Assembly: GCF_016862575.1 (NCBI RefSeq)
Contig: NZ_BONF01000011.1
Coordinates: 62,001-126,000 of the forward strand
Direction: 5' to 3'
DNA: 64,000 bases
From: Catellatospora bangladeshensis
GTDB lineage: Bacteria; Actinomycetota; Actinomycetes; Mycobacteriales; Micromonosporaceae
The notes beneath the pieces are model-generated. The model was not told the DNA's origin. It saw only the letters and a list, made by a program, of their open reading frames with translations, and did not search any database. Below are positions 1-64,000 of this stretch, in pieces. The translations under genes were made by a program, and so were the position numbers. How positions within the stretch are numbered: the first letter of the stretch is position 1; every line of letters starts with the position of its first letter.

Positions 1-3
1 ACA

Positions 4-204
4 ATGGATGAACGGCAGTTCGGTCCCTGGAGAAAGTCCACCCGCAGCGGTGGCGCCGACAACTGCGTCGAAGTCGCTACTGGTCCTGATCGGCAGATCG
101 GTGTCCGCGACTCGAAGAACGCCGACGGCGGCATCCTGGTCTTCACTCCAGGTGAGTGGGCGGCCTTCGTAGAGGGGGTACGCAACGGCGAGTTCGATCT
201 CTGA
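4..204 (+). CDS. DUF397 domain protein
   Basis: Small 66-residue protein made almost entirely of one DUF397 domain. The N-terminal W-R-K-S-T-R-S-G segment, the N-C-V-E-V-A strand, the V-R-D-S-K turn and the C-terminal F-T-P-G-E-W-A-A-F motif are all typical. In actinomycetes these proteins are encoded next to XRE-type regulators of the DUF5753 class and are thought to act with them as a regulator pair; the molecular role is not established. The partner would be expected upstream, outside the window. The next plus-strand gene is also an XRE-type regulator, about 230 bp downstream. Start is the ATG at the window edge, so its ribosome binding site cannot be judged. Confidence 0.9.
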   Translation: MDERQFGPWRKSTRSGGADNCVEVATGPDRQIGVRDSKNADGGILVFTPGEWAAFVEGVRNGEFDL

Positions 205-435
205 ATAGGCATATGGCCGCCAACGCCGCTGCGGGGGTTGGCGGCCCCGCTGTACTGAACCGGGATGACCATCGGCGCAATGCCCTGATCACCGCAGCGC
301 GCAACCCCCATCGATGCATGCTTGAACCAAATGGGGACACCCTGGGACCATGTAAGCGCGTGTAATGGGCAAACCAACCGTACGGATACGTCGTCACCGA
401 TCGACCTTTGGGGGCAGTACGTGGGCAGGCGCATC

Positions 436-1812
436 GTGCCGAACGACCGGCTAAATGCGGCCCGGAAGGCCCTTCTGTCGCCATCCGGTTCTGGCCGCCC
501 GATGTCGCGCCAGGAGTTGGCAGACGCGTGCAATGCCGAACTGGCCGTGAGGTACACCGACCGCGCGGGCAAGCAACGGTGGGCAGGACTCACTGAGAAG
601 GCGATCGGCGCGCTTGAACGTGGCGACATCCGGTGGCCGAACGACGACTACCGGTGGGCGCTATGCCGTGTGTTGCAGGCAGACGAGCGAACCCTCGGCT
701 TCTATATCGACCGACCTGACGCCTCGGGTGAGCGCAGTTCCGTCAGCAGAACAGCCGTCCACACGGGCGTTCAGGGGACGTGGTCTGCGGCTGACGACGC
801 AGATACCGTGGATGCTGTGAAACGCCGTACTGCGCTCACCCTCCCGGCAATCTCCCTGATGGCTGCTGCCCTTCCAACCGAGCCCTGGAAACGGCTGTCC
901 TACATCCTTGAACACCCAGGTCAGCTCGACGAGGCAACCCTGGGCCACCTGGAAGGGCGCACTACGGAGCTGTTTCGCCAGGAGGAGCAGCTGCCAGCCC
1001 GCCAGCTGGCCGCCCAGCTAGGGGCACACGTCCAGCGGTTGCAGCAGCTGGCGGGCCAGGTGCCCGAGCCGTTCGCGCGTCGGGTTCTCGCGACTACCGG
1101 TGAGGCATTGGCCTTGGCGGGCTGGGTCGCTTGGGACAGCAAACAGTACGCGTACGCGGAGGAGCTGTACGGCCGGGCGCTTCGTGTCGCCACCGACGCC
1201 GGCGACGGGCCTCTGTACGCCTGCGTGCTCGCTTACCAGAGCTATGGCGCTGAGGCGGCTGGCGACTTGCCGTATGCGCGGGAGCTTCTGAGGGCGGCCC
1301 AAGGGTTGGTGCGTGGTGAAGGAAGCGCAGGAACGCGTGCCTGGCTCGCGGCGCGGGAGGCGGAGGTGGACGCGGCCCTAGGAGAATCGACGGCCGCGCT
1401 GCGGGCACTCGAACGCGCGATGACGGCGTATGACTACGCACATCCGCATCGGGAGCGCTCGTGGACGGGCTTCTTCACGCCGACGCGTCTGGGGAGCATG
1501 ACTGTCACCGCGTACGCGCGTCTCGATCACGCCGACCTGGACTCGACGGCCGATGCGGTGGTCGCCGCGCTTCCGCCGACCGATGCGAAGATCAAAGCGG
1601 TGATCCTCGCCGATGTGGCTGCCGCCGCGGTCCAGCGAGGCCGAAATGATCGTGCAGCTTTACTCGGCCATCAGGCGCTGGATCAGACGATCAGCCAAGA
1701 GGCGAGCTTGGGCCGCCAGCGCCTTCGCGAGCTTCACCTCATGATCGTGGGTAAGCGAAGCGATCCAGCACTGGCTGAACTGGATGACCGGCTGTTGGCC
1801 ACCGTTGCCTAA
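436..1812 (+). CDS. XRE-type HTH regulator with TPR-like C-terminus
   Basis: Predicted cytoplasmic regulator of 458 residues. The N-terminus (about residues 1-70, M-S-R-Q-E-L-A-D-A-C-N and the following G-A-L-E-R-G-D-I-R-W-P) matches the helix-turn-helix of actinobacterial XRE proteins. The rest is Ala/Leu/Arg-rich and helical, like the TPR half of this family, and probably senses a ligand or partner. The GTG at 436 is chosen because GGCAGG lies upstream and family members begin P-N-D-R-L-x-x-A-R; an in-frame ATG at 322 would add 38 unrelated residues. Its stop overlaps the stop of the convergent cutA gene. Target genes are unknown. Confidence 0.75.
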   Translation: MPNDRLNAARKALLSPSGSGRPMSRQELADACNAELAVRYTDRAGKQRWAGLTEKAIGALERGDIRWPNDDYRWALCRVLQADERTLGFYIDRPDASGERSSVSRTAVHTGVQGTWSAADDADTVDAVKRRTALTLPAISLMAAALPTEPWKRLSYILEHPGQLDEATLGHLEGRTTELFRQEEQLPARQLAAQLGAHVQRLQQLAGQVPEPFARRVLATTGEALALAGWVAWDSKQYAYAEELYGRALRVATDAGDGPLYACVLAYQSYGAEAAGDLPYARELLRAAQGLVRGEGSAGTRAWLAAREAEVDAALGESTAALRALERAMTAYDYAHPHRERSWTGFFTPTRLGSMTVTAYARLDHADLDSTADAVVAALPPTDAKIKAVILADVAAAAVQRGRNDRAALLGHQALDQTISQEASLGRQRLRELHLMIVGKRSDPALAELDDRLLATVA

Positions 1813-2141
1813 CCCCTCGGCGCTGTCTCTTCACCGACCCAGGAGAGATAGGCAGGATTCCCAGCGAGGATAGGAAGTAGGACGATCTCGGGGACGTCGT
1901 AGCTGTGGTTGTCGCGGATGTGCTGCTCAAGGTCGGGGTAGCGGTCGCTGGTCACCTTGAACGTGACGTACCACTCCTGGGCGGTCTCGACGTTGCCCTG
2001 CCACCAGTAGGTGCTGGTGATCGGTCCTGAGACCTGACCGCAGGCGGCGACGCGTGCTTCGACGGCGCTGCGGGCCAGGGCGTCTGCGGCCTCGCGCGAG
2101 TCGGTCGTTGTCACTACCTGGGCGTACTGGTAGTCGGTCAC
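1809..2141 (-). CDS. cutA: CutA1 family divalent-cation tolerance protein
   Basis: 110-residue protein of the full length usual for CutA1, a small trimeric ferredoxin-like protein linked to tolerance of copper and other divalent cations. Recognisable stretches are the N-terminal V-V-T-T-T-D-S-R-E-A-A, the central R-V-A-A-C-G-Q-V, the S-x-Y-W-W-Q-G core, and the C-terminal Y-D-V-P-E-I-V-L-L-P. The GTG start at 2141 has a clear GGAGG six bases upstream. The gene converges on the XRE-type regulator and overlaps its stop codon. It stands alone and is probably a resident chromosomal gene rather than element cargo. Confidence 0.93.
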   Translation of the reverse strand: MTDYQYAQVVTTTDSREAADALARSAVEARVAACGQVSGPITSTYWWQGNVETAQEWYVTFKVTSDRYPDLEQHIRDNHSYDVPEIVLLPILAGNPAYLSWVGEETAPRG

Positions 2142-2263
2142 TGTGATCCTCCGTAGCGCGGGTGCGAACCCTGAAAGCCTAGCTTCGGCCAGAGCCCTAC
2201 GTCATGGCTGAGGATGGCACTCAAGATCGCCCTGGCCTCCAGCCATAGCCGTCGGGGTCAAGC

Positions 2264-2314
2264 AAAAAAGGGCGGCGATATGCGTGGTGGCAGCTTGTCG
2301 CCGCCACCACGCAT
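2264..2314 (-). terminator. Terminator with two alternative stems
   Basis: Lies just past the stop of the gene at 2324-3616, read on the minus strand. A 12-bp perfect stem (2280-2291 with 2303-2314) competes with a GGCGGCG/CGCCGCC stem (271-277 with 299-305 after position 2000). The latter is followed within one base by six T residues (2269-2264). The second stem plus T-run forms a classic intrinsic terminator. Mutually exclusive pairing is visible, but no regulatory use is implied. Confidence 0.75.
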
Positions 2315-2323
2315 TCGATCTAG

Positions 2324-3616
2324 TTAGTCACCGGTGGGCTTGTCGCTGGTTCGCTGATCCAGGATGCGCACCGTAGTGCTCAGCTTGATCGGTGCGTCCT
2401 CCGGGCCGCGTAGGAATGGATGGATGTAGACCGGTCGGCGTAGGACTCGGCCAGGTCCGTACGCCTGGTTTCGCCAGTGTCCGGTGACCCACACGCGGCT
2501 GGTGTAACTTCGGCTACTGCCCGTCCCCGAGACCCTACCCGTGTCGTCTCCTTGAGTGTGGGCGCGGACACGGACGATGCGTACGTCGGGCAATGGCCGC
2601 TGGGCGCGGGCATACTTCTTGCGTACCGCCTTGTCGATCTCTACGGGTACATCCTCGGCGGCCTTCTGCGCGATGAGCAGCCAGGTTGCCAGCAGGATGG
2701 CGGAGTGGTTGTCGGGTGACCCGTCGATGAGCTGGTCATGGCGCAGCTGGTACGCGCGTACTGGTGCCAGCCAGCCCACGTGTTCGCGCAGGTGTTGTAG
2801 TGGGTTGTCCTCAAGGCCGCTGCCGATGGCACGGTAGACGACAGCCTCGATCGCCTCATCTCGCAGTGACCAGGACACGGCGGCGATCCTGTGCGTTGTC
2901 GCGGGGCGGCTCCAGACGAGTAGCCCGTCGTCGCATGGTGCGAGGTCTTTGCTGACGGTGACTGCCGGCATCTGCGAGGCGGCGTGTTCGGCCAGCTCGG
3001 TAAACGTGTTGTCGATCCAGTAGAGGCGGGCACGGTCGAGGCTGTCGGCGAGTTGGCCTCGCATGTGGCTGATGTGAAGGGTTGTCGGCAGCTCGTCCGG
3101 GCTGCGGTAGAACGATGCCAGCCTGTCGCGGACTTTCGGCAGCTCGCGGGGGTTGAGATTGAGGTCTGGCCAGGCGGTGGTGGTAAGCAGGACGCGGCCG
3201 GGCAGCCGCTGGCGCAGGAATGCCTGGTGGAGCTTGTTGGTCTCGGCGTGGGCGAAGGGGATGTCGTGCACGCGCATGCGCCGTACCGCGCGGTCGACCA
3301 CCTTCAGCGCGCGTCCGGCGTCGAGGTCGGCCATGCAGGGGACGCAGGCGGCCCAGGTTTCTCCCATGTCCTGTAGCAGGCCCGTTTGGCTGCTGGTCGC
3401 CAGCACCCGGACATTGCCTCCGAGCAGGGTCCACATCGGGTGCGGATCTCCGCAGAAATCGCAGGTCCGGTTTACGGTGTCGAGCTGGCTGGTCGGGACG
3501 GGCACCGGCGGATGCCCGTCGTTGTCGCGGTACATGGGGTGGATGTAGTGGTCATCGAGGACGTTTAGCGGAACGAGGCAGGTGGCGCAGGCCATCTCCT
3601 CACGAGGGCTGGTCAT
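2324..3616 (-). CDS. Cys-rich element protein of unknown function
   Basis: 430-residue protein whose function I do not recognise. The N-terminal part has several CxxC pairs (C-A-T-C near residue 10, C-D-F-C near 53, C-V-P-C near 91) that could bind zinc. The C-terminal quarter, with W-V-T-G-H-W-R-N-Q and Y-I-H-P-F-L-R-G-P-E-D, resembles the tail of hypothetical proteins found on actinobacterial plasmids and phages. Its ATG overlaps the stop of the upstream GGDEF gene by 4 bp (ATGA), so the two are translationally coupled. A strong terminator follows, making this the last gene of the minus-strand operon. Confidence 0.7.
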   Translation of the reverse strand: MTSPREEMACATCLVPLNVLDDHYIHPMYRDNDGHPPVPVPTSQLDTVNRTCDFCGDPHPMWTLLGGNVRVLATSSQTGLLQDMGETWAACVPCMADLDAGRALKVVDRAVRRMRVHDIPFAHAETNKLHQAFLRQRLPGRVLLTTTAWPDLNLNPRELPKVRDRLASFYRSPDELPTTLHISHMRGQLADSLDRARLYWIDNTFTELAEHAASQMPAVTVSKDLAPCDDGLLVWSRPATTHRIAAVSWSLRDEAIEAVVYRAIGSGLEDNPLQHLREHVGWLAPVRAYQLRHDQLIDGSPDNHSAILLATWLLIAQKAAEDVPVEIDKAVRKKYARAQRPLPDVRIVRVRAHTQGDDTGRVSGTGSSRSYTSRVWVTGHWRNQAYGPGRVLRRPVYIHPFLRGPEDAPIKLSTTVRILDQRTSDKPTGD

Positions 3617-4335
3617 GCGGTCACGCCCCGCTGCTGGTGCAGGTCACGCAGGCGCGGTCCGCGGCGGGCCTCGCTGGGCGGCATGGTCATGCCGGGGGTG
3701 TAGAGGGTGTGCCGGTTCCGGCCGCCGCGCTTGGCGTGGTACATGGCGATGTCGGCGTTGTGGAGGGCGACGTCCTCGAACGGATCGGTGCTGTCAACCA
3801 CGGCGATGCCGATGCTGGCGGTGAGGGTGACGGCGACCGGGCCGGTTTCGGCTTGGACTTCGATCGGTGCGGCGATGGCCGACAGCAGGGCGTCGGCGAG
3901 CGGGGAGATGCCGTGCTGGCGGACGGGGAACAGGGCGGCGTACTCGTCGCCCGCATGGCGGGCGATGTCGCCGCCGTAGAAGGCGGCGATATGGGTGAGC
4001 CGTTCGGCGATCTCGGTCAGCACCTCGTCGCCGACGCCGTGGCCGTGGTCGTCGTTGATCTCCTTGAACCCGTCCAGGTCTATCAGGACGGCCACGATCG
4101 GCTGGGCTGGGTTGGCGGCGGCGAAGGCGGCGTGCGCGGTACGCAGGCCGTGCCGGTTGTAGAGGCCGGTCAGCGGGTCGTGGGCCAGTTGCCAGGCGGC
4201 GTCGGTCAGCTGGGCGCGCATCCGGTCGACGATGTGCCAGGCACCGAGTGACGCGAGCGCGGAGCCGATGACGGCCCCGGCGAGAAAGGTGAGCGCCGTG
4301 TAGATGCTGGCGATCACCAGGACTGTGGTGAACAC
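3613..4335 (-). CDS. Membrane GGDEF-domain protein, predicted diguanylate cyclase
   Basis: 240-residue protein with one or two N-terminal membrane helices (about residues 3-35) followed by a complete-length GGDEF domain. The H-D-P-L-T-G-L-Y-N-R entry motif is at about 52-61, the metal-binding I-D-L-D-G-F-K at about 85-91, and the active-site loop is A-G-D-E-Y at about 128-132 instead of GGDEF. Such variants may still make cyclic di-GMP, but activity is not certain. No EAL domain is fused. The GTG at 4335 has GGAGAG five bases upstream; a TTG at 4347 is the alternative. The downstream gene is coupled through an ATGA overlap. Two hairpins lie in its leader (4359-4439). Confidence 0.85.
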   Translation of the reverse strand: MFTTVLVIASIYTALTFLAGAVIGSALASLGAWHIVDRMRAQLTDAAWQLAHDPLTGLYNRHGLRTAHAAFAAANPAQPIVAVLIDLDGFKEINDDHGHGVGDEVLTEIAERLTHIAAFYGGDIARHAGDEYAALFPVRQHGISPLADALLSAIAAPIEVQAETGPVAVTLTASIGIAVVDSTDPFEDVALHNADIAMYHAKRGGRNRHTLYTPGMTMPPSEARRGPRLRDLHQQRGVTA

Positions 4336-4358
4336 TAGACTCTCCAATTCCGGTTGGA

Positions 4359-4400
4359 GACCCGGGACGCTGCGTTTCCTAGGCGATGGCGTCCCGGGTC
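4359..4400 (-). promoter_or_regulatory. 12-bp hairpin in the GGDEF gene leader
   Basis: Perfect 12-bp inverted repeat (4359-4370 with 4389-4400) separated by 18 bases. It ends 23 bases before the GTG start of the GGDEF gene on the minus strand. It follows the terminator-like hairpin at 4410-4439, so the leader has two consecutive strong stems. Whether this is attenuation, RNA stabilisation or chance cannot be told from sequence. Confidence 0.4.
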
Positions 4401-4409
4401 CTGGATGTG

Positions 4410-4439
4410 AAGACGGCCCGCCTTCTGGCGGGCCGTCTT
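4410..4439 (-). terminator. Terminator-like hairpin, 13-bp stem
   Basis: Perfect 13-bp stem with a TTCT-type loop, stem bases 4410-4422 and 4427-4439. T residues flank it on both sides, so it could terminate in either direction. It lies 55 bases beyond the stop of the upstream minus-strand gene and before the GGDEF gene. Readthrough would be needed for co-transcription of the whole operon. Confidence 0.65.
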
Positions 4440-4494
4440 TGTGCTTCTGCCGCCCTCGGTCGGGCAGCGTTTCGGGTGGTGCTGTGCGGGAAGG

Positions 4495-5112
4495 TCAGCT
4501 CGGCGTGGCCGGCGCGATGGAGCCGTCGAAGCTCCAGGTAGCGCCGACGCGGGCGGGGTGGCGTCCCGTGCTGGACCCGCTGCCGGGGTGCGGCGAGCGG
4601 TAGGGTTCGTCGGTGCGAGGCCACCGGCCGCGTACCTCGTCGGGCTCGCGCACCGCGCCGGGCGGCCGGTGCTCGTACCGTTCGCTGATCACCTGCACGT
4701 AGTCCACGTCGGATGCGTAGGCGACGTAGAGGCCGTTCTGGATGGTGCCGCCGAGCCGGTCGCAGCACGCGACCCGGACCGGGTACCAGCCGTTGACGAA
4801 CAGGCTGACCTGATGCCCGCACGACAGCGCCAGCAGGAACACCACGAGGCGGTGCAGCTGCCAGCCGTCCGGCGGCGGGTCAGCCGGGCCAGACTCGTCG
4901 CCGTTGCCGGGGTTCGCGCACGGAGCGCAGATCGGCCCGTGGTCGGGGTCGTATCCGGCGTCGCACTGCTCGCAGACGATCTTCAGGCACGAGCGGCATT
5001 CGCCGGAGGCGGTGGTCTGCAGGTCGGTGCCGCAGTAGCCGCACGGTCCGTGCATGCACGCGTCGTCGTGGTGGCCGGGCCGGTGGGCCAGGCAACGGTG
5101 CCTACTGGTCAT
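4495..5112 (-). CDS. Zinc-ribbon-like hypothetical protein
   Basis: 205-residue protein of unknown function. The first 70 residues are rich in Cys and His pairs (C-G-Y-C, C-R-S-C, C-E-Q-C, C-A-P-C), which suggests one or two zinc-binding folds. The middle section (about 85-150) is more globular, and the last 50 residues are Pro/Arg/Ser-rich and probably disordered. Its ATG lies 11 bases inside the end of the upstream gene, consistent with an operon. Proteins with this kind of N-terminal Cys cluster are common on actinobacterial mobile elements. No catalytic motif was seen. Confidence 0.65.
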   Translation of the reverse strand: MTSRHRCLAHRPGHHDDACMHGPCGYCGTDLQTTASGECRSCLKIVCEQCDAGYDPDHGPICAPCANPGNGDESGPADPPPDGWQLHRLVVFLLALSCGHQVSLFVNGWYPVRVACCDRLGGTIQNGLYVAYASDVDYVQVISERYEHRPPGAVREPDEVRGRWPRTDEPYRSPHPGSGSSTGRHPARVGATWSFDGSIAPATPS

Positions 5113-5524
5113 CGTCGCCGTCCGGGGCGTGGCGGTAGACGGCCTCGGCGGTCAGCGGCAGACCGGTGAGGTTGGCCGGGGCGCTGATCTGCCGCCAGCC
5201 GATGAACTCGCACGCCAGCCATGTGACGGCACCTTCGGTCGTGATCGAGACGACGTCGCCAGTCGACAGCGAGCGGCGGCGCATCAGCCGGTACGCGCTG
5301 GCGATGAGGAAGTCGGCCTCGCCCTCCGGCGTGCCGCGGCCGGACTCCAGCATGTCCAGGTCGGCGTTGAACACTCGCCAGGCCCACTCGGCGATGTCGA
5401 GCGGGTCGGTGCCGGTCGGCCAGTCCCGCCAGTGTGAGATCACCTGCCGGAGCTGGTGGCCGTTCTCGTACTCGAAGAACCGCGACTCGGTGTTGTGGTA
5501 GATCGCCACGACGTGCATGGTCAT
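5102..5524 (-). CDS. Hypothetical protein, 140 aa
   Basis: 140-residue soluble protein of unknown function beginning M-T-M-H-V-V-A-I-Y-H. The reading frame continues far upstream, but the ATG at 5524 is chosen because it overlaps the stop of the preceding gene as ATGA, the coupling used repeatedly in this operon. The mid-section W-A-W-R-V-F-N-A-D-L-D and the E-A-D-F-L-I-A-S-A-Y-R-L segment look like a compact alpha/beta domain. No motif was recognised. It probably belongs to the core of the element because both neighbours are coupled to it. Confidence 0.7.
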   Translation of the reverse strand: MTMHVVAIYHNTESRFFEYENGHQLRQVISHWRDWPTGTDPLDIAEWAWRVFNADLDMLESGRGTPEGEADFLIASAYRLMRRRSLSTGDVVSITTEGAVTWLACEFIGWRQISAPANLTGLPLTAEAVYRHAPDGDDDQ

Positions 5525-6075
5525 GACCGGCCCTCCGGCGTCGCGGAGACGATCGGCCGGACGCGCAGCAGCTGGGCGGGCGTGATACGAGCGGCCAGGC
5601 GCCGGGTCCTCGGATGCGTGTAGACGCTGTACCCGCTCGTCCAGGCGAGACTCCACGACGATGCCGGCCGACCGAGCCGTGCCTCGGTGGTGGGGTCGCC
5701 GTTGAACGCGATGCCGAGCGCGGACAGCTGCGCCTCGATTGAGGTGGTCTGGTGGTGGCTCATCCGCCCGGCCAGCATCGGGCACGCCAGCGCGGTGTAT
5801 GCGGCGCACTCGGGGTGCATGCCGGGCTCGTCGGCCGACATCGCGTCCAGGTCCATGTCGCGCATCGCGAACACGATCCGGCGCTCCAGCGGGTCGCCGC
5901 AGGTCTGGCACAGCCGGTTGATGAGCGCGTCGGCCTGGCGGTCGCTGTCGACCGCGCCGAAGCGGTACCGCCCATCGGGCAGGCGCAGGGTGGTGTAGGG
6001 GACGACGAGTCCGCCCATGGTGGGGCGGGTCAGGAGTCGGGGCGGGATGCCGGGGCTGTGGTCGTTGGGGTGCAA
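5521..6075 (-). CDS. Hypothetical protein with CxxC motif
   Basis: 184-residue protein of unknown function. A single C-Q-T-C-G-D motif near residue 58 and a later C near residue 90 could bind metal. The preferred start is a TTG at 6075, preceded by AGGGAGA at good spacing. The first ATG-like alternative would be at residue 20 and has no comparable ribosome binding site. The stop is coupled (ATGA) to the next gene. About 160 bases separate it from the interrupted gene upstream. Confidence 0.65.
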   Translation of the reverse strand: MHPNDHSPGIPPRLLTRPTMGGLVVPYTTLRLPDGRYRFGAVDSDRQADALINRLCQTCGDPLERRIVFAMRDMDLDAMSADEPGMHPECAAYTALACPMLAGRMSHHQTTSIEAQLSALGIAFNGDPTTEARLGRPASSWSLAWTSGYSVYTHPRTRRLAARITPAQLLRVRPIVSATPEGRS

Positions 6076-6237
6076 CGGATTCTCCCTGTTGGGGTGGGTG
6101 GAATCCGGGCACGGCCGTGCGGCCGCGCCCGGGGGTGCGCGGGTTCGCGCGGTCGGCCGGGCGACGGCCGTGTTGTTGTTGCGGTGCAGCGGTTCAGCCC
6201 GCGTGCCTATTGGCGGGGCCAGCGGGCGGGCCGGGTG

Positions 6238-7029
6238 TCAGCGACGCCGGGTCCTGGTCCAGGTCCACTGGAAGGCACCCAGGGCGTAGAGCCCTTCGGC
6301 GTCGGGGTGGCAGCGGTCGATCTCCAGGACCCGTTCGTCGGACAGGGAGTGCTGCTGCCAGGAGATGACGGCGGTGTCGCCGTCGAACGCGACGGTTGGG
6401 AACTCGCCGGGCATGCTGGCTGGGTTGCCGTTGAGGTCGTCGAGGTCGGCGATGATCTAGGCGACGGTGGCTCGGGTGAACCGGGGCAGCACGCCATCGG
6501 CGATCTGGTAGCCGTCGGCGATCACCGCCGGGTAGCTCAGTCCTTCTAGGGCTTCGGCGTCGACCTCGGCGGTGATCCAGGTCGCGTCGGCCGGGACGAT
6601 CTCGCCTCGGTGCTCGGCGGTGCCCACGGGGAACGGCCAGCCGATCGGGTCGATCCACAGCCAGTGATGGCCGCTGTCGACGCCGAGGCGGATCGTGTCG
6701 ATCACCGGGCGGACGGCCCCTTCGCGGTGCCCTTCGAGCAGGACCAGGTCACCGTCCGGGTGGGCGTGCCGGTGGTTGCCGTGGCGGCCGGTCGCGGGAT
6801 GCGTCCAGGTGTACGCGTACGCGCGGTGCGGCTGGCCGGTCTCGTCGTACCAGGCCGGCGATCCGTTGGAGCGCAGCGTCTCGTCGCCGGTGTTGGTCTG
6901 TTCCCAGATCAGGCCGGGGGCGGCGGTGGTGCTGCCGATCAGCGGCATCGGGGTGTTGGTGGTCGGGGTGTGCATGGCGTGCTCGGCCAGGGGGCTGACC
7001 TCGGCCAGCCGCCACCAGGTTTTGGACAT
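6238..7029 (-). pseudogene. Hypothetical gene interrupted by an in-frame TAG
   Basis: An open frame of 190 residues starts at the ATG at 7029 (GAAAGG upstream) and stops at TAG, 6457-6459. The same frame then stays open for 72 more codons with almost every third base G or C and a protein-like sequence (I-I-A-D-L-D-D-L-N-G-N onward), ending at TGA, 6238-6240. The most economical reading is a gene of about 263 codons split by one amber mutation, for example from CAG or GAG. A sequencing error, or readthrough, would give the same picture. The product's function is unknown; it is hydrophilic, with a His-rich stretch near residue 85. Confidence 0.7.
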
Positions 7030-7052
7030 GGTGATGCCTTTCGGGCTTGGGG

Positions 7053-7271
7053 TTAGGGAAGGTGCACGACGTGGGTCGTGCCGTCCGGGGCCAGGACGTG
7101 CACGGTGCCGTCGTCGCGGGCGTAGGTGAGCAGGGTCGCGGCCAGGCGTATCGCGCCGTTGATGGCGTCGGTCTTGTTGTCGCCGCTGGCGGCTATGAGC
7201 GCGTCGAGGCTGCGGTTGGTGCGGCCGGTGGCGTTGAAGGTGTGGCGGGTCAACCCGCCCGGGTCGGTCAT
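7053..7271 (-). CDS. Small ribbon-helix-helix-like DNA-binding protein
   Basis: 72-residue protein. Residues about 10-50 (F-N-A-T-G-R-T-N-R-S-L-D-A-L, then S-G-D-N-K-T-D-A-I-N-G-A-I-R-L-A) have the strand plus two amphipathic helices typical of ribbon-helix-helix repressors, usually dimeric. The C-terminal tail is D-G-T-V-H-V-L-A-P-D-G-T-T-H-V-V-H-L-P. A very similar motif occurs inside the multi-HTH protein at 46793-48187. The ATG at 7271 has GGAGG five bases upstream. It is a candidate for the regulator that binds the ACCTGTCA arrays, but that is only inference. Confidence 0.7.
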   Translation of the reverse strand: MTDPGGLTRHTFNATGRTNRSLDALIAASGDNKTDAINGAIRLAATLLTYARDDGTVHVLAPDGTTHVVHLP

Positions 7272-7334
7272 CGGGACCTCCAGGTATGGCGACGGCGCGC
7301 GTCCGCTACGGGTACGCGCGCATTCGGGCAGGGG

Positions 7335-7787
7335 TTATCGGGGCATGGAGAGGTGGGTCTCTTTGAGGTACCCGGCGGCAACCTCTCCGCTGGCGCCGGC
7401 CTGGCTGAGGCAGTCGGTCAGGGCCTTGGCCGCCGCGGCGGGGATGGTGGCCGAGCCCGCGAAGGCGTGACGGTTGATGTGCTCGGCCAAGCCCTGCACG
7501 ATCTGGGTCAGGTGCGCCTGCACGAGGTTGAGCCCGCCGACGAGCCGGGCCAGCTGCGCCAGGTCGTGCTGGGCGGCGGTGTGGGTGATGACGTCGCCGA
7601 GGTGCTCGGCGGCCAGCAGCATCACGTGGACGGTGGCCACGGTCTTGGCCGGGTTGAAGTAGGACTCGTCGCCGAACAGCTCGGCGACCTGGCCGATGAC
7701 GGCCTGGCCGTCAGGGTGCAGGCGGGGCGCGTCGGCCAGCTGGGCGAACCAGTCGGTGTCTGTCAGGTACCAGGCGGGTTTGAGCAT
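7335..7787 (-). CDS. Helical hypothetical protein, 150 aa
   Basis: 150-residue, mostly helical soluble protein of unknown function, beginning M-L-K-P-A-W-Y-L-T-D-T-D-W-F. The ATG at 7787 is selected because GAGGAGG lies just upstream; the frame extends 11 codons further without a comparable site. It is the first gene of the minus-strand operon that follows the ACCTGTCA array at 8033-8111, so that array is its likely promoter or operator region. No catalytic or binding motif was recognised. Confidence 0.65.
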   Translation of the reverse strand: MLKPAWYLTDTDWFAQLADAPRLHPDGQAVIGQVAELFGDESYFNPAKTVATVHVMLLAAEHLGDVITHTAAQHDLAQLARLVGGLNLVQAHLTQIVQGLAEHINRHAFAGSATIPAAAAKALTDCLSQAGASGEVAAGYLKETHLSMPR

Positions 7788-8032
7788 TTGTCCTCCTCGG
7801 GACACGAAAACGGCGGCCACCGGGTGGGTGGCCGCCTATGTGCGGGATGGGGGTACCGCGCCCTGGTCGCGTAGGCGAAGGGCTTGGGCTTATGTGTGCC
7901 TGATCTGGGTCAGGCGGCGGCGGCCGACCGGGATGCGGTGGGCACGGTGCCGTCGCGGGCGACGTCAGATCAAAGGGCACATAGGAATAAGGAGAACCTT
8001 CAGGCTAAGCCGCCCGGACGGTAGTCGGGGCG

Positions 8033-8111
8033 ACCTGTCAGGCTCGCTGACCTGTCAAGACCTGTCACGACCTGGCAGCCCGCGAACCTGACAGCTCACC
8101 GCCTGTCAGGT
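8033..8111. promoter_or_regulatory. 10-bp-phased ACCTGTCA array (operator candidate)
   Basis: Octamers reading ACCTGTCA occur at 8033, 8050 and 8060, with ACCTGGCA at 8070. The last three are exactly 10 bp apart and so lie on one face of the helix. Inverted copies follow at about 8087-8094 and 8103-8111. The array lies between the minus-strand operon starting at 7787 and the stop of the membrane gene at 8111. Equivalent arrays precede other operons of this element (see 10740, 13142, 44204). Confidence 0.7.
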
Positions 8112-8752
8112 CACAGCTGGCGCGGCTCGTCGGCAGGCTGCGTGACTTGCTTGTCGCGGTCGTGAGGGGTGGGCCAGAACAGGACGCGGGGCAGCGGCCC
8201 GGACCGGTCGGCGGCCCGCGATATCAGTAGCGGCACGAGCATCAGCAGCACCGTCGCGAGCCGCGTCAGCGGCCTTGGGCCGTCCCAGGGCACGGCCAGG
8301 AGCACGGTGGTCGCGCCGAGCACGACGGTGTCGATGACGACCTGAGCCGCCTTCGCCGCGTGCCACAGGCGCGGCGAGTTGGACCAGGAGGCGTGTGAGC
8401 GCAGTGCCTGCCCGGCTGACTCGGCGACCATGAACGGCAGCCAGCCGACGAACAGCAGCAGCGCGACGCCGAGCAGCCGTGGCCATCCGGCGGCCCAGGC
8501 CGCCAGGAGTACGCCCACGGTGGCCAGCCCGACGAGCGGGCCGATCCACCGGTTGCCGGTGTCGATGAGGCTGTAGAGCAGGCGCGACCATCCGGCCAGG
8601 CAGAACCCGGCGACGACGGCCAGGGCCACGATGATGGCGAGGTTCCCGCCGGTCACCGCGAGCCCGTTGACGACGATGACGGCGGCCAGCAGCGACAGCG
8701 CGTTCGCGCCGGCATAGGTGTGGCGCTCTGCGCGGGTCAGGAAGTTCAGCAT
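8111..8752 (-). CDS. Polytopic membrane protein of unknown function
   Basis: 213-residue protein with about five or six hydrophobic helices. A pair lies at residues 20-60 (A-L-S-L-L-A-A-V-I-V-V-N and G-N-L-A-I-I-V-A-L-A-V-V), another pair around 75-120, and more around 135-180. It ends in a charged cytoplasmic-looking tail. The ATG at 8752 has TTGGAGG seven bases upstream; the frame extends 29 codons further with low-complexity sequence. It sits alone between the ACCTGTCA array and the GGGAC array. A role in mating-pair formation is possible, but no family motif was seen. Confidence 0.65.
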   Translation of the reverse strand: MLNFLTRAERHTYAGANALSLLAAVIVVNGLAVTGGNLAIIVALAVVAGFCLAGWSRLLYSLIDTGNRWIGPLVGLATVGVLLAAWAAGWPRLLGVALLLFVGWLPFMVAESAGQALRSHASWSNSPRLWHAAKAAQVVIDTVVLGATTVLLAVPWDGPRPLTRLATVLLMLVPLLISRAADRSGPLPRVLFWPTPHDRDKQVTQPADEPRQL

Positions 8753-9250
8753 GTTTGCCTCCAAGAGGTTGAGGTGAACCGGGCAGGCCGCGGTGCGCGG
8801 CGCCCGGGGACTTCGCGAGAGAGGGGGTAGAAGGCGCACGCCGACACCGCGGCGGGACTCCGCCGCGACGCGGGGTCGGCGGGTACCGCCGAGCGGGACT
8901 CGGCGCGGCCGGGCTGCGGGACGAGTCCCGGTGCCGGCCGCGTGAAGCGGGACCTCAAGCGGGACCAGTCCCGCTGAGCGGGAGGCCGGTCCCGCTCGCC
9001 GTCGGGCCGTGGTCCCGTTGCGTGCTTGCCGACCGGGACCGTCGGATGCCGGGTTGGCTGCCCGAGCGGGACTCGGCGCAGGGTCGCGGGACGACGAGGC
9101 AGGCGGGCTGCCCGCGAGCGGGACAGCTGACGCCGGAGGCGGCGGGACCGGGCTGACCTGCCCCGATCCCGCCGCCCCTCATCGGCCAGCTCGGATGTAG
9201 GCCGCATGCACCAGCAGCTTCACCCCGCTTGACCTGCACTTATTCGGCTG
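8753..9250. repeat. Array of GCGGGAC repeats in both orientations
   Basis: This 498-bp gene-free stretch holds at least 14 copies of GGGAC or GTCCC between 8854 and 9150, most within the longer word GCGGGAC. One 16-mer, GAGCGGGACTCGGCGC, occurs twice exactly (8891-8906 and 9064-9079). Several pairs form short palindromes such as GCGGGACNAGTCCCGC near 8960. A rough estimate for such GC-rich DNA is one to two copies by chance. Iterons of an origin, an oriT, or sites for the adjacent methyltransferase or a regulator are all possible. Confidence 0.6.
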
Positions 9251-10093
9251 TCACGGGCGCCGGAGCACCCAGACGTCCTCGTGTGCCACGAGGTGCACGG
9301 GGACGCCTTCGGCGCGGGCGCGACGTACTGCCATCAGGCCAAACATGCTGGCCCGGTGCACGATCTGGCCGTCGCGGACGGCGGCGAGCATCGCCGCGCA
9401 CCGCTCCACCGGGACCAGGCCGACTGACGTGGCGACGGCGAGCAGCTCGCCGGGCAGGTCCACGAAGTCGTCTGGGCGGCGGCGTACCGGTCGGCATGTG
9501 ATGACCACGGTCCCGCCGGGACGCAGCAGCTGATAGGACGCCGCGAGGATCTGCTCGAACCCGTCGAGCAAGCGGGACCAGCTGCCGTAGGCGAGGTTGC
9601 CGTCCGAGCGGTCCCCATAGAGGTGGTCCCGCTTGCGTACGCCGGTACTCGTCGCCCGCACGAGACCGTGAGTCCCCCTGCCGTACGGCGGGGAGGTGAG
9701 CACGAGTCCCGCTTTGCCGACCGCGGACGCCGGGACCAGATCGAGCAACTTGGTGGCGTCGCCGGTGATGACTCGCCCGCTGCCGGCCGCGCCCTGCGAC
9801 GAAGCCAGGGCCACGTTCGCCTCGGCCAGGGCGGTGAAGCGGGGCTCGATGTCGATCCCGATGCCCTCCCGCCCGAGGTGCATGGCCTCCACGAGGGTGG
9901 TGCCCGACCCGCACATCGGGTCGAACACCAGGTCTCCCGGCGCGGTGTACGTGCGGATCGCGTTCGCCGCGAGGTTGGGCAGCATCTTGCCCGGGTGGCT
10001 GCTGCTCTCCGGCACGTAGCGTCCTCGCCGCTGGTCCCGCGACGGCTGCTGGCATGTCAGCCACACCGATGTGACCGGCATCGGCTCGGTCAT
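9251..10093 (-). CDS. Orphan DNA amino-methyltransferase (N4-cytosine or N6-adenine type)
   Basis: 280-residue predicted DNA methyltransferase. The SAM-binding motif F-D-P-M-C-G-S-G-T-T-L is at about residues 57-67, with the acidic I-G-I-D-I-E-P after it. The catalytic T-S-P-P-Y-G is at about 133-138, so the motif order is I then IV. A later L-R-P-G-G-T-V-V-I-T-C stretch matches the core fold. It transfers methyl groups to exocyclic amino groups of DNA; specificity is unknown. No restriction endonuclease is adjacent, so it is an orphan, possibly for host mimicry or anti-restriction. Its ATG overlaps the stop of the upstream gene (ATGA). Confidence 0.85.
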   Translation of the reverse strand: MTEPMPVTSVWLTCQQPSRDQRRGRYVPESSSHPGKMLPNLAANAIRTYTAPGDLVFDPMCGSGTTLVEAMHLGREGIGIDIEPRFTALAEANVALASSQGAAGSGRVITGDATKLLDLVPASAVGKAGLVLTSPPYGRGTHGLVRATSTGVRKRDHLYGDRSDGNLAYGSWSRLLDGFEQILAASYQLLRPGGTVVITCRPVRRRPDDFVDLPGELLAVATSVGLVPVERCAAMLAAVRDGQIVHRASMFGLMAVRRARAEGVPVHLVAHEDVWVLRRP

Positions 10094-10659
10094 CTGCGAC
10101 CGCCGTTCCCGGCCCCGCTGTTGCGCAGGATCAGCACGTCGGTGTGGATGTCGAGCAGCGTCTCCTGCCGCCGCCGGGGCGGCTGGTCGGCCGCCACGAT
10201 GTGCTGCAGGTACGCCAGGCCCGCCGTCTTGGCGGCGATGATGACGTCAACCGATGCGGTCACGTCGTGGTTGAGCAGGACGGCCACGCAGCCGCCCGGA
10301 AGCAGCGCGTCACGGCAGCGGCCGAAGAACTCCACCGGCGTCATGCCGTCGACCGGCCAGCCGGTGACGATGAGCCGCGCGGGCTCCCGCCCCCAGCCGG
10401 TCTGCCGGACGGCGTTCAGGTGGCTGCGGCGGCTGGCCGCGATGACCGCGCGGGCCAGCTGCGGCCCGTCAGCCAGATCGATGATCAGCTCGCCGGGGTG
10501 GGTGAGGTTGTGCACGAGCCGCACGCCGAGCTGGTTGGACATGGTGTCGCCCTTGCGCGGGGCGGGCACCGGCCAGACGGTGATCGGCACGGGCACCTGG
10601 CCCGACACGACGTCCCCGACCGGGACAGGTGCGCTTTGGTGGTTGGTGTTATCGGTCAT
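10090..10659 (-). CDS. Methyltransferase-fold-like partner protein, probably non-catalytic
   Basis: 189-residue protein coupled by ATGA to the methyltransferase downstream. The second half contains D-A-L-L-P-G-G-C-V-A-V-L-L-N-H-D, which looks like the beta-strand region after motif IV in Rossmann methyltransferases. However, neither a SAM-binding GxG motif nor a catalytic PPY is present. It may be a specificity or stability partner of the methylase; that is inference from gene order. The ATG at 10659 gives the best match to the conserved core. The frame extends 47 codons upstream through the ACCTGTCA array, which is unlikely to be coding. Confidence 0.6.
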   Translation of the reverse strand: MTDNTNHQSAPVPVGDVVSGQVPVPITVWPVPAPRKGDTMSNQLGVRLVHNLTHPGELIIDLADGPQLARAVIAASRRSHLNAVRQTGWGREPARLIVTGWPVDGMTPVEFFGRCRDALLPGGCVAVLLNHDVTASVDVIIAAKTAGLAYLQHIVAADQPPRRRQETLLDIHTDVLILRNSGAGNGGRR

Positions 10660-10739
10660 GGGCACGGTGGCCCCCGGACCGGCGGGCGTACTGACAGTGC
10701 CTAGAACGGGGCTGTTGGGCCGATCGAACCCGCCCCCGA

Positions 10740-10856
10740 CCTGACAGGACCAGTCAGCGGCCGGGCGGGCGGGCCTGTCTGACAGGCGAAAACCTGACAC
10801 GACCTGTCGAAACCTGTCCCGATCTAACAGAGGCTTCTGCTGTCAGGTCGCCTGTC
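10740..10856. promoter_or_regulatory. ACCTGTCA array in a divergent promoter region
   Basis: Between the methyltransferase operon (minus) and the sigma-like gene (plus). Octamers ACCTGACA, ACCTGTCG, ACCTGTCC and ATCTAACA start at 10792, 10802, 10812 and 10822, again exactly 10 bp apart. A palindrome CCTGTCTGACAGG lies just before them, and inverted CTGTCAGGT copies follow near 10850. The position suits joint control of both divergent operons. Confidence 0.7.
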
Positions 10857-10916
10857 TCCAATCGAGTGGTGAGCCGCCGCAGCCGGCGGTCGGCTCGACC
10901 ACGAGGGGACACGACA

Positions 10917-11687
10917 ATGCCAACCACCACCTCTTCCTTCCCCACCGGCGCCCTGGCCCAGGCGGAGAAGGCATTCGAGCTGTTGACCTGCGAGCCTGCG
11001 CCGCTGAGCTTCGACGCCCGCCCGGTGCCGGGCCTGCCGGACAAGACCATGCCGTTGGACGCGCTGCGCACGATGATGCTGTTCGAGAAGCCCGACAGCG
11101 ACACGATCGACGCGACGTGGCGGCAGCTGGCCCTGCACGCCCGCGAGTGGGGACCAGCGTGGGTCGTCGGCGCGATCGGCGTCGCCCTGCCCGCGCTGAC
11201 GCACTTCGCCGCCGGGTTTAGCCGCAGCTACCCCCGCCACGCCGAGGACATCGACTCGGAGATCCTGGCCGCGTTCCTGCACGCGCTGCGCACCGCCGAC
11301 CTGGACCGGCCCCGGCTGTGGTACCGGCTGACGTGGGCGGCCTGGCGCGGAGGCGAGGCGGTCATCAAGAAGATCCGCGACACCGAGGAACTTCCCCTCG
11401 ACCTGTCCAGCGGATCGCGTACGCCGAAGATGCCCTACGGCCACCCGGACCTGCTGCTCGGACGGGCCGCCGCCGCCGGCCTCATCTCGCCGGAGAGCGC
11501 GGAGCTCATCAGCGCGACCCGGTTCGGTGACGCGCTCATCGAAGCCCTGGCCGCCGAACAGGGTGTGACCGCCTCCGTGCTGCGCATGCGCAGGCGCCGT
11601 GCCGAAAGGGCCGTGGCCGCAGCGGTTGCGCGAGGCGACCTGTCCGGCCCCGTGCGTACTCGGCTGCGCGAGCCCGCGCTCGCCTGA
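10917..11687 (+). CDS. Sigma-factor-like protein of the element
   Basis: 256-residue soluble protein that weakly resembles RNA polymerase sigma-70 family proteins. The central D-I-D-S-E-I-L-A-A-F-L-H-A-L-R-T-A-D-L segment is similar to region 2, and the C-terminal V-T-A-S-V-L-R-M-R-R-R-R-A-E-R-A-V resembles a region-4-like basic helix. No clear -10 or -35 recognition residues can be assigned, so the label is tentative. The ATG at 10917 has GAGGGG about eight bases upstream. It is monocistronic, bounded by the ACCTGTCA array upstream and a strong terminator downstream, and points towards the transfer operon. Confidence 0.55.
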   Translation: MPTTTSSFPTGALAQAEKAFELLTCEPAPLSFDARPVPGLPDKTMPLDALRTMMLFEKPDSDTIDATWRQLALHAREWGPAWVVGAIGVALPALTHFAAGFSRSYPRHAEDIDSEILAAFLHALRTADLDRPRLWYRLTWAAWRGGEAVIKKIRDTEELPLDLSSGSRTPKMPYGHPDLLLGRAAAAGLISPESAELISATRFGDALIEALAAEQGVTASVLRMRRRRAERAVAAAVARGDLSGPVRTRLREPALA

Positions 11688-11711
11688 CCAGCGCCGCACC
11701 CGAGCACCACC

Positions 11712-11745
11712 AGGCCGCCCCGGGCACAACCCGGGGCGGCCTTTT
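11712..11745 (+). terminator. Intrinsic terminator
   Basis: GC-rich 12-bp perfect stem (11713-11724 with 11730-11741), five-base loop CACAA and four T residues at 11742-11745. It begins 25 bases past the stop of the sigma-like gene. Confidence 0.9.
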
Positions 11746-11773
11746 CGTGCTCTGGCACCGGTTGCCGTGCGCG

Positions 11774-11916
11774 TGTCCCGTCTCAGTGAAGTTGCCCCGG
11801 ACGGATGCCGTTGACCTGGACCGGAGCAGGTTGATTGAGACGGACGGCGCTCGGCTGTCTCAATCAACCTGCCCGAGAATCGCGTTTGGTTCTCGCCGTC
11901 TCAATGAATCTGCCCC
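11774..11916. repeat. Left-end repeat cluster of the mini-transposon
   Basis: Four related copies with core GTCTCANTNANNNTGCCC: the terminal copy 11774-11797, an opposite-orientation copy 11823-11845, then 11856-11874 and 11896-11916. They are candidate transposase binding sites. Confidence 0.75.
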
Positions 11917-12470
11917 GAATCGCCGTTCTCTGAGCGGTCATGGATTCCGTGTCATCGCAGGTGGGCGTCCTCAACATGTGGCTCGGCAGCTTCGCACGTG
12001 TCCGGTCTCAGAAATCCTGTCAAATGATCATGCGGTGAGCTAGCTTGCGACAAGTAGATGGAGACGAACGAGGCGGTCTCGGCTCGGGCCGTTGCGTCAA
12101 CGAGATGCGACGTGGCTCGATGTCCCAAGGATCATGTCATCGGTCGGTGCCCGTGAGCTGGACTTCGACAGGAACAGCGAGACTTGGGCGGTCAGGATTC
12201 TCGGTGATGTTGGCGGATTCGATGCATCAACCGGTGCCGACGGATGACCATAACCGGTCCTACCCACAGGTCGCCCGCCTGCGCAGCTGTAACCGTGAGT
12301 CACCATCTGGGCCGCGCGTCGGCTAATAGCCTGAACCGGGCCGCACCGGATCGCGGCAGATTGGTGCGTTCGTCAACGGGCTCGCACGGAGCGGTTTACC
12401 TCGCGCGCATCCGCCCTGACCGGCGACGTATGCACGCTCAGATCCAACGTTACGACGCTAGTCTTGGCTA

Positions 12471-12725
12471 ATGAAGACGTACCTGCAGAGCCCGAACGCG
12501 CTCTCCAACGCGGAGATCGCAGAGGTCTACTCCCTGGCTGAGCAGCACAACGTAGGCATCTGCCTGTACGGCGGCACCCAGTCGCCGTCTAAAGGCGCTG
12601 CGGAATGGTCAGCCTCCGGGAGCATCCTCGCGCTGCGCCGCTTCATGAAGGCGGTGGGGTTCAGCACCATCCCCAAGCCGTCGTATCCCGAGGTCCGGTG
12701 GACCGACAAGAACAGGTGGGAGTGA
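12471..12725 (+). CDS. Small hypothetical protein, mini-transposon cargo
   Basis: 84-residue protein with the G/C-rich third positions of real actinobacterial genes, the only convincing gene inside the 11774-13101 element. The sequence begins M-K-T-Y-L-Q-S-P-N-A-L-S-N-A-E-I-A-E-V-Y, with one likely helix followed by a short beta region and a Trp-containing tail. No family was recognised and no membrane segment is present. No clear ribosome binding site precedes the ATG, so the start, or leaderless translation, is uncertain. The rest of 11930-12470 holds only short frames I cannot support. Confidence 0.5.
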   Translation: MKTYLQSPNALSNAEIAEVYSLAEQHNVGICLYGGTQSPSKGAAEWSASGSILALRRFMKAVGFSTIPKPSYPEVRWTDKNRWE

Positions 12726-13141
12726 CGACCGCTCATCGGCAGATCCGCAAGGTGCGGCGCCCGGGGATTCTCTCACCATCGGCGCTACGCAGCGTCCCCA
12801 TGGTCCAGGGGTGCAGCCCGCCCACCTTCAGTGCCCGCCAGCACATTAAGCCTATCCGGACACCACTGATCCAGTGAGAATCGCCAGGTTACCTGAGACG
12901 CTTTTCCCTGCATAAGCGTACATATCGGACTACGGTCGCCACGCTACACAAAATCCATCGAGAAGCCTGTCGACTGCATGAGAATTCGCCAACCTCACCG
13001 AGACCGGACAGCACGTCGCCCGATCGGGGCAACAAGAGTGAGACGACAGCCCCGTCGGAGCACCTTTACCGCGACCCGGGCAACTTCGCCGAGACGGGAC
13101 AGCGCGGCAACCCGGTCAGCTTCGCCGCAGCGGTGCGGCGG
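12726..13141. other. Right part of mini-transposon, no gene
   Basis: I see no supported gene here. The stretch holds right-end repeats at 12884-12900, 12989-13010, 13026-13048 and 13078-13101 (core CAACNTCNCCGAGACNGGACA and variants, all in one orientation), the terminal base at 13101 and the GCGCG duplication at 13102-13106. Confidence 0.7.
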
Positions 13142-13169
13142 TCAGGTCCGGACAGGTCGTGACAGGTCC
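13142..13169. promoter_or_regulatory. ACCTGTCA-type array upstream of the transfer operon
   Basis: TCAGGTCC, ACAGGTCG and ACAGGTCC start at 13142, 13152 and 13162, so the reverse-orientation ACCTGT motif repeats every 10 bp. It lies about 230 bases before the pilin-like gene and 40 bases after the mini-transposon end. The 230 bases up to 13401 carry no gene I can support and probably hold the operon promoter and leader. Confidence 0.65.
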
Positions 13170-13401
13170 GACGCCGGTTCGATCGGTCTGACAGCCCGGA
13201 TCTGGGCGGTGCATGTCATCCACGGCATGCCCGCCCGGTGGGGACAACCCAAAGGGCGAGGCCCACAGGTCCGGCATGGCTGGCGCGGCGTACTGACACC
13301 GCAAACCCTTCCCTTGCAAGGGAGGAGCGTCCCCACCAGACCTTCACGGACTTCGCCCGGTCCCCGCCGCGGCGGCCCCCACATTCCTGTGGAGCGCCGC
13401 A

Positions 13402-13707
13402 ATGCACACACCTCTGCACTACCTCAACGACATCATTGCCGCCGCGCCCGCCCCTGGCGGTGGTGGCGGCGGCCCGAAGACCCTGCCGGAGGTCATCGAG
13501 GGCGTCCGTCTGTGGATCATGGGCATCATCGCCGCTGTGGCCACGATGTTCCTCGTGGTCGGCGGCCTGCGCTACATGGCCGCCGGGGGCGACCCCAGCC
13601 AGGTCGAGCAGGCCAAGGGCAACTTCAAGTCCGCCCTGATCGGCTACGCCCTCGCTGTTCTCGCACCGGTCCTGCTGACCGTCCTGCAGGGCATCATCGG
13701 CGGCTGA
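13402..13707 (+). CDS. Small pilin-like TrbC/VirB2-type membrane protein
   Basis: 101-residue protein with a Gly/Pro-rich N-terminal segment (about 16-26) and two hydrophobic helices (about 34-55 and 75-97) linked by a short polar loop G-G-D-P-S-Q-V-E-Q-A-K-G-N. That is the architecture of processed TrbC/VirB2 pilin subunits, and here it is the first gene of a type IV secretion-like operon. It would lie in the cell membrane as part of the transfer channel. Actinobacteria are not known to make F-type pili, so a channel role is more likely than a pilus. The next gene starts 17 bases later. Confidence 0.75.
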   Translation: MHTPLHYLNDIIAAAPAPGGGGGGPKTLPEVIEGVRLWIMGIIAAVATMFLVVGGLRYMAAGGDPSQVEQAKGNFKSALIGYALAVLAPVLLTVLQGIIGG

Positions 13708-13723
13708 GGACAGGACACCCATC

Positions 13724-14629
13724 ATGGTCAACTGGCTGATGAATGGGTTGGTGGACTGGCTCGCCGAGCGGTTGCAAGACCTGCTCGGCGGGCTCCTCGC
13801 CTACCTGACCTCATCGATGTTTCTGTCGCCGGACATCACCGTCCTGCCGCAGGTCCAGACGATCGCGACCAAGAGCGCGCACGTCGTCAACGCCTGCTTC
13901 ATCCTCGCCATCATCGCCGTGGGCATCGCCACGATGGTCGGCGGCTCGGTCGAGATGCGCTACGGCATCAAGGAACTGGTGCCCCGCCTCATCGTCGGGC
14001 TGGTCGCGAGCAACTTCGCCGTCGCGCTGACGGCGGCGCTGATCGAGATCGCCAACGCTCTGACGGTGTCGATGGTCGGCACGGCCGCCCCGACGACCGA
14101 GGCGGTCAACATGACCCGCGCGCACGTGACCGCCGCGCTGACCGACCCCGGCACCGCCCTCGTGGCACTGATCATCGGCCTGCTCATCGTTGGGCTGATG
14201 TTCACGCTGTTCGGCAGCTGGATCGTCCGGGTCGGCGTGCTGGTGATCCTGGCCGGGATCGCCCCGGTCGCGATGGCCTGCTATGCCACCCCATGGACCC
14301 AGGAGGCGGCGCAGCTGTGGTGGCGGACCCTGCTGGGCTGCCTGGCCACTCCGACGCTGCAGGCCATCGCCTTCTCCACCGGCGTGCAGCTGATGATCGA
14401 TCCCACGAGCAGCTTGCCGATCCTGATCGGCCTGCCCGGCTCCGACATTGTCAATCTGATGCTGGTCGCGGTCCTGCTCTGGGTCACGATCAAGATCCCC
14501 GGGATGATGCGCCGGTACGTGACCCGCAAGGGCGGCCCGAGCATGGGCGGCGTCCTCGTGCGGGCGGTGCTGATCCAGTCGATCACCCGCAAGATCCCGT
14601 TCGGGCGCACGGTGCGAGGTGGGCGATGA
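13724..14629 (+). CDS. TrbL/VirB6-like polytopic membrane protein
   Basis: 301-residue protein with about six membrane helices (among them residues 60-80, 90-115, 140-170, 175-200 and 235-260) and a basic C-terminal tail. By topology and by position between a pilin-like gene and a PrgI/VirB4 pair it corresponds to the VirB6/TrbL inner-membrane channel component. Sequence similarity to VirB6 is usually weak, and I rely on context. Its stop overlaps the ATG of the next gene (ATGA at 14626-14629). Confidence 0.7.
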   Translation: MVNWLMNGLVDWLAERLQDLLGGLLAYLTSSMFLSPDITVLPQVQTIATKSAHVVNACFILAIIAVGIATMVGGSVEMRYGIKELVPRLIVGLVASNFAVALTAALIEIANALTVSMVGTAAPTTEAVNMTRAHVTAALTDPGTALVALIIGLLIVGLMFTLFGSWIVRVGVLVILAGIAPVAMACYATPWTQEAAQLWWRTLLGCLATPTLQAIAFSTGVQLMIDPTSSLPILIGLPGSDIVNLMLVAVLLWVTIKIPGMMRRYVTRKGGPSMGGVLVRAVLIQSITRKIPFGRTVRGGR

Positions 14630-15519
14630 CCCACGACGAAGACACCACCCCGCGCGCCGTCGTACCGGCCGACGTCAACGCCCCGGACCGCATCGCGTTC
14701 GGGTTGACGTTCCGGCAACTGGCCATCGTCGGTGGCGTCGGACTGCTCGGGTTCGGCGCGTACCGGACCTTCGGGCCGCTGCTGCCCGCGGCGGCCTGGA
14801 TCGTCGCCGGGATCATCGTGTTCTCCATCGCGATCGTCGTCGCCCTCGGGCGGCGCGACGGCCTGCCCCTGGATGTGTGGCTCAAGCATGGGTTCACGCT
14901 GTCGCGAAGCCCGCGCCAGCTCACCCCGGGCAGCGCTCGGGCGACTTCGGTCGCCGCGGTGGCCGGCAAGACGAGCGTCCCGGCGCCGCTGCGCTCGCCG
15001 GTCACGGCGGTCAGCCCGAGCGGGGTGGTCACCTCCGAAGGCAAGCACCGGGTGCTAATCGCCTGCGGGACAACGAATATCCACCTGCGTACCGGCGGCG
15101 AGCAGGGCGCGCTGCTGGACGGGTTCGGCCGGTTCCTCAACTCGCTGACCGGCCCGGCGCAGATTGTCGTGGCCGCTCAGCGTCACGACCTGACCGCGCA
15201 CGCGCAGGCGATGGTCGACCACGCGCCGCGCCTGCCGCATCCGGCCCTCACGGCGGCGGCCGAGGACTATGCCGAGTTCCTCCTGGATCTGGACGAGGAG
15301 CGCGATCCGCTGCGGCGTCAGGTGTTGGCGGTCATCACCGGCGAGCAGGTCGCCGACACCGCCGTACGCGCCCTGACGGGCCTCGGTGTCGAAGCGAGCG
15401 CCTTGGACGGCCCGGCCGTCTCGGCGGCGCTGGCCAATGCCGCCGATCCTTTCAATCCCCCGGTGCCAGGACCGCGAGCGGTCCCGGGCGCCCCGATCAC
15501 CCTACGGAGCACAACGTGA
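14626..15519 (+). CDS. PrgI-family / SCO6880-like transfer protein
   Basis: 297-residue protein with two adjacent membrane helices near the N-terminus (about residues 28-48 and 52-72) preceded by R-I-A-F-G-L-T-F-R-Q-L. This is the PrgI-type hairpin seen in Gram-positive conjugation systems, where it accompanies VirB4. The following 200 residues are a soluble domain with a V-I-T-G-E-Q-V-A-D segment near the end, probably cytoplasmic and in contact with the ATPase. Coupled upstream by ATGA and downstream by GTGA overlaps, so its product is made in step with the VirB4-like ATPase. Confidence 0.75.
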   Translation: MTHDEDTTPRAVVPADVNAPDRIAFGLTFRQLAIVGGVGLLGFGAYRTFGPLLPAAAWIVAGIIVFSIAIVVALGRRDGLPLDVWLKHGFTLSRSPRQLTPGSARATSVAAVAGKTSVPAPLRSPVTAVSPSGVVTSEGKHRVLIACGTTNIHLRTGGEQGALLDGFGRFLNSLTGPAQIVVAAQRHDLTAHAQAMVDHAPRLPHPALTAAAEDYAEFLLDLDEERDPLRRQVLAVITGEQVADTAVRALTGLGVEASALDGPAVSAALANAADPFNPPVPGPRAVPGAPITLRSTT

Positions 15520-17267
15520 AGCTGTTGAATACCAAGAAGAAGACGGTTGCGGCCGGGGAGGGCATGCCCTCCCCGGCCGCTTTGTCGGTCACCCCATGGC
15601 ACGTGCAGGTCGGCGACGGCTACGCCGCGACCTTCGCCGTCACCGGGTACCCGGCTGAGGTCGGCCCGGCGTGGCTGGACCCGCTGCTGTCCTACCCCGG
15701 GCGGGTGGACGTGGCCGTGCACATCGACCCCGTCGCCGCGCAACTGGCCGCACCAATGCTCAAACGGCAGCGGGCGCGGTTGGAGTCGTCGCGGCGGCTG
15801 GACTCCGACCAGGGGAAGCTCGGCGACCCGATGACCGAGGCGGCGGCGGCCGACGCCGCCGACCTCGCCGAACGTGTCGCGAGGGGCGCGGCTCGGCTGT
15901 TCGACGTCGGGATCTACGTCACCATCCACGCCCGAGACCTCGACGAGCTGCGCGCGGTCACCGCGGGCGTCAAGTCGGCCGCCGCCAGCGTCTTGCTGGA
16001 CCTGCAGCCGACCACGTTCCGCCACCAGCAGGGCTGGGTGGCGACGCTGCCGATCGGCGTGGACCCGCTGCGGATGCGCCGCATCCTCGATACCAACGCC
16101 CTCGCCGCCGCGTTCCCGCTTGCCTCGGCGGACCTTGCCGCACCGGCACCCGGTGTCGTCGCGCCGCCGGACGGGGTGCTGTACGGGCTGAACACCACTA
16201 GCAACGGCGTGCTGCTGTGGGACCGGTGGCGGCAGGACAACCACAATTCGGTGGTCCTGGCTCAGTCGGGTGCGGGCAAGTCGTACTTCGTCAAGCTGGA
16301 GACCTTGCGGAACCTGTACCAGGGCACCGCCGTGTCGATCATCGACCCGGAGGACGAGTACGCGCCCCTCGCCGAGCACGTCGGCGGGACCGTCGTGCAG
16401 CTCGGCCTGCCCGGCGTACGCATCAACCCGCTGGACCTTCCACACGACAACCGGGCCGACACGCTGACCCGGCGCGGGCTGTACCTGCACACGCTGATCT
16501 CGGTCATGCTCGGCGCACCGCCACCGCCATCCGAGCGCGCGGCGCTGGACCGGGCGATCACGGCCACGTACGCGGCGGCCGGGATCAACGGCGACCCGGC
16601 CACCTGGTCGCGTCCAGCCCCGCTGCTGCGGGACCTCGCCGACACGCTGACCGCCGACGAGGACCCGGCCGCCGAGCAGCTGGCCGCCCGGCTGGCCCCG
16701 TGGACCACGGGCAACTTCTCCAGCCTGTTCGACGGGCCGACGACCACCAGCCCCGAAGGGCACCTGGTCGTCTGGTCGCTGCGGCACCTGCCCGACGAGC
16801 TACGTACGGTCGGCACGCTTCTCGCCCTCGACTCGATCTGGTCGGGCATCGACACTCCGTCCACCGGCGTACGCCGGCGACGGCACCTCGTCGTGGTGGA
16901 CGAGGCGTGGCTGCTGATGCGCGACGGCGAAGGCGCGAGGTTCCTGTTCCGCATGGCCAAGGCGGCGCGCAAGCGGTCAGCCGGGCTGTGCGTCGTCACC
17001 CAGGACGCGGCCGACGTGCTGTCCACCGACCTCGGCATGGCCGTGGTCTCCAACGCCGCGACCCAGGTGCTGATGCACCAGTCCACCCAGGCCATCGACA
17101 AGGTCCGCGAGGCGTTCTCGCTGACCGCAGGCGAGGCACGGCTCCTACTTGCGGCGCCCCGCGGCGAGGGACTGCTCATCGCCGGAAGAAGCCGAATTCC
17201 ATTTAGGAGCGTCGGGTCGGCGGCAGAGCACAAGATCGCCGTCACTGGGATCGGTGAGGCCCAATGA
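15516..17267 (+). CDS. VirB4-like conjugation ATPase
   Basis: 583-residue ATPase of the VirB4/TraE group that powers assembly and transfer in type IV secretion-like machines. The N-terminal 240 residues form the VirB4-type regulatory region. Walker A, S-G-A-G-K-S, is at about residue 250; Walker B, H-L-V-V-V-D-E-A-W, is at about 455, followed by the conserved V-V-T-Q-D motif. The I-D-P-E-D-E-Y and I-N-P-L motifs between them are typical. The GTG at 15516 overlaps the preceding stop and has ACGGAG upstream. The gene ends in a 4-bp overlap with the coupling protein gene. Confidence 0.9.
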   Translation: MKLLNTKKKTVAAGEGMPSPAALSVTPWHVQVGDGYAATFAVTGYPAEVGPAWLDPLLSYPGRVDVAVHIDPVAAQLAAPMLKRQRARLESSRRLDSDQGKLGDPMTEAAAADAADLAERVARGAARLFDVGIYVTIHARDLDELRAVTAGVKSAAASVLLDLQPTTFRHQQGWVATLPIGVDPLRMRRILDTNALAAAFPLASADLAAPAPGVVAPPDGVLYGLNTTSNGVLLWDRWRQDNHNSVVLAQSGAGKSYFVKLETLRNLYQGTAVSIIDPEDEYAPLAEHVGGTVVQLGLPGVRINPLDLPHDNRADTLTRRGLYLHTLISVMLGAPPPPSERAALDRAITATYAAAGINGDPATWSRPAPLLRDLADTLTADEDPAAEQLAARLAPWTTGNFSSLFDGPTTTSPEGHLVVWSLRHLPDELRTVGTLLALDSIWSGIDTPSTGVRRRRHLVVVDEAWLLMRDGEGARFLFRMAKAARKRSAGLCVVTQDAADVLSTDLGMAVVSNAATQVLMHQSTQAIDKVREAFSLTAGEARLLLAAPRGEGLLIAGRSRIPFRSVGSAAEHKIAVTGIGEAQ

Positions 17268-19726
17268 ACACCGACCTCGTGACCCGGCTCAGCGGTATGT
17301 GGTCGTGGCTCGCGGCCCGGCCGTGGCTGGCGTTCTCCATCCCGGTCCTCATCATCGGCGGTGTCGCCGCGCGGGACAAGGTGCTCGCCTGGCGGCACAC
17401 TCGCTACGCGACCGGGGCGCGGTGGCTGACGGTCGCCGCGCCGCCGGAAGTCACGCCGGAGTCGGCGCAGGCGTTCTGGACCACCGTCATGGGCGTCCTG
17501 ACCCCTTCGGTGTGGCGGCGGCGGATCTACGGCATGCCGCACATCGGCTGGGAGTACACCTGGACCGGCCGCACGCTGACGATCCGGGTCTGGGTGCCCG
17601 GCACGGTGCCGCCCGGCGCAATCGAGGCCGCGATCCGGGCGGCCTGGCCCGCCGCGACCCTCACCATCGCCGACGCCGCACCACCGATCCCGGCGACGGT
17701 GGTAGAGCAGGTCGGCGGGGCGCACTGGCCGCAGTCGGCCGACGCGCTGCCGCTGCGCACCGAGTACGACGCCGACCCGTTGCGGGCGCTGCTGTCGGCC
17801 GGGGCCGAGGTCCGCGACCGCGAGTACGCGTGCGTGCAGATCCTGGCCCGACCGGCACCACCCCGCCGGGTCCGCGCCGCCAGACGCACGGCGGCGGCAA
17901 CGAGTACGCACCCTCACGGGCGGCCCGATGTGGCCGCCCGTGCCGTTTCCGGGGTCGCCCGGCTGCTCACCGAGCCGCTGATCTGGGTCCTGGACGCGTT
18001 CACGCCAGGCACGTCACGCCGGACACCGGCGCGTACGCCGGTACGGGCCGGTGACCGCGATCCGGTGGCCACCGCCGACGCCCGCCAGATCGTGGACAAG
18101 GCGATCACCGTGCCGCACTTCGAGATCGCGATCCGGTTCGCCGTCGCCGCCGAGGCGGCCAAAACCGTGCCGGACAAGCAGAAGGCACGGCAGATCCGCG
18201 AGCGTCTCGTCGGGCTCGGGCACACGATCGCCTCGGCCGCCGCGGCGTACACCGGCCCGAACCGGCTGCGCAGGATGAAGATGCCACAACCGGTCGCGAC
18301 GATCGCAGGTCGGAGGCTGCGGCGCGGGTTCCTGGCCACCGTGCCGGAGCTCGCCGCGTTGGCCGCTTTGCCGCAGGACTTGGCGGTGCCGGGCCTAGAC
18401 CGGGCTCGCGCCAAGGCGATGCCGGCCCCGGTGCAGATCCCCTCCGGCGGCCGAGGCGTGAAGATGCTGGGCCGCTCGCAGATCGGCGGGCACTCGGTCG
18501 GGCTGAACGTGGTCGACGCCCGCCAGCACATGCACGTCATCGGCAAGACCGGCGTCGGCAAGAGCACCCTGTTGCTGAACATGATCGTCGCCGACATCAA
18601 AGCCGGGCGCGGGACGGTGGTCATCGACCCGCGCGGTGACCTGATCACCGACATCCTCGACCGGCTACCGGCGTCCCTCGCTAAGAAGATCGTGCTCATC
18701 GATCCGGACCAGCCCAACCCGGGCCACTTCAACCCCCTCGAAGACACCAACGATCCGCATCTGGCCGTCGACAACCTCGTCGGGATCTTCGCCAAGATCT
18801 TCGCCAAGCAGTGGGGTCCGCGTATGGACGACACCCTGCGAGTGGCCTGCCTGACCCTGATGCGCCACGCGGGCTCGACGCTGAGCCTGGTGCCACCGCT
18901 GCTGTCGGACCGGACCTTCCGGGGCCGCTACACGGTGGGCCTGGACGACCCGGACGGCCTGGCCGGGTTCTGGACCTGGTACGACTCGATCAACGAGAAC
19001 TTCCGGGGCCAGGTCATCGCACCCGTCCTCGCGCGGTTGCGGCAGTTCCTGTTGCGCGACTTCGTCAAGTCCGTGATCGGCAACGCGACCAGCTCGTTCA
19101 AGATGGGCGACATCCTCAACGGCGGTGTCTTGTTGTGCCGGCTGCCCAAAGGCCAGCTCGGCGAGGAGACCAGCCGCATCCTGGGCTCGCTGATCGTCGC
19201 CCGGGTGTGGCAGGCCGCCATCGCACGGGCCGCGATCCCCGAAGACCAGCGCAAAGACGCCTGTCTTTACGTTGACGAGGCCCACAACTTCCTTACGCTG
19301 CCCGGCTCGGTAGACGACATGCTCGCCGAAGCCCGGGGCTACCGGCTGGGGATGGTGCTGGCGCATCAGGATCTGGCTCAGCTGCCCAAGGAGACGGCGG
19401 CGGCGATGTCGGCCAACGCCCGCTCCAAGATCGTGTTCAACATCGACCCGGGCGACGCCCGGGAGATGGCCCGGCACACCAAGCCGGAACTCGACGATCA
19501 CGACCTCGGGCACCTGGACGTGTTCACCGCCGCAGCAAGGCTGCTGGTCGGCAACCGGGAGATGGCCGCGTTCACGTTCGTCACCAACCCGCCCGCGCCG
19601 ATCGTCGGTGAGGCAACGGCGCTGCGGCAGGAGATCGCCGCCGCGCACGCCGTCGATGGGCAGGAGCCGCCGATGCAGCGGGTGGCCCGCGAGGCGATGC
19701 GAAGGCGCATGAGCGGCACCGACTGA
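17264..19726 (+). CDS. VirD4/TraG-like type IV coupling ATPase
   Basis: 820-residue protein. One membrane helix lies near residues 20-40, followed by a long N-terminal region of about 380 residues. A RecA-like motor comes next, with Walker A G-K-T-G-V-G-K-S-T at about 425-433 and Walker B C-L-Y-V-D-E-A-H at about 665-672. The D-P-R-G-D and N-P-L motifs are those of TraG/VirD4-type coupling proteins that hand DNA to the channel. It is the last gene of the coupled transfer operon and is followed by a hairpin at 19772. No relaxase gene was recognised next to it, so how DNA is processed is unclear. Confidence 0.9.
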   Translation: MNTDLVTRLSGMWSWLAARPWLAFSIPVLIIGGVAARDKVLAWRHTRYATGARWLTVAAPPEVTPESAQAFWTTVMGVLTPSVWRRRIYGMPHIGWEYTWTGRTLTIRVWVPGTVPPGAIEAAIRAAWPAATLTIADAAPPIPATVVEQVGGAHWPQSADALPLRTEYDADPLRALLSAGAEVRDREYACVQILARPAPPRRVRAARRTAAATSTHPHGRPDVAARAVSGVARLLTEPLIWVLDAFTPGTSRRTPARTPVRAGDRDPVATADARQIVDKAITVPHFEIAIRFAVAAEAAKTVPDKQKARQIRERLVGLGHTIASAAAAYTGPNRLRRMKMPQPVATIAGRRLRRGFLATVPELAALAALPQDLAVPGLDRARAKAMPAPVQIPSGGRGVKMLGRSQIGGHSVGLNVVDARQHMHVIGKTGVGKSTLLLNMIVADIKAGRGTVVIDPRGDLITDILDRLPASLAKKIVLIDPDQPNPGHFNPLEDTNDPHLAVDNLVGIFAKIFAKQWGPRMDDTLRVACLTLMRHAGSTLSLVPPLLSDRTFRGRYTVGLDDPDGLAGFWTWYDSINENFRGQVIAPVLARLRQFLLRDFVKSVIGNATSSFKMGDILNGGVLLCRLPKGQLGEETSRILGSLIVARVWQAAIARAAIPEDQRKDACLYVDEAHNFLTLPGSVDDMLAEARGYRLGMVLAHQDLAQLPKETAAAMSANARSKIVFNIDPGDAREMARHTKPELDDHDLGHLDVFTAAARLLVGNREMAAFTFVTNPPAPIVGEATALRQEIAAAHAVDGQEPPMQRVAREAMRRRMSGTD

Positions 19727-19771
19727 CCGGATCTGTCTCGGGCCGTTGGGGCTGCCCAGGGCGGCTGCGTG

Positions 19772-19808
19772 GGGGGCTCCGTTGGGGATGTCTTCGATCG
19801 GAGCCCCC
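19772..19808 (+). terminator. Hairpin after the transfer operon
   Basis: Ten-base stem GGGGGCTCCG/CGGAGCCCCC (19772-19781 with 19799-19808) with a 17-base loop, 45 bases past the coupling protein stop. No T-run follows, so termination is likely but not certain. Confidence 0.55.
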
Positions 19809-19828
19809 AACGGACCCCGCCGCAGGCG

Positions 19829-19914
19829 GTCTGTCAGGTGCCTGGCCAGGGCAAACGCCGGATCTGTCAGGGCCGCAAGAAAGATCAACTAATCCAGACT
19901 CCCTATAGGGATTC
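19829..19914. promoter_or_regulatory. Promoter region with an 18-bp near-palindrome
   Basis: GACTCCCTATAGGGATTC at 19897-19914 is a palindrome with 16 of 18 bases matching, centred on CCCTATAGGG. It lies 26 bases before the start of the replication-relaxation gene. TCTGTCAGGT near 19829 and ATCTGTCAGG at 19862 are looser forms of the ACCTGTCA motif. The palindrome is a candidate operator overlapping the promoter. Confidence 0.5.
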
Positions 19915-19940
19915 CTCTTCTCCACACAGGGGTGACATCT

Positions 19941-20810
19941 ATGCCGCATACGCGGTCCTCTCACGGCCTGCTGGCCATCTACCCACACATCACCAGCCGT
20001 GACCGTCAGCTCATGACCCTGCTCGACCACCACCAGGTGCTGACCACCGACCACATCACCCGCCTGTTCTTCCACGCCCCGCGTACCGCCCGGCACCGGC
20101 TCGCCGAACTGCTGGCGCTTGAGCTGGTGGACCGGTTCCGGTTCGCCCGTACCGGCGGAGGCACCGACCCGTATCACTGGGTGCTCGGCCATGCGGGGCA
20201 ACGGTTCCAGGCCGCATCACGCGGCGAGCCCGAACCCAGCGCACGAGCGGCCAGTCAGCGCATCTCGCGTTTGTCAGCCAATCCGCGTCTGCACCACCTG
20301 CTCATCGTCAACGAGTTCTTCGTCCGCCTCGGCGAGCACGCCCGCCGACACGACGGAGCGGACCTCGTCCGGTGGTGGTCGGAGCAGCAGGCCACGCAGT
20401 TCAAGAGCAGCAAGGCGGCCATCAACCCCGACGGGCACGGGCTGTGGAGCCGAGGCGGGCAGATGGCCGGGTTCTGGCTGGAGGCCGATACCGGTACCGA
20501 ACCGCTGACCCGCGTCGTCGGCAAGCTCGACGGCTACCGCCGGTTCAACACCGACAGCGGGCCTCGCTATCCGGTGCTGTTCTGGCTGGCCAGCTCCACC
20601 CGCGAGGAGCACCTGCACCGGCTGCTACGGGCCGAGCCGGGCGGCGTCACCACGGTCACCGCGACCCAGGACACCAACCCCGCCGAGGCGGTGTGGCTGC
20701 CCGCAGACGGCAGCGGGCGGGTGACGCTGGAGCAGCTGCCCAGCTTCCACGGCCACAACACCCCCTCCAACCCCAACTACGTCGAGGGTGTGCTCCATCT
20801 GGGCCAATGA
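19941..20810 (+). CDS. Replication-relaxation family winged-helix protein
   Basis: 289-residue protein of the replication-relaxation type common on actinobacterial plasmids and ICEs. The N-terminal winged helix is evident in D-R-Q-L-M-T-L-L-D-H-H-Q-V-L-T-T-D-H-I-T-R-L-F-F and R-T-A-R-H-R-L-A-E-L-L-A-L-E-L-V. The C-terminal half has the E-A-D-T-G-T-E-P strand and the D-G-Y-R-R-F motif, reminiscent of nuclease-like folds. Its role in element replication or transfer is not proven. The ATG at 19941 has AGGGG at suitable distance. The Tn7-like transposon begins 4 bp after the last base of its stop codon, and that base is the first of the duplicated target. Confidence 0.8.
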   Translation: MPHTRSSHGLLAIYPHITSRDRQLMTLLDHHQVLTTDHITRLFFHAPRTARHRLAELLALELVDRFRFARTGGGTDPYHWVLGHAGQRFQAASRGEPEPSARAASQRISRLSANPRLHHLLIVNEFFVRLGEHARRHDGADLVRWWSEQQATQFKSSKAAINPDGHGLWSRGGQMAGFWLEADTGTEPLTRVVGKLDGYRRFNTDSGPRYPVLFWLASSTREEHLHRLLRAEPGGVTTVTATQDTNPAEAVWLPADGSGRVTLEQLPSFHGHNTPSNPNYVEGVLHLGQ

Positions 20811-20814
20811 CTGA

Positions 20815-21122
20815 TGTGACTACCAGCCCTAGTTGGCACTTCCTAGCCATGGGTGGCACTCGAGGCAGCACGGGCCGGGGTCGCGGCGGCGGCCTCAGAG
20901 CCTGGTAGGAGGTTGCCGATTTCGGGTGACGGAGGCGGGTGTGATCATCGATACGTCGACTAGTGGGTCGGCGTGTCGGGCTGGAGCCGAAAGAGGGTCT
21001 TCGAGTAGGAACGGTAGCGACCAAGCCGCTGCTCCGGACTCGAAGATCCGTCGTTGAGTATTCAGGTCCTGATCGGGCAGGGCACACCCGCGGTGCCCAG
21101 CCCCGGCGAGTATCTGCCCACC
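20815..21122. repeat. Left end of the Tn7-like transposon
   Basis: Terminal repeat at 20815-20838 followed by a weaker copy (core AGCCATGGGTGGCA, about 20845-20858). The remaining bases to 21122 hold no gene that I can support. Bases 20810-20814 are the ACTGA target duplication. Confidence 0.75.
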
Positions 21123-21575
21123 TGCGGGCTACGCATGTACCCGTCGGCCGCAACGGACACTCGAGTGGCAGCTCCTTCGGCCGTTGGTGCACTTCGGTGG
21201 GACCGTACCGGGTCGCGGCGGTCGGCCGGTGTCCTACCCGCGCCGGTGCATCGTTGATGCGATCCGGTACCTGGTTCGTACCGGATGCCAGTGGGGTTCG
21301 CTACCGGCCGAATTTCCCGCGGCACTGGTCAAGCACTACTTCACTGTCTGGACCCGCGACGGCACCCTCAACCAGTTGCACAACACGCTGCGCGAACAGG
21401 TCCGCCAAGTCGAAGGCCGCAGCCAGGCCATTTCGCCGCTGCCGGAGAAGGTTTCGGAGTGTTGACAGGCCCGGCCGGTGCGCTGGTGGTCGACTTCCAA
21501 AGGGTGCGCGGTAACCAGACCGTCCTCAAGGTCAGCCGCGGCTACGACGGCGCTTCGATCACGGGTTCTTGGCTG
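21123..21575 (+). pseudogene. IS5-family transposase remnant, frameshifted
   Basis: Pieces of an IS5-type DDE transposase occur in order in three frames. M-Y-P-S appears near 21135, then T-L-E-W-Q-L-L-R-P-L in another frame. The conserved R-R-C-I-V-D-A-I-R-Y-L-V-R-T-G-C-Q-W and L-P-A-E-F-P stretch follows (about 21240-21320), and finally A-L-V-V-D-F-Q-R-V-R and S-R-G-Y-D-G-A-S-I-T-G-S after a further shift (about 21480-21570). At least two frameshifts and loss of the catalytic C-terminal half make it dead. It sits just inside the left end of the Tn7-like transposon, so it arrived as part of, or into, that cargo. Confidence 0.75.
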
Positions 21576-21754
21576 CCGAGCCGGGTACCCGCTGCGCGCC
21601 GGACGGGGACAACGGTAACGACGACCCGCCGCTGGCGTCTAGGCAGGCTCAAGCGGCAGTTGTGCCGTCTTGTGGCCGCGTGTCGAGGCGGTTGGTGGAC
21701 GATCGTGTCGTGCTGCCGCATTTCTCTGGTGACGTTCAGGCAAGTTCGCGCATT

Positions 21755-23110
21755 ATGGTGCCGTTCGAGGGCGAAGGCGAGGGTGTGGAGGAGCTCTCCT
21801 GGGGCCAGATGGAGCTGTGGGGTGGCATGCGGCGGCGGGGCACGTGGATGCCCGTGGGTTACGCGTTGCCGGTGGCACCTGGTACGACCGTGGCCGAGGT
21901 GGTTGCCGAGTTGCGGTTCGCGTTGGGCCGGTATCAGCCGATGAGGACGCGGTTGCGGTTCGAATCGGATGGTCGTACCCGGCAGGTGGTGTCCCGGCGG
22001 GGTGAGGTCGCGTTGGAGGTCGTTGATGTTCGCGATGACGGGGATCCGGCGCAGGTCGCCGAGTTGGTGCGGCGGCGGTTTTGGGACAGCGCATATGACT
22101 TCGTCAATGAGTGGCCGGTACGGGCTGCGGTCGTGCGTCATCGCGGCCTGGTAGTTCACCGGGTGATGGTGATGTGCCATTTGGTGACGGATGGCTTCGG
22201 CGCTTTGGTGATGTGGCGGGAGCTGTCCGAGCGTGGTTCGGACCCCGGTTCGGCGGGGGTGTCGTTGACCGCGATGCAGCCGATGCAGCAGGCCCGGTGG
22301 CAGCGGTCGCCGGCTGGGCGGCGGCAGTGTGCCGCAGCGTTGCGGTATTGGGAGCGGGTCCTTCGCAGCATGCCGGTCGGGCTGCTCGCCGATGGTGGTG
22401 CGGCTCAGCGACCGCGTCACTGGTCGGCGCGGTTGACCTCGCGAGCGATGTACGAAGCGTTGATCGTGTTAGCGGCGCGGATGAGGTCGGATACGTCACC
22501 GCTGTTGCTAGGGGTGTTCGTGACGGCGTGGGCGCGGGCGACGGGTAAGGATGCGGTGGTGACACGGGTGGTGGTGAACAACCGCTTTCGGCCCGGGTTG
22601 GGTGAGTCGGTGAGCCAGGTTGCCCAGACTGGCCTGTGTGCGGTCGACCTTGCCGGTCTGAGCCTCGATGACGCGTTGTCGCGCGTGCGGCGGCGTGCGA
22701 TGGCCGCGTACAAGCATGCCTACTACGACCCTGAGCAGATGGAAGAGTTGGTGGAGCGGGTTGGCCGCGAGCGCGGCGAGGAACTTGACCTTGGTTGCTT
22801 CTACAGCGATCGGCGTCTGCTCGATCGGGATCCGTCGGTCGGTGTGCGGGTCCCGGTCGAGCGGGAGGTGTTGGCCGCGTTGCCGCAGACCACTTTCCGT
22901 TGGGAGTCCAAGGGGGATGAGCCCAGCGAGCGGCTGTTCGTGTTCATCAATCCGGCCGACGGTGTGGTGGATATCAGTGTCTTCGGCGACACCGAGTATG
23001 TGTCGCCAGCGCGGATGGAGGCCTGCGTACGGGGGATGGAAGCGGTCGCGGTCGCGGCGGCGTTCGAGCCGACCGCCGCCGCGCTGCCCGGGGTGTCTGC
23101 TGAGGCTTGA
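21755..23110 (+). CDS. Stand-alone condensation-domain protein
   Basis: 451-residue protein with the fold of non-ribosomal peptide synthetase condensation domains and related acyltransferases. The active-site motif HHxxxDG appears as C-H-L-V-T-D-G near residue 148: the first His is Cys but the catalytic second His and the DG are kept. Typical later features include the N-N-R-F-R-P motif near 275. No adenylation or carrier domain is attached. The ATG at 21755 begins the conserved region, but no clear ribosome binding site is visible and the IS5 remnant ends just upstream, so the original 5' end may be lost. It converges with the SARP gene. Confidence 0.75.
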   Translation: MVPFEGEGEGVEELSWGQMELWGGMRRRGTWMPVGYALPVAPGTTVAEVVAELRFALGRYQPMRTRLRFESDGRTRQVVSRRGEVALEVVDVRDDGDPAQVAELVRRRFWDSAYDFVNEWPVRAAVVRHRGLVVHRVMVMCHLVTDGFGALVMWRELSERGSDPGSAGVSLTAMQPMQQARWQRSPAGRRQCAAALRYWERVLRSMPVGLLADGGAAQRPRHWSARLTSRAMYEALIVLAARMRSDTSPLLLGVFVTAWARATGKDAVVTRVVVNNRFRPGLGESVSQVAQTGLCAVDLAGLSLDDALSRVRRRAMAAYKHAYYDPEQMEELVERVGRERGEELDLGCFYSDRRLLDRDPSVGVRVPVEREVLAALPQTTFRWESKGDEPSERLFVFINPADGVVDISVFGDTEYVSPARMEACVRGMEAVAVAAAFEPTAAALPGVSAEA

Positions 23111-23175
23111 CGTCGCGGCTGAGGTTTACGCCCGTCGGTGACGGTCACCGTTTGCCGGATCTGCGGCTGGATTCG

Positions 23176-24027
23176 CTATCGGACGGCGAGGTTGTCGATG
23201 GTCTGGGCCAGGCCGTCGTCGCGGGGTGGTACCTGCAGCGCCGGATCGTCGGCGAGGATGGCCTGATGGAGCATGCGCAGTCGCAGGCAAGGCTCGAGGC
23301 CCAACTCGGTGGTCAAGGCGGCACGCAGCCGTTGGAATGCTTGCAGGGCGTCGTGTCTGCGGCCGCTGCGGTGCAGGGCGATCATGAGCTGCGCGTGGAG
23401 GTTCTCGTGGTGGGGATGCTCGGCGAGCATGCCGGCGAGTTCGGGCAGGACCTCTTGGTGGCGTCCGAGCCGCAGGCGTGCCTCGATGCTTTGCTCGATG
23501 GTGGTGAGTCGGGACTCTTCCAGGCGTTTGATCTGTGGCCTTAGCAACGCTCCGGCGTGGACGCCCGTGAATGCTGGACCACTCCATTGGCTTTGCGCGT
23601 CTTGCAGTAGGTCAGCGGCGCGTGTGTTGTCGCCGTACGCCAGGGCCTGTCTGCCTGCTGTGGTCAGACGCTGGTAACGGTGGAGGTCGAAATCGTCGGT
23701 TGCTGGGTTGAGCAGGTAGCCGCCGGGTGTGGTCATCAGGACGGTGGTAGCGATGGTAGCCGGATCGGTGCCGAGTCCGGTGCTGAGCAGTCTGCGTAGA
23801 TGCAGGACATACGTTTGCAGGGTGGTAGCGGCGCTGTGGGGCGGCTCGTCGCCCCACAGCTCGTAGAAGAGCGCGGCCGCGGATACGGCGTGGCCAGCGT
23901 GTATCAGGAGCAGGGCCAGTACCGAGCGTGGCTTGGGTGCTGTCGGGGTTATCGATGTGTCGTGGTTGGTGAGCGAAAGCGGACCTAGGACCCGGATTCG
24001 CATGCCGGTGGCATCTGGCTTCTGCAT
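23176..24027 (-). CDS. SARP-type transcriptional activator (BTAD domain)
   Basis: 283-residue regulator of the small SARP class (AfsR/DnrI/RedD type), which usually activates secondary-metabolite operons. An OmpR-like winged helix occupies about residues 10-95 (L-G-P-L-S-L, K-P-R-S-V-L-A-L-L-L-I-H-A-G, L-R-R-L-L-S), followed by the bacterial transcriptional activation domain to about 260 (H-P-H-H-E-N-L-H-A-Q-L-M-I-A-L-H-R-S-G-R). No NB-ARC or TPR extension is present. The ATG at 24027 has GAGG upstream and lies 11 bases after the stop of the GH13 gene, so it is the last gene of the malEFG-like operon. The link to starch genes is unusual. Confidence 0.85.
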   Translation of the reverse strand: MQKPDATGMRIRVLGPLSLTNHDTSITPTAPKPRSVLALLLIHAGHAVSAAALFYELWGDEPPHSAATTLQTYVLHLRRLLSTGLGTDPATIATTVLMTTPGGYLLNPATDDFDLHRYQRLTTAGRQALAYGDNTRAADLLQDAQSQWSGPAFTGVHAGALLRPQIKRLEESRLTTIEQSIEARLRLGRHQEVLPELAGMLAEHPHHENLHAQLMIALHRSGRRHDALQAFQRLRAALTTELGLEPCLRLRMLHQAILADDPALQVPPRDDGLAQTIDNLAVR

Positions 24028-24037
24028 CGGTTGAGCC

Positions 24038-25801
24038 TCACCGCTCATGGCTGTGATGCCAGACTTGGAAGCTCGGGCCGTCCGCCGGCAGTGTGACCGT
24101 GCCGGTGGTGTCCGGGCGCAGGTCGGCGGCGCCGCCGTACACGTTCGACCCGCCCGGCACGCCGGTGAGCTGGACCGGCGTGCCGGTGGCGCGCCGGGCG
24201 AGCACCAGCACGCTCTCGCGCTCGGTCTCGCGGACGAAGGCGAGCGCGTCGGCGTCCGCGTGCACCCACCGCAGGCCGCCGTGCCGCAGCGCGGGCGTGT
24301 CGCGGCGCAGCGCGACGAGCGCCCGGTACCGCGCGAACGTGGCGTGGTCCCAGCCGTCCGCCCGGTGCCACGGCATCGGCGTACGGGAGTCCTCGCCGTC
24401 GACGCCGCGCAGCCCGATCTCGTCGCCGGCGAAGACCATCGGCGTGCCCGGCATCGTCATCAGCAGCCCGGCCGCGACCTCCTGCCGATACGGGTCGCCG
24501 ACCACGGTGCGGATGCGGGCGGTGTCGTGCGAGCCGAGCAGCGTCCACGAGTGGGTCAGCGCGCGCCACGACACCCGCGCGGCGAAGGCCCGCATCGTGG
24601 CCAGCGCGGCCACCCCGTCCCGGCGAGGCACACCGCCCGGCACGCCGAGGAAGTGCGGCAGATCGAGGTCGTCGCCGCGCAGCCAGGTCCAAAGTGGGCG
24701 CAGAAAGCCAGCGTAGTTCATCGTGCCCTGCCAGCCGTCGCGGTCCAGGTCGCCGGTGTGGTCGTGCGCGTGCTCGGCGACGAAGAGCCCGTCGCCGGCC
24801 GCCGCCCGCAGAAACGCGGCGACCTTGTGGGTGTACGCGTCGGCGCCGCACCGCCCGGTCATGTTGGCCACGTCGACCCGCCAGCCGTCCAGCCCGTACG
24901 GCGGCCGCCGCCACGCCCGCACCACCTCGGCGAGCCGCTCCCGCAGCACGGGCGAGGCCCAGTTGAGCTTCGGCAGCGTCTTCACCCCCATCCACGACTC
25001 GTAGTCGCCGGATGCGTGGAAGTAGTACATCGCCCGCTCGGCCGCGTCCACATCGGACACGGCGGCGGTGAACCACGGGTGCGCGTCGCCGGTGTGGTTG
25101 GTGGTGACGTCGCCGACGATCCGCCACCCGCGGGTGTGTACCGCGCCGGCGAGCCGGGCCAGCGCCGCGTCGCCGCCGAGCAGCGGGTCGACGCGGTCGA
25201 ACGCGGCCGCGTCGTAGCGGTGGTTGGAGCGGGCCGGGAAAATCGGCGTCAGGTAGACGGTGTTGACGCCGAGCCGTTCCAGGTGGTCCAGCCGCCCCGC
25301 GATCCCGTCCAGGTCGCCGCCGTACCACTGCCGCTGCACGAGCGCCTGCCCGGTGTCGACCGGCGTGTCCCAGTCGCAGGGCACCGCCCAGTCCGGCGCC
25401 GGTGGCAGGTCCCGCCCGGAGCGGGCGAACCGGTCCGGGAAGATCTGGTACACCACGGCGTCACGGGACCACGCCGGCGGCGGGTCGTACGCGACGAGCC
25501 GGAAGTCCAGGTCGTCCGGGACGTCGTGGCCGGTGACGCCGAGCCCGTTCAGCCAGCGGTCGTCGACGAGGAAGCGGTAGTTGGTGACCGGGTTGCGCAC
25601 GAGCACCTCGGCCCGCCACCAGGTCGCGTCCGGCGTGGTGCGGTCGACGACCGCGGGCGCGAAGTGCGGCTCGCCGTCCGGTGTGTACCGCACGTGGACC
25701 CGCCGCGCGGGCGCGCCCGCGGGCACCCGTACGAAGACGGTCACGGTCTCGCCGAGGGCCGGGGTCAGCGTGGACACCATGGTCCCGTCGTGGTGTGGCA
25801 C
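24038..25801 (-). CDS. Cytoplasmic GH13 alpha-glucan hydrolase (neopullulanase/cyclomaltodextrinase-like)
   Basis: 587-residue enzyme without a signal peptide, expected to hydrolyse imported maltodextrins. An N-terminal beta-sandwich (about 1-110, F-V-R-V-P-A-G-A-P-A-R-R-V-H-V-R-Y) precedes the catalytic barrel, as in neopullulanases. Catalytic residues are in G-W-R-V-D-V-A-N-M (nucleophile Asp), F-V-A-E-H-A-H-D (acid/base Glu) and L-G-S-H-D-T-A-R-I (Asp). The V-Y-Q-I-F-P-D-R-F motif marks the start of the barrel. The GTG at 25801 has AAGGGA upstream and lies 4 bases after the malG-like stop. It is co-transcribed with the transporter. Confidence 0.9.
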   Translation of the reverse strand: MPHHDGTMVSTLTPALGETVTVFVRVPAGAPARRVHVRYTPDGEPHFAPAVVDRTTPDATWWRAEVLVRNPVTNYRFLVDDRWLNGLGVTGHDVPDDLDFRLVAYDPPPAWSRDAVVYQIFPDRFARSGRDLPPAPDWAVPCDWDTPVDTGQALVQRQWYGGDLDGIAGRLDHLERLGVNTVYLTPIFPARSNHRYDAAAFDRVDPLLGGDAALARLAGAVHTRGWRIVGDVTTNHTGDAHPWFTAAVSDVDAAERAMYYFHASGDYESWMGVKTLPKLNWASPVLRERLAEVVRAWRRPPYGLDGWRVDVANMTGRCGADAYTHKVAAFLRAAAGDGLFVAEHAHDHTGDLDRDGWQGTMNYAGFLRPLWTWLRGDDLDLPHFLGVPGGVPRRDGVAALATMRAFAARVSWRALTHSWTLLGSHDTARIRTVVGDPYRQEVAAGLLMTMPGTPMVFAGDEIGLRGVDGEDSRTPMPWHRADGWDHATFARYRALVALRRDTPALRHGGLRWVHADADALAFVRETERESVLVLARRATGTPVQLTGVPGGSNVYGGAADLRPDTTGTVTLPADGPSFQVWHHSHER

Positions 25802-25805
25802 GTGG

Positions 25806-26639
25806 CTATCCCTTCACTGCTCCGGCGGTCAGGCCCGAGACGATGTAGCGCTGGAGGAACTGGAACACGAGCACCGTCGGTACGGCGGTCAGCAGCGTGC
25901 CGGCGCAGAAGACGCCGAAGTTGTTGTTCCGCTCGCCGGAGATGAGCCCGTACATGCCGACGGAGAGGGTCTTGGAGCCGGTGTCGGTGAGGAACACGTT
26001 CGCGATGAGGAACTCGTTGACGGTCGCGATGAACACCAGCAGCCCGGTGACCGCGAGGATCGGTGCCACCAGCGGCAGGATGATCTGGAAGAAGACCTGG
26101 GCGTGCGTGGCGCCGTCGATGGTGGCCGACTCGTCCAGCTCGCGGGGCAGCGTGTCGAGGAAGCCCTTCATCAGCCAGGTGTTCACGCCGAGCGCGCCGC
26201 CGAGGTACAGCAGCACGAGGCCCCACGGGGTGTTGAAGCCGACCGCCGGCCACAGCTCGGTGACCGTGCTGAACATCAGGAAGATGGTCACGATCGCGAG
26301 GAACTGCGGGAACATCTGGATCAGCAGCAGTGCCAGCAGCCCGGTGCGGCGGCCGCGGAAGCGCATCCGGCTGAACGCGTACGCGGCCAGCGCGCCGAGG
26401 AAGACCGCGGCCGCCGAGGCGAGACCGGCGATCAGCATCGTGTTGGCGAACCAGCTCGCGAACCTCGTCTCGGACAGCAGCCGGTCGAAGTTCTCCAGGG
26501 AGAGCCCGGTCGGCAGCAGCTCGGTCGACGACAGCGTGCCGCGCGGGTTGAGCGCCGCCGACAGCACGAACAGGATCGGGAAGAGCGCGAACGCGACGGC
26601 GCCGGCCGCGACCGCGTGGCGCAGCGGAACGGTTCTCAT
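25806..26639 (-). CDS. malG: MalG-like maltodextrin ABC transporter permease
   Basis: 277-residue inner-membrane permease with about six helices. The EAA loop E-L-D-E-S-A-T-I-D-G-A-T-H-A-Q-V-F-F-Q-I-I-L-P-L (about residues 165-190), which contacts the ATPase, is intact. Length and motif match MalG, the short permease of carbohydrate ABC importers. The ATG at 26639 overlaps the malF stop (ATGA). The cognate ATPase gene (MsiK/MalK type) is absent. In actinomycetes one shared ATPase encoded elsewhere often serves several such importers, so this is not evidence of defect. Confidence 0.9.
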   Translation of the reverse strand: MRTVPLRHAVAAGAVAFALFPILFVLSAALNPRGTLSSTELLPTGLSLENFDRLLSETRFASWFANTMLIAGLASAAAVFLGALAAYAFSRMRFRGRRTGLLALLLIQMFPQFLAIVTIFLMFSTVTELWPAVGFNTPWGLVLLYLGGALGVNTWLMKGFLDTLPRELDESATIDGATHAQVFFQIILPLVAPILAVTGLLVFIATVNEFLIANVFLTDTGSKTLSVGMYGLISGERNNNFGVFCAGTLLTAVPTVLVFQFLQRYIVSGLTAGAVKG

Positions 26640-28264
26640 GCGTAGAGCTCCTCCTGGCGGCGGGTGCGCCGGAAGCTGACCGCCGACAGCAGCGCGACGA
26701 TCGCGAAGATGAACACGGAGATGGCGGCCGCGAACCCGTACTGCGCGCCGGCGGCACCGAAGGCGAGCCGGAACGTGTACGTGATCAGCAGGTCGGTCGC
26801 CCCGGCGGTGGGGTTGTCGGCGGGAAACGGGCCGCCCTCGGTGGTGAGGTAGACCGCGTTGAAGTTGTTGAAGTTGAACGCGAACGACGAGATGAGCAGC
26901 GGGGTCAGCGCCACCATCAGCAGCGGCAACGTCACCCGCCGAAACGACTGCCACGGCCCGGCGCCGTCCACCGTGGACGCCTCGGTCAGCTCCCTCGGTA
27001 TCGCCTGCAGCGCGCCGGTGGCGACCAGGAACATGTACGGGAAACCGAGCCACATCTGCACCAGCACGACCGCGAGCCGCGCCGACCACACGCCGCCGAG
27101 CCAGTCGACATCGAGCCCGAACAGCCGGTTGACCAGCCCGAAGTCGGTGTTGAACAGATCCCGCCAGACCAGCAGCATCGCGAACGACGGCATCGCGTAC
27201 GGCAAGATCAGCAGTACCCGGTACAGAGCGCGGCCGCGCATCCGCGGGGTGTGCAGCGCCAGCGCGCAGAGCAGGCCGAGCGCGAAGGTGGCCGCGACCG
27301 AGCCGACCGCGAACGCGACGTTCCACAGCAGGGTGCGCAGGAAGGGGCCGGAGATCGTCGAGTCGGTCAGCACGCGGGAGAAGTTCGCCAGTCCGACGCC
27401 GACCTTCCAGCCCTGCGCGAGCCGCTCGCCGTCGGCGGCGACGAACGCGCCGGCGCCCTCGTCGGCCGTCCAGGTGCGGCCGGTCGCGGTGTCCCGCACG
27501 CAGTCGCAGGCCTCGGCGTACTCCCGGGTGGCCTTGCCCTCGTAGGCGCGGGACAGCCCGGACGAGCGGATCGCGCCACCCGGCGTCGGCACCGCGAACG
27601 CGGTGATCTCGGCGCTGCGTGCGCTGGCCTGCCCGGCGTCAAGGACGGTGTACCCGCGCGCGGCGGTCACCTTCCCGGCGGAGTTGACGGTCACCTCACC
27701 TTCCGGCAGTGCGCGCAGCCCGGCGGCGTTACCGGCGTACACCGCGCGGGTGGCGGGGTCGGTGACGAGGAAGACCAGCGGCCCGGTCGCCGGGTCGCCG
27801 GTGGTGGCGACCGCGAGGGCGTACTCGGTGGAGCCGGGCACCTGGGTGACCGAGGCGGTCTGGATCGCCACGATGGCCTCGGCCTTGTTCCCTCGGTGGC
27901 CGTCGCCGAAGTTGGTGAACGCGGTGCTCGCGGTGTAGAGGATCGGGAAGATCTGGAACGCGATGAGCAGCAGCGTGCCCGGGACGAGGTACTTGGCCGG
28001 GACGTGCCGGCGGGTCAGGTAGAGGTAGAAGATCGCGGCGGTGGTGCCGGCGAGGATCGCCAGCCCGGCCCAGGCACGCGCCTCCACCAGCGGAAACGCG
28101 GCCCAGACCGCGATGCCCGCGGCGAGGCCCAGCAGCACCACCTTCGCGGTCAGGCCGGTGAGCGTTACCGGTGCGGAGTCGCGGACGATGTACGGCTCGG
28201 TGCGGTGCCGGCCGCCGTGCGGGGCCCGGCGACCGGGCCCCGCACTCGTGAGCTGTGTCGCCAT
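26636..28264 (-). CDS. malF: MalF-like maltodextrin ABC transporter permease
   Basis: 542-residue permease, long for the family because of a large extracytoplasmic insertion (about residues 110-290) between the first helices and the conserved core, as in MalF. The EAA loop E-L-T-E-A-S-T-V-D-G-A-G-P-W-Q-S-F-R-R-V (about residues 418-440) is intact. The N-terminus has two or three helices and a short basic leader. It forms the channel with the MalG-like protein. It starts directly (within 1 bp) after the malE-like stop, and its stop is coupled to malG. Confidence 0.9.
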   Translation of the reverse strand: MATQLTSAGPGRRAPHGGRHRTEPYIVRDSAPVTLTGLTAKVVLLGLAAGIAVWAAFPLVEARAWAGLAILAGTTAAIFYLYLTRRHVPAKYLVPGTLLLIAFQIFPILYTASTAFTNFGDGHRGNKAEAIVAIQTASVTQVPGSTEYALAVATTGDPATGPLVFLVTDPATRAVYAGNAAGLRALPEGEVTVNSAGKVTAARGYTVLDAGQASARSAEITAFAVPTPGGAIRSSGLSRAYEGKATREYAEACDCVRDTATGRTWTADEGAGAFVAADGERLAQGWKVGVGLANFSRVLTDSTISGPFLRTLLWNVAFAVGSVAATFALGLLCALALHTPRMRGRALYRVLLILPYAMPSFAMLLVWRDLFNTDFGLVNRLFGLDVDWLGGVWSARLAVVLVQMWLGFPYMFLVATGALQAIPRELTEASTVDGAGPWQSFRRVTLPLLMVALTPLLISSFAFNFNNFNAVYLTTEGGPFPADNPTAGATDLLITYTFRLAFGAAGAQYGFAAAISVFIFAIVALLSAVSFRRTRRQEELYA

Positions 28265-29500
28265 CTACTTGATCTGCCCGGAGATCGTCTTGGCGGCGGC
28301 GTTCACCGTCGTGGCGACGTCGGCGCCGCCGATGATCGCCGCCTCCGCCTTGCCGAAGGGATCCCAGATCGCGGCCATCTCCGGGATCGCCGGCAGCACC
28401 GCGCCATCCCTGCCGGCGGCCTGGAACTTGTCCAGGTCCGCGTCCTCGGCCTTGACCTGGTCGAACGCGGCGGTCAGCGCGGGCGGCCGGGGTTCGGCCT
28501 TGTAGAGCGCGACGGCCAGGTCGGGCACGGTCAGGTAGTTCGCCACGAACTCCTGCGCGAGCGCCTTGTTCTTGCCCTTGGCCGCCACGTAGAAGGCCTG
28601 TACGCCGACGAACGGGGTGGCCGGCTTGCCGCCGGCGAACCCGGGCACCGGCGAGATGTCGTACGCGAGGCCGGCCTTCTTCACGTCCGTGATCGCCCAG
28701 GGACCGGAGACCAGGAAGGCGCACTTCTTGGCGGTGAACGTGGCGATCGAGTTCTCGCCGCCGATCGACCGCTTGAGGGCGCCCTCCCCCTTCTCCCCGA
28801 GTGCGCGGATCTTCTCGAAAGCCGCTACCGAGGCGGGTGTGCCCACGCCCAGGTCCTTGGGGTCGTAGTCGCCGTTCGCGCCGGTGCCGAACAGGTAGCC
28901 GCCGGCCGAGGCGTAGAGCGGGTACAGGTGGTAGGCGTCGCCGCTCTGCCCGACCTGCAGGCAGAGGATCTCGCTGGCCTTCTTCTCGGCCTTGAGCCGC
29001 TTGCCGGTCGCGACGAGGTCCTCCACAGTGGCCGGAGCCTGCGGCGCGAGATCGGTGTTGCGGATCAGCGCGACGTTCTCCATCGCGTACGGCACGCCGT
29101 ACACCTGGCCGTTGAACGTGACCGCCTTGAGGGCGATCTCCGCGAAGCCGGCCTTCTGCTCCGCGGACAGCTGCACCGGGTCGATGGCGCCGTTCTGCAC
29201 CAGGTTGCCGATCCAGTCGTGCGCGCCGACCATCACGTCCGGCCCGCTGCCCTGCTGGGAGGCGGTCACGAACGTGGTCTGCTGCTCGTCGGCGATCTCC
29301 TGCACCTCGACGGTGACGCCGTTCTCCTGGCCGAACCGGTCGGCGAACGGCTTGAGGGCGGCGGTGCGCTTGGTGTCTGCCCAGATCACCAACCGGCCAC
29401 CGGCCGCCTTCGCGGCGGGCGAGTCGGACGCGGCCGGCTCGTCACCGCCACCACCGCAGCCGGTGGTGGCGAGCGACAGAGCCAAGGCGGCGGCGACCAC
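28265..29500 (-). CDS. malE: MalE-like maltodextrin-binding lipoprotein with truncated signal peptide
   Basis: 411-residue solute-binding protein of the MalE/GanO type. The mature part is complete, from the lipobox A-T-T-G-C (Cys at about 16) through L-V-I-W-A-D-T-K-R, the A-H-D-W-I-G-N-L region and the C-terminal helices. The signal peptide is abnormal: the frame starts at GTG 29500 with V-A-A-A-L-A-L-S-L-A, lacking the usual basic n-region. Upstream DNA switches abruptly to the 3' end of a divergent lacI-type gene, so about ten codons, the ribosome binding site and the promoter appear to have been deleted. Expression and export are therefore doubtful. Confidence 0.8.
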   Translation of the reverse strand: MVAAALALSLATTGCGGGGDEPAASDSPAAKAAGGRLVIWADTKRTAALKPFADRFGQENGVTVEVQEIADEQQTTFVTASQQGSGPDVMVGAHDWIGNLVQNGAIDPVQLSAEQKAGFAEIALKAVTFNGQVYGVPYAMENVALIRNTDLAPQAPATVEDLVATGKRLKAEKKASEILCLQVGQSGDAYHLYPLYASAGGYLFGTGANGDYDPKDLGVGTPASVAAFEKIRALGEKGEGALKRSIGGENSIATFTAKKCAFLVSGPWAITDVKKAGLAYDISPVPGFAGGKPATPFVGVQAFYVAAKGKNKALAQEFVANYLTVPDLAVALYKAEPRPPALTAAFDQVKAEDADLDKFQAAGRDGAVLPAIPEMAAIWDPFGKAEAAIIGGADVATTVNAAAKTISGQIK

Positions 29501-29815
29501 ACCCGCGGCGTGACCGGCATCGTGTGCGGCTCGGACCTGATGGCCCTCGGCGCGATCCGGGCCGCCCGCCAGCGTGGACTGTCCATCCCGGACGACGTGT
29601 CGGTGGTCGGGTACGACGACTCACCGCTGATCGCGTTCACCGATCCGCCGCTGACCACCGTGCGGCAGCCGGTGACCGCCATGGCCGTCGCGGCGGTGCG
29701 CGCCCTGATCGACGAGATCAACGGGCACGGCACCCACCGCTCCGAGTACGTCTTCCGCCCCGAGCTCGTGGTCCGCTCCTCCACCGGTGCGGTTAAGCAG
29801 CTGTTGGTGGCGTAG
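29501..29815 (+). pseudogene. LacI-family regulator, 3' fragment only
   Basis: About 103 codons encode the C-terminal third of a LacI-type regulator. The core is G-I-V-C-G-S-D-L-M-A-L-G-A-I-R-A, then I-P-D-D-V-S-V-V-G-Y-D-D-S and P-L-T-T-V-R-Q-P, ending at TAG 29813-29815. The DNA-binding domain and most of the sugar-binding domain are missing. The fragment directly abuts the truncated malE 5' end, so a single deletion probably removed the regulator's first two thirds, the shared promoter region and the first malE codons. Divergent lacI-malE gene pairs are the normal arrangement in actinobacterial maltose operons. Confidence 0.85.
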
Positions 29816-29934
29816 CCGCCGATCCCGTGCGCCTTCGCCTTCCAGGCTCGGCCTTATGGCCTGGTCCGGTGTTCCCACATGGTCGGCGATCGCGGACATA
29901 GGCGTCTGAGGCCAGCATGTTGACCAGGACACGG

Positions 29935-29975
29935 CACGTACCGGTGCGACGCGGTGAGCATCGCACCGGTACGTG
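29935..29975 (-). terminator. Terminator hairpin, 15-bp perfect stem
   Basis: Stem 29935-29949 with 29961-29975 and an 11-base loop, 13 bases past the stop of the secreted amylase gene on the minus strand. No T-run, as is common in actinomycetes. The rest of 29816-29934 has nothing I can support. Confidence 0.7.
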
Positions 29976-29987
29976 GCGAATTGGGAT

Positions 29988-32900
29988 CTACTTCAGGTAG
30001 GGGCCGGTCGCGCCGACCTTGCCGGGTGCGGGGTTGCCGGGCAGGTCGAGCACGTAGACGCGCAGGTTGCCCTTGCCGGTGACGCCGGCGGTGAGGGTGC
30101 CGTTGGTGACGGTTTGGACATCGCCGGTAACTGCGTCGACGTACCGACCGTTGGGGATGCTGGTGAAGGTGGCGCTGCCGGAAACGGTGATCAGCGCGAA
30201 GCTGTCCACGCCGCCAGCGGTGTAGCGCCGCTTGTAGGCCATCTGGTTGCCGCTGATGCCCTGCGTGGAGTATTGGCCCTTTTGCAGAGCGGGGATGGCC
30301 CGGCGGATCTGGTTGAGCCGCTGCACATGCTTAACCAGGGGTTTGTCGAGCGTGGCAGCGACCGGGCCGCTGGCGTTGGAGACCACACCGAAGTCGGACG
30401 CGGTGACCGTGCCGGTCACGTGGTCGCCGTAGTAGGCGCGGCCGGTGGTGGCCAGCGGGCAGGTGGGGCCGCAGTCGATGCGGGCGCCCTTCTGGAACTC
30501 GATCTCCGAGCCGTAGTAGAGCGTAGGGATGCCGCGGAAGGTCCACATCAGGCTCATGTTCTCTGCCCATGCCTCGGTGCCGCCGGCGTACCGGTTCTGG
30601 GACTTGTTCGGCCCGTAGTCGTGGCTGTCGACGTAGACGACGTTGTAGGTGGCGTCGTTGTAGCTGTCGTCGGAGTCTTTGCCGTTCCAGAAGGCGTTGT
30701 TGGCGTCGCCGAAGTTCATGTGCATGCGCATGTCGATGACGTTCATGCCGGAGAACTTCGAGTGGTCGGGAGTGTGGTAGGTGTTGCCGTTCAGGAACGC
30801 GTTGTCGCTGGTCGGCTGGCCGGCCGGGCCGAGCAGCTGCTCGTAGTCGTACTGCTCGATGGCCGCGCGGACGTCGTCGGGGCTGTACTCGCGCCGTTCC
30901 TTCCAGGTGAAGAACTGGGCGGAGTGGTTGACCGACCCACGGTTCCACTTGTCGTTGATGAACGCGGCGACCTCGCCGAAGACGTAGAAGTCCTTGCCTT
31001 TCTCGCCGTGCTTGGCGACCGCGTGCTGCTGGATGGCGGGCAGGAAACGCCGGTTCCAGGTGACCCGCGGGATGTGCACGGCGGTGTCGATCCGGAAGCC
31101 GTCCACGCCCATGTCGATGTACCGGTTGTAGGCGTCGATGAGGTACTGCTGAACGGTCGCGTTCTCGGTGTTGAAGTCGGCCAGGTCCTCATGCAGCCAG
31201 CAACTGCGCGAGTCCTCTCCTTCCCAGTTGCCGATCCAGCACTGGTGGTACAGGTCGGCGGGGAACAGACCGTTGGTGGGCGCCGGCCACTGGCAGTTGT
31301 AGATGGTGTAGCCCTCGGGGCTGAAGTAGCCGCTGGGCGTGCCCCACCGCAGGCATTTGTTACCCGACGGTGCGGCGGTGGACCAGATGTCGCCGTTGTA
31401 GGCACGCCCCTTGGCCATCGCGTTCTGCGCGGCGGTCATGTTGGGGTCGTTGCCCTGGTGCTCGACCATCGGGTCGTACTCGGCACCGGATCGCTTCTCG
31501 CTGTACATCCACTTCCACTGCTCGTCCCGCACCCCGTAAACGGTCGGGGTGAACAGGTCCTTGGCGCCCCACCGGGAGCTGTGGTTGTACACCACGTCCT
31601 GGAAGATCTTGATGCCCTTGGCGTGCGCCTTGTTGATCAGGTCCTGGTAGCTGGCCCCAGGCGTTTCCAGCCGTGTGTCGACTCGGTAGAAGTCCCAACC
31701 GTGGTAGCCGTGGAAGTCGTAGTCGGAGCGGTTCAGCACCACCGGCGTGATCCAGATGGCGGAGAACCCCAGCCCCTTGATGTAGTCGAGCTTGTCGATC
31801 AAGCCCTGGAAGTCACCGCGGAACATGGGGTCGTTGTTGGCTGCGTTGCCGGAACGCTCGTGCTGGCTGCCGCCCCGGTTGTTGGAGGTGTCACCGTCGT
31901 AGAAGCGGGCGGTCATGACGAAGTAGATGGTGTCTTCGCGCGGATCGCCACCCAACGGCGTCCCGCCCGCCGGCTCAGGTGGCGCCTCACCGGTGGTGGC
32001 CGAGGCGGGCTGGCTGGCCGGCGACTTGTTGCCGGCCGCGTCGAACGCCTTGACCGTGTAGGTGTACCGCGTGCTGGCCGCGAGCCGGTTCTCGATGTAT
32101 CCGGTCTCGGGGGTCGTGAGGGTGACCGTGCCGGTCGCCCCCCCGGTGCGGGTGATTTCGTAGCCGGTGACACCGCGCTGGTCCGTGGACGCCGACCAGG
32201 ACAGGGTAATCCGCAACCCGCTGGCCGTCGCGGTCAGATTCGCCGGCGTCGAGGGCGGCTCGGTGTCCACCGGGGGCGGCGGCCCGCACGGATCGGTGGC
32301 GTTGGCCGTCACCACGCCGCCCTTGACCGTGCTGATGCCCGTGCCGATCGTGTAGTCCGCGCCGTTGTTGTTGTCCCACTGGCCAGCGTTGTTGTTGAAC
32401 GCCGCCTTGAGGGTGGCCGCGGTACCGAGGTTGACGACCTTGCGCGTCCAGCCAGCACACGCGGCGTCCATCGCCACCCCGGGAACGGCCGTCCAGGCGC
32501 CGCCTGCCGGCTGGTAGTGGATGTTCGCCGCGGCCCATCCGCGCGTGGCGGTGTGGTAGTAGATCTCGGCGCTGGCCCCGCTCGGCTGGGGAGAGGGGGT
32601 TCCGCTCGAACACGGGTCACCGGTGCCGGTGCTTCCGCCGGATACCGTCACCACGCCGGTGCCCAGGCGGTAGTTGGCGCCGTTGTTGTTGTCCCACACA
32701 CCCGCGCCGTTGTTGAACACCACCTGCAGCCCGGTCGCGTCACCCAGGTCGATGGTCTTCTTCCGCCAGCCGGTGCACGCCGCGTCCATCGCGACGCCCG
32801 GCACGGCGGTCCACCCAGCCCCGTTCGGCGCGTAGTGGATGTTGACGGTCGAGGTCCACGCCGCTGGCGGCCGGTAGAAGATCGTCACGCTGTTGGCCGC

Positions 32901-32993
32901 GGCCGCGATGCCGACTGGCAGCAGGCCCAGCACCACGCTCACCACCAGCGCGAGGCCGAGCCACCGTCGTCGGGCCCTGGTTTGCTTTCTCAT
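29988..32993 (-). CDS. Secreted modular GH13 alpha-amylase/pullulanase with starch-binding domains
   Basis: 1001-residue exported enzyme for extracellular starch. A Sec signal peptide covers about 1-33 (basic R-K-Q-T-R-A-R-R-R, hydrophobic core, A-A-A-A). Two similar starch-binding modules of CBM25 type follow (I-F-Y-R-P-P and I-Y-Y-H-T starts, each with G-W and N-N-G/N-N-N-A motifs), then a fibronectin type III domain (about 245-330) and the GH13 catalytic barrel. Catalytic residues are in G-F-R-I-D-T-A-V-H, V-F-G-E-V-A-A-F and V-D-S-H-D-Y-G-P. The ATG at 32993 has AGGAGA just upstream. It is transcribed divergently from the second secreted amylase. Confidence 0.92.
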   Translation of the reverse strand: MRKQTRARRRWLGLALVVSVVLGLLPVGIAAAANSVTIFYRPPAAWTSTVNIHYAPNGAGWTAVPGVAMDAACTGWRKKTIDLGDATGLQVVFNNGAGVWDNNNGANYRLGTGVVTVSGGSTGTGDPCSSGTPSPQPSGASAEIYYHTATRGWAAANIHYQPAGGAWTAVPGVAMDAACAGWTRKVVNLGTAATLKAAFNNNAGQWDNNNGADYTIGTGISTVKGGVVTANATDPCGPPPPVDTEPPSTPANLTATASGLRITLSWSASTDQRGVTGYEITRTGGATGTVTLTTPETGYIENRLAASTRYTYTVKAFDAAGNKSPASQPASATTGEAPPEPAGGTPLGGDPREDTIYFVMTARFYDGDTSNNRGGSQHERSGNAANNDPMFRGDFQGLIDKLDYIKGLGFSAIWITPVVLNRSDYDFHGYHGWDFYRVDTRLETPGASYQDLINKAHAKGIKIFQDVVYNHSSRWGAKDLFTPTVYGVRDEQWKWMYSEKRSGAEYDPMVEHQGNDPNMTAAQNAMAKGRAYNGDIWSTAAPSGNKCLRWGTPSGYFSPEGYTIYNCQWPAPTNGLFPADLYHQCWIGNWEGEDSRSCWLHEDLADFNTENATVQQYLIDAYNRYIDMGVDGFRIDTAVHIPRVTWNRRFLPAIQQHAVAKHGEKGKDFYVFGEVAAFINDKWNRGSVNHSAQFFTWKERREYSPDDVRAAIEQYDYEQLLGPAGQPTSDNAFLNGNTYHTPDHSKFSGMNVIDMRMHMNFGDANNAFWNGKDSDDSYNDATYNVVYVDSHDYGPNKSQNRYAGGTEAWAENMSLMWTFRGIPTLYYGSEIEFQKGARIDCGPTCPLATTGRAYYGDHVTGTVTASDFGVVSNASGPVAATLDKPLVKHVQRLNQIRRAIPALQKGQYSTQGISGNQMAYKRRYTAGGVDSFALITVSGSATFTSIPNGRYVDAVTGDVQTVTNGTLTAGVTGKGNLRVYVLDLPGNPAPGKVGATGPYLK

Positions 32994-33320
32994 GCGGTCT
33001 CCTGAGACGTCCGTCGGCCCAGCCGACGTGATCTTGCATGGAAGTTCTTGCAGATAGGAACAAGCAGAACGCAGGCACATGCCGTGTCAGTGCCTCCGCT
33101 GCGCCTGACCAGGACGCAGTCAGGTCAATGTGCGACAACCTTTGCAACGTCTTGCAAGGTTGCCAAGAAGTTACCAGCCTGGATCGCTTGACACCAGGGG
33201 TTCACAAACGGGTGTCGATGTTGCTAGCTTGTGGCCGAGCGACCGGAAACAGTTGCGACTATCGCAAGGTCTTTCACGGGGGTGGGCGCCGATAATGTCC
33301 TCTTTATCCCGGGAGTGCGT
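32994..33320. promoter_or_regulatory. Divergent amylase promoter region with LacI-type operators
   Basis: This 327-bp region separates two divergent secreted amylase genes. It contains the perfect inverted repeat TTGCGA-CTA-TCGCAA at 33253-33267, typical of a LacI-family operator. Direct repeats TTGCAA at 33142 and 33152 are 10 bp apart, and direct repeats CTTGCA at 33033 and 33047 are 14 bp apart. A TTGACA at 33188 could be a -35 box for the plus-strand gene. Related TTGCA-type repeats are known at Streptomyces amylase promoters controlled by MalR/Reg1, a LacI-family repressor; the match here is by eye. Confidence 0.65.
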
Positions 33321-35504
33321 ATGACAGCCTCTAGAAGAGTCAGAGCCGCGTGGGCCGCGACCGCTGCCGCATCGCTGCTGGTGGTGTCGACTGCGGTGGT
33401 TACCACCGCCACGGCGGCCAGCAGCCAGGCAGCGATCGCGGCGAACGGATCGTCGATCGTGCACCTGTTCCAGTGGCGATGGAGCTCCGTCGCTCAGGAG
33501 TGTGAGACCACGCTCGGGCCCAACGGCTGGGGCGGCGTGCAGGTCTCCCCGCCGCAGGAGCACGTCGTGCTGCCAAGCGCCGAGGGCGCCACCTACCCGT
33601 GGTGGCAGGACTACCAGCCGGTCTCGTACCGCCTGGACCAGACCCGGCGGGGCACGCGCGCCGAGTTCGTCGATATGGTCACCCGCTGCCGGAACGCCGG
33701 CGTCAAGATCTACGTCGACGTGGTGCTCAACCACATGAGCGGCACCGGCTCGGCAGGCAGCGGGCCGGGCAGCGCGGGCACGGTCTACAGCAAGTACGAG
33801 TACCCGAACCTGTTCAACGACGGCTCCGGCGACGCCTACACCTACCCGGACTTCGGCCCCTGCTACACGACGATCAGCAACTGGGGCAACAAGGCCGAGG
33901 TGCAGGACTGCGAGCTGCTCGCGCTCGCCGACCTCAACACCGCCGACCCCGAGGTGCGCCGCAAGATAGCCAAGTACATGAACGCCGTGATCGACCTCGG
34001 CGTGGCCGGCTTCCGGGTCGACGCGGCCAAGCACGTGCAGGAGGCGCACCTGGCCGACATCATCTCCCGCCTGCACGACGTGCCCGGCTTCGGCGGGCGG
34101 CCCGACCTCTTCCACGAGGTGTACGGCGACGGGACAGTCCCCTACACGGCGTACGCGCCGCTGGGCAAGGTGACCAACTTCGATTACCAGCGGGCGGTCT
34201 CCAGCGGCTTCCAGGGCGGCAACATCGCCCAGTTCGCCAACCTGCCCAACTACGGCGGCCTGTCCGCCAGCCAGGCCGTCGTGTTCATCGACAACCACGA
34301 CACCCAGCGGTCCAGCCCCACGCTCACCTACAAGAACGGCGACCGGTACTACCTCGCCGACGCGTTCATGATGGCCCACCCGTACGGCACCGTGCAGCTG
34401 ATGTCCAGCTACGCCTTCACCGCCCAGGCCCAGGGCCCGCCCAGCTCATCAAACGGCACCACCAACGCCACCAACTGCGGCAACGGCCAGTGGATCTGCG
34501 AACACCGCAACGAGCAGGTCGCCGGCATGCCCAGCTTCCGCAACGCCACCGAAGGCACCGGCATCACCAACACCGTCACCGACGGCAACGGCCGGCTCGC
34601 GTTCGCCCGCGGCAACCGCGGCTACGCCGCCTTCAACGCCACCGGCGAGGCGTGGAACCGCACGTTCACCACCAGCCTGCCCGACGGGACCTACTGCAAC
34701 GTCGCGCGCGGCACGTACAACACGTCGACCGGCGCCTGCACCGGCGGCACCATCGGCGTCGCCGGCGGCGCGTTCACCACGAGCATCCCGGCCAACCGCG
34801 GCGTCGCCCTGCACGTCAACGCCCGCACCGGCACGACCCCGACCACGCCCACCACAACCCCTCCCACGACCCAACCGACGACCACGCCCACCACCACACC
34901 GCCCACCTCGCCACCGGTCGGCAACACCACCTTCCAAGCCACCGCACCCACCGGCCAGGACCTCTACGTCGTCGGCTCCATCCCCCAACTCGGGTCCTGG
35001 ACGCCGGCCAACGGACTTCGCCTGACCCCAGGCACTACCGCCGGCACATTCGCCGGCACGGCCTCCATCCCCGCCGGCACCGCGTTCGAATGGAAACTGG
35101 TGCGCATCTCCAACGGCCAGGTCACCTGGGAAAACACCCCGAACCGCAACGGCACCGCCGGAACGACTCACACCGTCACCTGGAACCAGATCAACCCAAC
35201 TACTTCACCCAGCACAGGCACGGCCGCGACCACCATCAACGCCACAGCCACCACCTCATGGGGACAGAACGTCTTCATCGTCGGCTCCACCCCCACGCTG
35301 GGCTCCTGGAACCCCGCCAACGCCATCGCACTGGCTCCTACCAACTACCCCGTCTGGACCGGCACCATCCACCTGCCCCTCAACCAACCCATCGAATACA
35401 AACTGATCAAAAAGAACCCCGACGGCTCCATCACCTGGGAAACCGGCGCCAACCGCACCCACACCCCCAGCGGAACCGCCACACTCACCATCACCTGGCG
35501 GTAG
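33321..35504 (+). CDS. Secreted GH13 alpha-amylase with tandem CBM20 modules
   Basis: 727-residue exported endo-acting amylase. Signal peptide about 1-34 (R-R-V-R-A-A-W then a hydrophobic core). The catalytic domain of the Streptomyces/animal amylase type starts at I-V-H-L-F-Q-W-R-W and shows V-V-L-N-H-M, G-F-R-V-D-A-A-K-H (nucleophile), F-H-E-V-Y-G (acid/base) and F-I-D-N-H-D-T-Q. A Thr/Pro linker near residue 510-535 leads to two consecutive CBM20-like starch-binding domains, each with an L-G-S-W motif. The ATG at 33321 has GGGAG upstream. A strong terminator follows at 35529. Confidence 0.93.
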   Translation: MTASRRVRAAWAATAAASLLVVSTAVVTTATAASSQAAIAANGSSIVHLFQWRWSSVAQECETTLGPNGWGGVQVSPPQEHVVLPSAEGATYPWWQDYQPVSYRLDQTRRGTRAEFVDMVTRCRNAGVKIYVDVVLNHMSGTGSAGSGPGSAGTVYSKYEYPNLFNDGSGDAYTYPDFGPCYTTISNWGNKAEVQDCELLALADLNTADPEVRRKIAKYMNAVIDLGVAGFRVDAAKHVQEAHLADIISRLHDVPGFGGRPDLFHEVYGDGTVPYTAYAPLGKVTNFDYQRAVSSGFQGGNIAQFANLPNYGGLSASQAVVFIDNHDTQRSSPTLTYKNGDRYYLADAFMMAHPYGTVQLMSSYAFTAQAQGPPSSSNGTTNATNCGNGQWICEHRNEQVAGMPSFRNATEGTGITNTVTDGNGRLAFARGNRGYAAFNATGEAWNRTFTTSLPDGTYCNVARGTYNTSTGACTGGTIGVAGGAFTTSIPANRGVALHVNARTGTTPTTPTTTPPTTQPTTTPTTTPPTSPPVGNTTFQATAPTGQDLYVVGSIPQLGSWTPANGLRLTPGTTAGTFAGTASIPAGTAFEWKLVRISNGQVTWENTPNRNGTAGTTHTVTWNQINPTTSPSTGTAATTINATATTSWGQNVFIVGSTPTLGSWNPANAIALAPTNYPVWTGTIHLPLNQPIEYKLIKKNPDGSITWETGANRTHTPSGTATLTITWR

Positions 35505-35528
35505 GCAGCCCACACCACCGCCAGACCC

Positions 35529-35561
35529 GGTGGCCGCCCGCGCTCCCCGCGGGCGGCCACC
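35529..35561 (+). terminator. Terminator after the CBM20 amylase gene
   Basis: Perfect 13-bp GC stem (35529-35541 with 35549-35561) and a seven-base loop, 24 bases past the stop. Followed by CCGTT rather than a long T-run. Confidence 0.8.
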
Positions 35562-35660
35562 CCGTTCACAGACACTCCAACCGAACAGCCGCCCCAACAG
35601 TCGTCTCCGTCCGGTCAGAAACGCCAACACGGCGGGGCGCACCATCTGTACGGCGCTTGG

Positions 35661-35801
35661 CACTGCGCGCTCGTCATCCAAGTCGCGGAGGTCAGCGTGA
35701 TTGGTAACGACGACCACGACCTGGCCGGTGTGCTGGGCCTCACCACCGTGGCCCAGCCCGCAGCCCCCGAACAGGGCCGCCTCGTGGCCAACATCCTTTG
35801 A
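35661..35801 (+). pseudogene. Second LacI-family regulator remnant
   Basis: The last 35 codons to TGA at 35799-35801 read V-S-V-I-G-N-D-D-H-D-L-A-G-V-L-G-L-T-T-V-A-Q-P, then a tail E-Q-G-R-L-V-A-N-I-L, with high G/C at third positions. This is the signature C-terminal region of MalR/LacI-type regulators. Upstream, the match (A-L-R-A-R) continues only in another frame near 35661 and then disappears, and no start or DNA-binding domain exists. The gene is a short decayed 3' end, 38 bases before the alpha-glucosidase, where a regulator gene would originally have preceded it. Confidence 0.75.
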
Positions 35802-35838
35802 GCCCGCTGACCGGCGGCGACCACCCGGAGAGGAACCC

Positions 35839-37494
35839 GTGATCCTGCCAACCAGCTTCATCGATCGCGATTCGACGGCGCCACCTCGGGCTGAACCGGG
35901 TCAACAATGGTGGCGCACCGCGATCATCTATCAGACCTATCCGCGTTCCTTCGCCGACTCGGGCGGCGACGGCATCGGCGACCTGCCCGGCATCACCGCG
36001 CGGCTGGACCACCTCGTCGAGCTCGGCGTCGACGCCGTGTGGCTGTCGCCCTTCTACCCCTCGCCGCAGGCCGACGCGGGCTACGACGTGTCCGACTACC
36101 GGGACGTGGATCCCATCTTCGGCAGCCTCGACGACGCCGACAAGCTCCTCGCCGCCGCCCGCGAGCGCGGGCTGCGGGTGATCGTCGACCTCGTGCCCAA
36201 CCACACGTCCAGCGAGCACCCTTGGTTCAAGGCCGCGCTCGCCGCTGGCCCAGGCAGCCCCGAGCGGTCCCGCTACATCTTCCGGCCGGAAAAGCCCAAC
36301 AACTGGCAGAGCACCTTCGGCGGCCCGGCCTGGACCCAGGTACCGGACGGCGAGTGGTACCTGCACCTGTTCGACGCCGGCCAGCCCGACCTCAACTGGG
36401 ATCACCCCGAGGTGCGCGCCGAGTTCCGCGACATCCTGCGCTTCTGGCTCGACCGCGGCGTCGACGGCTTCCGGGTCGACGTCGCGCACGGCCTGATCAA
36501 GCAGGCCGACCTCGCCGACTGGCACTACCCCGTCGAGCCGCTCACCGGCCCCGCCACCGAGAGCATCCGGCCGCCGATGTGGGACCAGGACGCCGTGCAC
36601 GACGTGTACCGCGACTGGCGCCGGGTGCTGGAGGAGTACCCGGGCGAGCGCATCCTCGTCGCCGAAGCGTGGGTGGCGCCGTCCGAGCGGCTCGCGGCGT
36701 ACGTGCGGCCCGACGAGATGCACCAGGCGTTCAACTTCGAATACCTGGAGGCGGCCTGGACCGCCGCCGCGCAGCACGAGGTGATCACCCGCTCGCTCGC
36801 CGCCAACGCGGCGGTCGGCGCGCCGACGACCTGGGTGCTGTCCAACCACGACGTGCTCCGGCACGCGTCCCGCCTCGGCCTGCCGATCGGCAGCCCTCGC
36901 CCGCGCGGCATCGGCGCCGACGACCCGCAGCCGGACCCGGTGCTCGGCCTGCGCCGGGCGCGCGCGGCGACGCTGCTCATGCTCGCGCTTCCCGGCTCGG
37001 CATACCTGTACCAGGGAGAGGAGCTCGGCCTGCCCGAGCACACCACGATGCCCGACGAGGCCCGGCAGGACCCGATGTTCCGGCGCACCCAGGGCGAGCA
37101 GAAGGGGCGCGACGGCTGCCGCGTGCCGATCCCGTGGGAGGCCGACGCCCCGGGATACGGGTTCGGCCCGTCCGGCGCGACCTGGCTCCCCCAGCCGCCG
37201 GTCTTCGCCGCGCTGGCGCTCGACCGCCAGCGCGGGGTGCAGGGCTCGACGTACGAGATGTACCGGTCGGCGCTGCGCCTGCGCGCCCAGCACCAGCTCG
37301 GCGCCGGCACGCTCACCTGGGCCGACGGGCTGGACGGCGTGCTCACCTTCCAGAACGGCAGCGTGTTCGTGCTGACCAACTTCGCCGACACCCCGGCCGC
37401 ACTCCCGCCGGGCGCCCGCATCCTGATCAGCAGTGAGCCGCTGGACAGCGACGGCAAGGTGCCGACGGACGTCACGGTGTGGGCTGAGGTGTAG
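35839..37494 (+). CDS. Intracellular GH13 alpha-glucosidase (oligo-1,6-glucosidase/maltase type)
   Basis: 551-residue enzyme without a signal peptide that would release glucose from imported maltooligosaccharides. The start of the barrel I-I-Y-Q-T-Y-P-R-S-F-A-D-S and G-D-G-I-G-D-L-P-G-I are typical. Catalytic residues lie in G-F-R-V-D-V-A-H, L-V-A-E-A-W-V and L-S-N-H-D-V-L-R-H. The G-S-A-Y-L-Y-Q-G-E-E-L-G-L motif is conserved. GTG at 35839 is preferred because of GGAGAGGA upstream; an earlier in-frame start at 35701 would run through the LacI remnant. Subfamily specificity (alpha-1,4 versus alpha-1,6, or transglycosylation) cannot be fixed from sequence by eye. Confidence 0.88.
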   Translation: MILPTSFIDRDSTAPPRAEPGQQWWRTAIIYQTYPRSFADSGGDGIGDLPGITARLDHLVELGVDAVWLSPFYPSPQADAGYDVSDYRDVDPIFGSLDDADKLLAAARERGLRVIVDLVPNHTSSEHPWFKAALAAGPGSPERSRYIFRPEKPNNWQSTFGGPAWTQVPDGEWYLHLFDAGQPDLNWDHPEVRAEFRDILRFWLDRGVDGFRVDVAHGLIKQADLADWHYPVEPLTGPATESIRPPMWDQDAVHDVYRDWRRVLEEYPGERILVAEAWVAPSERLAAYVRPDEMHQAFNFEYLEAAWTAAAQHEVITRSLAANAAVGAPTTWVLSNHDVLRHASRLGLPIGSPRPRGIGADDPQPDPVLGLRRARAATLLMLALPGSAYLYQGEELGLPEHTTMPDEARQDPMFRRTQGEQKGRDGCRVPIPWEADAPGYGFGPSGATWLPQPPVFAALALDRQRGVQGSTYEMYRSALRLRAQHQLGAGTLTWADGLDGVLTFQNGSVFVLTNFADTPAALPPGARILISSEPLDSDGKVPTDVTVWAEV

Positions 37495-37769
37495 CCGCGC
37501 GGCGAACTCGTCGAAGTCGCTTGGCGTCACGCCCTTGCGCTGGACGACCGAGAAAAGGGCCTCGTCGGTAGCCACGGCGCGTTGCTGCGCTGCGGCCCTA
37601 GCAAAAGGGTGATGGCTGGCCCGACGACGGTCGCTGAGCCGGCTGGAGTTGATCGGCAGCCCCGCCAAGGACGCCGACCTGTATCCAAGGCGTTCACGTT
37701 CCCGTGAACCGCCCCGGTTCTCCAACTCGGTACCTTCGCAGGTTTCAGAGTCTCGAAAACCGGGGCGGT
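37495..37769. other. Intergenic region with a 14-bp inverted repeat
   Basis: Holds a perfect 14-bp inverted repeat, GAACCGCCCCGGTT at 37706-37719 and its complement at 37758-37771, which overlaps the tniQ stop codon. It may terminate the transposition operon. On the minus strand 37505-37690 has coding-like third positions but no start, stop or recognisable family, so it may be a gene fragment. Confidence 0.45.
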
Positions 37770-39674
37770 TCAGCCGCGCTTGGAAGCCTGCCTATGGGCC
37801 GTGCCGTCAATTCGATGGCTGAGGTCCTCGGCGAAGGTGTCGAGCCGAGACCGCAGTTCGGCGTAGTGGCCGTGGCCGGATGCTAGAAACGGCCAGCGGA
37901 CGTGCACGTAAACGGACAAGGCGCCGCCCGGTTTCGCCTGGCGGGGATCGGGGCGCAGCAACGGCGAGAAGTGATGCTCGGATTGCGTGATCTTGGTCCA
38001 GATCCAGACGGAGGCTAGGAGCCGCTTGGAGTCCGACCAGTCGACGTGGAGGGTCCCCTTGCCGTTGACAGGCTTGCCGACAAGGCCGCTGGTGAGGTCA
38101 CGCCACTCGTCGCCGCTGAGCGACCAGGTGGCGAGCGCGTCGCGGCGCCTGCCGTAGTCGACGCGGCTTTCAGCATGGTGCAGGCGGTCGGTCAGTGCCT
38201 CGACGGCGTCATCGAACGCGACCCGGCACTTCGGCCTCGTCAGTTGTCTGGTGACGGTGGCCACGGCGTGGCGGGCGGCGCTCCAGGGCAGGCCGAGCAG
38301 CGTACCGGCATGCCTGAGGCCGCCGCCGGTAACCATACGAGCCAAGATCACGGGAACGGCGCGGCGAACCCACCGCTCGTCGGCATCAACGCTGTTGAAG
38401 TAAGTGCTGTACCAACCGGTTGGCAGGTACTGCGGGATGTGGTGCAGCCCGAACCCGACCCGCCGTGGTGGGATCTTGGTCTCTGGCAGGCCCAGTTTCC
38501 GGATGATGTGCTGGGTACCGGACGCCGTGCCGGCGACGGTGAGGAAGCCGGGCGAGCAGCGCTCGTCGTCGCCCAGTGCTCTGCGGACCCACTTGCGGGT
38601 GGGTCGGCTCGCGTCGAACATGTCGCGCAGAAGGTCGCCGAGGATCGCGGGTTCGCAGGTTAGCATCTGGTCAGCGGCGCCGAGGAGAGCCGCGGCGACG
38701 GCCGCGTCGGCAGGTGGCCGGTCGTAGACGCGGATCTCGAGGACGTTGCGGCCGGCGTCTCGGGCGGCGGTGATCTCGTGTCGTAGCTGACGGATGTACG
38801 CATCGACCGTGTCCACCTGGCCGGGTGCGAGCACCGAACGGCCGGCTGGCCAGGAGGCGGTCAGCAGTGTGGTCAAGATGCGTAGGTCCGCGAAGTAGCG
38901 CGCCGGTGACGTTGGCTGCCCGACGCTGACCACCGCAGGCGGCCGGTCGGAGCGCAGCAGCGCGAGTAGCCGTCGCTGAAGGTGCAGCGACTCCTCGCTG
39001 ATGGATGCTCGCGCGGTCTGGGCGTCGGTGGCGTTGTCCAGCCGGTATCCGCATGGCTGGTACGGCGCTGTCGACGTCGTCGGGTTCCGGCACGCCGCCG
39101 GGTGCGTCACCGGGTGGGCGGCCAACGGCAGCAGTTGCGGGCTGCCGGGGCGGCGCTGGTGCGCCGGATTGCCGCAGCCCGGGCAGGTGTGCCGGAGCAG
39201 CCATCGGTGGGCAGGGCACGCGAACACGACCGGCACGCGCCACAGCTTGCTCCACGCCCCGCCGTGGCGGTTCTGAATAGGGCTGCCGTCGCCGGCCAGA
39301 CATTCCGCGCAGTAGCGGCTGAACCTGGCGAAGATCCAGTTCTCGCGGATGAACACGCCATGAGCTGTCCGGCGGCGCCCCGTCCATTGTTGGTCCAGCG
39401 GCGGATACCTCGGGGCGAGACTGGCCAGGGTCAGATCAGTGACCTCGGCCAGGGTCAGCCGGGTGGCGTGGGCGAACGTGGCGGTGAGCGGTGGGTCGAG
39501 GGCGAAGATGACGCTGGAAGCCATGGTGCTCTGTCGCCGGCCGCCGTCCAGGCCGGTGGCTTGCGCCAACTGGGTCGGGGTCATGTCCAGGCGGTGCGCG
39601 AGGCGCAGCATGAAGCCGGGCAGTGACTCGGCCGGCAGCGGGTCCAGGCTGCGCGGCAACGGCATGCCGTTCAC
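37770..39674 (-). CDS. tniQ: TniQ-family target-selection protein
   Basis: 634-residue member of the TniQ/TnsD family, which in Tn7-like transposons recruits the transposition complex to a target. The N-terminal signature P-L-P-A-E-S-L-P-G-F-M-L-R-L-A, with the following helix-turn-helix-like segment, is clear. The zinc-finger area has C-A-E-C near residue 118 and C-P-A-H...C-P-G-C (about 150-170). The length is that of a TnsD-like protein rather than a short CRISPR-associated TniQ. The GTG at 39674 overlaps the tniB stop (GTGA). It is the last gene of the transposition operon. A site-specific DNA-binding role is inferred from the family. Confidence 0.9.
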   Translation of the reverse strand: MNGMPLPRSLDPLPAESLPGFMLRLAHRLDMTPTQLAQATGLDGGRRQSTMASSVIFALDPPLTATFAHATRLTLAEVTDLTLASLAPRYPPLDQQWTGRRRTAHGVFIRENWIFARFSRYCAECLAGDGSPIQNRHGGAWSKLWRVPVVFACPAHRWLLRHTCPGCGNPAHQRRPGSPQLLPLAAHPVTHPAACRNPTTSTAPYQPCGYRLDNATDAQTARASISEESLHLQRRLLALLRSDRPPAVVSVGQPTSPARYFADLRILTTLLTASWPAGRSVLAPGQVDTVDAYIRQLRHEITAARDAGRNVLEIRVYDRPPADAAVAAALLGAADQMLTCEPAILGDLLRDMFDASRPTRKWVRRALGDDERCSPGFLTVAGTASGTQHIIRKLGLPETKIPPRRVGFGLHHIPQYLPTGWYSTYFNSVDADERWVRRAVPVILARMVTGGGLRHAGTLLGLPWSAARHAVATVTRQLTRPKCRVAFDDAVEALTDRLHHAESRVDYGRRRDALATWSLSGDEWRDLTSGLVGKPVNGKGTLHVDWSDSKRLLASVWIWTKITQSEHHFSPLLRPDPRQAKPGGALSVYVHVRWPFLASGHGHYAELRSRLDTFAEDLSHRIDGTAHRQASKRG

Positions 39675-40906
39675 GCCGAACCGGGCGACGCGTTCGGGGT
39701 TCCCTTGTCATCGAAGACGGTGTTGCGGCGGGTCCGGGGCCGCGTGCGGCCGGTGTCGGCGGGTGTGCGGGGCGGGACGTTGGGGATCTCTGCGGCGGTC
39801 CGGTCGCGGCCGGGCACGGCGCCTAGGTTGATGTCCACACCGTCGAGCAGGTCGATGTCCAGCCGTTCGGCGCTGGTGTCGATGGCGTGGGCGCAGCCGT
39901 CCTCGATGAGCCGTTCCAGCAGGCCGACCACACCGCCGGTGCGGCGGAACAGGTACTCGGGCATGGTTCCGTCGGTGAGCATGCCCGGTGCGGCGCGCAG
40001 CAGCCGTAGCTGCGTCTCGACGCCCGCCAAATGGGTCGCCCATGCGGCGATCTGGGTCGGGCTGTCGTAGCGGAACGGGCCCAGCTCGACTAGGTCGAAG
40101 CGGCGCTGGGTCTGGGTGGCCTGCTCGTCGCCGGACTGTGGCGGCAGGGCCCACCGGCCGGACGCGCCGTCGCCGAGCAGCCCCGACTGTGGGATACCGA
40201 CGCCGATCAGGACCAGGGTGACGTGCATGCTCATCAGGCTGCGCAGCAGATCGAGGGCGTCGCGGTCGGCTTCCCGGTGCATCCGGAGCCGACTGACGTC
40301 ATCCAGGATGAGCACCTTCGTGCAGTGCTCGTATAGCGAGGTCCGCACCGCGGCCACGAGCTGGGCCAGGGTCCGCTTGACGTGTGGGGCGCCGTAGAAG
40401 TCCAGGATCGCCTCGCACACGCTCTTCGGGGTGGCGGTGACCGGGGTCTGCACGTACGCGACGGTGGCCCACAGGTCTCGGGTGCCCGGCACCGTGTGCG
40501 GGTTGACCTGCTGGTGCAGGTCCAGCCACTGGTCCTCGAACGCGGCGGCGACCTCGCAGGCGGTCTCGGTCTTGCCCTGGTATCCACCACCGGTGATCAT
40601 CAGCCCGGCGCGGGTGGTCGGGTGATGCTTGAGCGCGTTGCTCTGCAACCGCGACCACATCACCCGCGACACGGCGGCGCCCATCGGGGTCTCCTGGAAA
40701 GTCAGGTTCGCATGCGTGGCCGCCCGATGCAGGTCATACAGGCCGCGTCGGCGGGGCCCGAGTTTGCCGTACTCGCCGGCGGCCAGCCGGGGCGCCGGCA
40801 CGAACGCGTGCCGGGTGCTGCGCCATCGCGCCCAACCCGTCGCGGTTTCCCGGTCGCTGGCCGGACCTGGCAAGGCGAACGGCGCCACCACCGCATCGTC
40901 GTTCAC
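39671..40906 (-). CDS. tniB: TniB/TnsC-like AAA+ ATPase
   Basis: 411-residue ATPase that in Tn5053/Tn7-like systems links target selector and transposase and provides target immunity. Walker A is G-G-G-Y-Q-G-K-T near residue 107-114; Walker B is V-L-I-L-D-D-V-S-R-L near 196-205, and the whole AAA+ core is intact. The C-terminal 80 residues are Pro/Arg-rich. The GTG at 40906 forms a GTGA overlap with the stop of the second-frame C-terminus of tniA, and its own stop overlaps the tniQ start. Confidence 0.9.
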   Translation of the reverse strand: MNDDAVVAPFALPGPASDRETATGWARWRSTRHAFVPAPRLAAGEYGKLGPRRRGLYDLHRAATHANLTFQETPMGAAVSRVMWSRLQSNALKHHPTTRAGLMITGGGYQGKTETACEVAAAFEDQWLDLHQQVNPHTVPGTRDLWATVAYVQTPVTATPKSVCEAILDFYGAPHVKRTLAQLVAAVRTSLYEHCTKVLILDDVSRLRMHREADRDALDLLRSLMSMHVTLVLIGVGIPQSGLLGDGASGRWALPPQSGDEQATQTQRRFDLVELGPFRYDSPTQIAAWATHLAGVETQLRLLRAAPGMLTDGTMPEYLFRRTGGVVGLLERLIEDGCAHAIDTSAERLDIDLLDGVDINLGAVPGRDRTAAEIPNVPPRTPADTGRTRPRTRRNTVFDDKGTPNASPGSA

Positions 40907-43174
40907 GGCCCACCGCGAGCGGACGGTGGTTCCGTCTCGTCGTCAGCGGGCAGCAGCAGAAGGCTGCGCTCGCGCAACCCGGCACCCAACCGGGGCGGCG
41001 GCGCCGGTGGTCGCGGCACGACCTGCTCACGGCGACGACGCCGGTGCGTGTCCACCGCATCGATGCAGTCCCGGAGCCGCCCGGACGGCAACGGCACCAC
41101 CGGCGCGAGGCCATTTGTCGCGGCCGGCTCCGCTATGTCCCCGGTCCTGCTTGGACGGTCGGCGTTGGCGGCGGTTGCTTGCGCGGTCTCGCGGGCGTGC
41201 CCGACCCGCTGCTGCTTGCTCACCTGTGTGGGCCACCGTTCGACCGGGTTGTGCCTGCCGAGCAAGTCCAGTAGCACCGGCAGCAGCTCTACATCGGAGC
41301 GTGGCGACAGGCCGGGCCTGGCGAGCCTCGGCCAGTAGCTCACGGACCCGGGCGTCGTTGAACGACGGGACCTCGCCGTCGGCTGGCAGCCCGGTCCAGC
41401 GCAGCGTGTGCCACTGGTGGTTGTCGGGGTCCTGGAAGAACACGAACCGGGCGTCACGGGGATCCCGGCGCACCACCCACTTGCCCTTGTGCTGGCCGCC
41501 CCGCGTCGACGGTGCGTCCCGGTACGGCTTCAGTGCGGGTCCGTCGTACCACAGCCCGCGGATCTTCACGCCGCGCCGTGCGTGGATTGCGACGTGGTGG
41601 GCGGGCAACAGCTGGTAGTACAGCTCCGGGGTGGGGATCTGCAGCGCGAACCCGCCTTGGGCCATCGCCGCTGCGAACAGGGTGTTCGGGCTATGCCGAC
41701 CTGCCGGGTCCCATGCCGGGGCGTGTTCGCCCAATACACGGTTTTGCCAGATCTGCACGGACCAGGTGGCGATCAGGTGCTCCATCTCGTCCACGGTCAG
41801 CGCCGCGTCGGCCTCCGGATCGGCGCCGCGGTCGGCGACATCCACGCCCTGGTAGCCGAGCAGGTGCTCCAGTAGCAGGCTGCGGATGCCGCCAAAGGCG
41901 CGCTCGATGGCTTGCTTGTCGGTCGGGCGGAGCACGCGACTGGGCAGTATGTTCGCGCCGATGACGCGCTGCACGTCGATCAAATGGTGGTTTTTGTAGA
42001 CGGCGCCGTGGTCGGTGGTCACCGTCTCGGGGGCGAAGAACGGCAATCCGGCCACCCGATGCCCGGCGAACTCGGCCACCACCGCCGCCGGAACGCCCGG
42101 GTAGGGCCACTCCATGTCCTCACCCCAGTCTGGGCGCAGCGGCAGCGGCATCATCACGTCCCGCAGCAGCATCGCCACGTCCATCGAGGTGTCCGACACC
42201 AGAGTGAGCCGAAACGCCACTAGCGAATGCGTATAGACATCGAGCGCCAGGCTCAGATATGCCGACACCGGCTCGCCGAACACACCTTCGCGGACCTTGA
42301 CCGGCAGCAGCGTGGTGTCCAACGCCACCACCTGCCCGGGCCGGTGCACCACCACATGAGTGCCGGTGGCCACCGCCGCGGCAGCCGCCGCCGAGCGGGC
42401 GTACCGCTGCCTGGCCCCACCCGGGCCGAACCAGTCGATCCACACCTGCCGCAGCGTCTCGTAGCAGGGCACCACCACATCCGGACCGAACCGCTCGCGC
42501 ACGTACTGGTGCACCAGCCGTTCCCGGGCGCGCATGCTCACCCGAGACCGGTGCAACGTCTCCGCCCGCACGGCGACGATAGCTTCCCGGATCGGCTCCG
42601 TAATACTCGGCCGGGAACCGGCCTGACGCAGCCACCGGTCGTCCGCGCAGCCGACCGCGCCGAACCGGCGCCGTCGCCCCTCCATCCGGATCAACGTCCG
42701 CAGGCTGACATGCTCAAGCGCGAGCATCCGTGCGTGCTCCGGCTCGCAATCGCGCAGCCGCGACAACTCCGCGACCTTCGCCAGCCGGCGTTGCGTCACC
42801 GTCGTGGTCGCCGGGTCGTACTCCGGACGCGGCTCACCCGGCCCGGGCCGCAGCGGATCACCGCCCCGGTAGCCGGTCTCCACCTCCAGCAGATGCGCCA
42901 CCCGCAGCGCCACCTGCTCGCGCCGGCGCGGTGGAAGGTCCGCAAGCAGCTTGGGCTGCCGGCCCCGATCCGCCGCCGGCAGCCGCGACGACCTGCTCGA
43001 TGGCCGGCATCCAGGATGGTTAACCAGGAACCGTACCGTCGTCGCCAGCCTTGCTCCGTCAGCGCCGGCCAGCAACACCCGGCCGCGGTACGGCTCGAAC
43101 AAATCCACTGTCCATTCAACGGCGTCCACGACCAGCACCGCGCCCGGCGACAGGTCCAGCATCACCTCGCTCAC
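40903..43174 (-). pseudogene. tniA: tniA/tnsB-like DDE transposase with a frameshift
   Basis: Transposase of the Mu/TnsB/TniA integrase type. The retroviral-integrase-like core is complete, with Asp at about 285 (V-A-L-D-T-T), Asp at about 387 (T-T-D-H-G-A-V) and Glu at about 423 (A-I-E-R-A-F-G-G), followed by the Mu-type C-terminal domain. The frame from GTG 43174 reads sensibly to about 41320, then turns into Arg/Ala-rich nonsense ending at 41027. The +1 frame continues as L-S-P-R-S-D-V-E-L-L-P-V-L-L-D-L-L-G-R and ends at TGA 40903, exactly overlapping the tniB start. One extra base near 41311-41327, a sequencing error or a +1 slip would explain this. Confidence 0.85.
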
Positions 43175-43935
43175 CAGCAAGCCCTCCACACCAGCGCGGC
43201 GTCGGCCAACGGCCGGCCTAGGTCGATGCCTAACTGTCGTCGCCACAGCAGGTGCAGCAGGTGCGCCCGCGCCACCGCCGGCGCCTTGGTCTGCTGCACC
43301 AGCTCTCCGAACGGGCGTGGACGCTCCGCCGCACCCGCCAGCAGCTGCGCTTGGAGCCCGAACTGGTCAACCAGCGGGCGCCGCTGCGCCGACAGGGTGT
43401 CCACGGTGGCTATCACGTGCGATCGCCAGCCTGTCACGACCGTGTAGCGCCAGCCGCACGCGAGCGCCGCCTCGTTCGCGGCAGCGAAGCACACCCGGTC
43501 CTCGTCCTCGATCCGCTCGCCCGGGCGAACGTCGATCAACCATCCGCCAGCGCGGGTCAGCGCCAGGAAGTCCGGAACGTGTTCCCGCCAGCCTCCGCCG
43601 GAGGCGAACCGCAGCCGGAACGGCTGCGACAGCACATCGGTCAGCTCAGCGGCGAAGTCCAGCACCAACAGCAGCCGCTGTTCGGCCACACTCTCGAACC
43701 CGTGATGCCGGCCCGTACTGACCAGGAACTGCAATCCGGGCCGATGCCGCTGCCCCGCCCGCCACGAGAAGCGCCGTACCGGCTGGCAACCAGCACGCGG
43801 CACCAACGCCAGATCCCGCACGGCACACGCCACCGACGCACCTGACAGCCGCCACGTTGCCGACCACCGTCCCGGCCAACCGGCACCAAGGTCCAGCGCC
43901 GCCCGCGCGGACGCCGCGTCGAACGGTAGGCACAT
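43171..43935 (-). CDS. TnsA-like endonuclease subunit of the transposase
   Basis: 254-residue protein matching the actinobacterial TnsA-like subunits encoded before tniA. In Tn7, TnsA cuts the 5' ends so that the element moves by cut-and-paste. The nuclease fold shows F-E-S-V-A-E-Q-R-L-L-L (acidic residue), H-V-P-D-F-L-A-L (acidic residue) and W-L-I-D-V-R-P-G-E. The lysine of the classical motif is not obvious, so cleavage chemistry is inferred. The ATG at 43935 is preceded by GGGACGAG; the frame extends 42 codons further without a better site. Its stop overlaps the tniA GTG. Confidence 0.82.
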   Translation of the reverse strand: MCLPFDAASARAALDLGAGWPGRWSATWRLSGASVACAVRDLALVPRAGCQPVRRFSWRAGQRHRPGLQFLVSTGRHHGFESVAEQRLLLVLDFAAELTDVLSQPFRLRFASGGGWREHVPDFLALTRAGGWLIDVRPGERIEDEDRVCFAAANEAALACGWRYTVVTGWRSHVIATVDTLSAQRRPLVDQFGLQAQLLAGAAERPRPFGELVQQTKAPAVARAHLLHLLWRRQLGIDLGRPLADAALVWRACW

Positions 43936-44097
43936 CTCGTCCCAGCCACAACGGCCCGAGCACAGACCGACATCGCTACTCGCTGTCGGCGGGACCGACT
44001 GTCCGCCCGGGCTGGACGTTCCAAGTGCTCGGACTCGCACCCCTATATCGGAACAGATCAATTACATGACACCCGGCCGACACGCGGACGCCTTCAG

Positions 44098-44199
44098 TGC
44101 CAAGAATCCCTGGGAGTCGCTGCCAACCACCGCTGGTGCCGCATTGGAAACCCGGAGGCTGACGAATCGTCGCGATGCCAACTACCGCTGGGAGTCACA
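44098..44199. repeat. Right-end repeats of the Tn7-like transposon
   Basis: Three direct copies of a TGCCAANNANCNCTGG core: 44098-44118 and 44176-44196 (both extended to CTGGGAGTC) and 44121-44140 (CTGGTGCC). The last runs to the terminal ACA at 44199, followed by the ACTGA duplication at 44200-44204. They are candidate TniA binding sites. Bases 43936-44097 hold no gene I can support. Confidence 0.8.
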
Positions 44200-44203
44200 A
44201 CTG

Positions 44204-44300
44204 ACCTGACAGAACCTGACCAGCCGACAGGCAAACCTGTCAGCGCAGTTCAGAGGCATGGTCGAGTTTCCTGACAGGGGTTGTGCTGACAGGTCGGGCC
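44204..44300. promoter_or_regulatory. ACCTGTCA array before the right-arm operon
   Basis: ACCTGACA at 44204, ACCTGACC at 44214 (10 bp apart), ACCTGTCA at 44235 and inverted TGACAGG copies near 44272 and 44287. It lies directly beside the transposon right end and upstream of the operon starting at 44516. The stretch 44300-44515 is a pyrimidine-rich leader with no gene I can support. Confidence 0.65.
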
Positions 44301-44515
44301 GCTACGGTGCAGCTTCTTCTCTTTTCTTTTGCTCGCACCGCCGCCCGTCTGTCCTTCCTGGACCTGCCCGCGCCCGCGCGGATCACACAGCCCACCTTCT
44401 GGTCGGCTCCGATCCCCGCCCGCCTTTCACGGCAGCAGTCCCCGGCCAGACGCCGCGATCCGGTGGCACCACCAGCACCCAACCCCAACCACTCCTTCGC
44501 GAAGGGAGCACCCCC

Positions 44516-45226
44516 ATGCCCATCAAGCCGCTCACCGACCAGGTCGTCACCGTCTGCTTCGCCCCCGGCGAAGACGCCGACTGGTTCTCCGCCAGTGAGA
44601 AGGCCGAACGCCTCCTCAACGTCACCGGAACCACTCCGTCGCGCCGCTACCACGTCCGCCACCGCCGGTTCATCGGCTGGATCACTTGCTTCTTCACCTA
44701 CTACCTGCTCGACACCGCGCGCAAGTTCGGTGCGATCACCAAGGCCGCCGGAGGCCGCAAGGGTCGCCTCGACCTCAACGGGGCCGCCGCTGCCGCCGCG
44801 ACCGAGGCGCGCCTTCGCTGGCACGCCTGGAACCAGTACATGAACAGCACCCCGGCCACCGCCCGGCCCGCCCGCCTGTGGGAGGACTTCCTCGCCCAGC
44901 ACCAGGCCGACCCGACGAAAATCACGCTCAACGAGGCCCGGCGCCGGTTCCACGCGCAGCCTCGCGTCATCGCAATGCTCGCCAGCGCCGGCGTCCACGA
45001 GTTCGACCCGTACGAGCTGGCCGCCTACCAGGCCGGAGAGCACGCTTACGCCGGTCTGCACTGGCGCATCGCCATCGTCGGCGATCTGCTGATCACCGCC
45101 GAAGGGAAGGTCCTCAAGGCCGCCAGTGACAACATGGCCGACCGTCTGGTGTTCCTCAACCAGGCCATCAAGTACCTGCGGTCGCTGAAGTCCAGCGCCC
45201 GCCTGTGCGCGGTCACGATCGCCTAA
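44516..45226 (+). CDS. Hypothetical element protein, 236 aa
   Basis: 236-residue soluble protein of unknown function, beginning M-P-I-K-P-L-T-D-Q-V-V-T. It is rich in aromatic and basic residues in the first half (R-R-Y-H-V-R-H-R-R-F-I-G-W near 50) and helical in the second. The ATG at 44516 has GAAGGGAG at good spacing; the frame runs 86 codons further upstream through the promoter region, which I discount. First gene after the ACCTGTCA array and followed by a hairpin at 45246. No enzyme motif or membrane segment was found. Confidence 0.7.
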   Translation: MPIKPLTDQVVTVCFAPGEDADWFSASEKAERLLNVTGTTPSRRYHVRHRRFIGWITCFFTYYLLDTARKFGAITKAAGGRKGRLDLNGAAAAAATEARLRWHAWNQYMNSTPATARPARLWEDFLAQHQADPTKITLNEARRRFHAQPRVIAMLASAGVHEFDPYELAAYQAGEHAYAGLHWRIAIVGDLLITAEGKVLKAASDNMADRLVFLNQAIKYLRSLKSSARLCAVTIA

Positions 45227-45245
45227 CAACCCACCAACACGAGGA

Positions 45246-45270
45246 CCGGTCGCAGCCCAGCTGCGACCGG
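45246..45270 (+). terminator. Intergenic hairpin
   Basis: Ten-base perfect stem CCGGTCGCAG/CTGCGACCGG with a five-base loop, followed by CCTTCG. It sits 20 bases after one gene and 40 before the next, and could attenuate transcription. Confidence 0.6.
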
Positions 45271-45309
45271 CCTTCGCCATGCCCACTCACAGTCCACAAG
45301 GAGACGACC

Positions 45310-46017
45310 ATGTTCCTCACCGACCCCGCCCTGCGGCTGATCGCCGCCTCCACCAACGACGTGCTCCCCGAGCAGCTGTGGCGCTACGACACCGCCGCCG
45401 AGGACGCCTTCGGCGACCTCGCCCGCATCCTGCACAAGACCGCCATCGCCTACAACACCAGCAGCGCTGACCTCGACCACCCGGCCCCGCGGCCGTCCTT
45501 CGGCCTCCGGCCCGCCGGCACCGACGAGGCGATGCAGGACCTGCTCGCCACGATCGACCGGCACGCCGCCATCGAGCGGCACACCGTCATTACCGGCAGC
45601 CTGCTCGACCTGTACCGGGCCTGGCGGCGGCACCGCCCACTCAACGACGGCGACCAGCGCCACCTGCTGCTGTGCTCCGGCGACCCGGGCCACGGTGTGG
45701 CCACCATGCAGCGGTTCACCCACCACCAGTGGCGGGTGATCGCCGACGCCGAGGCCGCGCAGGCGTTCGAGGTGCCGTACCCCAACCGGATGGTCGGCGT
45801 GCTCGTCGAGTCGCATTGGGAGGGCTGGTTGCCGATCGCGTGCACCGACCCGGCCCAGATCACCTCCGGCACGGCCTACCCGCTGCCGGTCCGCGACGAC
45901 CTCGCTACCGCCTGCCGGTCGCTGCTGCGCTGGTGGGCACTGCGGCACTCGGCCGCCTGGCGCAGCCGCAACCCCGACCAGCTCACCCCCACCGAGCTGG
46001 ACCAGCTCGCCCACTAA
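45310..46017 (+). CDS. Hypothetical element protein, 235 aa
   Basis: 235-residue soluble protein of unknown function starting M-F-L-T-D-P-A-L-R-L-I-A-A-S-T-N-D. The centre carries a mixed alpha/beta region with H-L-L-L-C-S-G-D-P-G-H-G, and the C-terminus is helical. The ATG at 45310 has AAGGAGA six bases upstream. The next gene follows after 10 bases, so these two are co-transcribed. No family was recognised. Its place between other small element genes suggests an accessory role in maintenance or transfer. Confidence 0.7.
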   Translation: MFLTDPALRLIAASTNDVLPEQLWRYDTAAEDAFGDLARILHKTAIAYNTSSADLDHPAPRPSFGLRPAGTDEAMQDLLATIDRHAAIERHTVITGSLLDLYRAWRRHRPLNDGDQRHLLLCSGDPGHGVATMQRFTHHQWRVIADAEAAQAFEVPYPNRMVGVLVESHWEGWLPIACTDPAQITSGTAYPLPVRDDLATACRSLLRWWALRHSAAWRSRNPDQLTPTELDQLAH

Positions 46018-46027
46018 GGAGGCCGCC

Positions 46028-46603
46028 ATGCTCAACATCGACTCGGTGGGCCGCTGGATCACCCGGCTCACCGGCCGCACCCTCGACCAGCACGCCACTG
46101 ACCCGGTTCCCGCCGCCGCCGACCTGCCCAAGGCCGCCGACACTATGCGCAACGCCCGGCTGGAGCTGCTGCTCACCGTCGACCGTCTGCGCACTGCGCT
46201 GATCAACGAGGACGACCTGTCCACGTCGATCGCGGCACTGACCGGACCGCTGGACGCCATCGCGCAGCTGGGCCGCGAGTACCGGTACGCCCGCAACTGG
46301 GCCGAGACCCTGATCGGCGACGCCGAGCGCACCGCGTACGCCGACGCCAACCCCGGCGCGGCCCTTCGGCGACGTTTCGTCAACCCGGGCGACACGATCC
46401 TCGTCGTCCTGCCACACACCGATTCGTGCCGCAAGCGGCACCTGGCCGGGCGGCGCACCCGCGTGCGGATCGGGCGGGCTGACGCCGAGCTGGACCTGAT
46501 GGTCGGTCCCGGCCAGTTGCGCCTGTCCCACGCCGACGCCGGGATCTACCACGACCCGGTCCATGGCTTCTACGTCCTGGAGCCCGCCGCCTCCGGCGAC
46601 TGA
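46028..46603 (+). CDS. Hypothetical element protein, 191 aa
   Basis: 191-residue protein of unknown function. The first 110 residues look helical (L-E-L-L-L-T-V-D-R-L-R-T-A-L), and the last 80 look like beta strands with a T-I-L-V-V-L-P-H-T-D-S-C-R-K-R-H segment. No membrane helix and no metal-binding cluster. Follows the previous gene by 10 bases with GGAGG before the ATG. The 189 bases after it, to the next gene, contain only GC-rich short repeats. Confidence 0.65.
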   Translation: MLNIDSVGRWITRLTGRTLDQHATDPVPAAADLPKAADTMRNARLELLLTVDRLRTALINEDDLSTSIAALTGPLDAIAQLGREYRYARNWAETLIGDAERTAYADANPGAALRRRFVNPGDTILVVLPHTDSCRKRHLAGRRTRVRIGRADAELDLMVGPGQLRLSHADAGIYHDPVHGFYVLEPAASGD

Positions 46604-46792
46604 CCACCCCAGGCGGCCACCGGCCGCCCTTCCAGGCCACCGGGCCGCTCTTGCAGCACCCCAGATCACGGCAGCGCTCAGCTCCACGCGCCTGCCGCGA
46701 TACGTGCTGCCCGCGCGGCGCGGCGCACCACCCAGCCCGGCACACCAGGTGCCCGGCTGGCCAACCCACAAGTCCCAGAAAGGGGCACCGCA

Positions 46793-48187
46793 ATGCAGTT
46801 CGACCTGTCCACCTTGACCCCCGCCCAGCGGGAGGTCTTCGAGGCCGTGCACTTCCTCGGCCAGGGCAACGCCATCGAGCTGATGGAGCAGTCGGGCAAG
46901 GCCCGCTCCACCGTCGACAAGGCGCTCAAGACCCTCGCCGACCTGGGGCTGATCGTCCCGGTCGACACCGACGCCGACCCGGCCGAGGGCGTGCCCACCC
47001 GCTGGACCATGGCCGAGGCCGTCGCCGACAGCGTCACCGCACAGGACAACCTCGACGACACCGACACCGCCGGCACCACCGAGCACGACCTCGTCAACGA
47101 CGAGACGGGCCAGCTCCAGGCCGACGAGCCGCAGCCCGGCACCCCCGGCGACACCGACCCCGCCGACCTGGGCGACCAGGACGGCACCGCGGAGGCCGAG
47201 GACAACGACGAGCAGCCGGTCGGCACCTCCGATGCCGACGTCAACGACCAGACCGAGTCGGGCACCGACGACGAGGACGAGGACGACGACTCCGACACGG
47301 AGTCCGACGAGGACGAGGAGGACGAGGACGACGACTCGGACGACGACGAGGACACGGAGTCCGAGGGTCAGCCCGCTCGGGCGGCCGTCACGGTCGTCCA
47401 GCCGAGCCGTCCCGGCGACCGCAAGATCATGACGATCAAGGCCGTCATCGCCGAGTACGGCGACGACGGCGCGACCCTCGACGAGATCGTCAACGAGAGC
47501 GGCATCGGGCACCCGACCGCCTCCCGGCTGCTGGCCGCCATGGAGCAGGCCGACGCCGCCCGCCGCCTGCCCGGTACCCCGGGCCGGTGGATCGCCGGAC
47601 CCACCAAGGCCAGCGAGGTCGACCCGAACCCGGAGCCGCCCCGCTGCCCGGTCTGCTTCCAGGTGGTCAAGGGCGTCACCGAGTCGCCCGAGGCAGTCGC
47701 CGGAGTGCAATCCCTGATCCGCCCCGACGGCACGATCCACGTCGTCGCCGAGGACGGCACCGCGCACGTCGTGAAGCTGCCCAAGCGGCTGCCGCCCCGC
47801 ACGGCGAGCACCGCGACGGCCGGGGCGGTTCGCCGCACCGACCTGACGGTCAACGGCGACGGCAACCAGCCGTTCGCCAAAGGCGAGTTGGAGCGCCTGA
47901 CCATGGCGGTGCTGTCGGGCCAGCCGGGCCGGGAGATGACGCCACAGGAGATCGCTACCGAGATCAGCGCCCAGCTCAACGGACGGGCCGTCAGCTCCGG
48001 GGCGGTGCGCAACAACTGCACCAAGCTCGGTTCCGCTGGCCGCATCCTCCTGGTCCGCGAGGCTCCGCTCACCTTCGTCTACCCGGCCCCTGCCGGCGAC
48101 AGCGAGGCGGACGAGGCCGAGACCACGACCGCCCCCGCTCAGGCCGACGCCACGGCCGAGGACACCTCGGGCAACGAGCAGTCCTGA
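46793..48187 (+). CDS. Multi-HTH protein with a long acidic linker
   Basis: 464-residue protein. A winged-helix-like domain lies at about residues 5-75 (Q-R-E-V-F-E-A-V-H-F, A-R-S-T-V-D-K-A-L-K-T-L-A-D-L-G-L). A linker at about 80-200 is dominated by Asp and Glu, with runs such as D-E-D-E-D-D-D-S-D. A second HTH spans about 208-270 (T-L-D-E-I-V-N-E-S-G-I-G-H-P-T-A-S-R-L-L), and a third near 365-440 is followed by T-F-V-Y-P-A. A CPVC pair sits near 283. The D-G-T-I-H-V-V-A-E-D-G-T-A-H-V-V-K-L-P stretch recalls the tail of the ribbon-helix-helix-like protein at 7053-7271. Probably a DNA- or chromatin-associated regulator; the acidic part may mimic DNA. Confidence 0.7.
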   Translation: MQFDLSTLTPAQREVFEAVHFLGQGNAIELMEQSGKARSTVDKALKTLADLGLIVPVDTDADPAEGVPTRWTMAEAVADSVTAQDNLDDTDTAGTTEHDLVNDETGQLQADEPQPGTPGDTDPADLGDQDGTAEAEDNDEQPVGTSDADVNDQTESGTDDEDEDDDSDTESDEDEEDEDDDSDDDEDTESEGQPARAAVTVVQPSRPGDRKIMTIKAVIAEYGDDGATLDEIVNESGIGHPTASRLLAAMEQADAARRLPGTPGRWIAGPTKASEVDPNPEPPRCPVCFQVVKGVTESPEAVAGVQSLIRPDGTIHVVAEDGTAHVVKLPKRLPPRTASTATAGAVRRTDLTVNGDGNQPFAKGELERLTMAVLSGQPGREMTPQEIATEISAQLNGRAVSSGAVRNNCTKLGSAGRILLVREAPLTFVYPAPAGDSEADEAETTTAPAQADATAEDTSGNEQS

Positions 48188-48248
48188 TGACAGCGCCGGG
48201 GTCGGGCAGTGCCCGACCCCGGCCGCGCAGCAAGCCACCCATCCCCTG

Positions 48249-48276
48249 GGCCGAGCCGTATGGCTCGGCCTCTTCC
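48249..48276 (+). terminator. Intrinsic terminator
   Basis: Nine-base stem GGCCGAGCC/GGCTCGGCC (48249-48257 with 48262-48270), four-base loop, then TCTTCC. Lies between the multi-HTH gene and the DUF932 gene. Confidence 0.7.
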
Positions 48277-48296
48277 ATTCCCGAAAGGAGAATCCC

Positions 48297-49286
48297 GTGG
48301 CACACGAACTGGAGACGTTCGCCAACGGGCAGACCGCCTTCGCCTCCGCCCGCGTGTCGGCCTGGCACCAGCTGGGCACCGTCACCCAGGCCACGATGAG
48401 CGCCGACGAGATCATGGGCGCCGCCCTGCTCGGCAACTGGGGCGTCCGCACCATCCCCGTCCAGGGCATCGACGTCGTGAACGGGATCGAGGTCCCAATC
48501 CTGGCCGACGACCGGCGCATGACCGTGCGCCGCAACCCGGTCACCGGCCAGACCGAGTATCTGGGCATCGTCGGCACCGACTACGAGGTCATCCAGAACG
48601 AGCAGTGCGCCGACATGCTCGACCAGCTCGTCGACCAGGCCGGGGGCGCCCACTTCGAGACCGCGGGCAGCCTGCGCCGGGGCAAGTCGGTGTTCGTCAC
48701 GATGAAGCTGCCGACCGCGATGGAGATCGCCGGAGTCGACCGGATGGACCTCTATCTGATCGGCACGACCTCCCACGACGGCACCTCGGCGCTGCGCGTG
48801 GACGCCAGCCCCATCCGTGTCGTGTGCGCGAACACGCAAAGGGCGGCGTTCGCCCATGCCGTGGGGCACTACACGTTCCGCCACACCAGCAACGTCGGCC
48901 AGCAGATCACCCAGGCCCGCGAGGCGCTGGGCCTGATGTGGAAGTACATGGGCGCGTTCGAGGCCGCCGCCGAGCGGATGCTGCAGACCGCGATGACCAC
49001 CCGCGAGTTCGAGAAGATCGTCGCGCAGGTGTGGCCGGTCGCAGACAACGCCACCGACAAGGCCAAGGCCAACGCCAAGGAGCGGCTGGGCACGCTCAAG
49101 TACCTGATCACCGAGGCCGACACGCAGAAGGCCATCACGGGCAGCCGGTGGGCCGGATACCAGGCCATCACCGAGTACCTCGATCACTACCAGGCGGCCA
49201 AGGACCCCACGACCCGCGCCAACCGCGTGATCACTGGCAAGACCGGCGAGCTGAAGCTCGTCGCCTTCGACCTGCTGAAGGTCTGA
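48297..49286 (+). CDS. DUF932 phage/plasmid-like protein
   Basis: 329-residue protein of the DUF932 family (phage/plasmid-like protein, TIGR03299 type). Typical features are W-H-Q-L-G-T near residue 22, N-P-V-T-G-Q-T-E-Y-L-G-I-V-G-T-D-Y near 80, R-R-G-K-S-V-F-V-T-M near 125 and the C-A-N-T-Q-R-A-A strand near 180. Members are widespread on phages, plasmids and ICEs; their biochemical role is not firmly known, though links to replication or recombination are suspected. The GTG at 48297 has GAAAGGAGA upstream. It is preceded by a terminator and stands as its own unit. Confidence 0.88.
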   Translation: MAHELETFANGQTAFASARVSAWHQLGTVTQATMSADEIMGAALLGNWGVRTIPVQGIDVVNGIEVPILADDRRMTVRRNPVTGQTEYLGIVGTDYEVIQNEQCADMLDQLVDQAGGAHFETAGSLRRGKSVFVTMKLPTAMEIAGVDRMDLYLIGTTSHDGTSALRVDASPIRVVCANTQRAAFAHAVGHYTFRHTSNVGQQITQAREALGLMWKYMGAFEAAAERMLQTAMTTREFEKIVAQVWPVADNATDKAKANAKERLGTLKYLITEADTQKAITGSRWAGYQAITEYLDHYQAAKDPTTRANRVITGKTGELKLVAFDLLKV

Positions 49287-49356
49287 CCGACTCCCGCCCC
49301 TGCGCCGGGGCGGCGGTCACCTGCCGTCCCGGCCCGTCACGAACGGACCACAAGCC

Positions 49357-49791
49357 ATGACCGAGACCCCTACGCCACCGCAGTGGCCCACGGTCCCGCA
49401 CATCCGCCATCCCCGCGACGAGCGCCAAGCCGTCTGCGGCGTATCCGCCACCGACGTGACCCGGTGGGAGACCGAGGACCCGCCGCGGCCGGGCCACGCC
49501 TGCGAGGACTGCCTGGCGCTCTTGGAGGAGGCGGCGCGGCCCGACGACTACACCCACCCGATCGGCGACGCGACTCTCATCGACTCGCTGCGCACGATCG
49601 TCGCCGAGCACCAGTACGCCAAGATCAACGGTGTTCTGGTGGACCTATGGTCGGCCAGCGTCACCGTCACGATCTGGGACCAGCTCAAGCAGGACAAGCG
49701 GGAACGGCTTCTCACCCTGCCCGCCTACCAGCTGATCCTGCGATGCGTCGCCATCTACAGCCGCCTCACCGACGAGGGGCACCGCCGATGA
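49357..49791 (+). CDS. Hypothetical element protein with Cys motif, 144 aa
   Basis: 144-residue protein of unknown function. Residues 15-60 contain a His and several Cys (H-P-R-D-E-R-Q-A-V-C, C-E-D-C) that could form a small zinc site, as seen in many actinobacterial mobile-element proteins. The second half is helical. Its stop overlaps the ATG of the next gene (ATGA at 49788-49791), so the two are coupled. The ATG at 49357 lies 70 bases after the DUF932 stop. Confidence 0.65.
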   Translation: MTETPTPPQWPTVPHIRHPRDERQAVCGVSATDVTRWETEDPPRPGHACEDCLALLEEAARPDDYTHPIGDATLIDSLRTIVAEHQYAKINGVLVDLWSASVTVTIWDQLKQDKRERLLTLPAYQLILRCVAIYSRLTDEGHRR

Positions 49792-50228
49792 CCACGCCGC
49801 ACCGACAGCAGTGGTTCCACTACCACGTCTGGGTCTTCGCGGTGCACACCGCGATGGCGATGATCGACGCCGCACCCCGACCCAGCCGCCCCCTCGACGT
49901 GCCGACATGGGCCGAAGCGTACGGCCTGACCCGCATCGACAACCCCCAGCCGCACACGATCAGCCTGCTCGGCCCGGCGCCAGACGGCTTCAACCGCGAC
50001 TACGCCATGAGCACCGACCTGACCAAGCCGGTCATCGTCGCCCACCTGCTCATCGACGGCCTACCGCCCTCACCGCTGCTCATCGACGGCACCCACCGCC
50101 TGTACCGAGCCTGGCGCGAAGGCGCCCCGCAACTGCCCGCGTACCTGCTCACCGTCGAAGAGAGCCGCCAGGTGCAGGAAGACCGGCGGCTCGGCCCCGG
50201 CCGCACCTGGCGCGTCGGCCCGCGCTGA
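49788..50228 (+). CDS. ParB/sulfiredoxin-fold-like small protein
   Basis: 146-residue protein. The segment P-V-I-V-A-H-L-L-I-D-G followed by L-L-I-D-G-T-H-R-L-Y-R-A-W-R-E-G (about residues 82-113) resembles the I-D-G-N-H-R motif of ParB-like nucleotide-binding domains (ParB/Srx fold). No HTH follows, so it is not a classical partition protein. The ATG at 49788 is coupled to the upstream gene by ATGA; the longer frame starting at 49383 is antisense-like low-complexity sequence. Function in the element is unknown. Confidence 0.6.
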   Translation: MTTPHRQQWFHYHVWVFAVHTAMAMIDAAPRPSRPLDVPTWAEAYGLTRIDNPQPHTISLLGPAPDGFNRDYAMSTDLTKPVIVAHLLIDGLPPSPLLIDGTHRLYRAWREGAPQLPAYLLTVEESRQVQEDRRLGPGRTWRVGPR

Positions 50229-50242
50229 CCCCTTCACCCCGC

Positions 50243-50287
50243 GTACGCCTCGGCGAGCCGCCCCAGCCGGCGGCCACCGAGGCGTAC
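50243..50287 (+). terminator. Intergenic hairpin, 11-bp outer stem
   Basis: GTACGCCTCGG at 50243-50253 pairs with CCGAGGCGTAC at 50277-50287, with a smaller GC stem inside. It follows one gene stop by 15 bases. No T-run, so it may be a terminator or RNA-stabilising structure. Confidence 0.55.
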
Positions 50288-50312
50288 CCACCTCACCCCC
50301 TGGGAGAAACAC

Positions 50313-50642
50313 ATGTCCTACACCGCCCCGTGGCTCAAGCTGTGCAACTGCCGTTGCCCGCTGCACCACGGAGAACGACGCACCGACTACTTCCAGCCCG
50401 GCTGCGCCTGTGCCGTCACCTGCGACACCCAGCCCATGACCCTCCTCGCGGAGCAGTGGGGGGCCGCGCTGTTCCTCGACGCCAACGGCGACCTGTGGCA
50501 TGTCAACGCCATGGCCAACGGCCAGTGGGACTGGGAGCACGGCGGCGAGATCGACACCCGCGCCGACACCTACGACGACAGCCTGCACATCGAGCGCCTG
50601 CTGCGCGAAGCCGCCCGCATCCTGCGACGGCTGCACCGCTGA
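50313..50642 (+). CDS. Cys-rich small protein, first of a tandem pair
   Basis: 109-residue protein of unknown function. The N-terminus carries C-N-C-R-C-P-L-H-H-G-E-R-R-T-D-Y then C-A-C-A-V-T-C, six Cys plus His in about 30 residues, a likely zinc- or iron-binding fold. The second half is acidic and helical. The gene at 50728 encodes a clear paralogue with the same Cys spacing, so the pair arose by tandem duplication. The two are separated by a strong terminator at 50662. Confidence 0.65.
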   Translation: MSYTAPWLKLCNCRCPLHHGERRTDYFQPGCACAVTCDTQPMTLLAEQWGAALFLDANGDLWHVNAMANGQWDWEHGGEIDTRADTYDDSLHIERLLREAARILRRLHR

Positions 50643-50661
50643 CACCCCCGACGAGTTCAAG

Positions 50662-50697
50662 GTGGGCCGCCCACGTGGGCGGCCCACGGCCCTTTTT
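50662..50697 (+). terminator. Intrinsic terminator, 26-bp palindrome
   Basis: Perfect palindrome from 50662 to 50687 followed by CGGCCC and TTTTT at 50693-50697, 20 bases past the stop. One of the strongest terminators in the window. Confidence 0.9.
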
Positions 50698-50727
50698 GCG
50701 TTTCACCACCTACTTGAGGAGACGGCT

Positions 50728-51069
50728 GTGTACCGCACCTACCGCAACCCCTACGAGCGGCCCTGCGACTGCCGATGCCCGATCCACCAGGGCAGCCGCC
50801 GAACGGCTTACGACGAGCCCGACTGCCATTGCTTGATCACCTGCGCCAGCCAGCCCGCAACGCTGGTCGTACCCGAGGTCGGCGGGATTCTGTTCCTCGA
50901 CTACGGACTGACGTTGTGGTTCGTTCCCGGCCTGGAACCCGGGCACTGGGACTGGCAATGCGCCGTCCCGGTCGGTTCCACGCATCCCCTCGGTAAGGCC
51001 GCTGACTATCTCTCCGACCTTCTCTTCGAGGCACATGAGGCGCTGCTGCCACTGATCCATCGCATGTAG
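50728..51069 (+). CDS. Cys-rich small protein, second of a tandem pair
   Basis: 113-residue paralogue of the protein at 50313-50642. It shows C-D-C-R-C-P-I-H-Q-G-S-R-R-T-A-Y and C-H-C-L-I-T-C with the same spacing and the following A-S-Q-P-A-T-L. The GTG at 50728 has TTGAGGAGA upstream at good distance; the frame extends further upstream across the terminator, which I discount. The C-terminus differs from its twin, so the Cys module is the conserved part. Function unknown. Confidence 0.65.
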   Translation: MYRTYRNPYERPCDCRCPIHQGSRRTAYDEPDCHCLITCASQPATLVVPEVGGILFLDYGLTLWFVPGLEPGHWDWQCAVPVGSTHPLGKAADYLSDLLFEAHEALLPLIHRM

Positions 51070-51090
51070 CCCGAGCTATTTCTCGTTCCC

Positions 51091-51128
51091 GCCGGCCGCG
51101 CACCCGCGCGAAGCCCGGCTTTTTTGTT
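51091..51128 (+). terminator. Intrinsic terminator with long T-run
   Basis: GCCGG (51091-51095) pairs with CCGGC (51115-51119) around an inner CGCG stem, followed directly by six T, G and four T. It begins 21 bases past the stop of the second Cys-rich gene. Confidence 0.8.
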
Positions 51129-51149
51129 TTCACCGAAAGGCAGATCGTC

Positions 51150-52172
51150 ATGACCAAAGCCATCATCGGCATCGTCACCGTCGTCATCATCGGCTGCTTC
51201 GGGCTGCCGATGCTCCTGCTGTCGGCCGTCATGGGCGGCCCCGGCGCATGCGGCAGCACCAGCGGGGTCTCGGCCGTGCTGGCGTCCGGGCAGCCCTCCG
51301 GCGTCGGCAGTTGGGACACCGAACAGCTGGAGATCGCCGCCACCATCATCGACGTCGGGGTTGCCAAAGGCGTCCCGCAGTGGGGCTGGACCGTCGCTCT
51401 CGCGACCGCCATGCAGGAGTCCAACCTGCGCAACCTGCCGTTCCTCGGCGACCGCAACGACCACGACTCGATCGGAGTGTTCCAGCAGCGGCCAAGCCAG
51501 GGCTGGGGCACCGTCGAGCAACTGGCCAAGCCCGAGTACCAGGCCGGGAAGTTCTTCGACAAGCTGTTGACCATCCCCGGCTGGCAGACCATGCCGCTGA
51601 CCAAGGCTGCCCAGGCGGTGCAGATCTCGGCGTTCCCGGACGCATACGCGAAGTGGACCGACGACGCCATCCAGCTCGTCCAGCAGCTGACCAGCACCCT
51701 GGCCGACTGCGCCACCGACGCCCTCGCCGCCCTGCCGGACGGCTTCACCTTGCCGGTCAACACCCCGCCACAGATCATGACCGCGATCTTCTGGGCGGTC
51801 GGCCAGCTGGGCACCCCGTACCACTTCGGCGGATCCTGCACTGACCCGCACTCCGGCGACCCCGACAAGCAGTGCGACTGCTCATCACTCATGCAGGCCG
51901 CCTACCGGGCCGCCGGAGTCGCCATCCCACGCGTCACCACCGACCAGGTCAACGCCGGAAAGGAGATCACCGACCCGGCCATGCTGCTGCCCGGCGACCT
52001 CATCCTCATCCCCGGCAGCGAAGGCACCATGTCCAACCCGCGGCACGTCGGCATGTACCTCGGCCAAGGCTTGATCATCCAAGCCCCGAAAACTGGCGAC
52101 GTCGTGAAGATCTCCCGGCTTTCATCGTGGATTAACCAGATCGCTTCGATCCGAAGGGTGGTTAGCTGGTGA
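51150..52172 (+). CDS. VirB1/TcpG-like cell-wall hydrolase with NlpC/P60 domain
   Basis: 340-residue exported or membrane-anchored protein. An N-terminal hydrophobic segment (about 3-32) anchors it. A lysozyme-like domain follows (A-T-A-M-Q-E-S-N-L near 88 with the likely catalytic Glu, then G-V-F-Q-Q-R-P). The C-terminal NlpC/P60 domain has the catalytic Cys in C-D-C-S-S-L-M-Q-A-A-Y (about 245) and the His in R-H-V-G-M-Y-L-G (about 300). Such two-domain hydrolases open peptidoglycan locally in Gram-positive conjugation, so it belongs with the transfer genes at 13.4-19.7 kb. AAAGGCAG precedes the ATG. Its 3' end overlaps the convergent gene by 11 bp. Confidence 0.88.
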   Translation: MTKAIIGIVTVVIIGCFGLPMLLLSAVMGGPGACGSTSGVSAVLASGQPSGVGSWDTEQLEIAATIIDVGVAKGVPQWGWTVALATAMQESNLRNLPFLGDRNDHDSIGVFQQRPSQGWGTVEQLAKPEYQAGKFFDKLLTIPGWQTMPLTKAAQAVQISAFPDAYAKWTDDAIQLVQQLTSTLADCATDALAALPDGFTLPVNTPPQIMTAIFWAVGQLGTPYHFGGSCTDPHSGDPDKQCDCSSLMQAAYRAAGVAIPRVTTDQVNAGKEITDPAMLLPGDLILIPGSEGTMSNPRHVGMYLGQGLIIQAPKTGDVVKISRLSSWINQIASIRRVVSW

Positions 52173-54543
52173 GTGGCTGTGGGTTCACAATTGATCTTTC
52201 AGGCCAAGTCAGCTGCCACCGACCTGTTGCGCCATTCGCTGGCGGTTGATATGCGGCCTTGAAGTCACCAAGGTTGTACCGACACGACTCGGCTGCGATA
52301 TCAAGAAGACCGGACATCGGTTTGCCGCGTAGCCACTTTTCTGGATGCCCGTCAGTGAGCGGTGGTGCGTGAAGCTGTCCGGCAGTCAGGACGATTGGCG
52401 CGACGGGCAACATGAAGTCGCGGCGGAAGACGGGATCGGGAAGGTCAGCACAGAACCTGCGCAGGGCGTCGATCTCAGAATCCAGAAGCTGGTCACGGCC
52501 CGATGCCGCTAGGATGACGCACTCACAGCCTTGCCCCCGAACATAGTCCTGGACGGATCGCAGATTGTTCAAGTCGTTGTCGTCGATCAAACCAGCAGTG
52601 TCATGGTGGCCACTTTTTGCCTCGCCGATGACTAGGACGGGAAGCCCGCGATCGTCGATTATCATCGCGATATCGACCTCGCAACACACGGCAGGGCCGT
52701 TGACTTCAAGCCCAAGAATGTGCGGCACAGTCGAGGATGAGAACCTGATGTGTGAGGCCGAAAGCGTTGAGAACGCTGCCATGACCGGCATGACTTCGCG
52801 GATGCGATCGGGGGGCACTGTCCCCGCGAGTCTGAATCCCCACGGCGTCTTGGGCCCGGCTAAACCAAGTGCGAATCCCAGTGGGAACTGTTCAGAGCAG
52901 ACCTCACAGGTGAGGTCCACTGCCAGGTCCTCGGGCCTGACGGCGTACTCCACGGTGCAGGTTGGGCACTTGACCTTGTGCACTGGTAGCAGCAGCTTGC
53001 GGCGCAGGAGTTCGTAGACCACGTCGGTGGGATACTTCTCGCGAGTCCGGCTCAGAGGTGCTGGCCATAGTCCCTGTTTTCGCTTCGCTGCCTGGATAAG
53101 TGCAGGTATCGGCAAGCCATCTGGATTGGACGCGGCCTTCAGCAATACGGCACCGATGGCGGGCTGGTTCCCGAGCCATGCGCCGGCACCGCCGAGGCGC
53201 TCAGCGAGTTGGGCGGCGAACCGGCCGTTATCTCCCTGGGCGCACGACCATCCAGAGCCCGACCCCAGAATTGACCTGAAGATGGCTTCGACTGAGATCG
53301 TGCTCAACTCCACTTCCTCCTGCGCGGCGTTGACGCCAACGACGCGGCCACCGCCGAGGGCGGAGGTCTGGAACAGTTCTGGAGTGTTGCGAGGCGTCAG
53401 CGAGCTGGCAATGACACGCAGATTGGGCGCCGCGAAGGTCCGGGTCGGGCCGAGACCTTCTTCTCGTTGGAAATCAACCTGCGCTGCAATGATTCCAACG
53501 GCTCGAGTTCCTCTGGCGCCGGATGGCATTCGTGACGGGAACGGTATGGCTAGGCTTAGCCGCCGGGCATCGAAGCTGATGGAAAAGTTACGCCTGAATT
53601 CTGTCACGAAGGGGTGCGTACCGTGCCACGATCGCGGTAGATCGCCGTGTCCCGCCGAGGAGATCACGCCCTTCTCTTCGAGAAGGGCACTAAGCGCCTC
53701 GGGCACCACCGTCGCAGGCGGGATGATCACACGCATGTGTGGACCCAGCCGCTCGCCAGCGCCTGAGTGGCTCGCGCCAAGTCGATCTCCGGTGAGCGCG
53801 CTCTCCAGCCACGCTCTGGCCGCTGTCATGACTCGTTCCTCGTGGCCGACTGGCCATGGAAAGACATCCTGGCCTGCGGCGCGCAGGTTCCAGAAGGCAC
53901 GCAGGTCGTCAGCGCTTTGCGGGTTCATGACGACGAATGCGGCACGCTCGACGTCAATCTCCTGACGGATCTCGTGACACGTCAGACCAAGCAGCGTCTC
54001 TACGCCGATCAGTTCCGGCAGCTGTGCCTTCGGGTCGAGCGGCCAACGTCTGGCATGTCTTAGAAACGCGCTACTCACCGTAGCTACGTCACCACGTGCA
54101 TCGCCGTCCGGCAGACCTCCAAACCAGACACTGAACAGGCCGCTCAGAGGATCGGTGTCGGTCCATGTGGGCCTAACAAGGTCGATGTCGACGGCGTGGT
54201 CAATCAACCAATCGATTCCCAGGAGCCTGACCTGATCCCACTCGCTTCTGGCAAATGGGCTGCCCAAGCCTAGGTCCCTAATCGCATATCCGGGCTGGGC
54301 AGCCATCGCCCTTGACCCGGGTGAGTCGTCCACGGCGTAGAGCACGTCAACGCCGAGCGAGCGTGCTATCCGCTGAGCTTTGTCATCATCGTCAGCCAGG
54401 AGCATCGGAAAGTAGCCGCCGCCCCAGACGCCGGAGGCGAGATTTGCGGCAGAGACGACTGATGCGGTGTTCGGCTCGCAAACCATACCCACTCGGCACG
54501 GTCGAACACTGATCTGGCCACTAATATTTGCGATCTTGCTCAT
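52162..54543 (-). CDS. Large protein with zinc ribbon and PD-(D/E)XK-like nuclease domain, defence candidate
   Basis: 793-residue protein of unknown family. The N-terminal 80 residues (R-P-C-R-V-G-M-V-C-E-P-N, then G-V-W-G-G-G-Y-F-P-M-L-L) form an alpha/beta domain. A long middle part has no motif I know. A zinc ribbon follows (Cys 526/529 and 546/549). The end resembles a restriction-endonuclease fold: C-E-V-D-I-A-M-I-I-D-D (Asp 624) and V-L-V-I-G-E-A-K-S (Glu 641, Lys 643). The DNA is visibly less GC-rich than its surroundings, and the gene opposes its neighbours, signs of separate acquisition. A lone anti-phage or anti-plasmid effector is a reasonable guess, not shown. Confidence 0.7.
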   Translation of the reverse strand: MSKIANISGQISVRPCRVGMVCEPNTASVVSAANLASGVWGGGYFPMLLADDDDKAQRIARSLGVDVLYAVDDSPGSRAMAAQPGYAIRDLGLGSPFARSEWDQVRLLGIDWLIDHAVDIDLVRPTWTDTDPLSGLFSVWFGGLPDGDARGDVATVSSAFLRHARRWPLDPKAQLPELIGVETLLGLTCHEIRQEIDVERAAFVVMNPQSADDLRAFWNLRAAGQDVFPWPVGHEERVMTAARAWLESALTGDRLGASHSGAGERLGPHMRVIIPPATVVPEALSALLEEKGVISSAGHGDLPRSWHGTHPFVTEFRRNFSISFDARRLSLAIPFPSRMPSGARGTRAVGIIAAQVDFQREEGLGPTRTFAAPNLRVIASSLTPRNTPELFQTSALGGGRVVGVNAAQEEVELSTISVEAIFRSILGSGSGWSCAQGDNGRFAAQLAERLGGAGAWLGNQPAIGAVLLKAASNPDGLPIPALIQAAKRKQGLWPAPLSRTREKYPTDVVYELLRRKLLLPVHKVKCPTCTVEYAVRPEDLAVDLTCEVCSEQFPLGFALGLAGPKTPWGFRLAGTVPPDRIREVMPVMAAFSTLSASHIRFSSSTVPHILGLEVNGPAVCCEVDIAMIIDDRGLPVLVIGEAKSGHHDTAGLIDDNDLNNLRSVQDYVRGQGCECVILAASGRDQLLDSEIDALRRFCADLPDPVFRRDFMLPVAPIVLTAGQLHAPPLTDGHPEKWLRGKPMSGLLDIAAESCRYNLGDFKAAYQPPANGATGRWQLTWPERSIVNPQPLTS

Positions 54544-55152
54544 CTATGAGGCCGACCTCGCTGGTTTGGGTCAGAGATCCACTGCGCTGCTAAGGTCAGT
54601 CGATGTTATCCAGTCGCGGCTCGGGAGAGTCGCTGCCCCTCATCATGCGGCCTGATCCGGATCTGCGTAACACACCCTAGCCTCGGCACGCCCACGCCCG
54701 TCGGGTCAGCCCTTCGCCGGTCCTTGCGCGGACCGTCGTGGGGCGCTTTCGTGTCCCGCTGGTGTCAGGGGATCGACCTTCCCCGCCGTAGGGCCCGCCT
54801 TGCGCGGTCCGCCTTGCGGACCGTCGCCTACCGATCGGTCACCGGCGAGGGCGAGGGGTCGGCGGACGTGGTCGGGAGGTTCGGACTCCCACGCGCGTCG
54901 CACTTCGCCGTCCGAGGCCCGCCGTGGGGTGACACACCAATGGCCCGGGACGGCTCCGCGGCGGTGGGAATGCGACCTCTGGCGGATCTCGGTGTCATCG
55001 ATACCTCGAAGTACCGGCCGACAGTGGGCTTTCCCGTTGGCAGCGAAGCAGGGGAATAAAACCTGGTTCGTATACAGGTACTCCGCCAGTTCAGTAGAGG
55101 CGGATCGAGCCGCCAACCGTTGGGGGTGCGCCAGATCGGTACCCTTCGGGCC
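54544..55152. other. Gene-free stretch
   Basis: No gene that I can support. A plus-strand frame at 54724-55059 (111 codons) lacks a recognisable product and a ribosome binding site. Repeated words such as GCGCGGTCCG and TTGCGGACCGTC near 54725-54830 suggest short local repeats. The divergent promoters for the nuclease gene and the gene at 55153 must lie here. Confidence 0.5.
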
Positions 55153-55632
55153 ATGACGACGATTGAAGCACTCGGCGACATCGGGTCCTTCGTGAGTGGG
55201 CTGGCCGCCGTTGTGCTGGCAATCGCGGCGATCATCGGAGGGAGCGCTGGCCTCGGCGACTGGCGCGCGAAGCAGCGTGCGCAGCGTGACGTTGCGGCGG
55301 AGGAAGCGAACAACCTTCGCCTCAACCGCATGCGTCTCAATCACGGGTGGTCGCCTCACGGAGTGGACAGCTTCGGGGTAACGCTCGTGACCGACCCAGC
55401 CGAGTTCGCGGTGGCGCAAAAGGAGCTGACCTCGGGCGGACCAACGGAGTACGTCGTCATGCGGGTCACGTCTGGCGGCAACGGCGGTGACCGCCTCCGC
55501 CGGTTGATTCAACGGGACGGATTCGTCGCTCGGGTGCCGAACGACGGGGAGATCGAAGCGGTCGAAGCTGGCCTGGAGGTGCTTGGCGTCATGTCGCGTA
55601 GGCGCGTGATGGAACGCGCGACTGCGAAGTAA
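55153..55632 (+). CDS. Small membrane-anchored hypothetical protein
   Basis: 159-residue protein with a single hydrophobic helix near the N-terminus (about residues 9-32, G-S-F-V-S-G-L-A-A-V-V-L-A-I-A-A-I-I-G-G) and then a basic helical stretch (D-W-R-A-K-Q-R-A-Q-R). A soluble domain of about 110 residues that I do not recognise completes it. The ATG at 55153 is chosen because the hydrophobic segment follows directly; an in-frame GTG lies 33 bases upstream. It is divergent from the nuclease gene, so the two could share a regulatory region, but functional linkage is unproven. Confidence 0.6.
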   Translation: MTTIEALGDIGSFVSGLAAVVLAIAAIIGGSAGLGDWRAKQRAQRDVAAEEANNLRLNRMRLNHGWSPHGVDSFGVTLVTDPAEFAVAQKELTSGGPTEYVVMRVTSGGNGGDRLRRLIQRDGFVARVPNDGEIEAVEAGLEVLGVMSRRRVMERATAK

Positions 55633-55644
55633 CCGGCGTAGTGG

Positions 55645-55887
55645 CTAGGCAGTGGGGGTCATCGCGAGCGCGAACACGGCCTGCGCCCATTGCCGCCACT
55701 GCTCGTCGTTCATCTCCCGGCCGTGGCCCAGCAGGCAGCCCAGCGAGCGGCGTACGGCGGCGCTGTCCGCGCCCCGGCCGGTCGGTAGCTGGTCGGCGAT
55801 GAGCTGCCGCAGGCCCGGGATCATGCCTGCCCGCCGCCATTGCTCGGGGTACTCGTCGGCGAACTCGTCGACCGCGTTATCTGCCAT
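55645..55887 (-). CDS. Small hypothetical protein, 80 aa
   Basis: 80-residue acidic helical protein beginning M-A-D-N-A-V-D-E-F-A-D-E-Y-P-E-Q-W-R-R-A-G and ending in A-L-A-M-T-P-T-A. The ATG at 55887 has GGAGG five bases upstream, while the long upstream extension of the frame is low-complexity. No family recognised. It converges with the membrane-anchored gene, 12 bases apart. Confidence 0.6.
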   Translation of the reverse strand: MADNAVDEFADEYPEQWRRAGMIPGLRQLIADQLPTGRGADSAAVRRSLGCLLGHGREMNDEQWRQWAQAVFALAMTPTA

Positions 55888-56272
55888 GGAGTCCTCCGAG
55901 CGGTGAGGGGCAGCGCTGTCGGCAGCTACCTCCATGGTGTCGGCTTGGCACGGTGGGCGGCAGCCGCCGTCAGACCGACCCGATTTCGTCGTCCACCCTG
56001 CGGAGAGGTCCATGCCGTTCGCCTCGGCGGCCCGATCAGTGGATGCGCGCAAGAGACCGACCTCGCGGCGGCTCGTAAGGCGCCCACTGCCGGCCATAAC
56101 GAGGCTTCGAGTCAGGCCCTCCCTCCCCGGCCGCACCCCCCGGTTGGTGGGTGTTTGCACTGGTCAGCACAGCTGTCGCGGGGCGGATGGGTATGCGGCT
56201 TGACGGACCGGGCGTATTGAGCGGGAATCGGCGCTGTCTACCTGATCGCACCATCCGACCCCGGGGGCCGCC
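55888..56272. other. Gene-free stretch
   Basis: Between divergent genes. I see no gene, strong hairpin or repeat array, so it is presumably promoter sequence. Unlike other intergenic regions of the element it lacks ACCTGTCA motifs. Confidence 0.5.
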
Positions 56273-56758
56273 ATGACCAGTGACCGTGATCCGCAGCCTG
56301 TAACCGATGCCCTAGCGGCCGTACGCGACGCCGTAGACCGGTGCCATGCGGTGATGGCCGACACCGATCGGCACCAGGTGGCGGACCTGCTCGCTACCGC
56401 GTCGGCAGCGAGTGATCTCACGGCGACGATCTTGCGTATGGTCGCGCCGCTGGCCGACGAGACGGAACCGGGAACCGAGAACGCCTTGGAACGGGCGGCT
56501 GACCTCGCGGCCGACAGCCGGGGTTACATCGTCACGGGTTTGCATCTCATGGCCGGAGCGAAGGCCATCGCCGACGCGGTGATCTCGCTGCGGCAGGTCA
56601 CCGCCCGGTCCGCGCAGCGCAGAGTCGTGACCCAGCCCGCCGAGCGCGGATGGTGGGTGGGCTGGGCGGCGCTACGTGCTCGGGCTGTTCGCTGGTGGCA
56701 GGAGGTCTGGATGCTACCCGACCCTGACCCTCGCCAGGCCACGCAGTACTTCTGGTAG
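56273..56758 (+). CDS. Helical hypothetical protein, 161 aa
   Basis: 161-residue soluble protein, almost entirely helical by composition up to about residue 120 (A-A-V-R-D-A-V-D-R-C-H-A-V-M-A-D-T, A-D-L-L-A-T-A-S-A-A-S-D-L). The C-terminus is Trp-rich (G-W-W-V-G-W, R-W-W-Q-E-V-W). No family was recognised and no membrane helix or motif is clear. It stands alone, convergent with the membrane cassette that ends at 56948. Confidence 0.6.
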   Translation: MTSDRDPQPVTDALAAVRDAVDRCHAVMADTDRHQVADLLATASAASDLTATILRMVAPLADETEPGTENALERAADLAADSRGYIVTGLHLMAGAKAIADAVISLRQVTARSAQRRVVTQPAERGWWVGWAALRARAVRWWQEVWMLPDPDPRQATQYFW

Positions 56759-56947
56759 CCGCGGGGATGGCGGCCGGTCCTCCTCGCGGGTGATACCGGC
56801 CGCCGGGCTGCCCTTTATCGTTGTCGTCACGCCTCGCGCCGGTCTTCCCCCGTGGATCGACGCGGGGCATTTCTGTGCCCACCGCCGCTAGATAGTCGCT
56901 TGCACGGGAGTACCTATGCGTGGACGACGGCGGCTCGCCGCGAGCGC

Positions 56948-58339
56948 TTACCGGTGGTCACCGGCCTGGGCGAGGGGTCTGCGCGCCTGCTCAGGCAACT
57001 CCTTGATCCACCTGCGCCGCATACGCCGTCCGAGCCCGGTGGCGGGCGGCACGCTGGCAGCTCGCGACAGTTTGGCTCCGGTGGGCACGCGGCCTTGGCT
57101 GACTTCGGCGTCCCAGAACCGGCGCATGGCGGCGACCGCCGAGGTGTCCGCGTCGTCGGCCAGGATGGTCTCGTCGTCCTCCTCGTCTTCGTCGTCGTCG
57201 TCGTTTGTGTCGTCGTCGGCCTGCGCCCCTGGGTCGTCGTCGTGGCCCTGCAGTGTGGCGTCGGCGGGAACGCGGTCGCGTTCGGCGGCGAGTTGGGCGG
57301 CTTCGGGGTCGTCGGCGGCGAGTTCGAGGCCGATGGCGTCGCTGGTCGGCAGGATCTGGCCGTTGACCTTCGCGGGGAGCACGGTTGCGGGGATCGCGAG
57401 CACCGCCGCAGGTGTGGGGGCGTTGTCGCGCGACAGGTCGATGTCGTCTGCGACAGCTGGGGCTGGGCTGGTGTGCCACGCGTTGAGGTGTGCGACGGCT
57501 TGCGGGCTGGTGGCATCCACGATGCCGTAGATGGTGGCCATATACATCTGGATCGCTTCGCGTTCGGTGGCGGCGTCGGGGATGGCGGCCAGGCCGGTGT
57601 GCTCGGCGGCCTGCATGGCGCGCCTGATCACTTTGGTGTGGGCGCGGCGTAGCCGCCACGCGCTGGTCTTCTTCTTGTTCTGCAACAGGTACAGGTTGAG
57701 GCGGGCTCGTCCGAGGCGGGCACGCCGGCGGACCCGGTCGACCTCGGTCACGTCGCGGCCCTGAGCCTCGGCCAGGTGGAGCCAGACGAAGACCCGTTCC
57801 ACGGTGAGGGTCCAGTGGATACGCCGGTTGGTGGTGCCGGTACGGGCGTTGCGCTCGGCGGCGAGCGCCCGCTCCCACATCCACGCGGCCACGAGAGGTG
57901 CGGCCAGCCGTAGGCAAACCTCGCGGAAGCTATCGGCGTCGGTGGCGGACAGGGATGCGGTGAGGGCGGCGAAGACCCAGACCGCGATGCCGTCGACGCC
58001 GGTGGTGGCGTTGGCCGGGTCGCGTAGCAGCCGGGCGCGGGCCAGCAGGGCCGATGCGAACAGGGCGACTTCGATGAACCAGAAGAAGGCGTACCGTAGC
58101 GGGCTGTCGCCGAGGATGTCGGTGAAGAACTTCCACATGCCCGAGGCGCTGACGGCGGTGGCCAGGCCCGCCGCTACGACGGTGAGCAGGTTGGCGACGA
58201 GCAGGGTGGCGCGGTGGGCGCTCATCTTGCGCATGCGGTTGGCGGTCAGCAGCATCAGGCCGACCAGGGTGAGCAGCGCCAGGCCGGTCACAACGGTCTC
58301 GTTGGCCTGGTAGTACGCGGTGAGGTCGTCGAAGCTCAC
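56948..58339 (-). CDS. Four-helix membrane protein with acidic C-terminal domain
   Basis: 463-residue protein. Four hydrophobic helices occupy about residues 15-140 (V-V-T-G-L-A-L-L-T-L-V-G-L-M-L-L, T-L-L-V-A-N-L-L-T-V-V-A-A-G, Y-A-F-F-W-F-I-E-V-A-L-F, I-A-V-W-V-F-A-A-L). A basic cytoplasmic helical region (R-R-R-A-R-L-G-R-A-R-L) follows, then a disordered Asp/Glu-rich stretch near 375-400 and a basic tail. The layout recalls DUF2637/Spd-type spread proteins of actinobacterial plasmids, but I cannot confirm that family. The GTG at 58339 overlaps the stop of the prepilin peptidase gene (GTGA), and GGAAAGGAA lies upstream. Confidence 0.6.
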   Translation of the reverse strand: MSFDDLTAYYQANETVVTGLALLTLVGLMLLTANRMRKMSAHRATLLVANLLTVVAAGLATAVSASGMWKFFTDILGDSPLRYAFFWFIEVALFASALLARARLLRDPANATTGVDGIAVWVFAALTASLSATDADSFREVCLRLAAPLVAAWMWERALAAERNARTGTTNRRIHWTLTVERVFVWLHLAEAQGRDVTEVDRVRRRARLGRARLNLYLLQNKKKTSAWRLRRAHTKVIRRAMQAAEHTGLAAIPDAATEREAIQMYMATIYGIVDATSPQAVAHLNAWHTSPAPAVADDIDLSRDNAPTPAAVLAIPATVLPAKVNGQILPTSDAIGLELAADDPEAAQLAAERDRVPADATLQGHDDDPGAQADDDTNDDDDEDEEDDETILADDADTSAVAAMRRFWDAEVSQGRVPTGAKLSRAASVPPATGLGRRMRRRWIKELPEQARRPLAQAGDHR

Positions 58340-59094
58340 GACCGATTCCTTTCCCCGTGGTTCATTGCGGTGTGCGGCTGCGGCCAGACGGCGACGGTGT
58401 ACGCGGCCGTGATCAGGAATGGGCCGAGTGGCAGCGAGGTCCCGGGCGCCAGGCGGCCGAGGCTGCGCAGGGTGATCGCGGTGATCGCGGCCGTCCCAAG
58501 GCCGAGCAGCACGCCCGCGTAGACAGCGGTCCAGCTGGGCCAGCCGAGCGCGGCAGCGAGGGGCACGGCCAGGGTGACATCGCCCCAGCCGAGCTGCCCG
58601 CGCGAGGCGGCGGCCAGCACGGCGAAGAAGACGGCCAGGAGGAGCCCGGCGGCCACCGCCCGTGCCCATGCGCCCGCCGGACCGCCGAGGGCGAGCAGGC
58701 CGAGGAACCCGGCCGTGGCTGTGGCGGTGATCCGGTGCGGCAGCCGCATCACGGCCGCGTCCACGAAGGCGAGCACGATCATCGTGGCGGTCCACCATGC
58801 GTACGCGGTCAGCGCGATGCCGCCGAGCCCGGAGACCGCCAACCCCGCCACGCCGAGGAGCATCGCGGCTTCCGCTGTGTATAGCGGTGCGCCGACCCGC
58901 ACGCCGCATTCGACACAGCGGCCGGACGGCCCGATGGCGTTGGGCCACAGCGGTTTCCCGCACGGGCACGCGGCACGCCACGGCTGGTCATCGGGTACGA
59001 CGTGCACGGCGATGGCGTAGCGCAGCGGGACGATGGCCAACGCGGGCAGCGCCGCGCGTACGCCGATGCGGCGGGGCGCGGTCGTGGCGGTCAT
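58336..59094 (-). CDS. A24-type prepilin peptidase
   Basis: 252-residue membrane protease of the PilD/CpaA family. The two catalytic Asp are in F-V-D-A-A-V-M-R-L-P-H-R (about residue 120) and in the G-W-G-D-V-T-L-A-V-P motif (about 178). About six membrane helices are present. The N-terminal cytoplasmic part has C-P-C-G and C-V-E-C-G pairs, the zinc-binding module of full-length PilD enzymes that also methylate pilins. No pseudopilin gene is adjacent, so the substrate is unknown; the small pilin-like protein at 13402 is a possible but untested one. Coupled by ATGA to the LysM-BTAD gene upstream. Confidence 0.85.
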   Translation of the reverse strand: MTATTAPRRIGVRAALPALAIVPLRYAIAVHVVPDDQPWRAACPCGKPLWPNAIGPSGRCVECGVRVGAPLYTAEAAMLLGVAGLAVSGLGGIALTAYAWWTATMIVLAFVDAAVMRLPHRITATATAGFLGLLALGGPAGAWARAVAAGLLLAVFFAVLAAASRGQLGWGDVTLAVPLAAALGWPSWTAVYAGVLLGLGTAAITAITLRSLGRLAPGTSLPLGPFLITAAYTVAVWPQPHTAMNHGERNRS

Positions 59095-61892
59095 CGCTGC
59101 TCCAGGCTGGTGCGCAGCTTCGCCGCAAGAGTCCGGGTGTCGTCCTGCGGCTCGGCGTCCAGGTCGGCCAATGCCTTGGTCAGGGCGCGCAGGAGGGTCC
59201 GGATGCCGTCGGCGTCGCCGAGTCCGTGGCGGGCGTGCATCGCCCGCACGTACAGGGCCTCGTTGTAGCGGTCCAGCCCGATGGCCTTGTCGAGCAGGTC
59301 CGAGGCTTCCTGCGAGTGGTGGTCGGCGAGCAGGTCGTCGGCCAGCAGGACGTGGGCTTCGGTGCCCCAGCGGCGCACCGTCTCGCGGTGCGGGGCCAGC
59401 CACTCGTAGTCCTCGCCCTCGGCCAGCGGCGCCGTGTAGAGGGCGCAGGCCGCGGTCAGTAGCTCGCGGCGAGCCGGGCCGGAGGCGATGGCGGCTTTGC
59501 GCATCAGGTCGCGCAGCGCCCACACGTCCACATCCACGGTCGCCGGGTCGAGCTTGTACCCTCCGCCGCCTTTGACGACGTACGCGTTCTGCGCGTCAGG
59601 GACCGCGGCCCGGCCGAGCACATGCCGCAGGTTGGAGGCGTTGGTGTGGACACGCTGGGCGGCCTGGCTGATGCGGGCGTCGAGTTCGAGGTTGTCACCG
59701 ATGGTCCGGGTCTCCACGCCGTCTGGGTGCACGGCCAGGAACACCGCCAGCTCCTTGGCTTTGGCGCGCAGTGCACGGCCGTCGTGGACGATGCCGTCGA
59801 TACGCGGCGGTCCGATGAGCCGTAGCTTCGCCTTAACCGGCCCGGCGGTTGTGACCGGCGCGGCCGGAACGTCGGCAGGCAGATGCGGCCGCGCCTCGCT
59901 GGACCGCTGTGGCTCGTCATCGGCCGCAACGGTGGTGCGGCTGGCGTGCAGGGGCACGACCGTGAGCGGCACGGTCGGGGACACGATCGCCGGGGGTTCG
60001 CCGGTCTGGGCCTCGCGCAGCGTAGTCAGGATCTGGATCGCGGCGGCCGGGTCGAGCACCGGCAGGCGGGCCGGGATCGGGTCGGCAGACTGCCCGGCCA
60101 CGAGCTTGGTGTGCCCATCGGCAGCCGCCTCGATGGTCGGGCCATGCGCCCACTCGCCCAGCAACAGCCCGGTCACCTGGAGCCCGCCACCGAGACCGAG
60201 GGCAACCTTCGCCCGCATCCGCGCGCCGGCGGGCGGGGTCTCGGTGATGAGCATGACCGGCGGCAGCGCCTCCTCGTGGGGGGCCTGCTGGCGCAGCTCG
60301 TCCAGGTCGGTCAGGGCGTGTTCGTCGAGGATGCGGCTGCGGTGCAGCAGCCACCCCTCGACGACGGTGAGGGCGTCGTCGACACTGTCGGCCACGTGCA
60401 GCCGTGGCCAAGTGCCGAGCGTCACGACATCCGGGCCAAGCAGGGTGGCCAACGTGGCAGCGTCGATGATGACCTCGCCGCGTGTATCGGGGCGGTGCGG
60501 ACCGCCCGACGCGAGCACCGCGACCAGCGTGGCCCGTGCAGCAGCGTGCGCGCCATCGCCGGTGATGCCGGTCCCGCCCGGTGGCAGCGGCGCGAGGTCG
60601 GGCACGAGCGCAGGCTGTTCGGCCTCAGTGGCTGCGGGCCGGGCCAGTTCCGGGTTGCGGGCTATCGCGCGGCGCACCCGCACGACCGGCTTGGGCAGCA
60701 TGGTCGGCGGATCGTCGTCGGGCTGGCCGCTGAAGCGCCTGCGGCGCTGCATCCACACCAGCACCACGGCGGCGCTGATCGCCAGGGCGAGCCCCCAGGG
60801 CAGCCAACTCGACGGCGACACCTGAACCCCGTGCTCGTCGGCAGAGGCGTCCGGGCTCTCGGTGTCGCTGGCGGCCGGCGACACTGAGGCCGACGAACTC
60901 GAAGACGCAGACGGCGTAGGCGACCCGGACGCCGACGTGCTCGGCGAAGGCGACGCGGGCACTGTTGAGGGCACCCCGCTCGCCACGACGACCGGGCTGT
61001 CCACACCGGGGCTGGCCGTGATGCTCGGGCTCGCCGTGACGCTGGGGCTCGGGGCGAGGGCCGGGCCGCTCGGCGCGGTCGACGGCACAGCGGTGGGCGG
61101 CGTCACGACCGGCGGCGGGGTCTGCGTGGTCGGCGGCTTGACCGGTGTCGCCCCGTGCGGGGGCCGGGCGTCGGCGGGCAGCCGGAGATCCCACCCTGGA
61201 TAGATCAGATCGCAGTCACGCAGCGTCCCGCCGACCTTCGGGAAGTGCCGGTGCCAGTTCAGGTCGCAGATCTCCGGCCACCGGTCCGCGTCGCCGAGCC
61301 ACGCCTTGGCGATCTTGGAGAGGTAGTCTCCTCGTTTGACGACGTACACGTACTTCTGGCTGCCCACGTGGATGATCGCGGGACCTTCAGCCACACCCGC
61401 CGCTGGTGCAGGACTCGCGACCGCCAACGGCGCGGTCGGCGTGGCGAGCGGAGGGACCGTGGCGGACACCGAGGCCTGAGGGGGTCCGCTGGCGCGAGCG
61501 GCAGCGCTGGTAAGGGAGATGACGACGGCGCCGATGAGCCCTGCCACCACGGCTTGCAGGGGCTTGCCGAGCCGCAGCCGAGGCACATCGACCCTGGCCA
61601 CCCTGGCCACGATCTCGGCCACGACCGCGGCAACGATCAACGCCCAGATCAGCCAGCCCGCGCACGCCATAGCCTTGACGACAAAGTCCGTGGTCAGCGG
61701 CTGCCGACCCCAGTCAAGCCACTGCTCGCCGGTTGGCCATTGCTGTGGCAGTGGCCAACCGATGAACCTGGCCAGCCCGAGGGGAAGACCCACGAGCAGC
61801 AGAAGCAGGCCGGCCAGCGAGCCGATGCCGCTCATGAGCTGGCCCAGCATGGCGGCGGGGCCGCGATGTCGCTGTTTAGGACCCATAGTCAT
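59091..61892 (-). CDS. Membrane protein combining LysM and BTAD domains
   Basis: 933-residue protein. Three N-terminal hydrophobic helices come first (about 20-45, 75-100 and 118-140). A LysM-like peptidoglycan-binding module follows (about 185-260: Y-V-Y-V-V-K-R-G-D-Y-L-S-K-I-A-K-A-W-L-G-D). After a Pro/Ser/Thr-rich linker (265-380) comes a fourth helix (about 382-400, W-L-P-W-G-L-A-L-A-I-S-A-A-V-V-L-V-W). A long domain ends in a BTAD-type C-terminus (about 690-930: L-R-L-I-G-P-P-R-I, H-T-N-A-S-N-L-R-H-V-L-G, Y-V-V-K-G-G-G-G-Y-K-L). This would place wall binding outside and a SARP-like module inside. The ATG at 61892 has GGGAGA upstream. It heads an operon with the prepilin peptidase. Confidence 0.85.
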   Translation of the reverse strand: MTMGPKQRHRGPAAMLGQLMSGIGSLAGLLLLLVGLPLGLARFIGWPLPQQWPTGEQWLDWGRQPLTTDFVVKAMACAGWLIWALIVAAVVAEIVARVARVDVPRLRLGKPLQAVVAGLIGAVVISLTSAAARASGPPQASVSATVPPLATPTAPLAVASPAPAAGVAEGPAIIHVGSQKYVYVVKRGDYLSKIAKAWLGDADRWPEICDLNWHRHFPKVGGTLRDCDLIYPGWDLRLPADARPPHGATPVKPPTTQTPPPVVTPPTAVPSTAPSGPALAPSPSVTASPSITASPGVDSPVVVASGVPSTVPASPSPSTSASGSPTPSASSSSSASVSPAASDTESPDASADEHGVQVSPSSWLPWGLALAISAAVVLVWMQRRRRFSGQPDDDPPTMLPKPVVRVRRAIARNPELARPAATEAEQPALVPDLAPLPPGGTGITGDGAHAAARATLVAVLASGGPHRPDTRGEVIIDAATLATLLGPDVVTLGTWPRLHVADSVDDALTVVEGWLLHRSRILDEHALTDLDELRQQAPHEEALPPVMLITETPPAGARMRAKVALGLGGGLQVTGLLLGEWAHGPTIEAAADGHTKLVAGQSADPIPARLPVLDPAAAIQILTTLREAQTGEPPAIVSPTVPLTVVPLHASRTTVAADDEPQRSSEARPHLPADVPAAPVTTAGPVKAKLRLIGPPRIDGIVHDGRALRAKAKELAVFLAVHPDGVETRTIGDNLELDARISQAAQRVHTNASNLRHVLGRAAVPDAQNAYVVKGGGGYKLDPATVDVDVWALRDLMRKAAIASGPARRELLTAACALYTAPLAEGEDYEWLAPHRETVRRWGTEAHVLLADDLLADHHSQEASDLLDKAIGLDRYNEALYVRAMHARHGLGDADGIRTLLRALTKALADLDAEPQDDTRTLAAKLRTSLEQR

Positions 61893-61999
61893 CGGCTGTC
61901 TCCCAGTCGTGCGGCGCAAGCCGCGTCGGGCACTTGCGCTCAGCGCACCCACGAACAGGCATCGAGACTAATCGCATTCATCAAGTTGCAGCCAGTGAT

Positions 62000-63886
62000 A
62001 TGACTGATCGCATGGATTCGACCACGCTCGCCGTGAATCTCGGCTTGGAAGGGATCAGCGCAATCGTCGCTGTCGCAGGCCGCCGCATCCCGATACTGTT
62101 CGGAGACTCGACGGTGCTTCCTGCTCAAGTCTGGGAGCTCGACGGCGGAGCGATGTCTTCCACGGCCGTCGACGGCGCTGGCACCATTGACGTAGGTCAG
62201 CTGCTGTCAACGGCATCCCCCGAACACGGTCCACGGGTGATCGGAGCCGTGTCATGCCTGCTGACCCTGGTTGCAGGCCGGGCACGGGAAGTCGCCGCGA
62301 TCGAGCGCGTGGTCCTGGCAGTACCGGAGCAGTGGGGTCCCCGCAGGCGGACACTCATCCGCCAGGCCGTCGAACAAGCCGGGCTCCCGGAACCTGCCCT
62401 CATCAACGCCGCCGAGGCGACCGCCGCGCACGCCGCAACGACGACGCCAATCGAGACAGGCTCTCACCTGCTGGTATGCGACTTCGGCAAGCAAGTCAGC
62501 AGCGTCACTGTACTCGCACGAACCTCGACCGCCTGGCAGACGCTCGCCGCCATCCCATCGCAAGCAACCGGAACCGCCGTCGACGAAGCCGTCCTGACCC
62601 GGCTCGATTTCGACGACAACCTCCGCGACCAGCTCACCGGCACAACACCCAGCGGCCCGCACATCCGCGACCAGATACTCGCCGCCATACGCACCACGAC
62701 CACCGCAGGGGTCGCCGACCGCGCAGCAATCCTGCTTCCCGAACCCCACCCGCCGACAGTGGTCACTAGCGCCCAGGTCGAAGCCGCAACCCGGCCCGTC
62801 CGCGAAGCGGCCGTCGAAACCGCCCGTCAGGCCATCGAAGCCGCCGACATCGAACCGGACACCATCACAGGAGCAGTCATCACGGGCACCGCAGCGGCCC
62901 GACTCGGCATCACCGAGCACCTCATCCACCAACTGGGCGTGCCACCGATACCGACATCCTCGCCCGAACTCGCCGCAGCCAACGGAGCGCTCACGCTGCA
63001 CACCGGAGCAAGACCACCCGACACGCTGAGCCTGCTGAAAGCCAAACAGCTCGGCATGCGCCACCTCGGCGCGGTCATCACCCCGATGATCCTCGGCAGC
63101 GCCCTGCTGCTGCAGATCGTCACCGACGTACACCGGCTCTTGCCCAGACTGGCCTACACCGGAATCCACCCCAACGAACTCAACGCCTACCTGAGCATCA
63201 ACGCCTACGCCCTCGCCGCACTCTGCGCCACCCTCGGCCTGATCGCCGCTGGCAGAATCGGTGCCGCCGTCTGGGCCCGCTACGACCATGACAACGGCAC
63301 CCCGGGCCAGCACGGCCGTCAAGCCGGGCGCACCCTCGCCGCAGCAGCCGCCCTCGGCCTTGCCATGGCCGCGATGTTCGGCCTGCTCGGCGAGGCCCTC
63401 TTCGGCACGAGCGACGCGGCGGCCGGCATGTTCCTACGCGCAACCCTGCTGGCCGCGCTCGCTCCGACTCTTGCGGCTGCCAGCATCGGGCTGCTCGCCC
63501 CGTACTCGGCACGCATCCGCGACCTGTGGGCCGACCACCTGCACTACCCGGCCACACCTGTGGTCCTCGCCGTTATAGGGACCATGTCCACCCAAGCCGC
63601 GGCAGTCGGACTGCCGTGGCTGACGGCCCTCGACTACGCCTATGTCGAGGTCATCGGCGGTCGCATCGGCACCGGCCTGCTGGGGGTCTCCGTGGCGCTG
63701 ACCCTCGTGCACAGTCGGCTCACCCGGCTAGGACTCGCGGTGGTCCTCGGCGTCGGTGGAGTACTGGTCTACAGCATCACCAACGCCCGCCTGTTCACCT
63801 TCGCCTACCTGGCGGCCGTCGCGCTGTGGTGGATAACCAAAGCGCTCCGCCTCGCCGTCGCCGCCGCCCCGCGACCCGCCATCTGA
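62000..63886 (+). CDS. Hsp70/actin-fold ATPase-like membrane protein
   Basis: 628-residue protein. The N-terminal 370 residues resemble the DnaK ATPase fold: A-V-N-L-G-L-E-G (phosphate 1, degenerate), A-V-P-E-Q-W-G-P-R-R-R and A-L-I-N-A-A-E-A-T-A-A-H (connect region), L-L-V-C-D-F-G-K-Q (phosphate 2, degenerate) and G-A-V-I-T-G-T-A-A-A-R (adenosine site). No Hsp70 substrate-binding domain follows. Instead about six membrane helices fill residues 375-610. The ATG at 62000 is weakly supported; 62012 is possible. Divergent from the LysM-BTAD gene with 107 bases between starts, so they probably share control and function. Confidence 0.8.
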   Translation: MTDRMDSTTLAVNLGLEGISAIVAVAGRRIPILFGDSTVLPAQVWELDGGAMSSTAVDGAGTIDVGQLLSTASPEHGPRVIGAVSCLLTLVAGRAREVAAIERVVLAVPEQWGPRRRTLIRQAVEQAGLPEPALINAAEATAAHAATTTPIETGSHLLVCDFGKQVSSVTVLARTSTAWQTLAAIPSQATGTAVDEAVLTRLDFDDNLRDQLTGTTPSGPHIRDQILAAIRTTTTAGVADRAAILLPEPHPPTVVTSAQVEAATRPVREAAVETARQAIEAADIEPDTITGAVITGTAAARLGITEHLIHQLGVPPIPTSSPELAAANGALTLHTGARPPDTLSLLKAKQLGMRHLGAVITPMILGSALLLQIVTDVHRLLPRLAYTGIHPNELNAYLSINAYALAALCATLGLIAAGRIGAAVWARYDHDNGTPGQHGRQAGRTLAAAAALGLAMAAMFGLLGEALFGTSDAAAGMFLRATLLAALAPTLAAASIGLLAPYSARIRDLWADHLHYPATPVVLAVIGTMSTQAAAVGLPWLTALDYAYVEVIGGRIGTGLLGVSVALTLVHSRLTRLGLAVVLGVGGVLVYSITNARLFTFAYLAAVALWWITKALRLAVAAAPRPAI

Positions 63887-64000
63887 CCTTCACACGCGCC
63901 GAGGAACTGCCCGCCAAGCCTGCGCTAGTGCTGTGACCGCCAACGTTGACCGGGTTTGGGGCGGTCGGTGCGTCTGAACGTTTACCCTTGATCGTCGTGG

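Follow-up and report, generated by a model that had tools for sequence, protein, structure and literature searches.

A Tn7-like transposon with a starch cluster of extra-genus origin and a deleted mal control region in Catellatospora bangladeshensis

A Tn7-like transposon of 23,385 bp (20815-44199) lies in a conjugative element resident in the chromosome of the soil actinomycete Catellatospora bangladeshensis, within the 64,000-nucleotide stretch of contig NZ_BONF01000011.1 analysed here (the window, to whose positions all coordinates refer unless noted; Table 1). Taking the evidence together, we consider it highly probable that a Tn7-like insertion carries starch genes from outside the host genus, that about 930 bp of this cargo has been deleted, and that, as an expected outcome, its mal operon is poorly expressed or silent while its amylases are expressed and open to repression by the host MalR.

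Table 1. Features of the transposon and its cargo.
Feature	Position	Strand	Remarks
Left target-site duplication (TSD) copy ACTGA	20810..20814	.	overlaps replication-relaxation gene stop codon (20808-20810)
Left terminal inverted repeat	20815..20838	+	TGTGACTACCAGCCCTAGTTGGCA
Left-end weak inner repeat, possible second transposase site	20845..20860	+	81% over 16 nt
IS4/IS5-type transposase gene fragment (DUF4096)	21184..21465	+	53 bits
Stand-alone condensation-domain protein	21569..23110	+	59 bits
SARP-type regulator (BTAD)	23176..24048	-	overlaps malZ 3′ end by 11 bp
malZ-like maltodextrin glucosidase (GH13)	24038..25801	-	match to 5bn7, 266 bits
malG-like permease	25806..26636	-	frame open to 27326; overlaps malF beyond ~26636, start approximate
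malF-like permease	26636..28264	-	
malE-like sugar-binding lipoprotein, 5′-truncated	28265..29500	-	
Deletion junction, ~930 bp lost vs G018	29504..29508	.	flanks overlap by 5 bp
malR (LacI-type repressor) C-terminal remnant	29504..29815	+	79-87% identical to four family orthologs
Strong hairpin, possible terminator before malE	29925..29987	-	-38.6 kcal/mol, z -7.9
Secreted amylase 1: two CBM25-type repeats, fn3, GH13	29988..33080	-	
MalR-operator-like repeat	33142..33158	.	TTGCAACGTCTTGCAAG; motif match, between divergent amylase genes
Secreted amylase 2: GH13 and two CBM20 stretches	33231..35504	+	GH13 nearest animal-type amylases
alpha-Glucosidase (GH13)	35701..37494	+	match to 8yif, 494 bits
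tniQ, target selector	37770..39674	-	profile, 81 bits
tniB/tnsC, AAA ATPase	39671..40906	-	profile; Walker A and B motifs present
tniA/tnsB, DDE transposase	41027..43246	-	D310, D412, E448 present
tnsA-like endonuclease subunit (NF033179)	43171..44061	-	161.7 bits, cut-off 110
Right-end inner repeats, two	44098..44144	-	6 and 9 mismatches of 24
Right terminal inverted repeat	44176..44199	-	TGTGACTCCCAGCGGTAGTTGGCA
Right TSD copy ACTGA	44200..44204	.	

The transposon insertion is real. Its 24-bp terminal repeats are identical at 21 of 24 positions, and these ends and the flanking ACTGA duplication, both named in the original prediction, are upheld by two controls. A search with the end pattern returned two matches in the window and none in 100 shuffles; among 17,558 TG..CA pairs within the window, 3-60 kb apart and with a matching 5-bp duplication, this pair (21 matches) was the only one to reach at least 18 of 24, the runners-up being three pairs at 17. 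The internal repeats that had been predicted lie behind the TG..CA ends on both sides, two at the right and one at the left, and all are weak, more so than had been implied: the repeat at 44098-44121 departs from the end at 6 positions of 24, and that at 44121-44144 at 9, a score that 27 sites in the window attain, though with 89% identity over 19 nt.

The insertion point is directly 3′ of the codon that ends the replication-relaxation gene. The conjugative backbone occurs without the insert in all three same-genus genomes compared (G004, G002 and G003), which supplies the empty-site comparison that the original prediction had proposed; the junctions of these sites differ from the window at 9-15 bases, so that they show the pre-insertion sequence approximately and not to the letter. 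The sequence and the three empty sites show that the transposon, of an actinobacterial TnsA/TniA/TniB/TniQ type, entered with a 5-bp target duplication 3′ of this gene. That the repeats arose by chance in a region of ordinary genomic variation, with no transposon involved, deserves virtually no credence: the empty sites refute it, the end pattern is absent from the shuffles and unique among the candidate pairs, and the same ends occur beside the same operon in other genera.

The tnsA-tniA-tniB-tniQ operon anticipated at the right end is backed by profiles and motifs; all four frames are open, and it looks intact. TniB is recognized by PF05621 and PF13401 and TniQ by PF06527. Profile support for TniA is weak, with a match to the ShCAST TnsB profile at E 1.4e-15, and its D310, D412 and E448 are aligned with eight relatives; in one of these, L092, the second D is missing. 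In the last PD-(D/E)xK motif of the TnsA-like protein, the window and seven of eight relatives carry DVR, and the remaining one DIR, in the place where lysine is expected, so that cutting by TnsA is uncertain. Excision would probably follow a cut-and-paste route using TnsA and TniA. Transposons of the Tn5053/Tn402 type (TniABQR) have tniA, tniB and tniQ genes, a 5-bp duplication, and a TniR resolvase with its res site, and are not known to carry a tnsA gene. The element described here shares the three tni genes and the 5-bp duplication, but it has a tnsA-like gene, and no resolvase was found with Pfam among its 14 called frames.

The gene families foreseen for the cargo, namely amylases, importer, GH13 enzymes, SARP and condensation protein, are confirmed by profiles. 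When GH13 motifs I, II and IV were scored, I and II were present in all four GH13 proteins and IV in three; amylase 1 has VDSHD at the motif IV position. The CBM25-type repeats of amylase 1 share 53% identity, and the first of them is also a borderline CBM26 match; the true start of this protein probably lies near 32993. The importer matches 3jyr, which we take to be GacH, and malZ has a match named acarbose hydrolase; an acarbose-type inhibitor cluster was considered and set aside, Pfam having detected no cyclitol-biosynthesis gene in the 10 cargo frames scanned. Across 60 related genomes, the condensation protein has its five best relatives at 43-50% identity. In the chromosomal mal stretches used for comparison, the SARP gave no hit at E 1e-3, and the pair of genes was discarded as a clue to the donor, the 4.3-kb loci that surround those five relatives yielding no SARP match.

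In six of the seven chromosomal clusters compared, the genes are ordered malZ-G-F-E / malR / alpha-glucosidase, with malZ missing from that place in G029. The host possesses a native cluster with the same order of genes as the cargo and open frames, and it also encodes its own relative of amylase 1. Cargo MalF is 74-76% identical to the proteins of three other genera and 59% identical to the host's copy. Both a MalF tree (13 of the 24 other listed matches) and an amylase 1 tree (12 relatives, without the partial G005, using the best aligned stretch of each only) place the cargo proteins outside the host genus, which marks the cargo as a xenolog; on the trees and identities we reject a duplication, within the genus, of the cluster that the host already has. 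The starch/maltose cluster is shown, by gene order and trees, to derive from outside the host genus, with malF closest to counterparts in other genera of the host's family. Since the native cluster has open frames, the cargo brings no obviously new ability, and the carried copy may contribute amylases instead of an entirely new capacity.

The original prediction called the cluster complete, but the start of malE and the DNA-binding part of malR have been deleted. Relative to same-family chromosomal clusters, a single deletion of about 930 bp, equivalent to joining positions 14848 and 15779 of G018, removed the malE-malR intergenic control region, the start and about six codons of malE, and approximately the first 240 residues of MalR. 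Homology of malE to its relatives stops at 29508, just inside the relatives' gene, and its start and signal peptide are not whole; the MalR remnant is about the last third of the protein. The malE frame is left open by a GTG at 29500, and some translation is therefore possible. The hairpin at 29925-29987, which immediately follows the stop codon of amylase 1, has no T-run and was not listed by a terminator scan, and a scan of 29400-30100 for sigma-70-like promoters and terminators, which covers actinomycete promoters poorly, gave nothing. We expect that the malE-F-G-Z operon would be poorly expressed or silent. A codon test on malE, malF and malG, of low power, gave no clear signal of decay.

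Actinomycete chromosomal malEFG-malR clusters governed by MalR (Streptomyces) or AcrC (Actinoplanes), as described in PMC5526262, resemble the cargo in gene families and gene order and in having operator motifs of the CTTGCA type, the core of the S. lividans MalR operator being CTTGCAG and that of AcrC CTTGC(A/T)G. In contrast to them, the cargo has lost the greater part of the repressor together with the malE-malR control region, and two amylase genes lie next to this stretch. The operator-like repeat at 33142-33158 is weak, as many matches being found in 5 of 100 shuffles; single CTTGCAA words show no enrichment (5 observed, 2.6 expected), and chromosomal amylase 1 genes have either no or one such hexamer upstream. 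Through this predicted operator, the two secreted amylases could answer to the host MalR. With the site kept, the divergent genes would be expressed and repressible by the chromosomal MalR of the host, whose native importer would take up the amylase products. It is also conceivable, and to us rather unlikely, that the cargo has been trimmed to working secreted enzymes with an operator legible to the recipient's MalR, uptake and repression being provided from the recipient's chromosome. If this were true, the transposon would carry only that half of a primary-metabolism pathway which avoids conflict with the resident copy, and it would bear on a question posed by Benler et al. (2021; PMC8649781), the harmonizing of mobile core-metabolism genes with the host network. 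The exact control-region deletion offers a testable case of whether mobile metabolic genes fit a resident regulatory network.

It might be argued that the whole cluster is expressed despite the deletion, by read-through from the amylase gene, from a new promoter or with the SARP as activator, and that it improves starch use by this or later hosts. Open frames are seen in malF, malG, malZ, the two amylase genes and the alpha-glucosidase gene, the GH13 motifs are largely present, and lineage-specific amino-acid changes in the cargo compared with G018 number 4 versus 6 in MalE, 9 versus 18 in MalF and 7 versus 5 in MalG. A SARP gene closes the mal block, and 3 of 11 same-genus genomes have no close MalF, so that a recipient could gain. 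Against this, the malE start and upstream region are gone, a strong hairpin separates amylase 1 from malE, the promoter scan mentioned above was empty, and the host already owns a native cluster with open frames; in MalZ the changes are 4 versus 0, over 148 codons in an unreliable row (G029 lacks a true MalZ there). We judge expression of the whole cluster to be unlikely. Decay may have gone further than our preferred reading supposes, in that an old insertion could hold passive, degenerating cargo, with neither transposition nor the starch genes of consequence to the host. The deletion through malE and malR, the IS fragment at the left and the lack of a second copy of the element in the host genome and 60 host relatives would suit such a relic, an account that we find doubtful: the four transposition genes have open frames, TniA and TniB show their motifs, the ends have kept their 21 matches and the duplication is perfect, and the remaining cargo frames are open.

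Our preferred reading, a real insertion with extra-genus cargo and a broken uptake operon, can be set beside elements already described. Cargo known for Tn7-like elements had been taken to be mostly resistance or defence, which is too narrow, as Benler et al. (2021) also report metabolic and sugar-transport cargo, with few complete pathways. An Actinobacteria-dominated TnsB clade, there stated not to be experimentally characterized, has TnsA-, TnsB-, TnsC- and TniQ-type genes, repeated end sequences and metabolic cargo, as does the present element, whose 23.4 kb falls within the range of medians given (14-29 kb); the likeness is one of description and not of position in the authors' tree. Metabolic and sugar-transport cargo is already published, and a starch cluster is an unusual cargo; a search of the open-access literature found no paper on one in a Tn7-like element, which does not imply its absence from print. 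Whereas complete pathways are few in that set, the element here holds a nearly whole starch cluster with its uptake operon broken. It provides a cleanly bounded case, for which empty sites are at hand, in which an almost whole primary-metabolism cluster has moved across genera into a host that owns such a cluster.

The suggestion that the element spreads polysaccharide use did not find support. The closest transposases, in the named genome collection (8 loci) and in plasmids, are 70% identical, and only 4 of 60 relatives of the host have matches, at 31-34% identity. The host genome contains no second copy of the left end, except for one 56-base match of 78%, and no transposase relative was confirmed among four candidate stretches of viral contigs. 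No named plasmid could be accepted as a relative of the conjugative backbone: none of 1,510 records covers at least 80% of the VirB4-like protein, the best match being from Embleya (56.5% over 64% of the protein).

The same end type with 5-bp TSDs was delimited in 7 of 16 related loci, from Streptomyces, Kitasatospora and Nocardia; at the other nine (L003-L009, L095 and L096), some of which are truncated by the end of a contig or locus, the pair of ends was not recovered. The seven are 5.8-30 kb long, one with a phosphate-uptake/arsenic island, and from them a consensus of the ends is obtained for a group of Tn7-like elements of Actinobacteria. A 30-kb element that we delimited on the Streptomyces linear plasmid pFRL3 (NC_023283, 226840-256870) has the same four-gene operon (TniA 65% identical), the same end type, a 5-bp duplication (GGTGG) and nutrient-uptake cargo (PstS/C/A/B, PhoX), but this cargo is devoted to arsenic resistance and the uptake of phosphate, not to starch, and the ends of the element are identical at 18 of 24 positions.

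The element at 20815-44199 is a real, well-bounded Tn7-like transposon with an unusual cargo, lying within contig C11 (365,983 bases) of the 8.83 Mb host genome. Its ends and ACTGA target-site duplication (TSD), which the original prediction had read from the sequence alone, were confirmed. A degenerate pattern for the ends, with three or fewer mismatches, matched twice in the window and in none of 100 shuffles. As a control, every TG..CA pair 3-60 kb apart with a common adjacent 5-bp word was scored over 24 positions; among 17,558 scored pairs, the ends of the element alone reached at least 18 matches (21 of 24), and the runners-up were three pairs at 17. Two further end-like repeats lie inward of the right end, at distances of 55 and 78 bases (9/24 and 6/24 mismatches respectively), and a single weak one lies inside the left end.

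The predicted right-end operon of tnsA-like, tniA, tniB and tniQ genes was borne out by profile matches. The tnsA-like product matches NF033179 (161.7 bits, cut-off 110), tniB and tniQ were found by profile, and tniA gives a weak Pfam rve match, below cut-off, together with a profile match to ShCAST TnsB. Alignment with eight relatives places D310, D412 and E448 in TniA and the Walker motifs in TniB. E127 and D164 are conserved in the TnsA-like protein, and the position of its final lysine motif reads DVR in the window and seven of eight relatives, and DIR in the eighth. Judged from these residues, movement of the element by cut-and-paste is likely yet uncertain.

The conjugative backbone without the insert, for which the original prediction had proposed a search, exists in related strains. 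Among 11 genomes of the genus including the host, the replication-relaxation protein, whose gene has its stop codon at 20808-20810, 4 bases outside the left end of the element, found matches in seven of the ten others. In each of the best three, G004 (87%), G002 (61%) and G003 (60%), the backbone runs uninterrupted from flank to flank, with window position 20804 joined to 44205 in G004 and 20786 to 44206 in G002 and G003. Near this point 9-15 bases differ between the strains, so the pre-insertion sequence is deduced rather than read letter by letter. The backbone encodes VirB4-like, coupling-protein-like and replication-relaxation proteins, and in G002 it is chromosomal, since it maps to 3.18 Mb on a contig of 8.9 Mb. 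In G004 (contig C9, L034:6953-12752), approximately 5.8 kb of other DNA separates the VirB4-like and coupling-protein genes, and thus the backbone accepts insertions at more than one place. Beside the insertion point, 44205-44300 holds partly inverted CTGACAG repeats that the three empty-site strains largely share and that may serve as an origin of transfer or a control site. Elsewhere, 50343-50534 and 50764-50956 each cross-match the counterpart of the other in related backbones (68-70%), suggesting an internal duplication.

From left to right the cargo comprises an IS-type fragment, a condensation-domain protein, a SARP, malZ, malG, malF, malE, amylase 1 (two CBM25-type repeats, fn3 and GH13), amylase 2 (GH13 and two CBM20 stretches) and an alpha-glucosidase. 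We searched for MalF (E 1e-60 or better) in 61 genomes, namely the host, ten congeners, and members of other genera and families. It is present in 24, including eight of the 11 host-genus genomes (none at threshold in G004, G008 and G009). The closest three, all from other genera, are 74-76% identical to the cargo protein, and the host's own chromosomal MalF is 59% identical. Chromosomal relatives of amylase 1 (73-77%) occur in all 11 genus genomes, that of the host on contig C41, and mal genes are not beside it in any of seven stretches (five of the genus, G019 and one Streptomyces). In a midpoint-rooted MalF tree of 14 rows, the cargo groups with G018, G029 and G013 (91/96, not starred), within a fully supported group that excludes the two host-genus rows. 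The corresponding amylase 1 tree (13 rows) pairs the cargo with G019 (95/94), outside the fully supported group that the ten host-genus rows form. From both trees and the host's own copies, the cargo is therefore a xenolog of genes that the host already has, and its parts may come from more than one source.

Six of seven chromosomal clusters read malZ-malG-malF-malE followed by divergent malR and an alpha-glucosidase, and that of G029 is the same without malZ; the clusters of the host and G019 carry an amylase between malR and the alpha-glucosidase. The aligned malZ, malG, malF, malE, malR and amylase stretches of the host cluster contain no stop, and its alpha-glucosidase alignment has a single one, ahead of the 532-residue open frame of that gene. 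In the transposon, the malE-block DNA aligns with G018 up to 29508 (G018 14848) and the match resumes at 29504 (G018 15779), a loss of approximately 930 bp with a 5-base overlap. The break is identical against G013, within one base against G029 and the host cluster on contig C8, and within three against G003; for G019 and G032 the malE-side alignment stops earlier. The deletion took out the DNA between malE and malR and cut into both genes. malE has lost its start and some six codons, among them the charged beginning of its signal peptide, and the LacI-type repressor MalR lacks its N-terminal 240 residues or so, DNA-binding part included (the first matched residue is 239 of the G013 protein and 248 of the G018 frame). 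The remnant of malR (29504-29815) shares 79-87% identity with four orthologs from the family, and the longest remaining malE frame begins with GTG at 29500. Upstream of malE and co-oriented with it, amylase 1 terminates in a strong hairpin that lacks a T-run (-38.6 kcal/mol, versus -17.4, sd 2.7, for shuffles). From this hairpin and the loss of the malE start and control region, we infer that malE-F-G-Z would be poorly expressed or silent. A Tn7-like element with starch cargo in a conjugative backbone stands, whereas the stronger claim of a complete cluster spreading polysaccharide use is not supported, as the cluster is incomplete and the host already has such genes. That the Tn7-like element, the foreign origin of its cargo and the deletion hold jointly is highly probable; we are less sure of the expression model.

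Between the divergent amylases, TTGCAACGTCTTGCAAG at 33142-33158 is the sole site in the window, on both strands, that fits a two-part operator-like pattern. Allowing two mismatches, the expectation for this pattern is 0.24 matches, and an equal number was reached in 5 of 100 shuffles. The single word CTTGCAA shows no enrichment in the window (5 versus 2.6 expected). According to PMC5526262, the MalR core of S. lividans is CTTGCAG, which lies ahead of amylase genes as well, and the AcrC motif of Actinoplanes is CTTGC(A/T)G. Four of five chromosomal malE-malR regions contain CTTGCA-type hexamers; in six genomes, the stretch upstream of chromosomal amylase 1 has one or none, which disfavours a conserved MalR site for this gene. 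On these counts, control of the cargo amylases by the host's MalR is a tentative proposal.

We compared 16 loci with a TniA relative, eight of them (L011, L012 and L092-L097) on plasmids and the others L003-L010; further plasmid matches exist. Both ends and a 5-bp duplication were located in seven of the 16. Cargo in the annotated elements was taken as the annotated genes from tniQ to the far end.

Ends of the element in the window, and elements related to it
Feature	Source	Position	Length	Remarks
Terminal repeats	window	20815-20838 (+), 44176-44199 (-)		21/24 bases agree
TSD ACTGA	window	20810-20814, 44200-44204		outside both ends
Related element	S. nojiriensis		8,119 bp	cargo 2 genes, NUDIX and GNAT
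Related element	Streptomyces NBC_00455		7,282 bp	cargo 1 gene, alpha/beta hydrolase
Related element	Streptomyces NBC_01217		6,458 bp	no annotated cargo
Related element	Nocardia NBC_01377		5,778 bp	no annotated cargo
Related element	Kitasatospora purpeofusca		7,253 bp	cargo 2 genes
Related element	S. narbonensis, L010		10,926 bp	unannotated; perfect 24-bp ends
Related element	pFRL3, L011/L098	NC_023283.1 226840-256870	30,031 bp	ends 18/24, TSD GGTGG

No starch genes are annotated in the six annotated related elements, and searches of open-access papers turned up none that describes a starch cluster as Tn7-like cargo. The sister element on pFRL3 carries a PhoX/Pst phosphate-uptake set, arsenic genes and others; that of S. 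narbonensis has an AIPR-domain gene (L010:16756-18501) flanked by a presumed tniB frame and tniQ. Benler et al. (2021; PMC8649781) delimit 6,549 Tn7-like transposons, with medians of 14-29 kb and few complete pathways, note a clade dominated by Actinobacteria for which experimental work is lacking, and report central-carbon cargo genes together with genes for sugar catabolism and transport. Because such metabolic cargo is reported there, the premise of the original prediction that Tn7-like cargo is mostly resistance or defence was too narrow. The eight TSDs (ACTGA, GTCGA, ACTCC, CGTGT, ACAAG, GTGGC, GCACG and GGTGG) have no common word. Around its second catalytic aspartate, the annotated TniA of Streptomyces NBC_00455 (L092:20235-22223) is four residues short, although the ends of that element are perfect. 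Streptomyces caniscabiei has a back-to-back pair of ends of the same transposon type, at L009:4478 (-) and 4484 (+), separated by the 5 bases CACGC, an arrangement that would fit the insertion of two adjacent copies.
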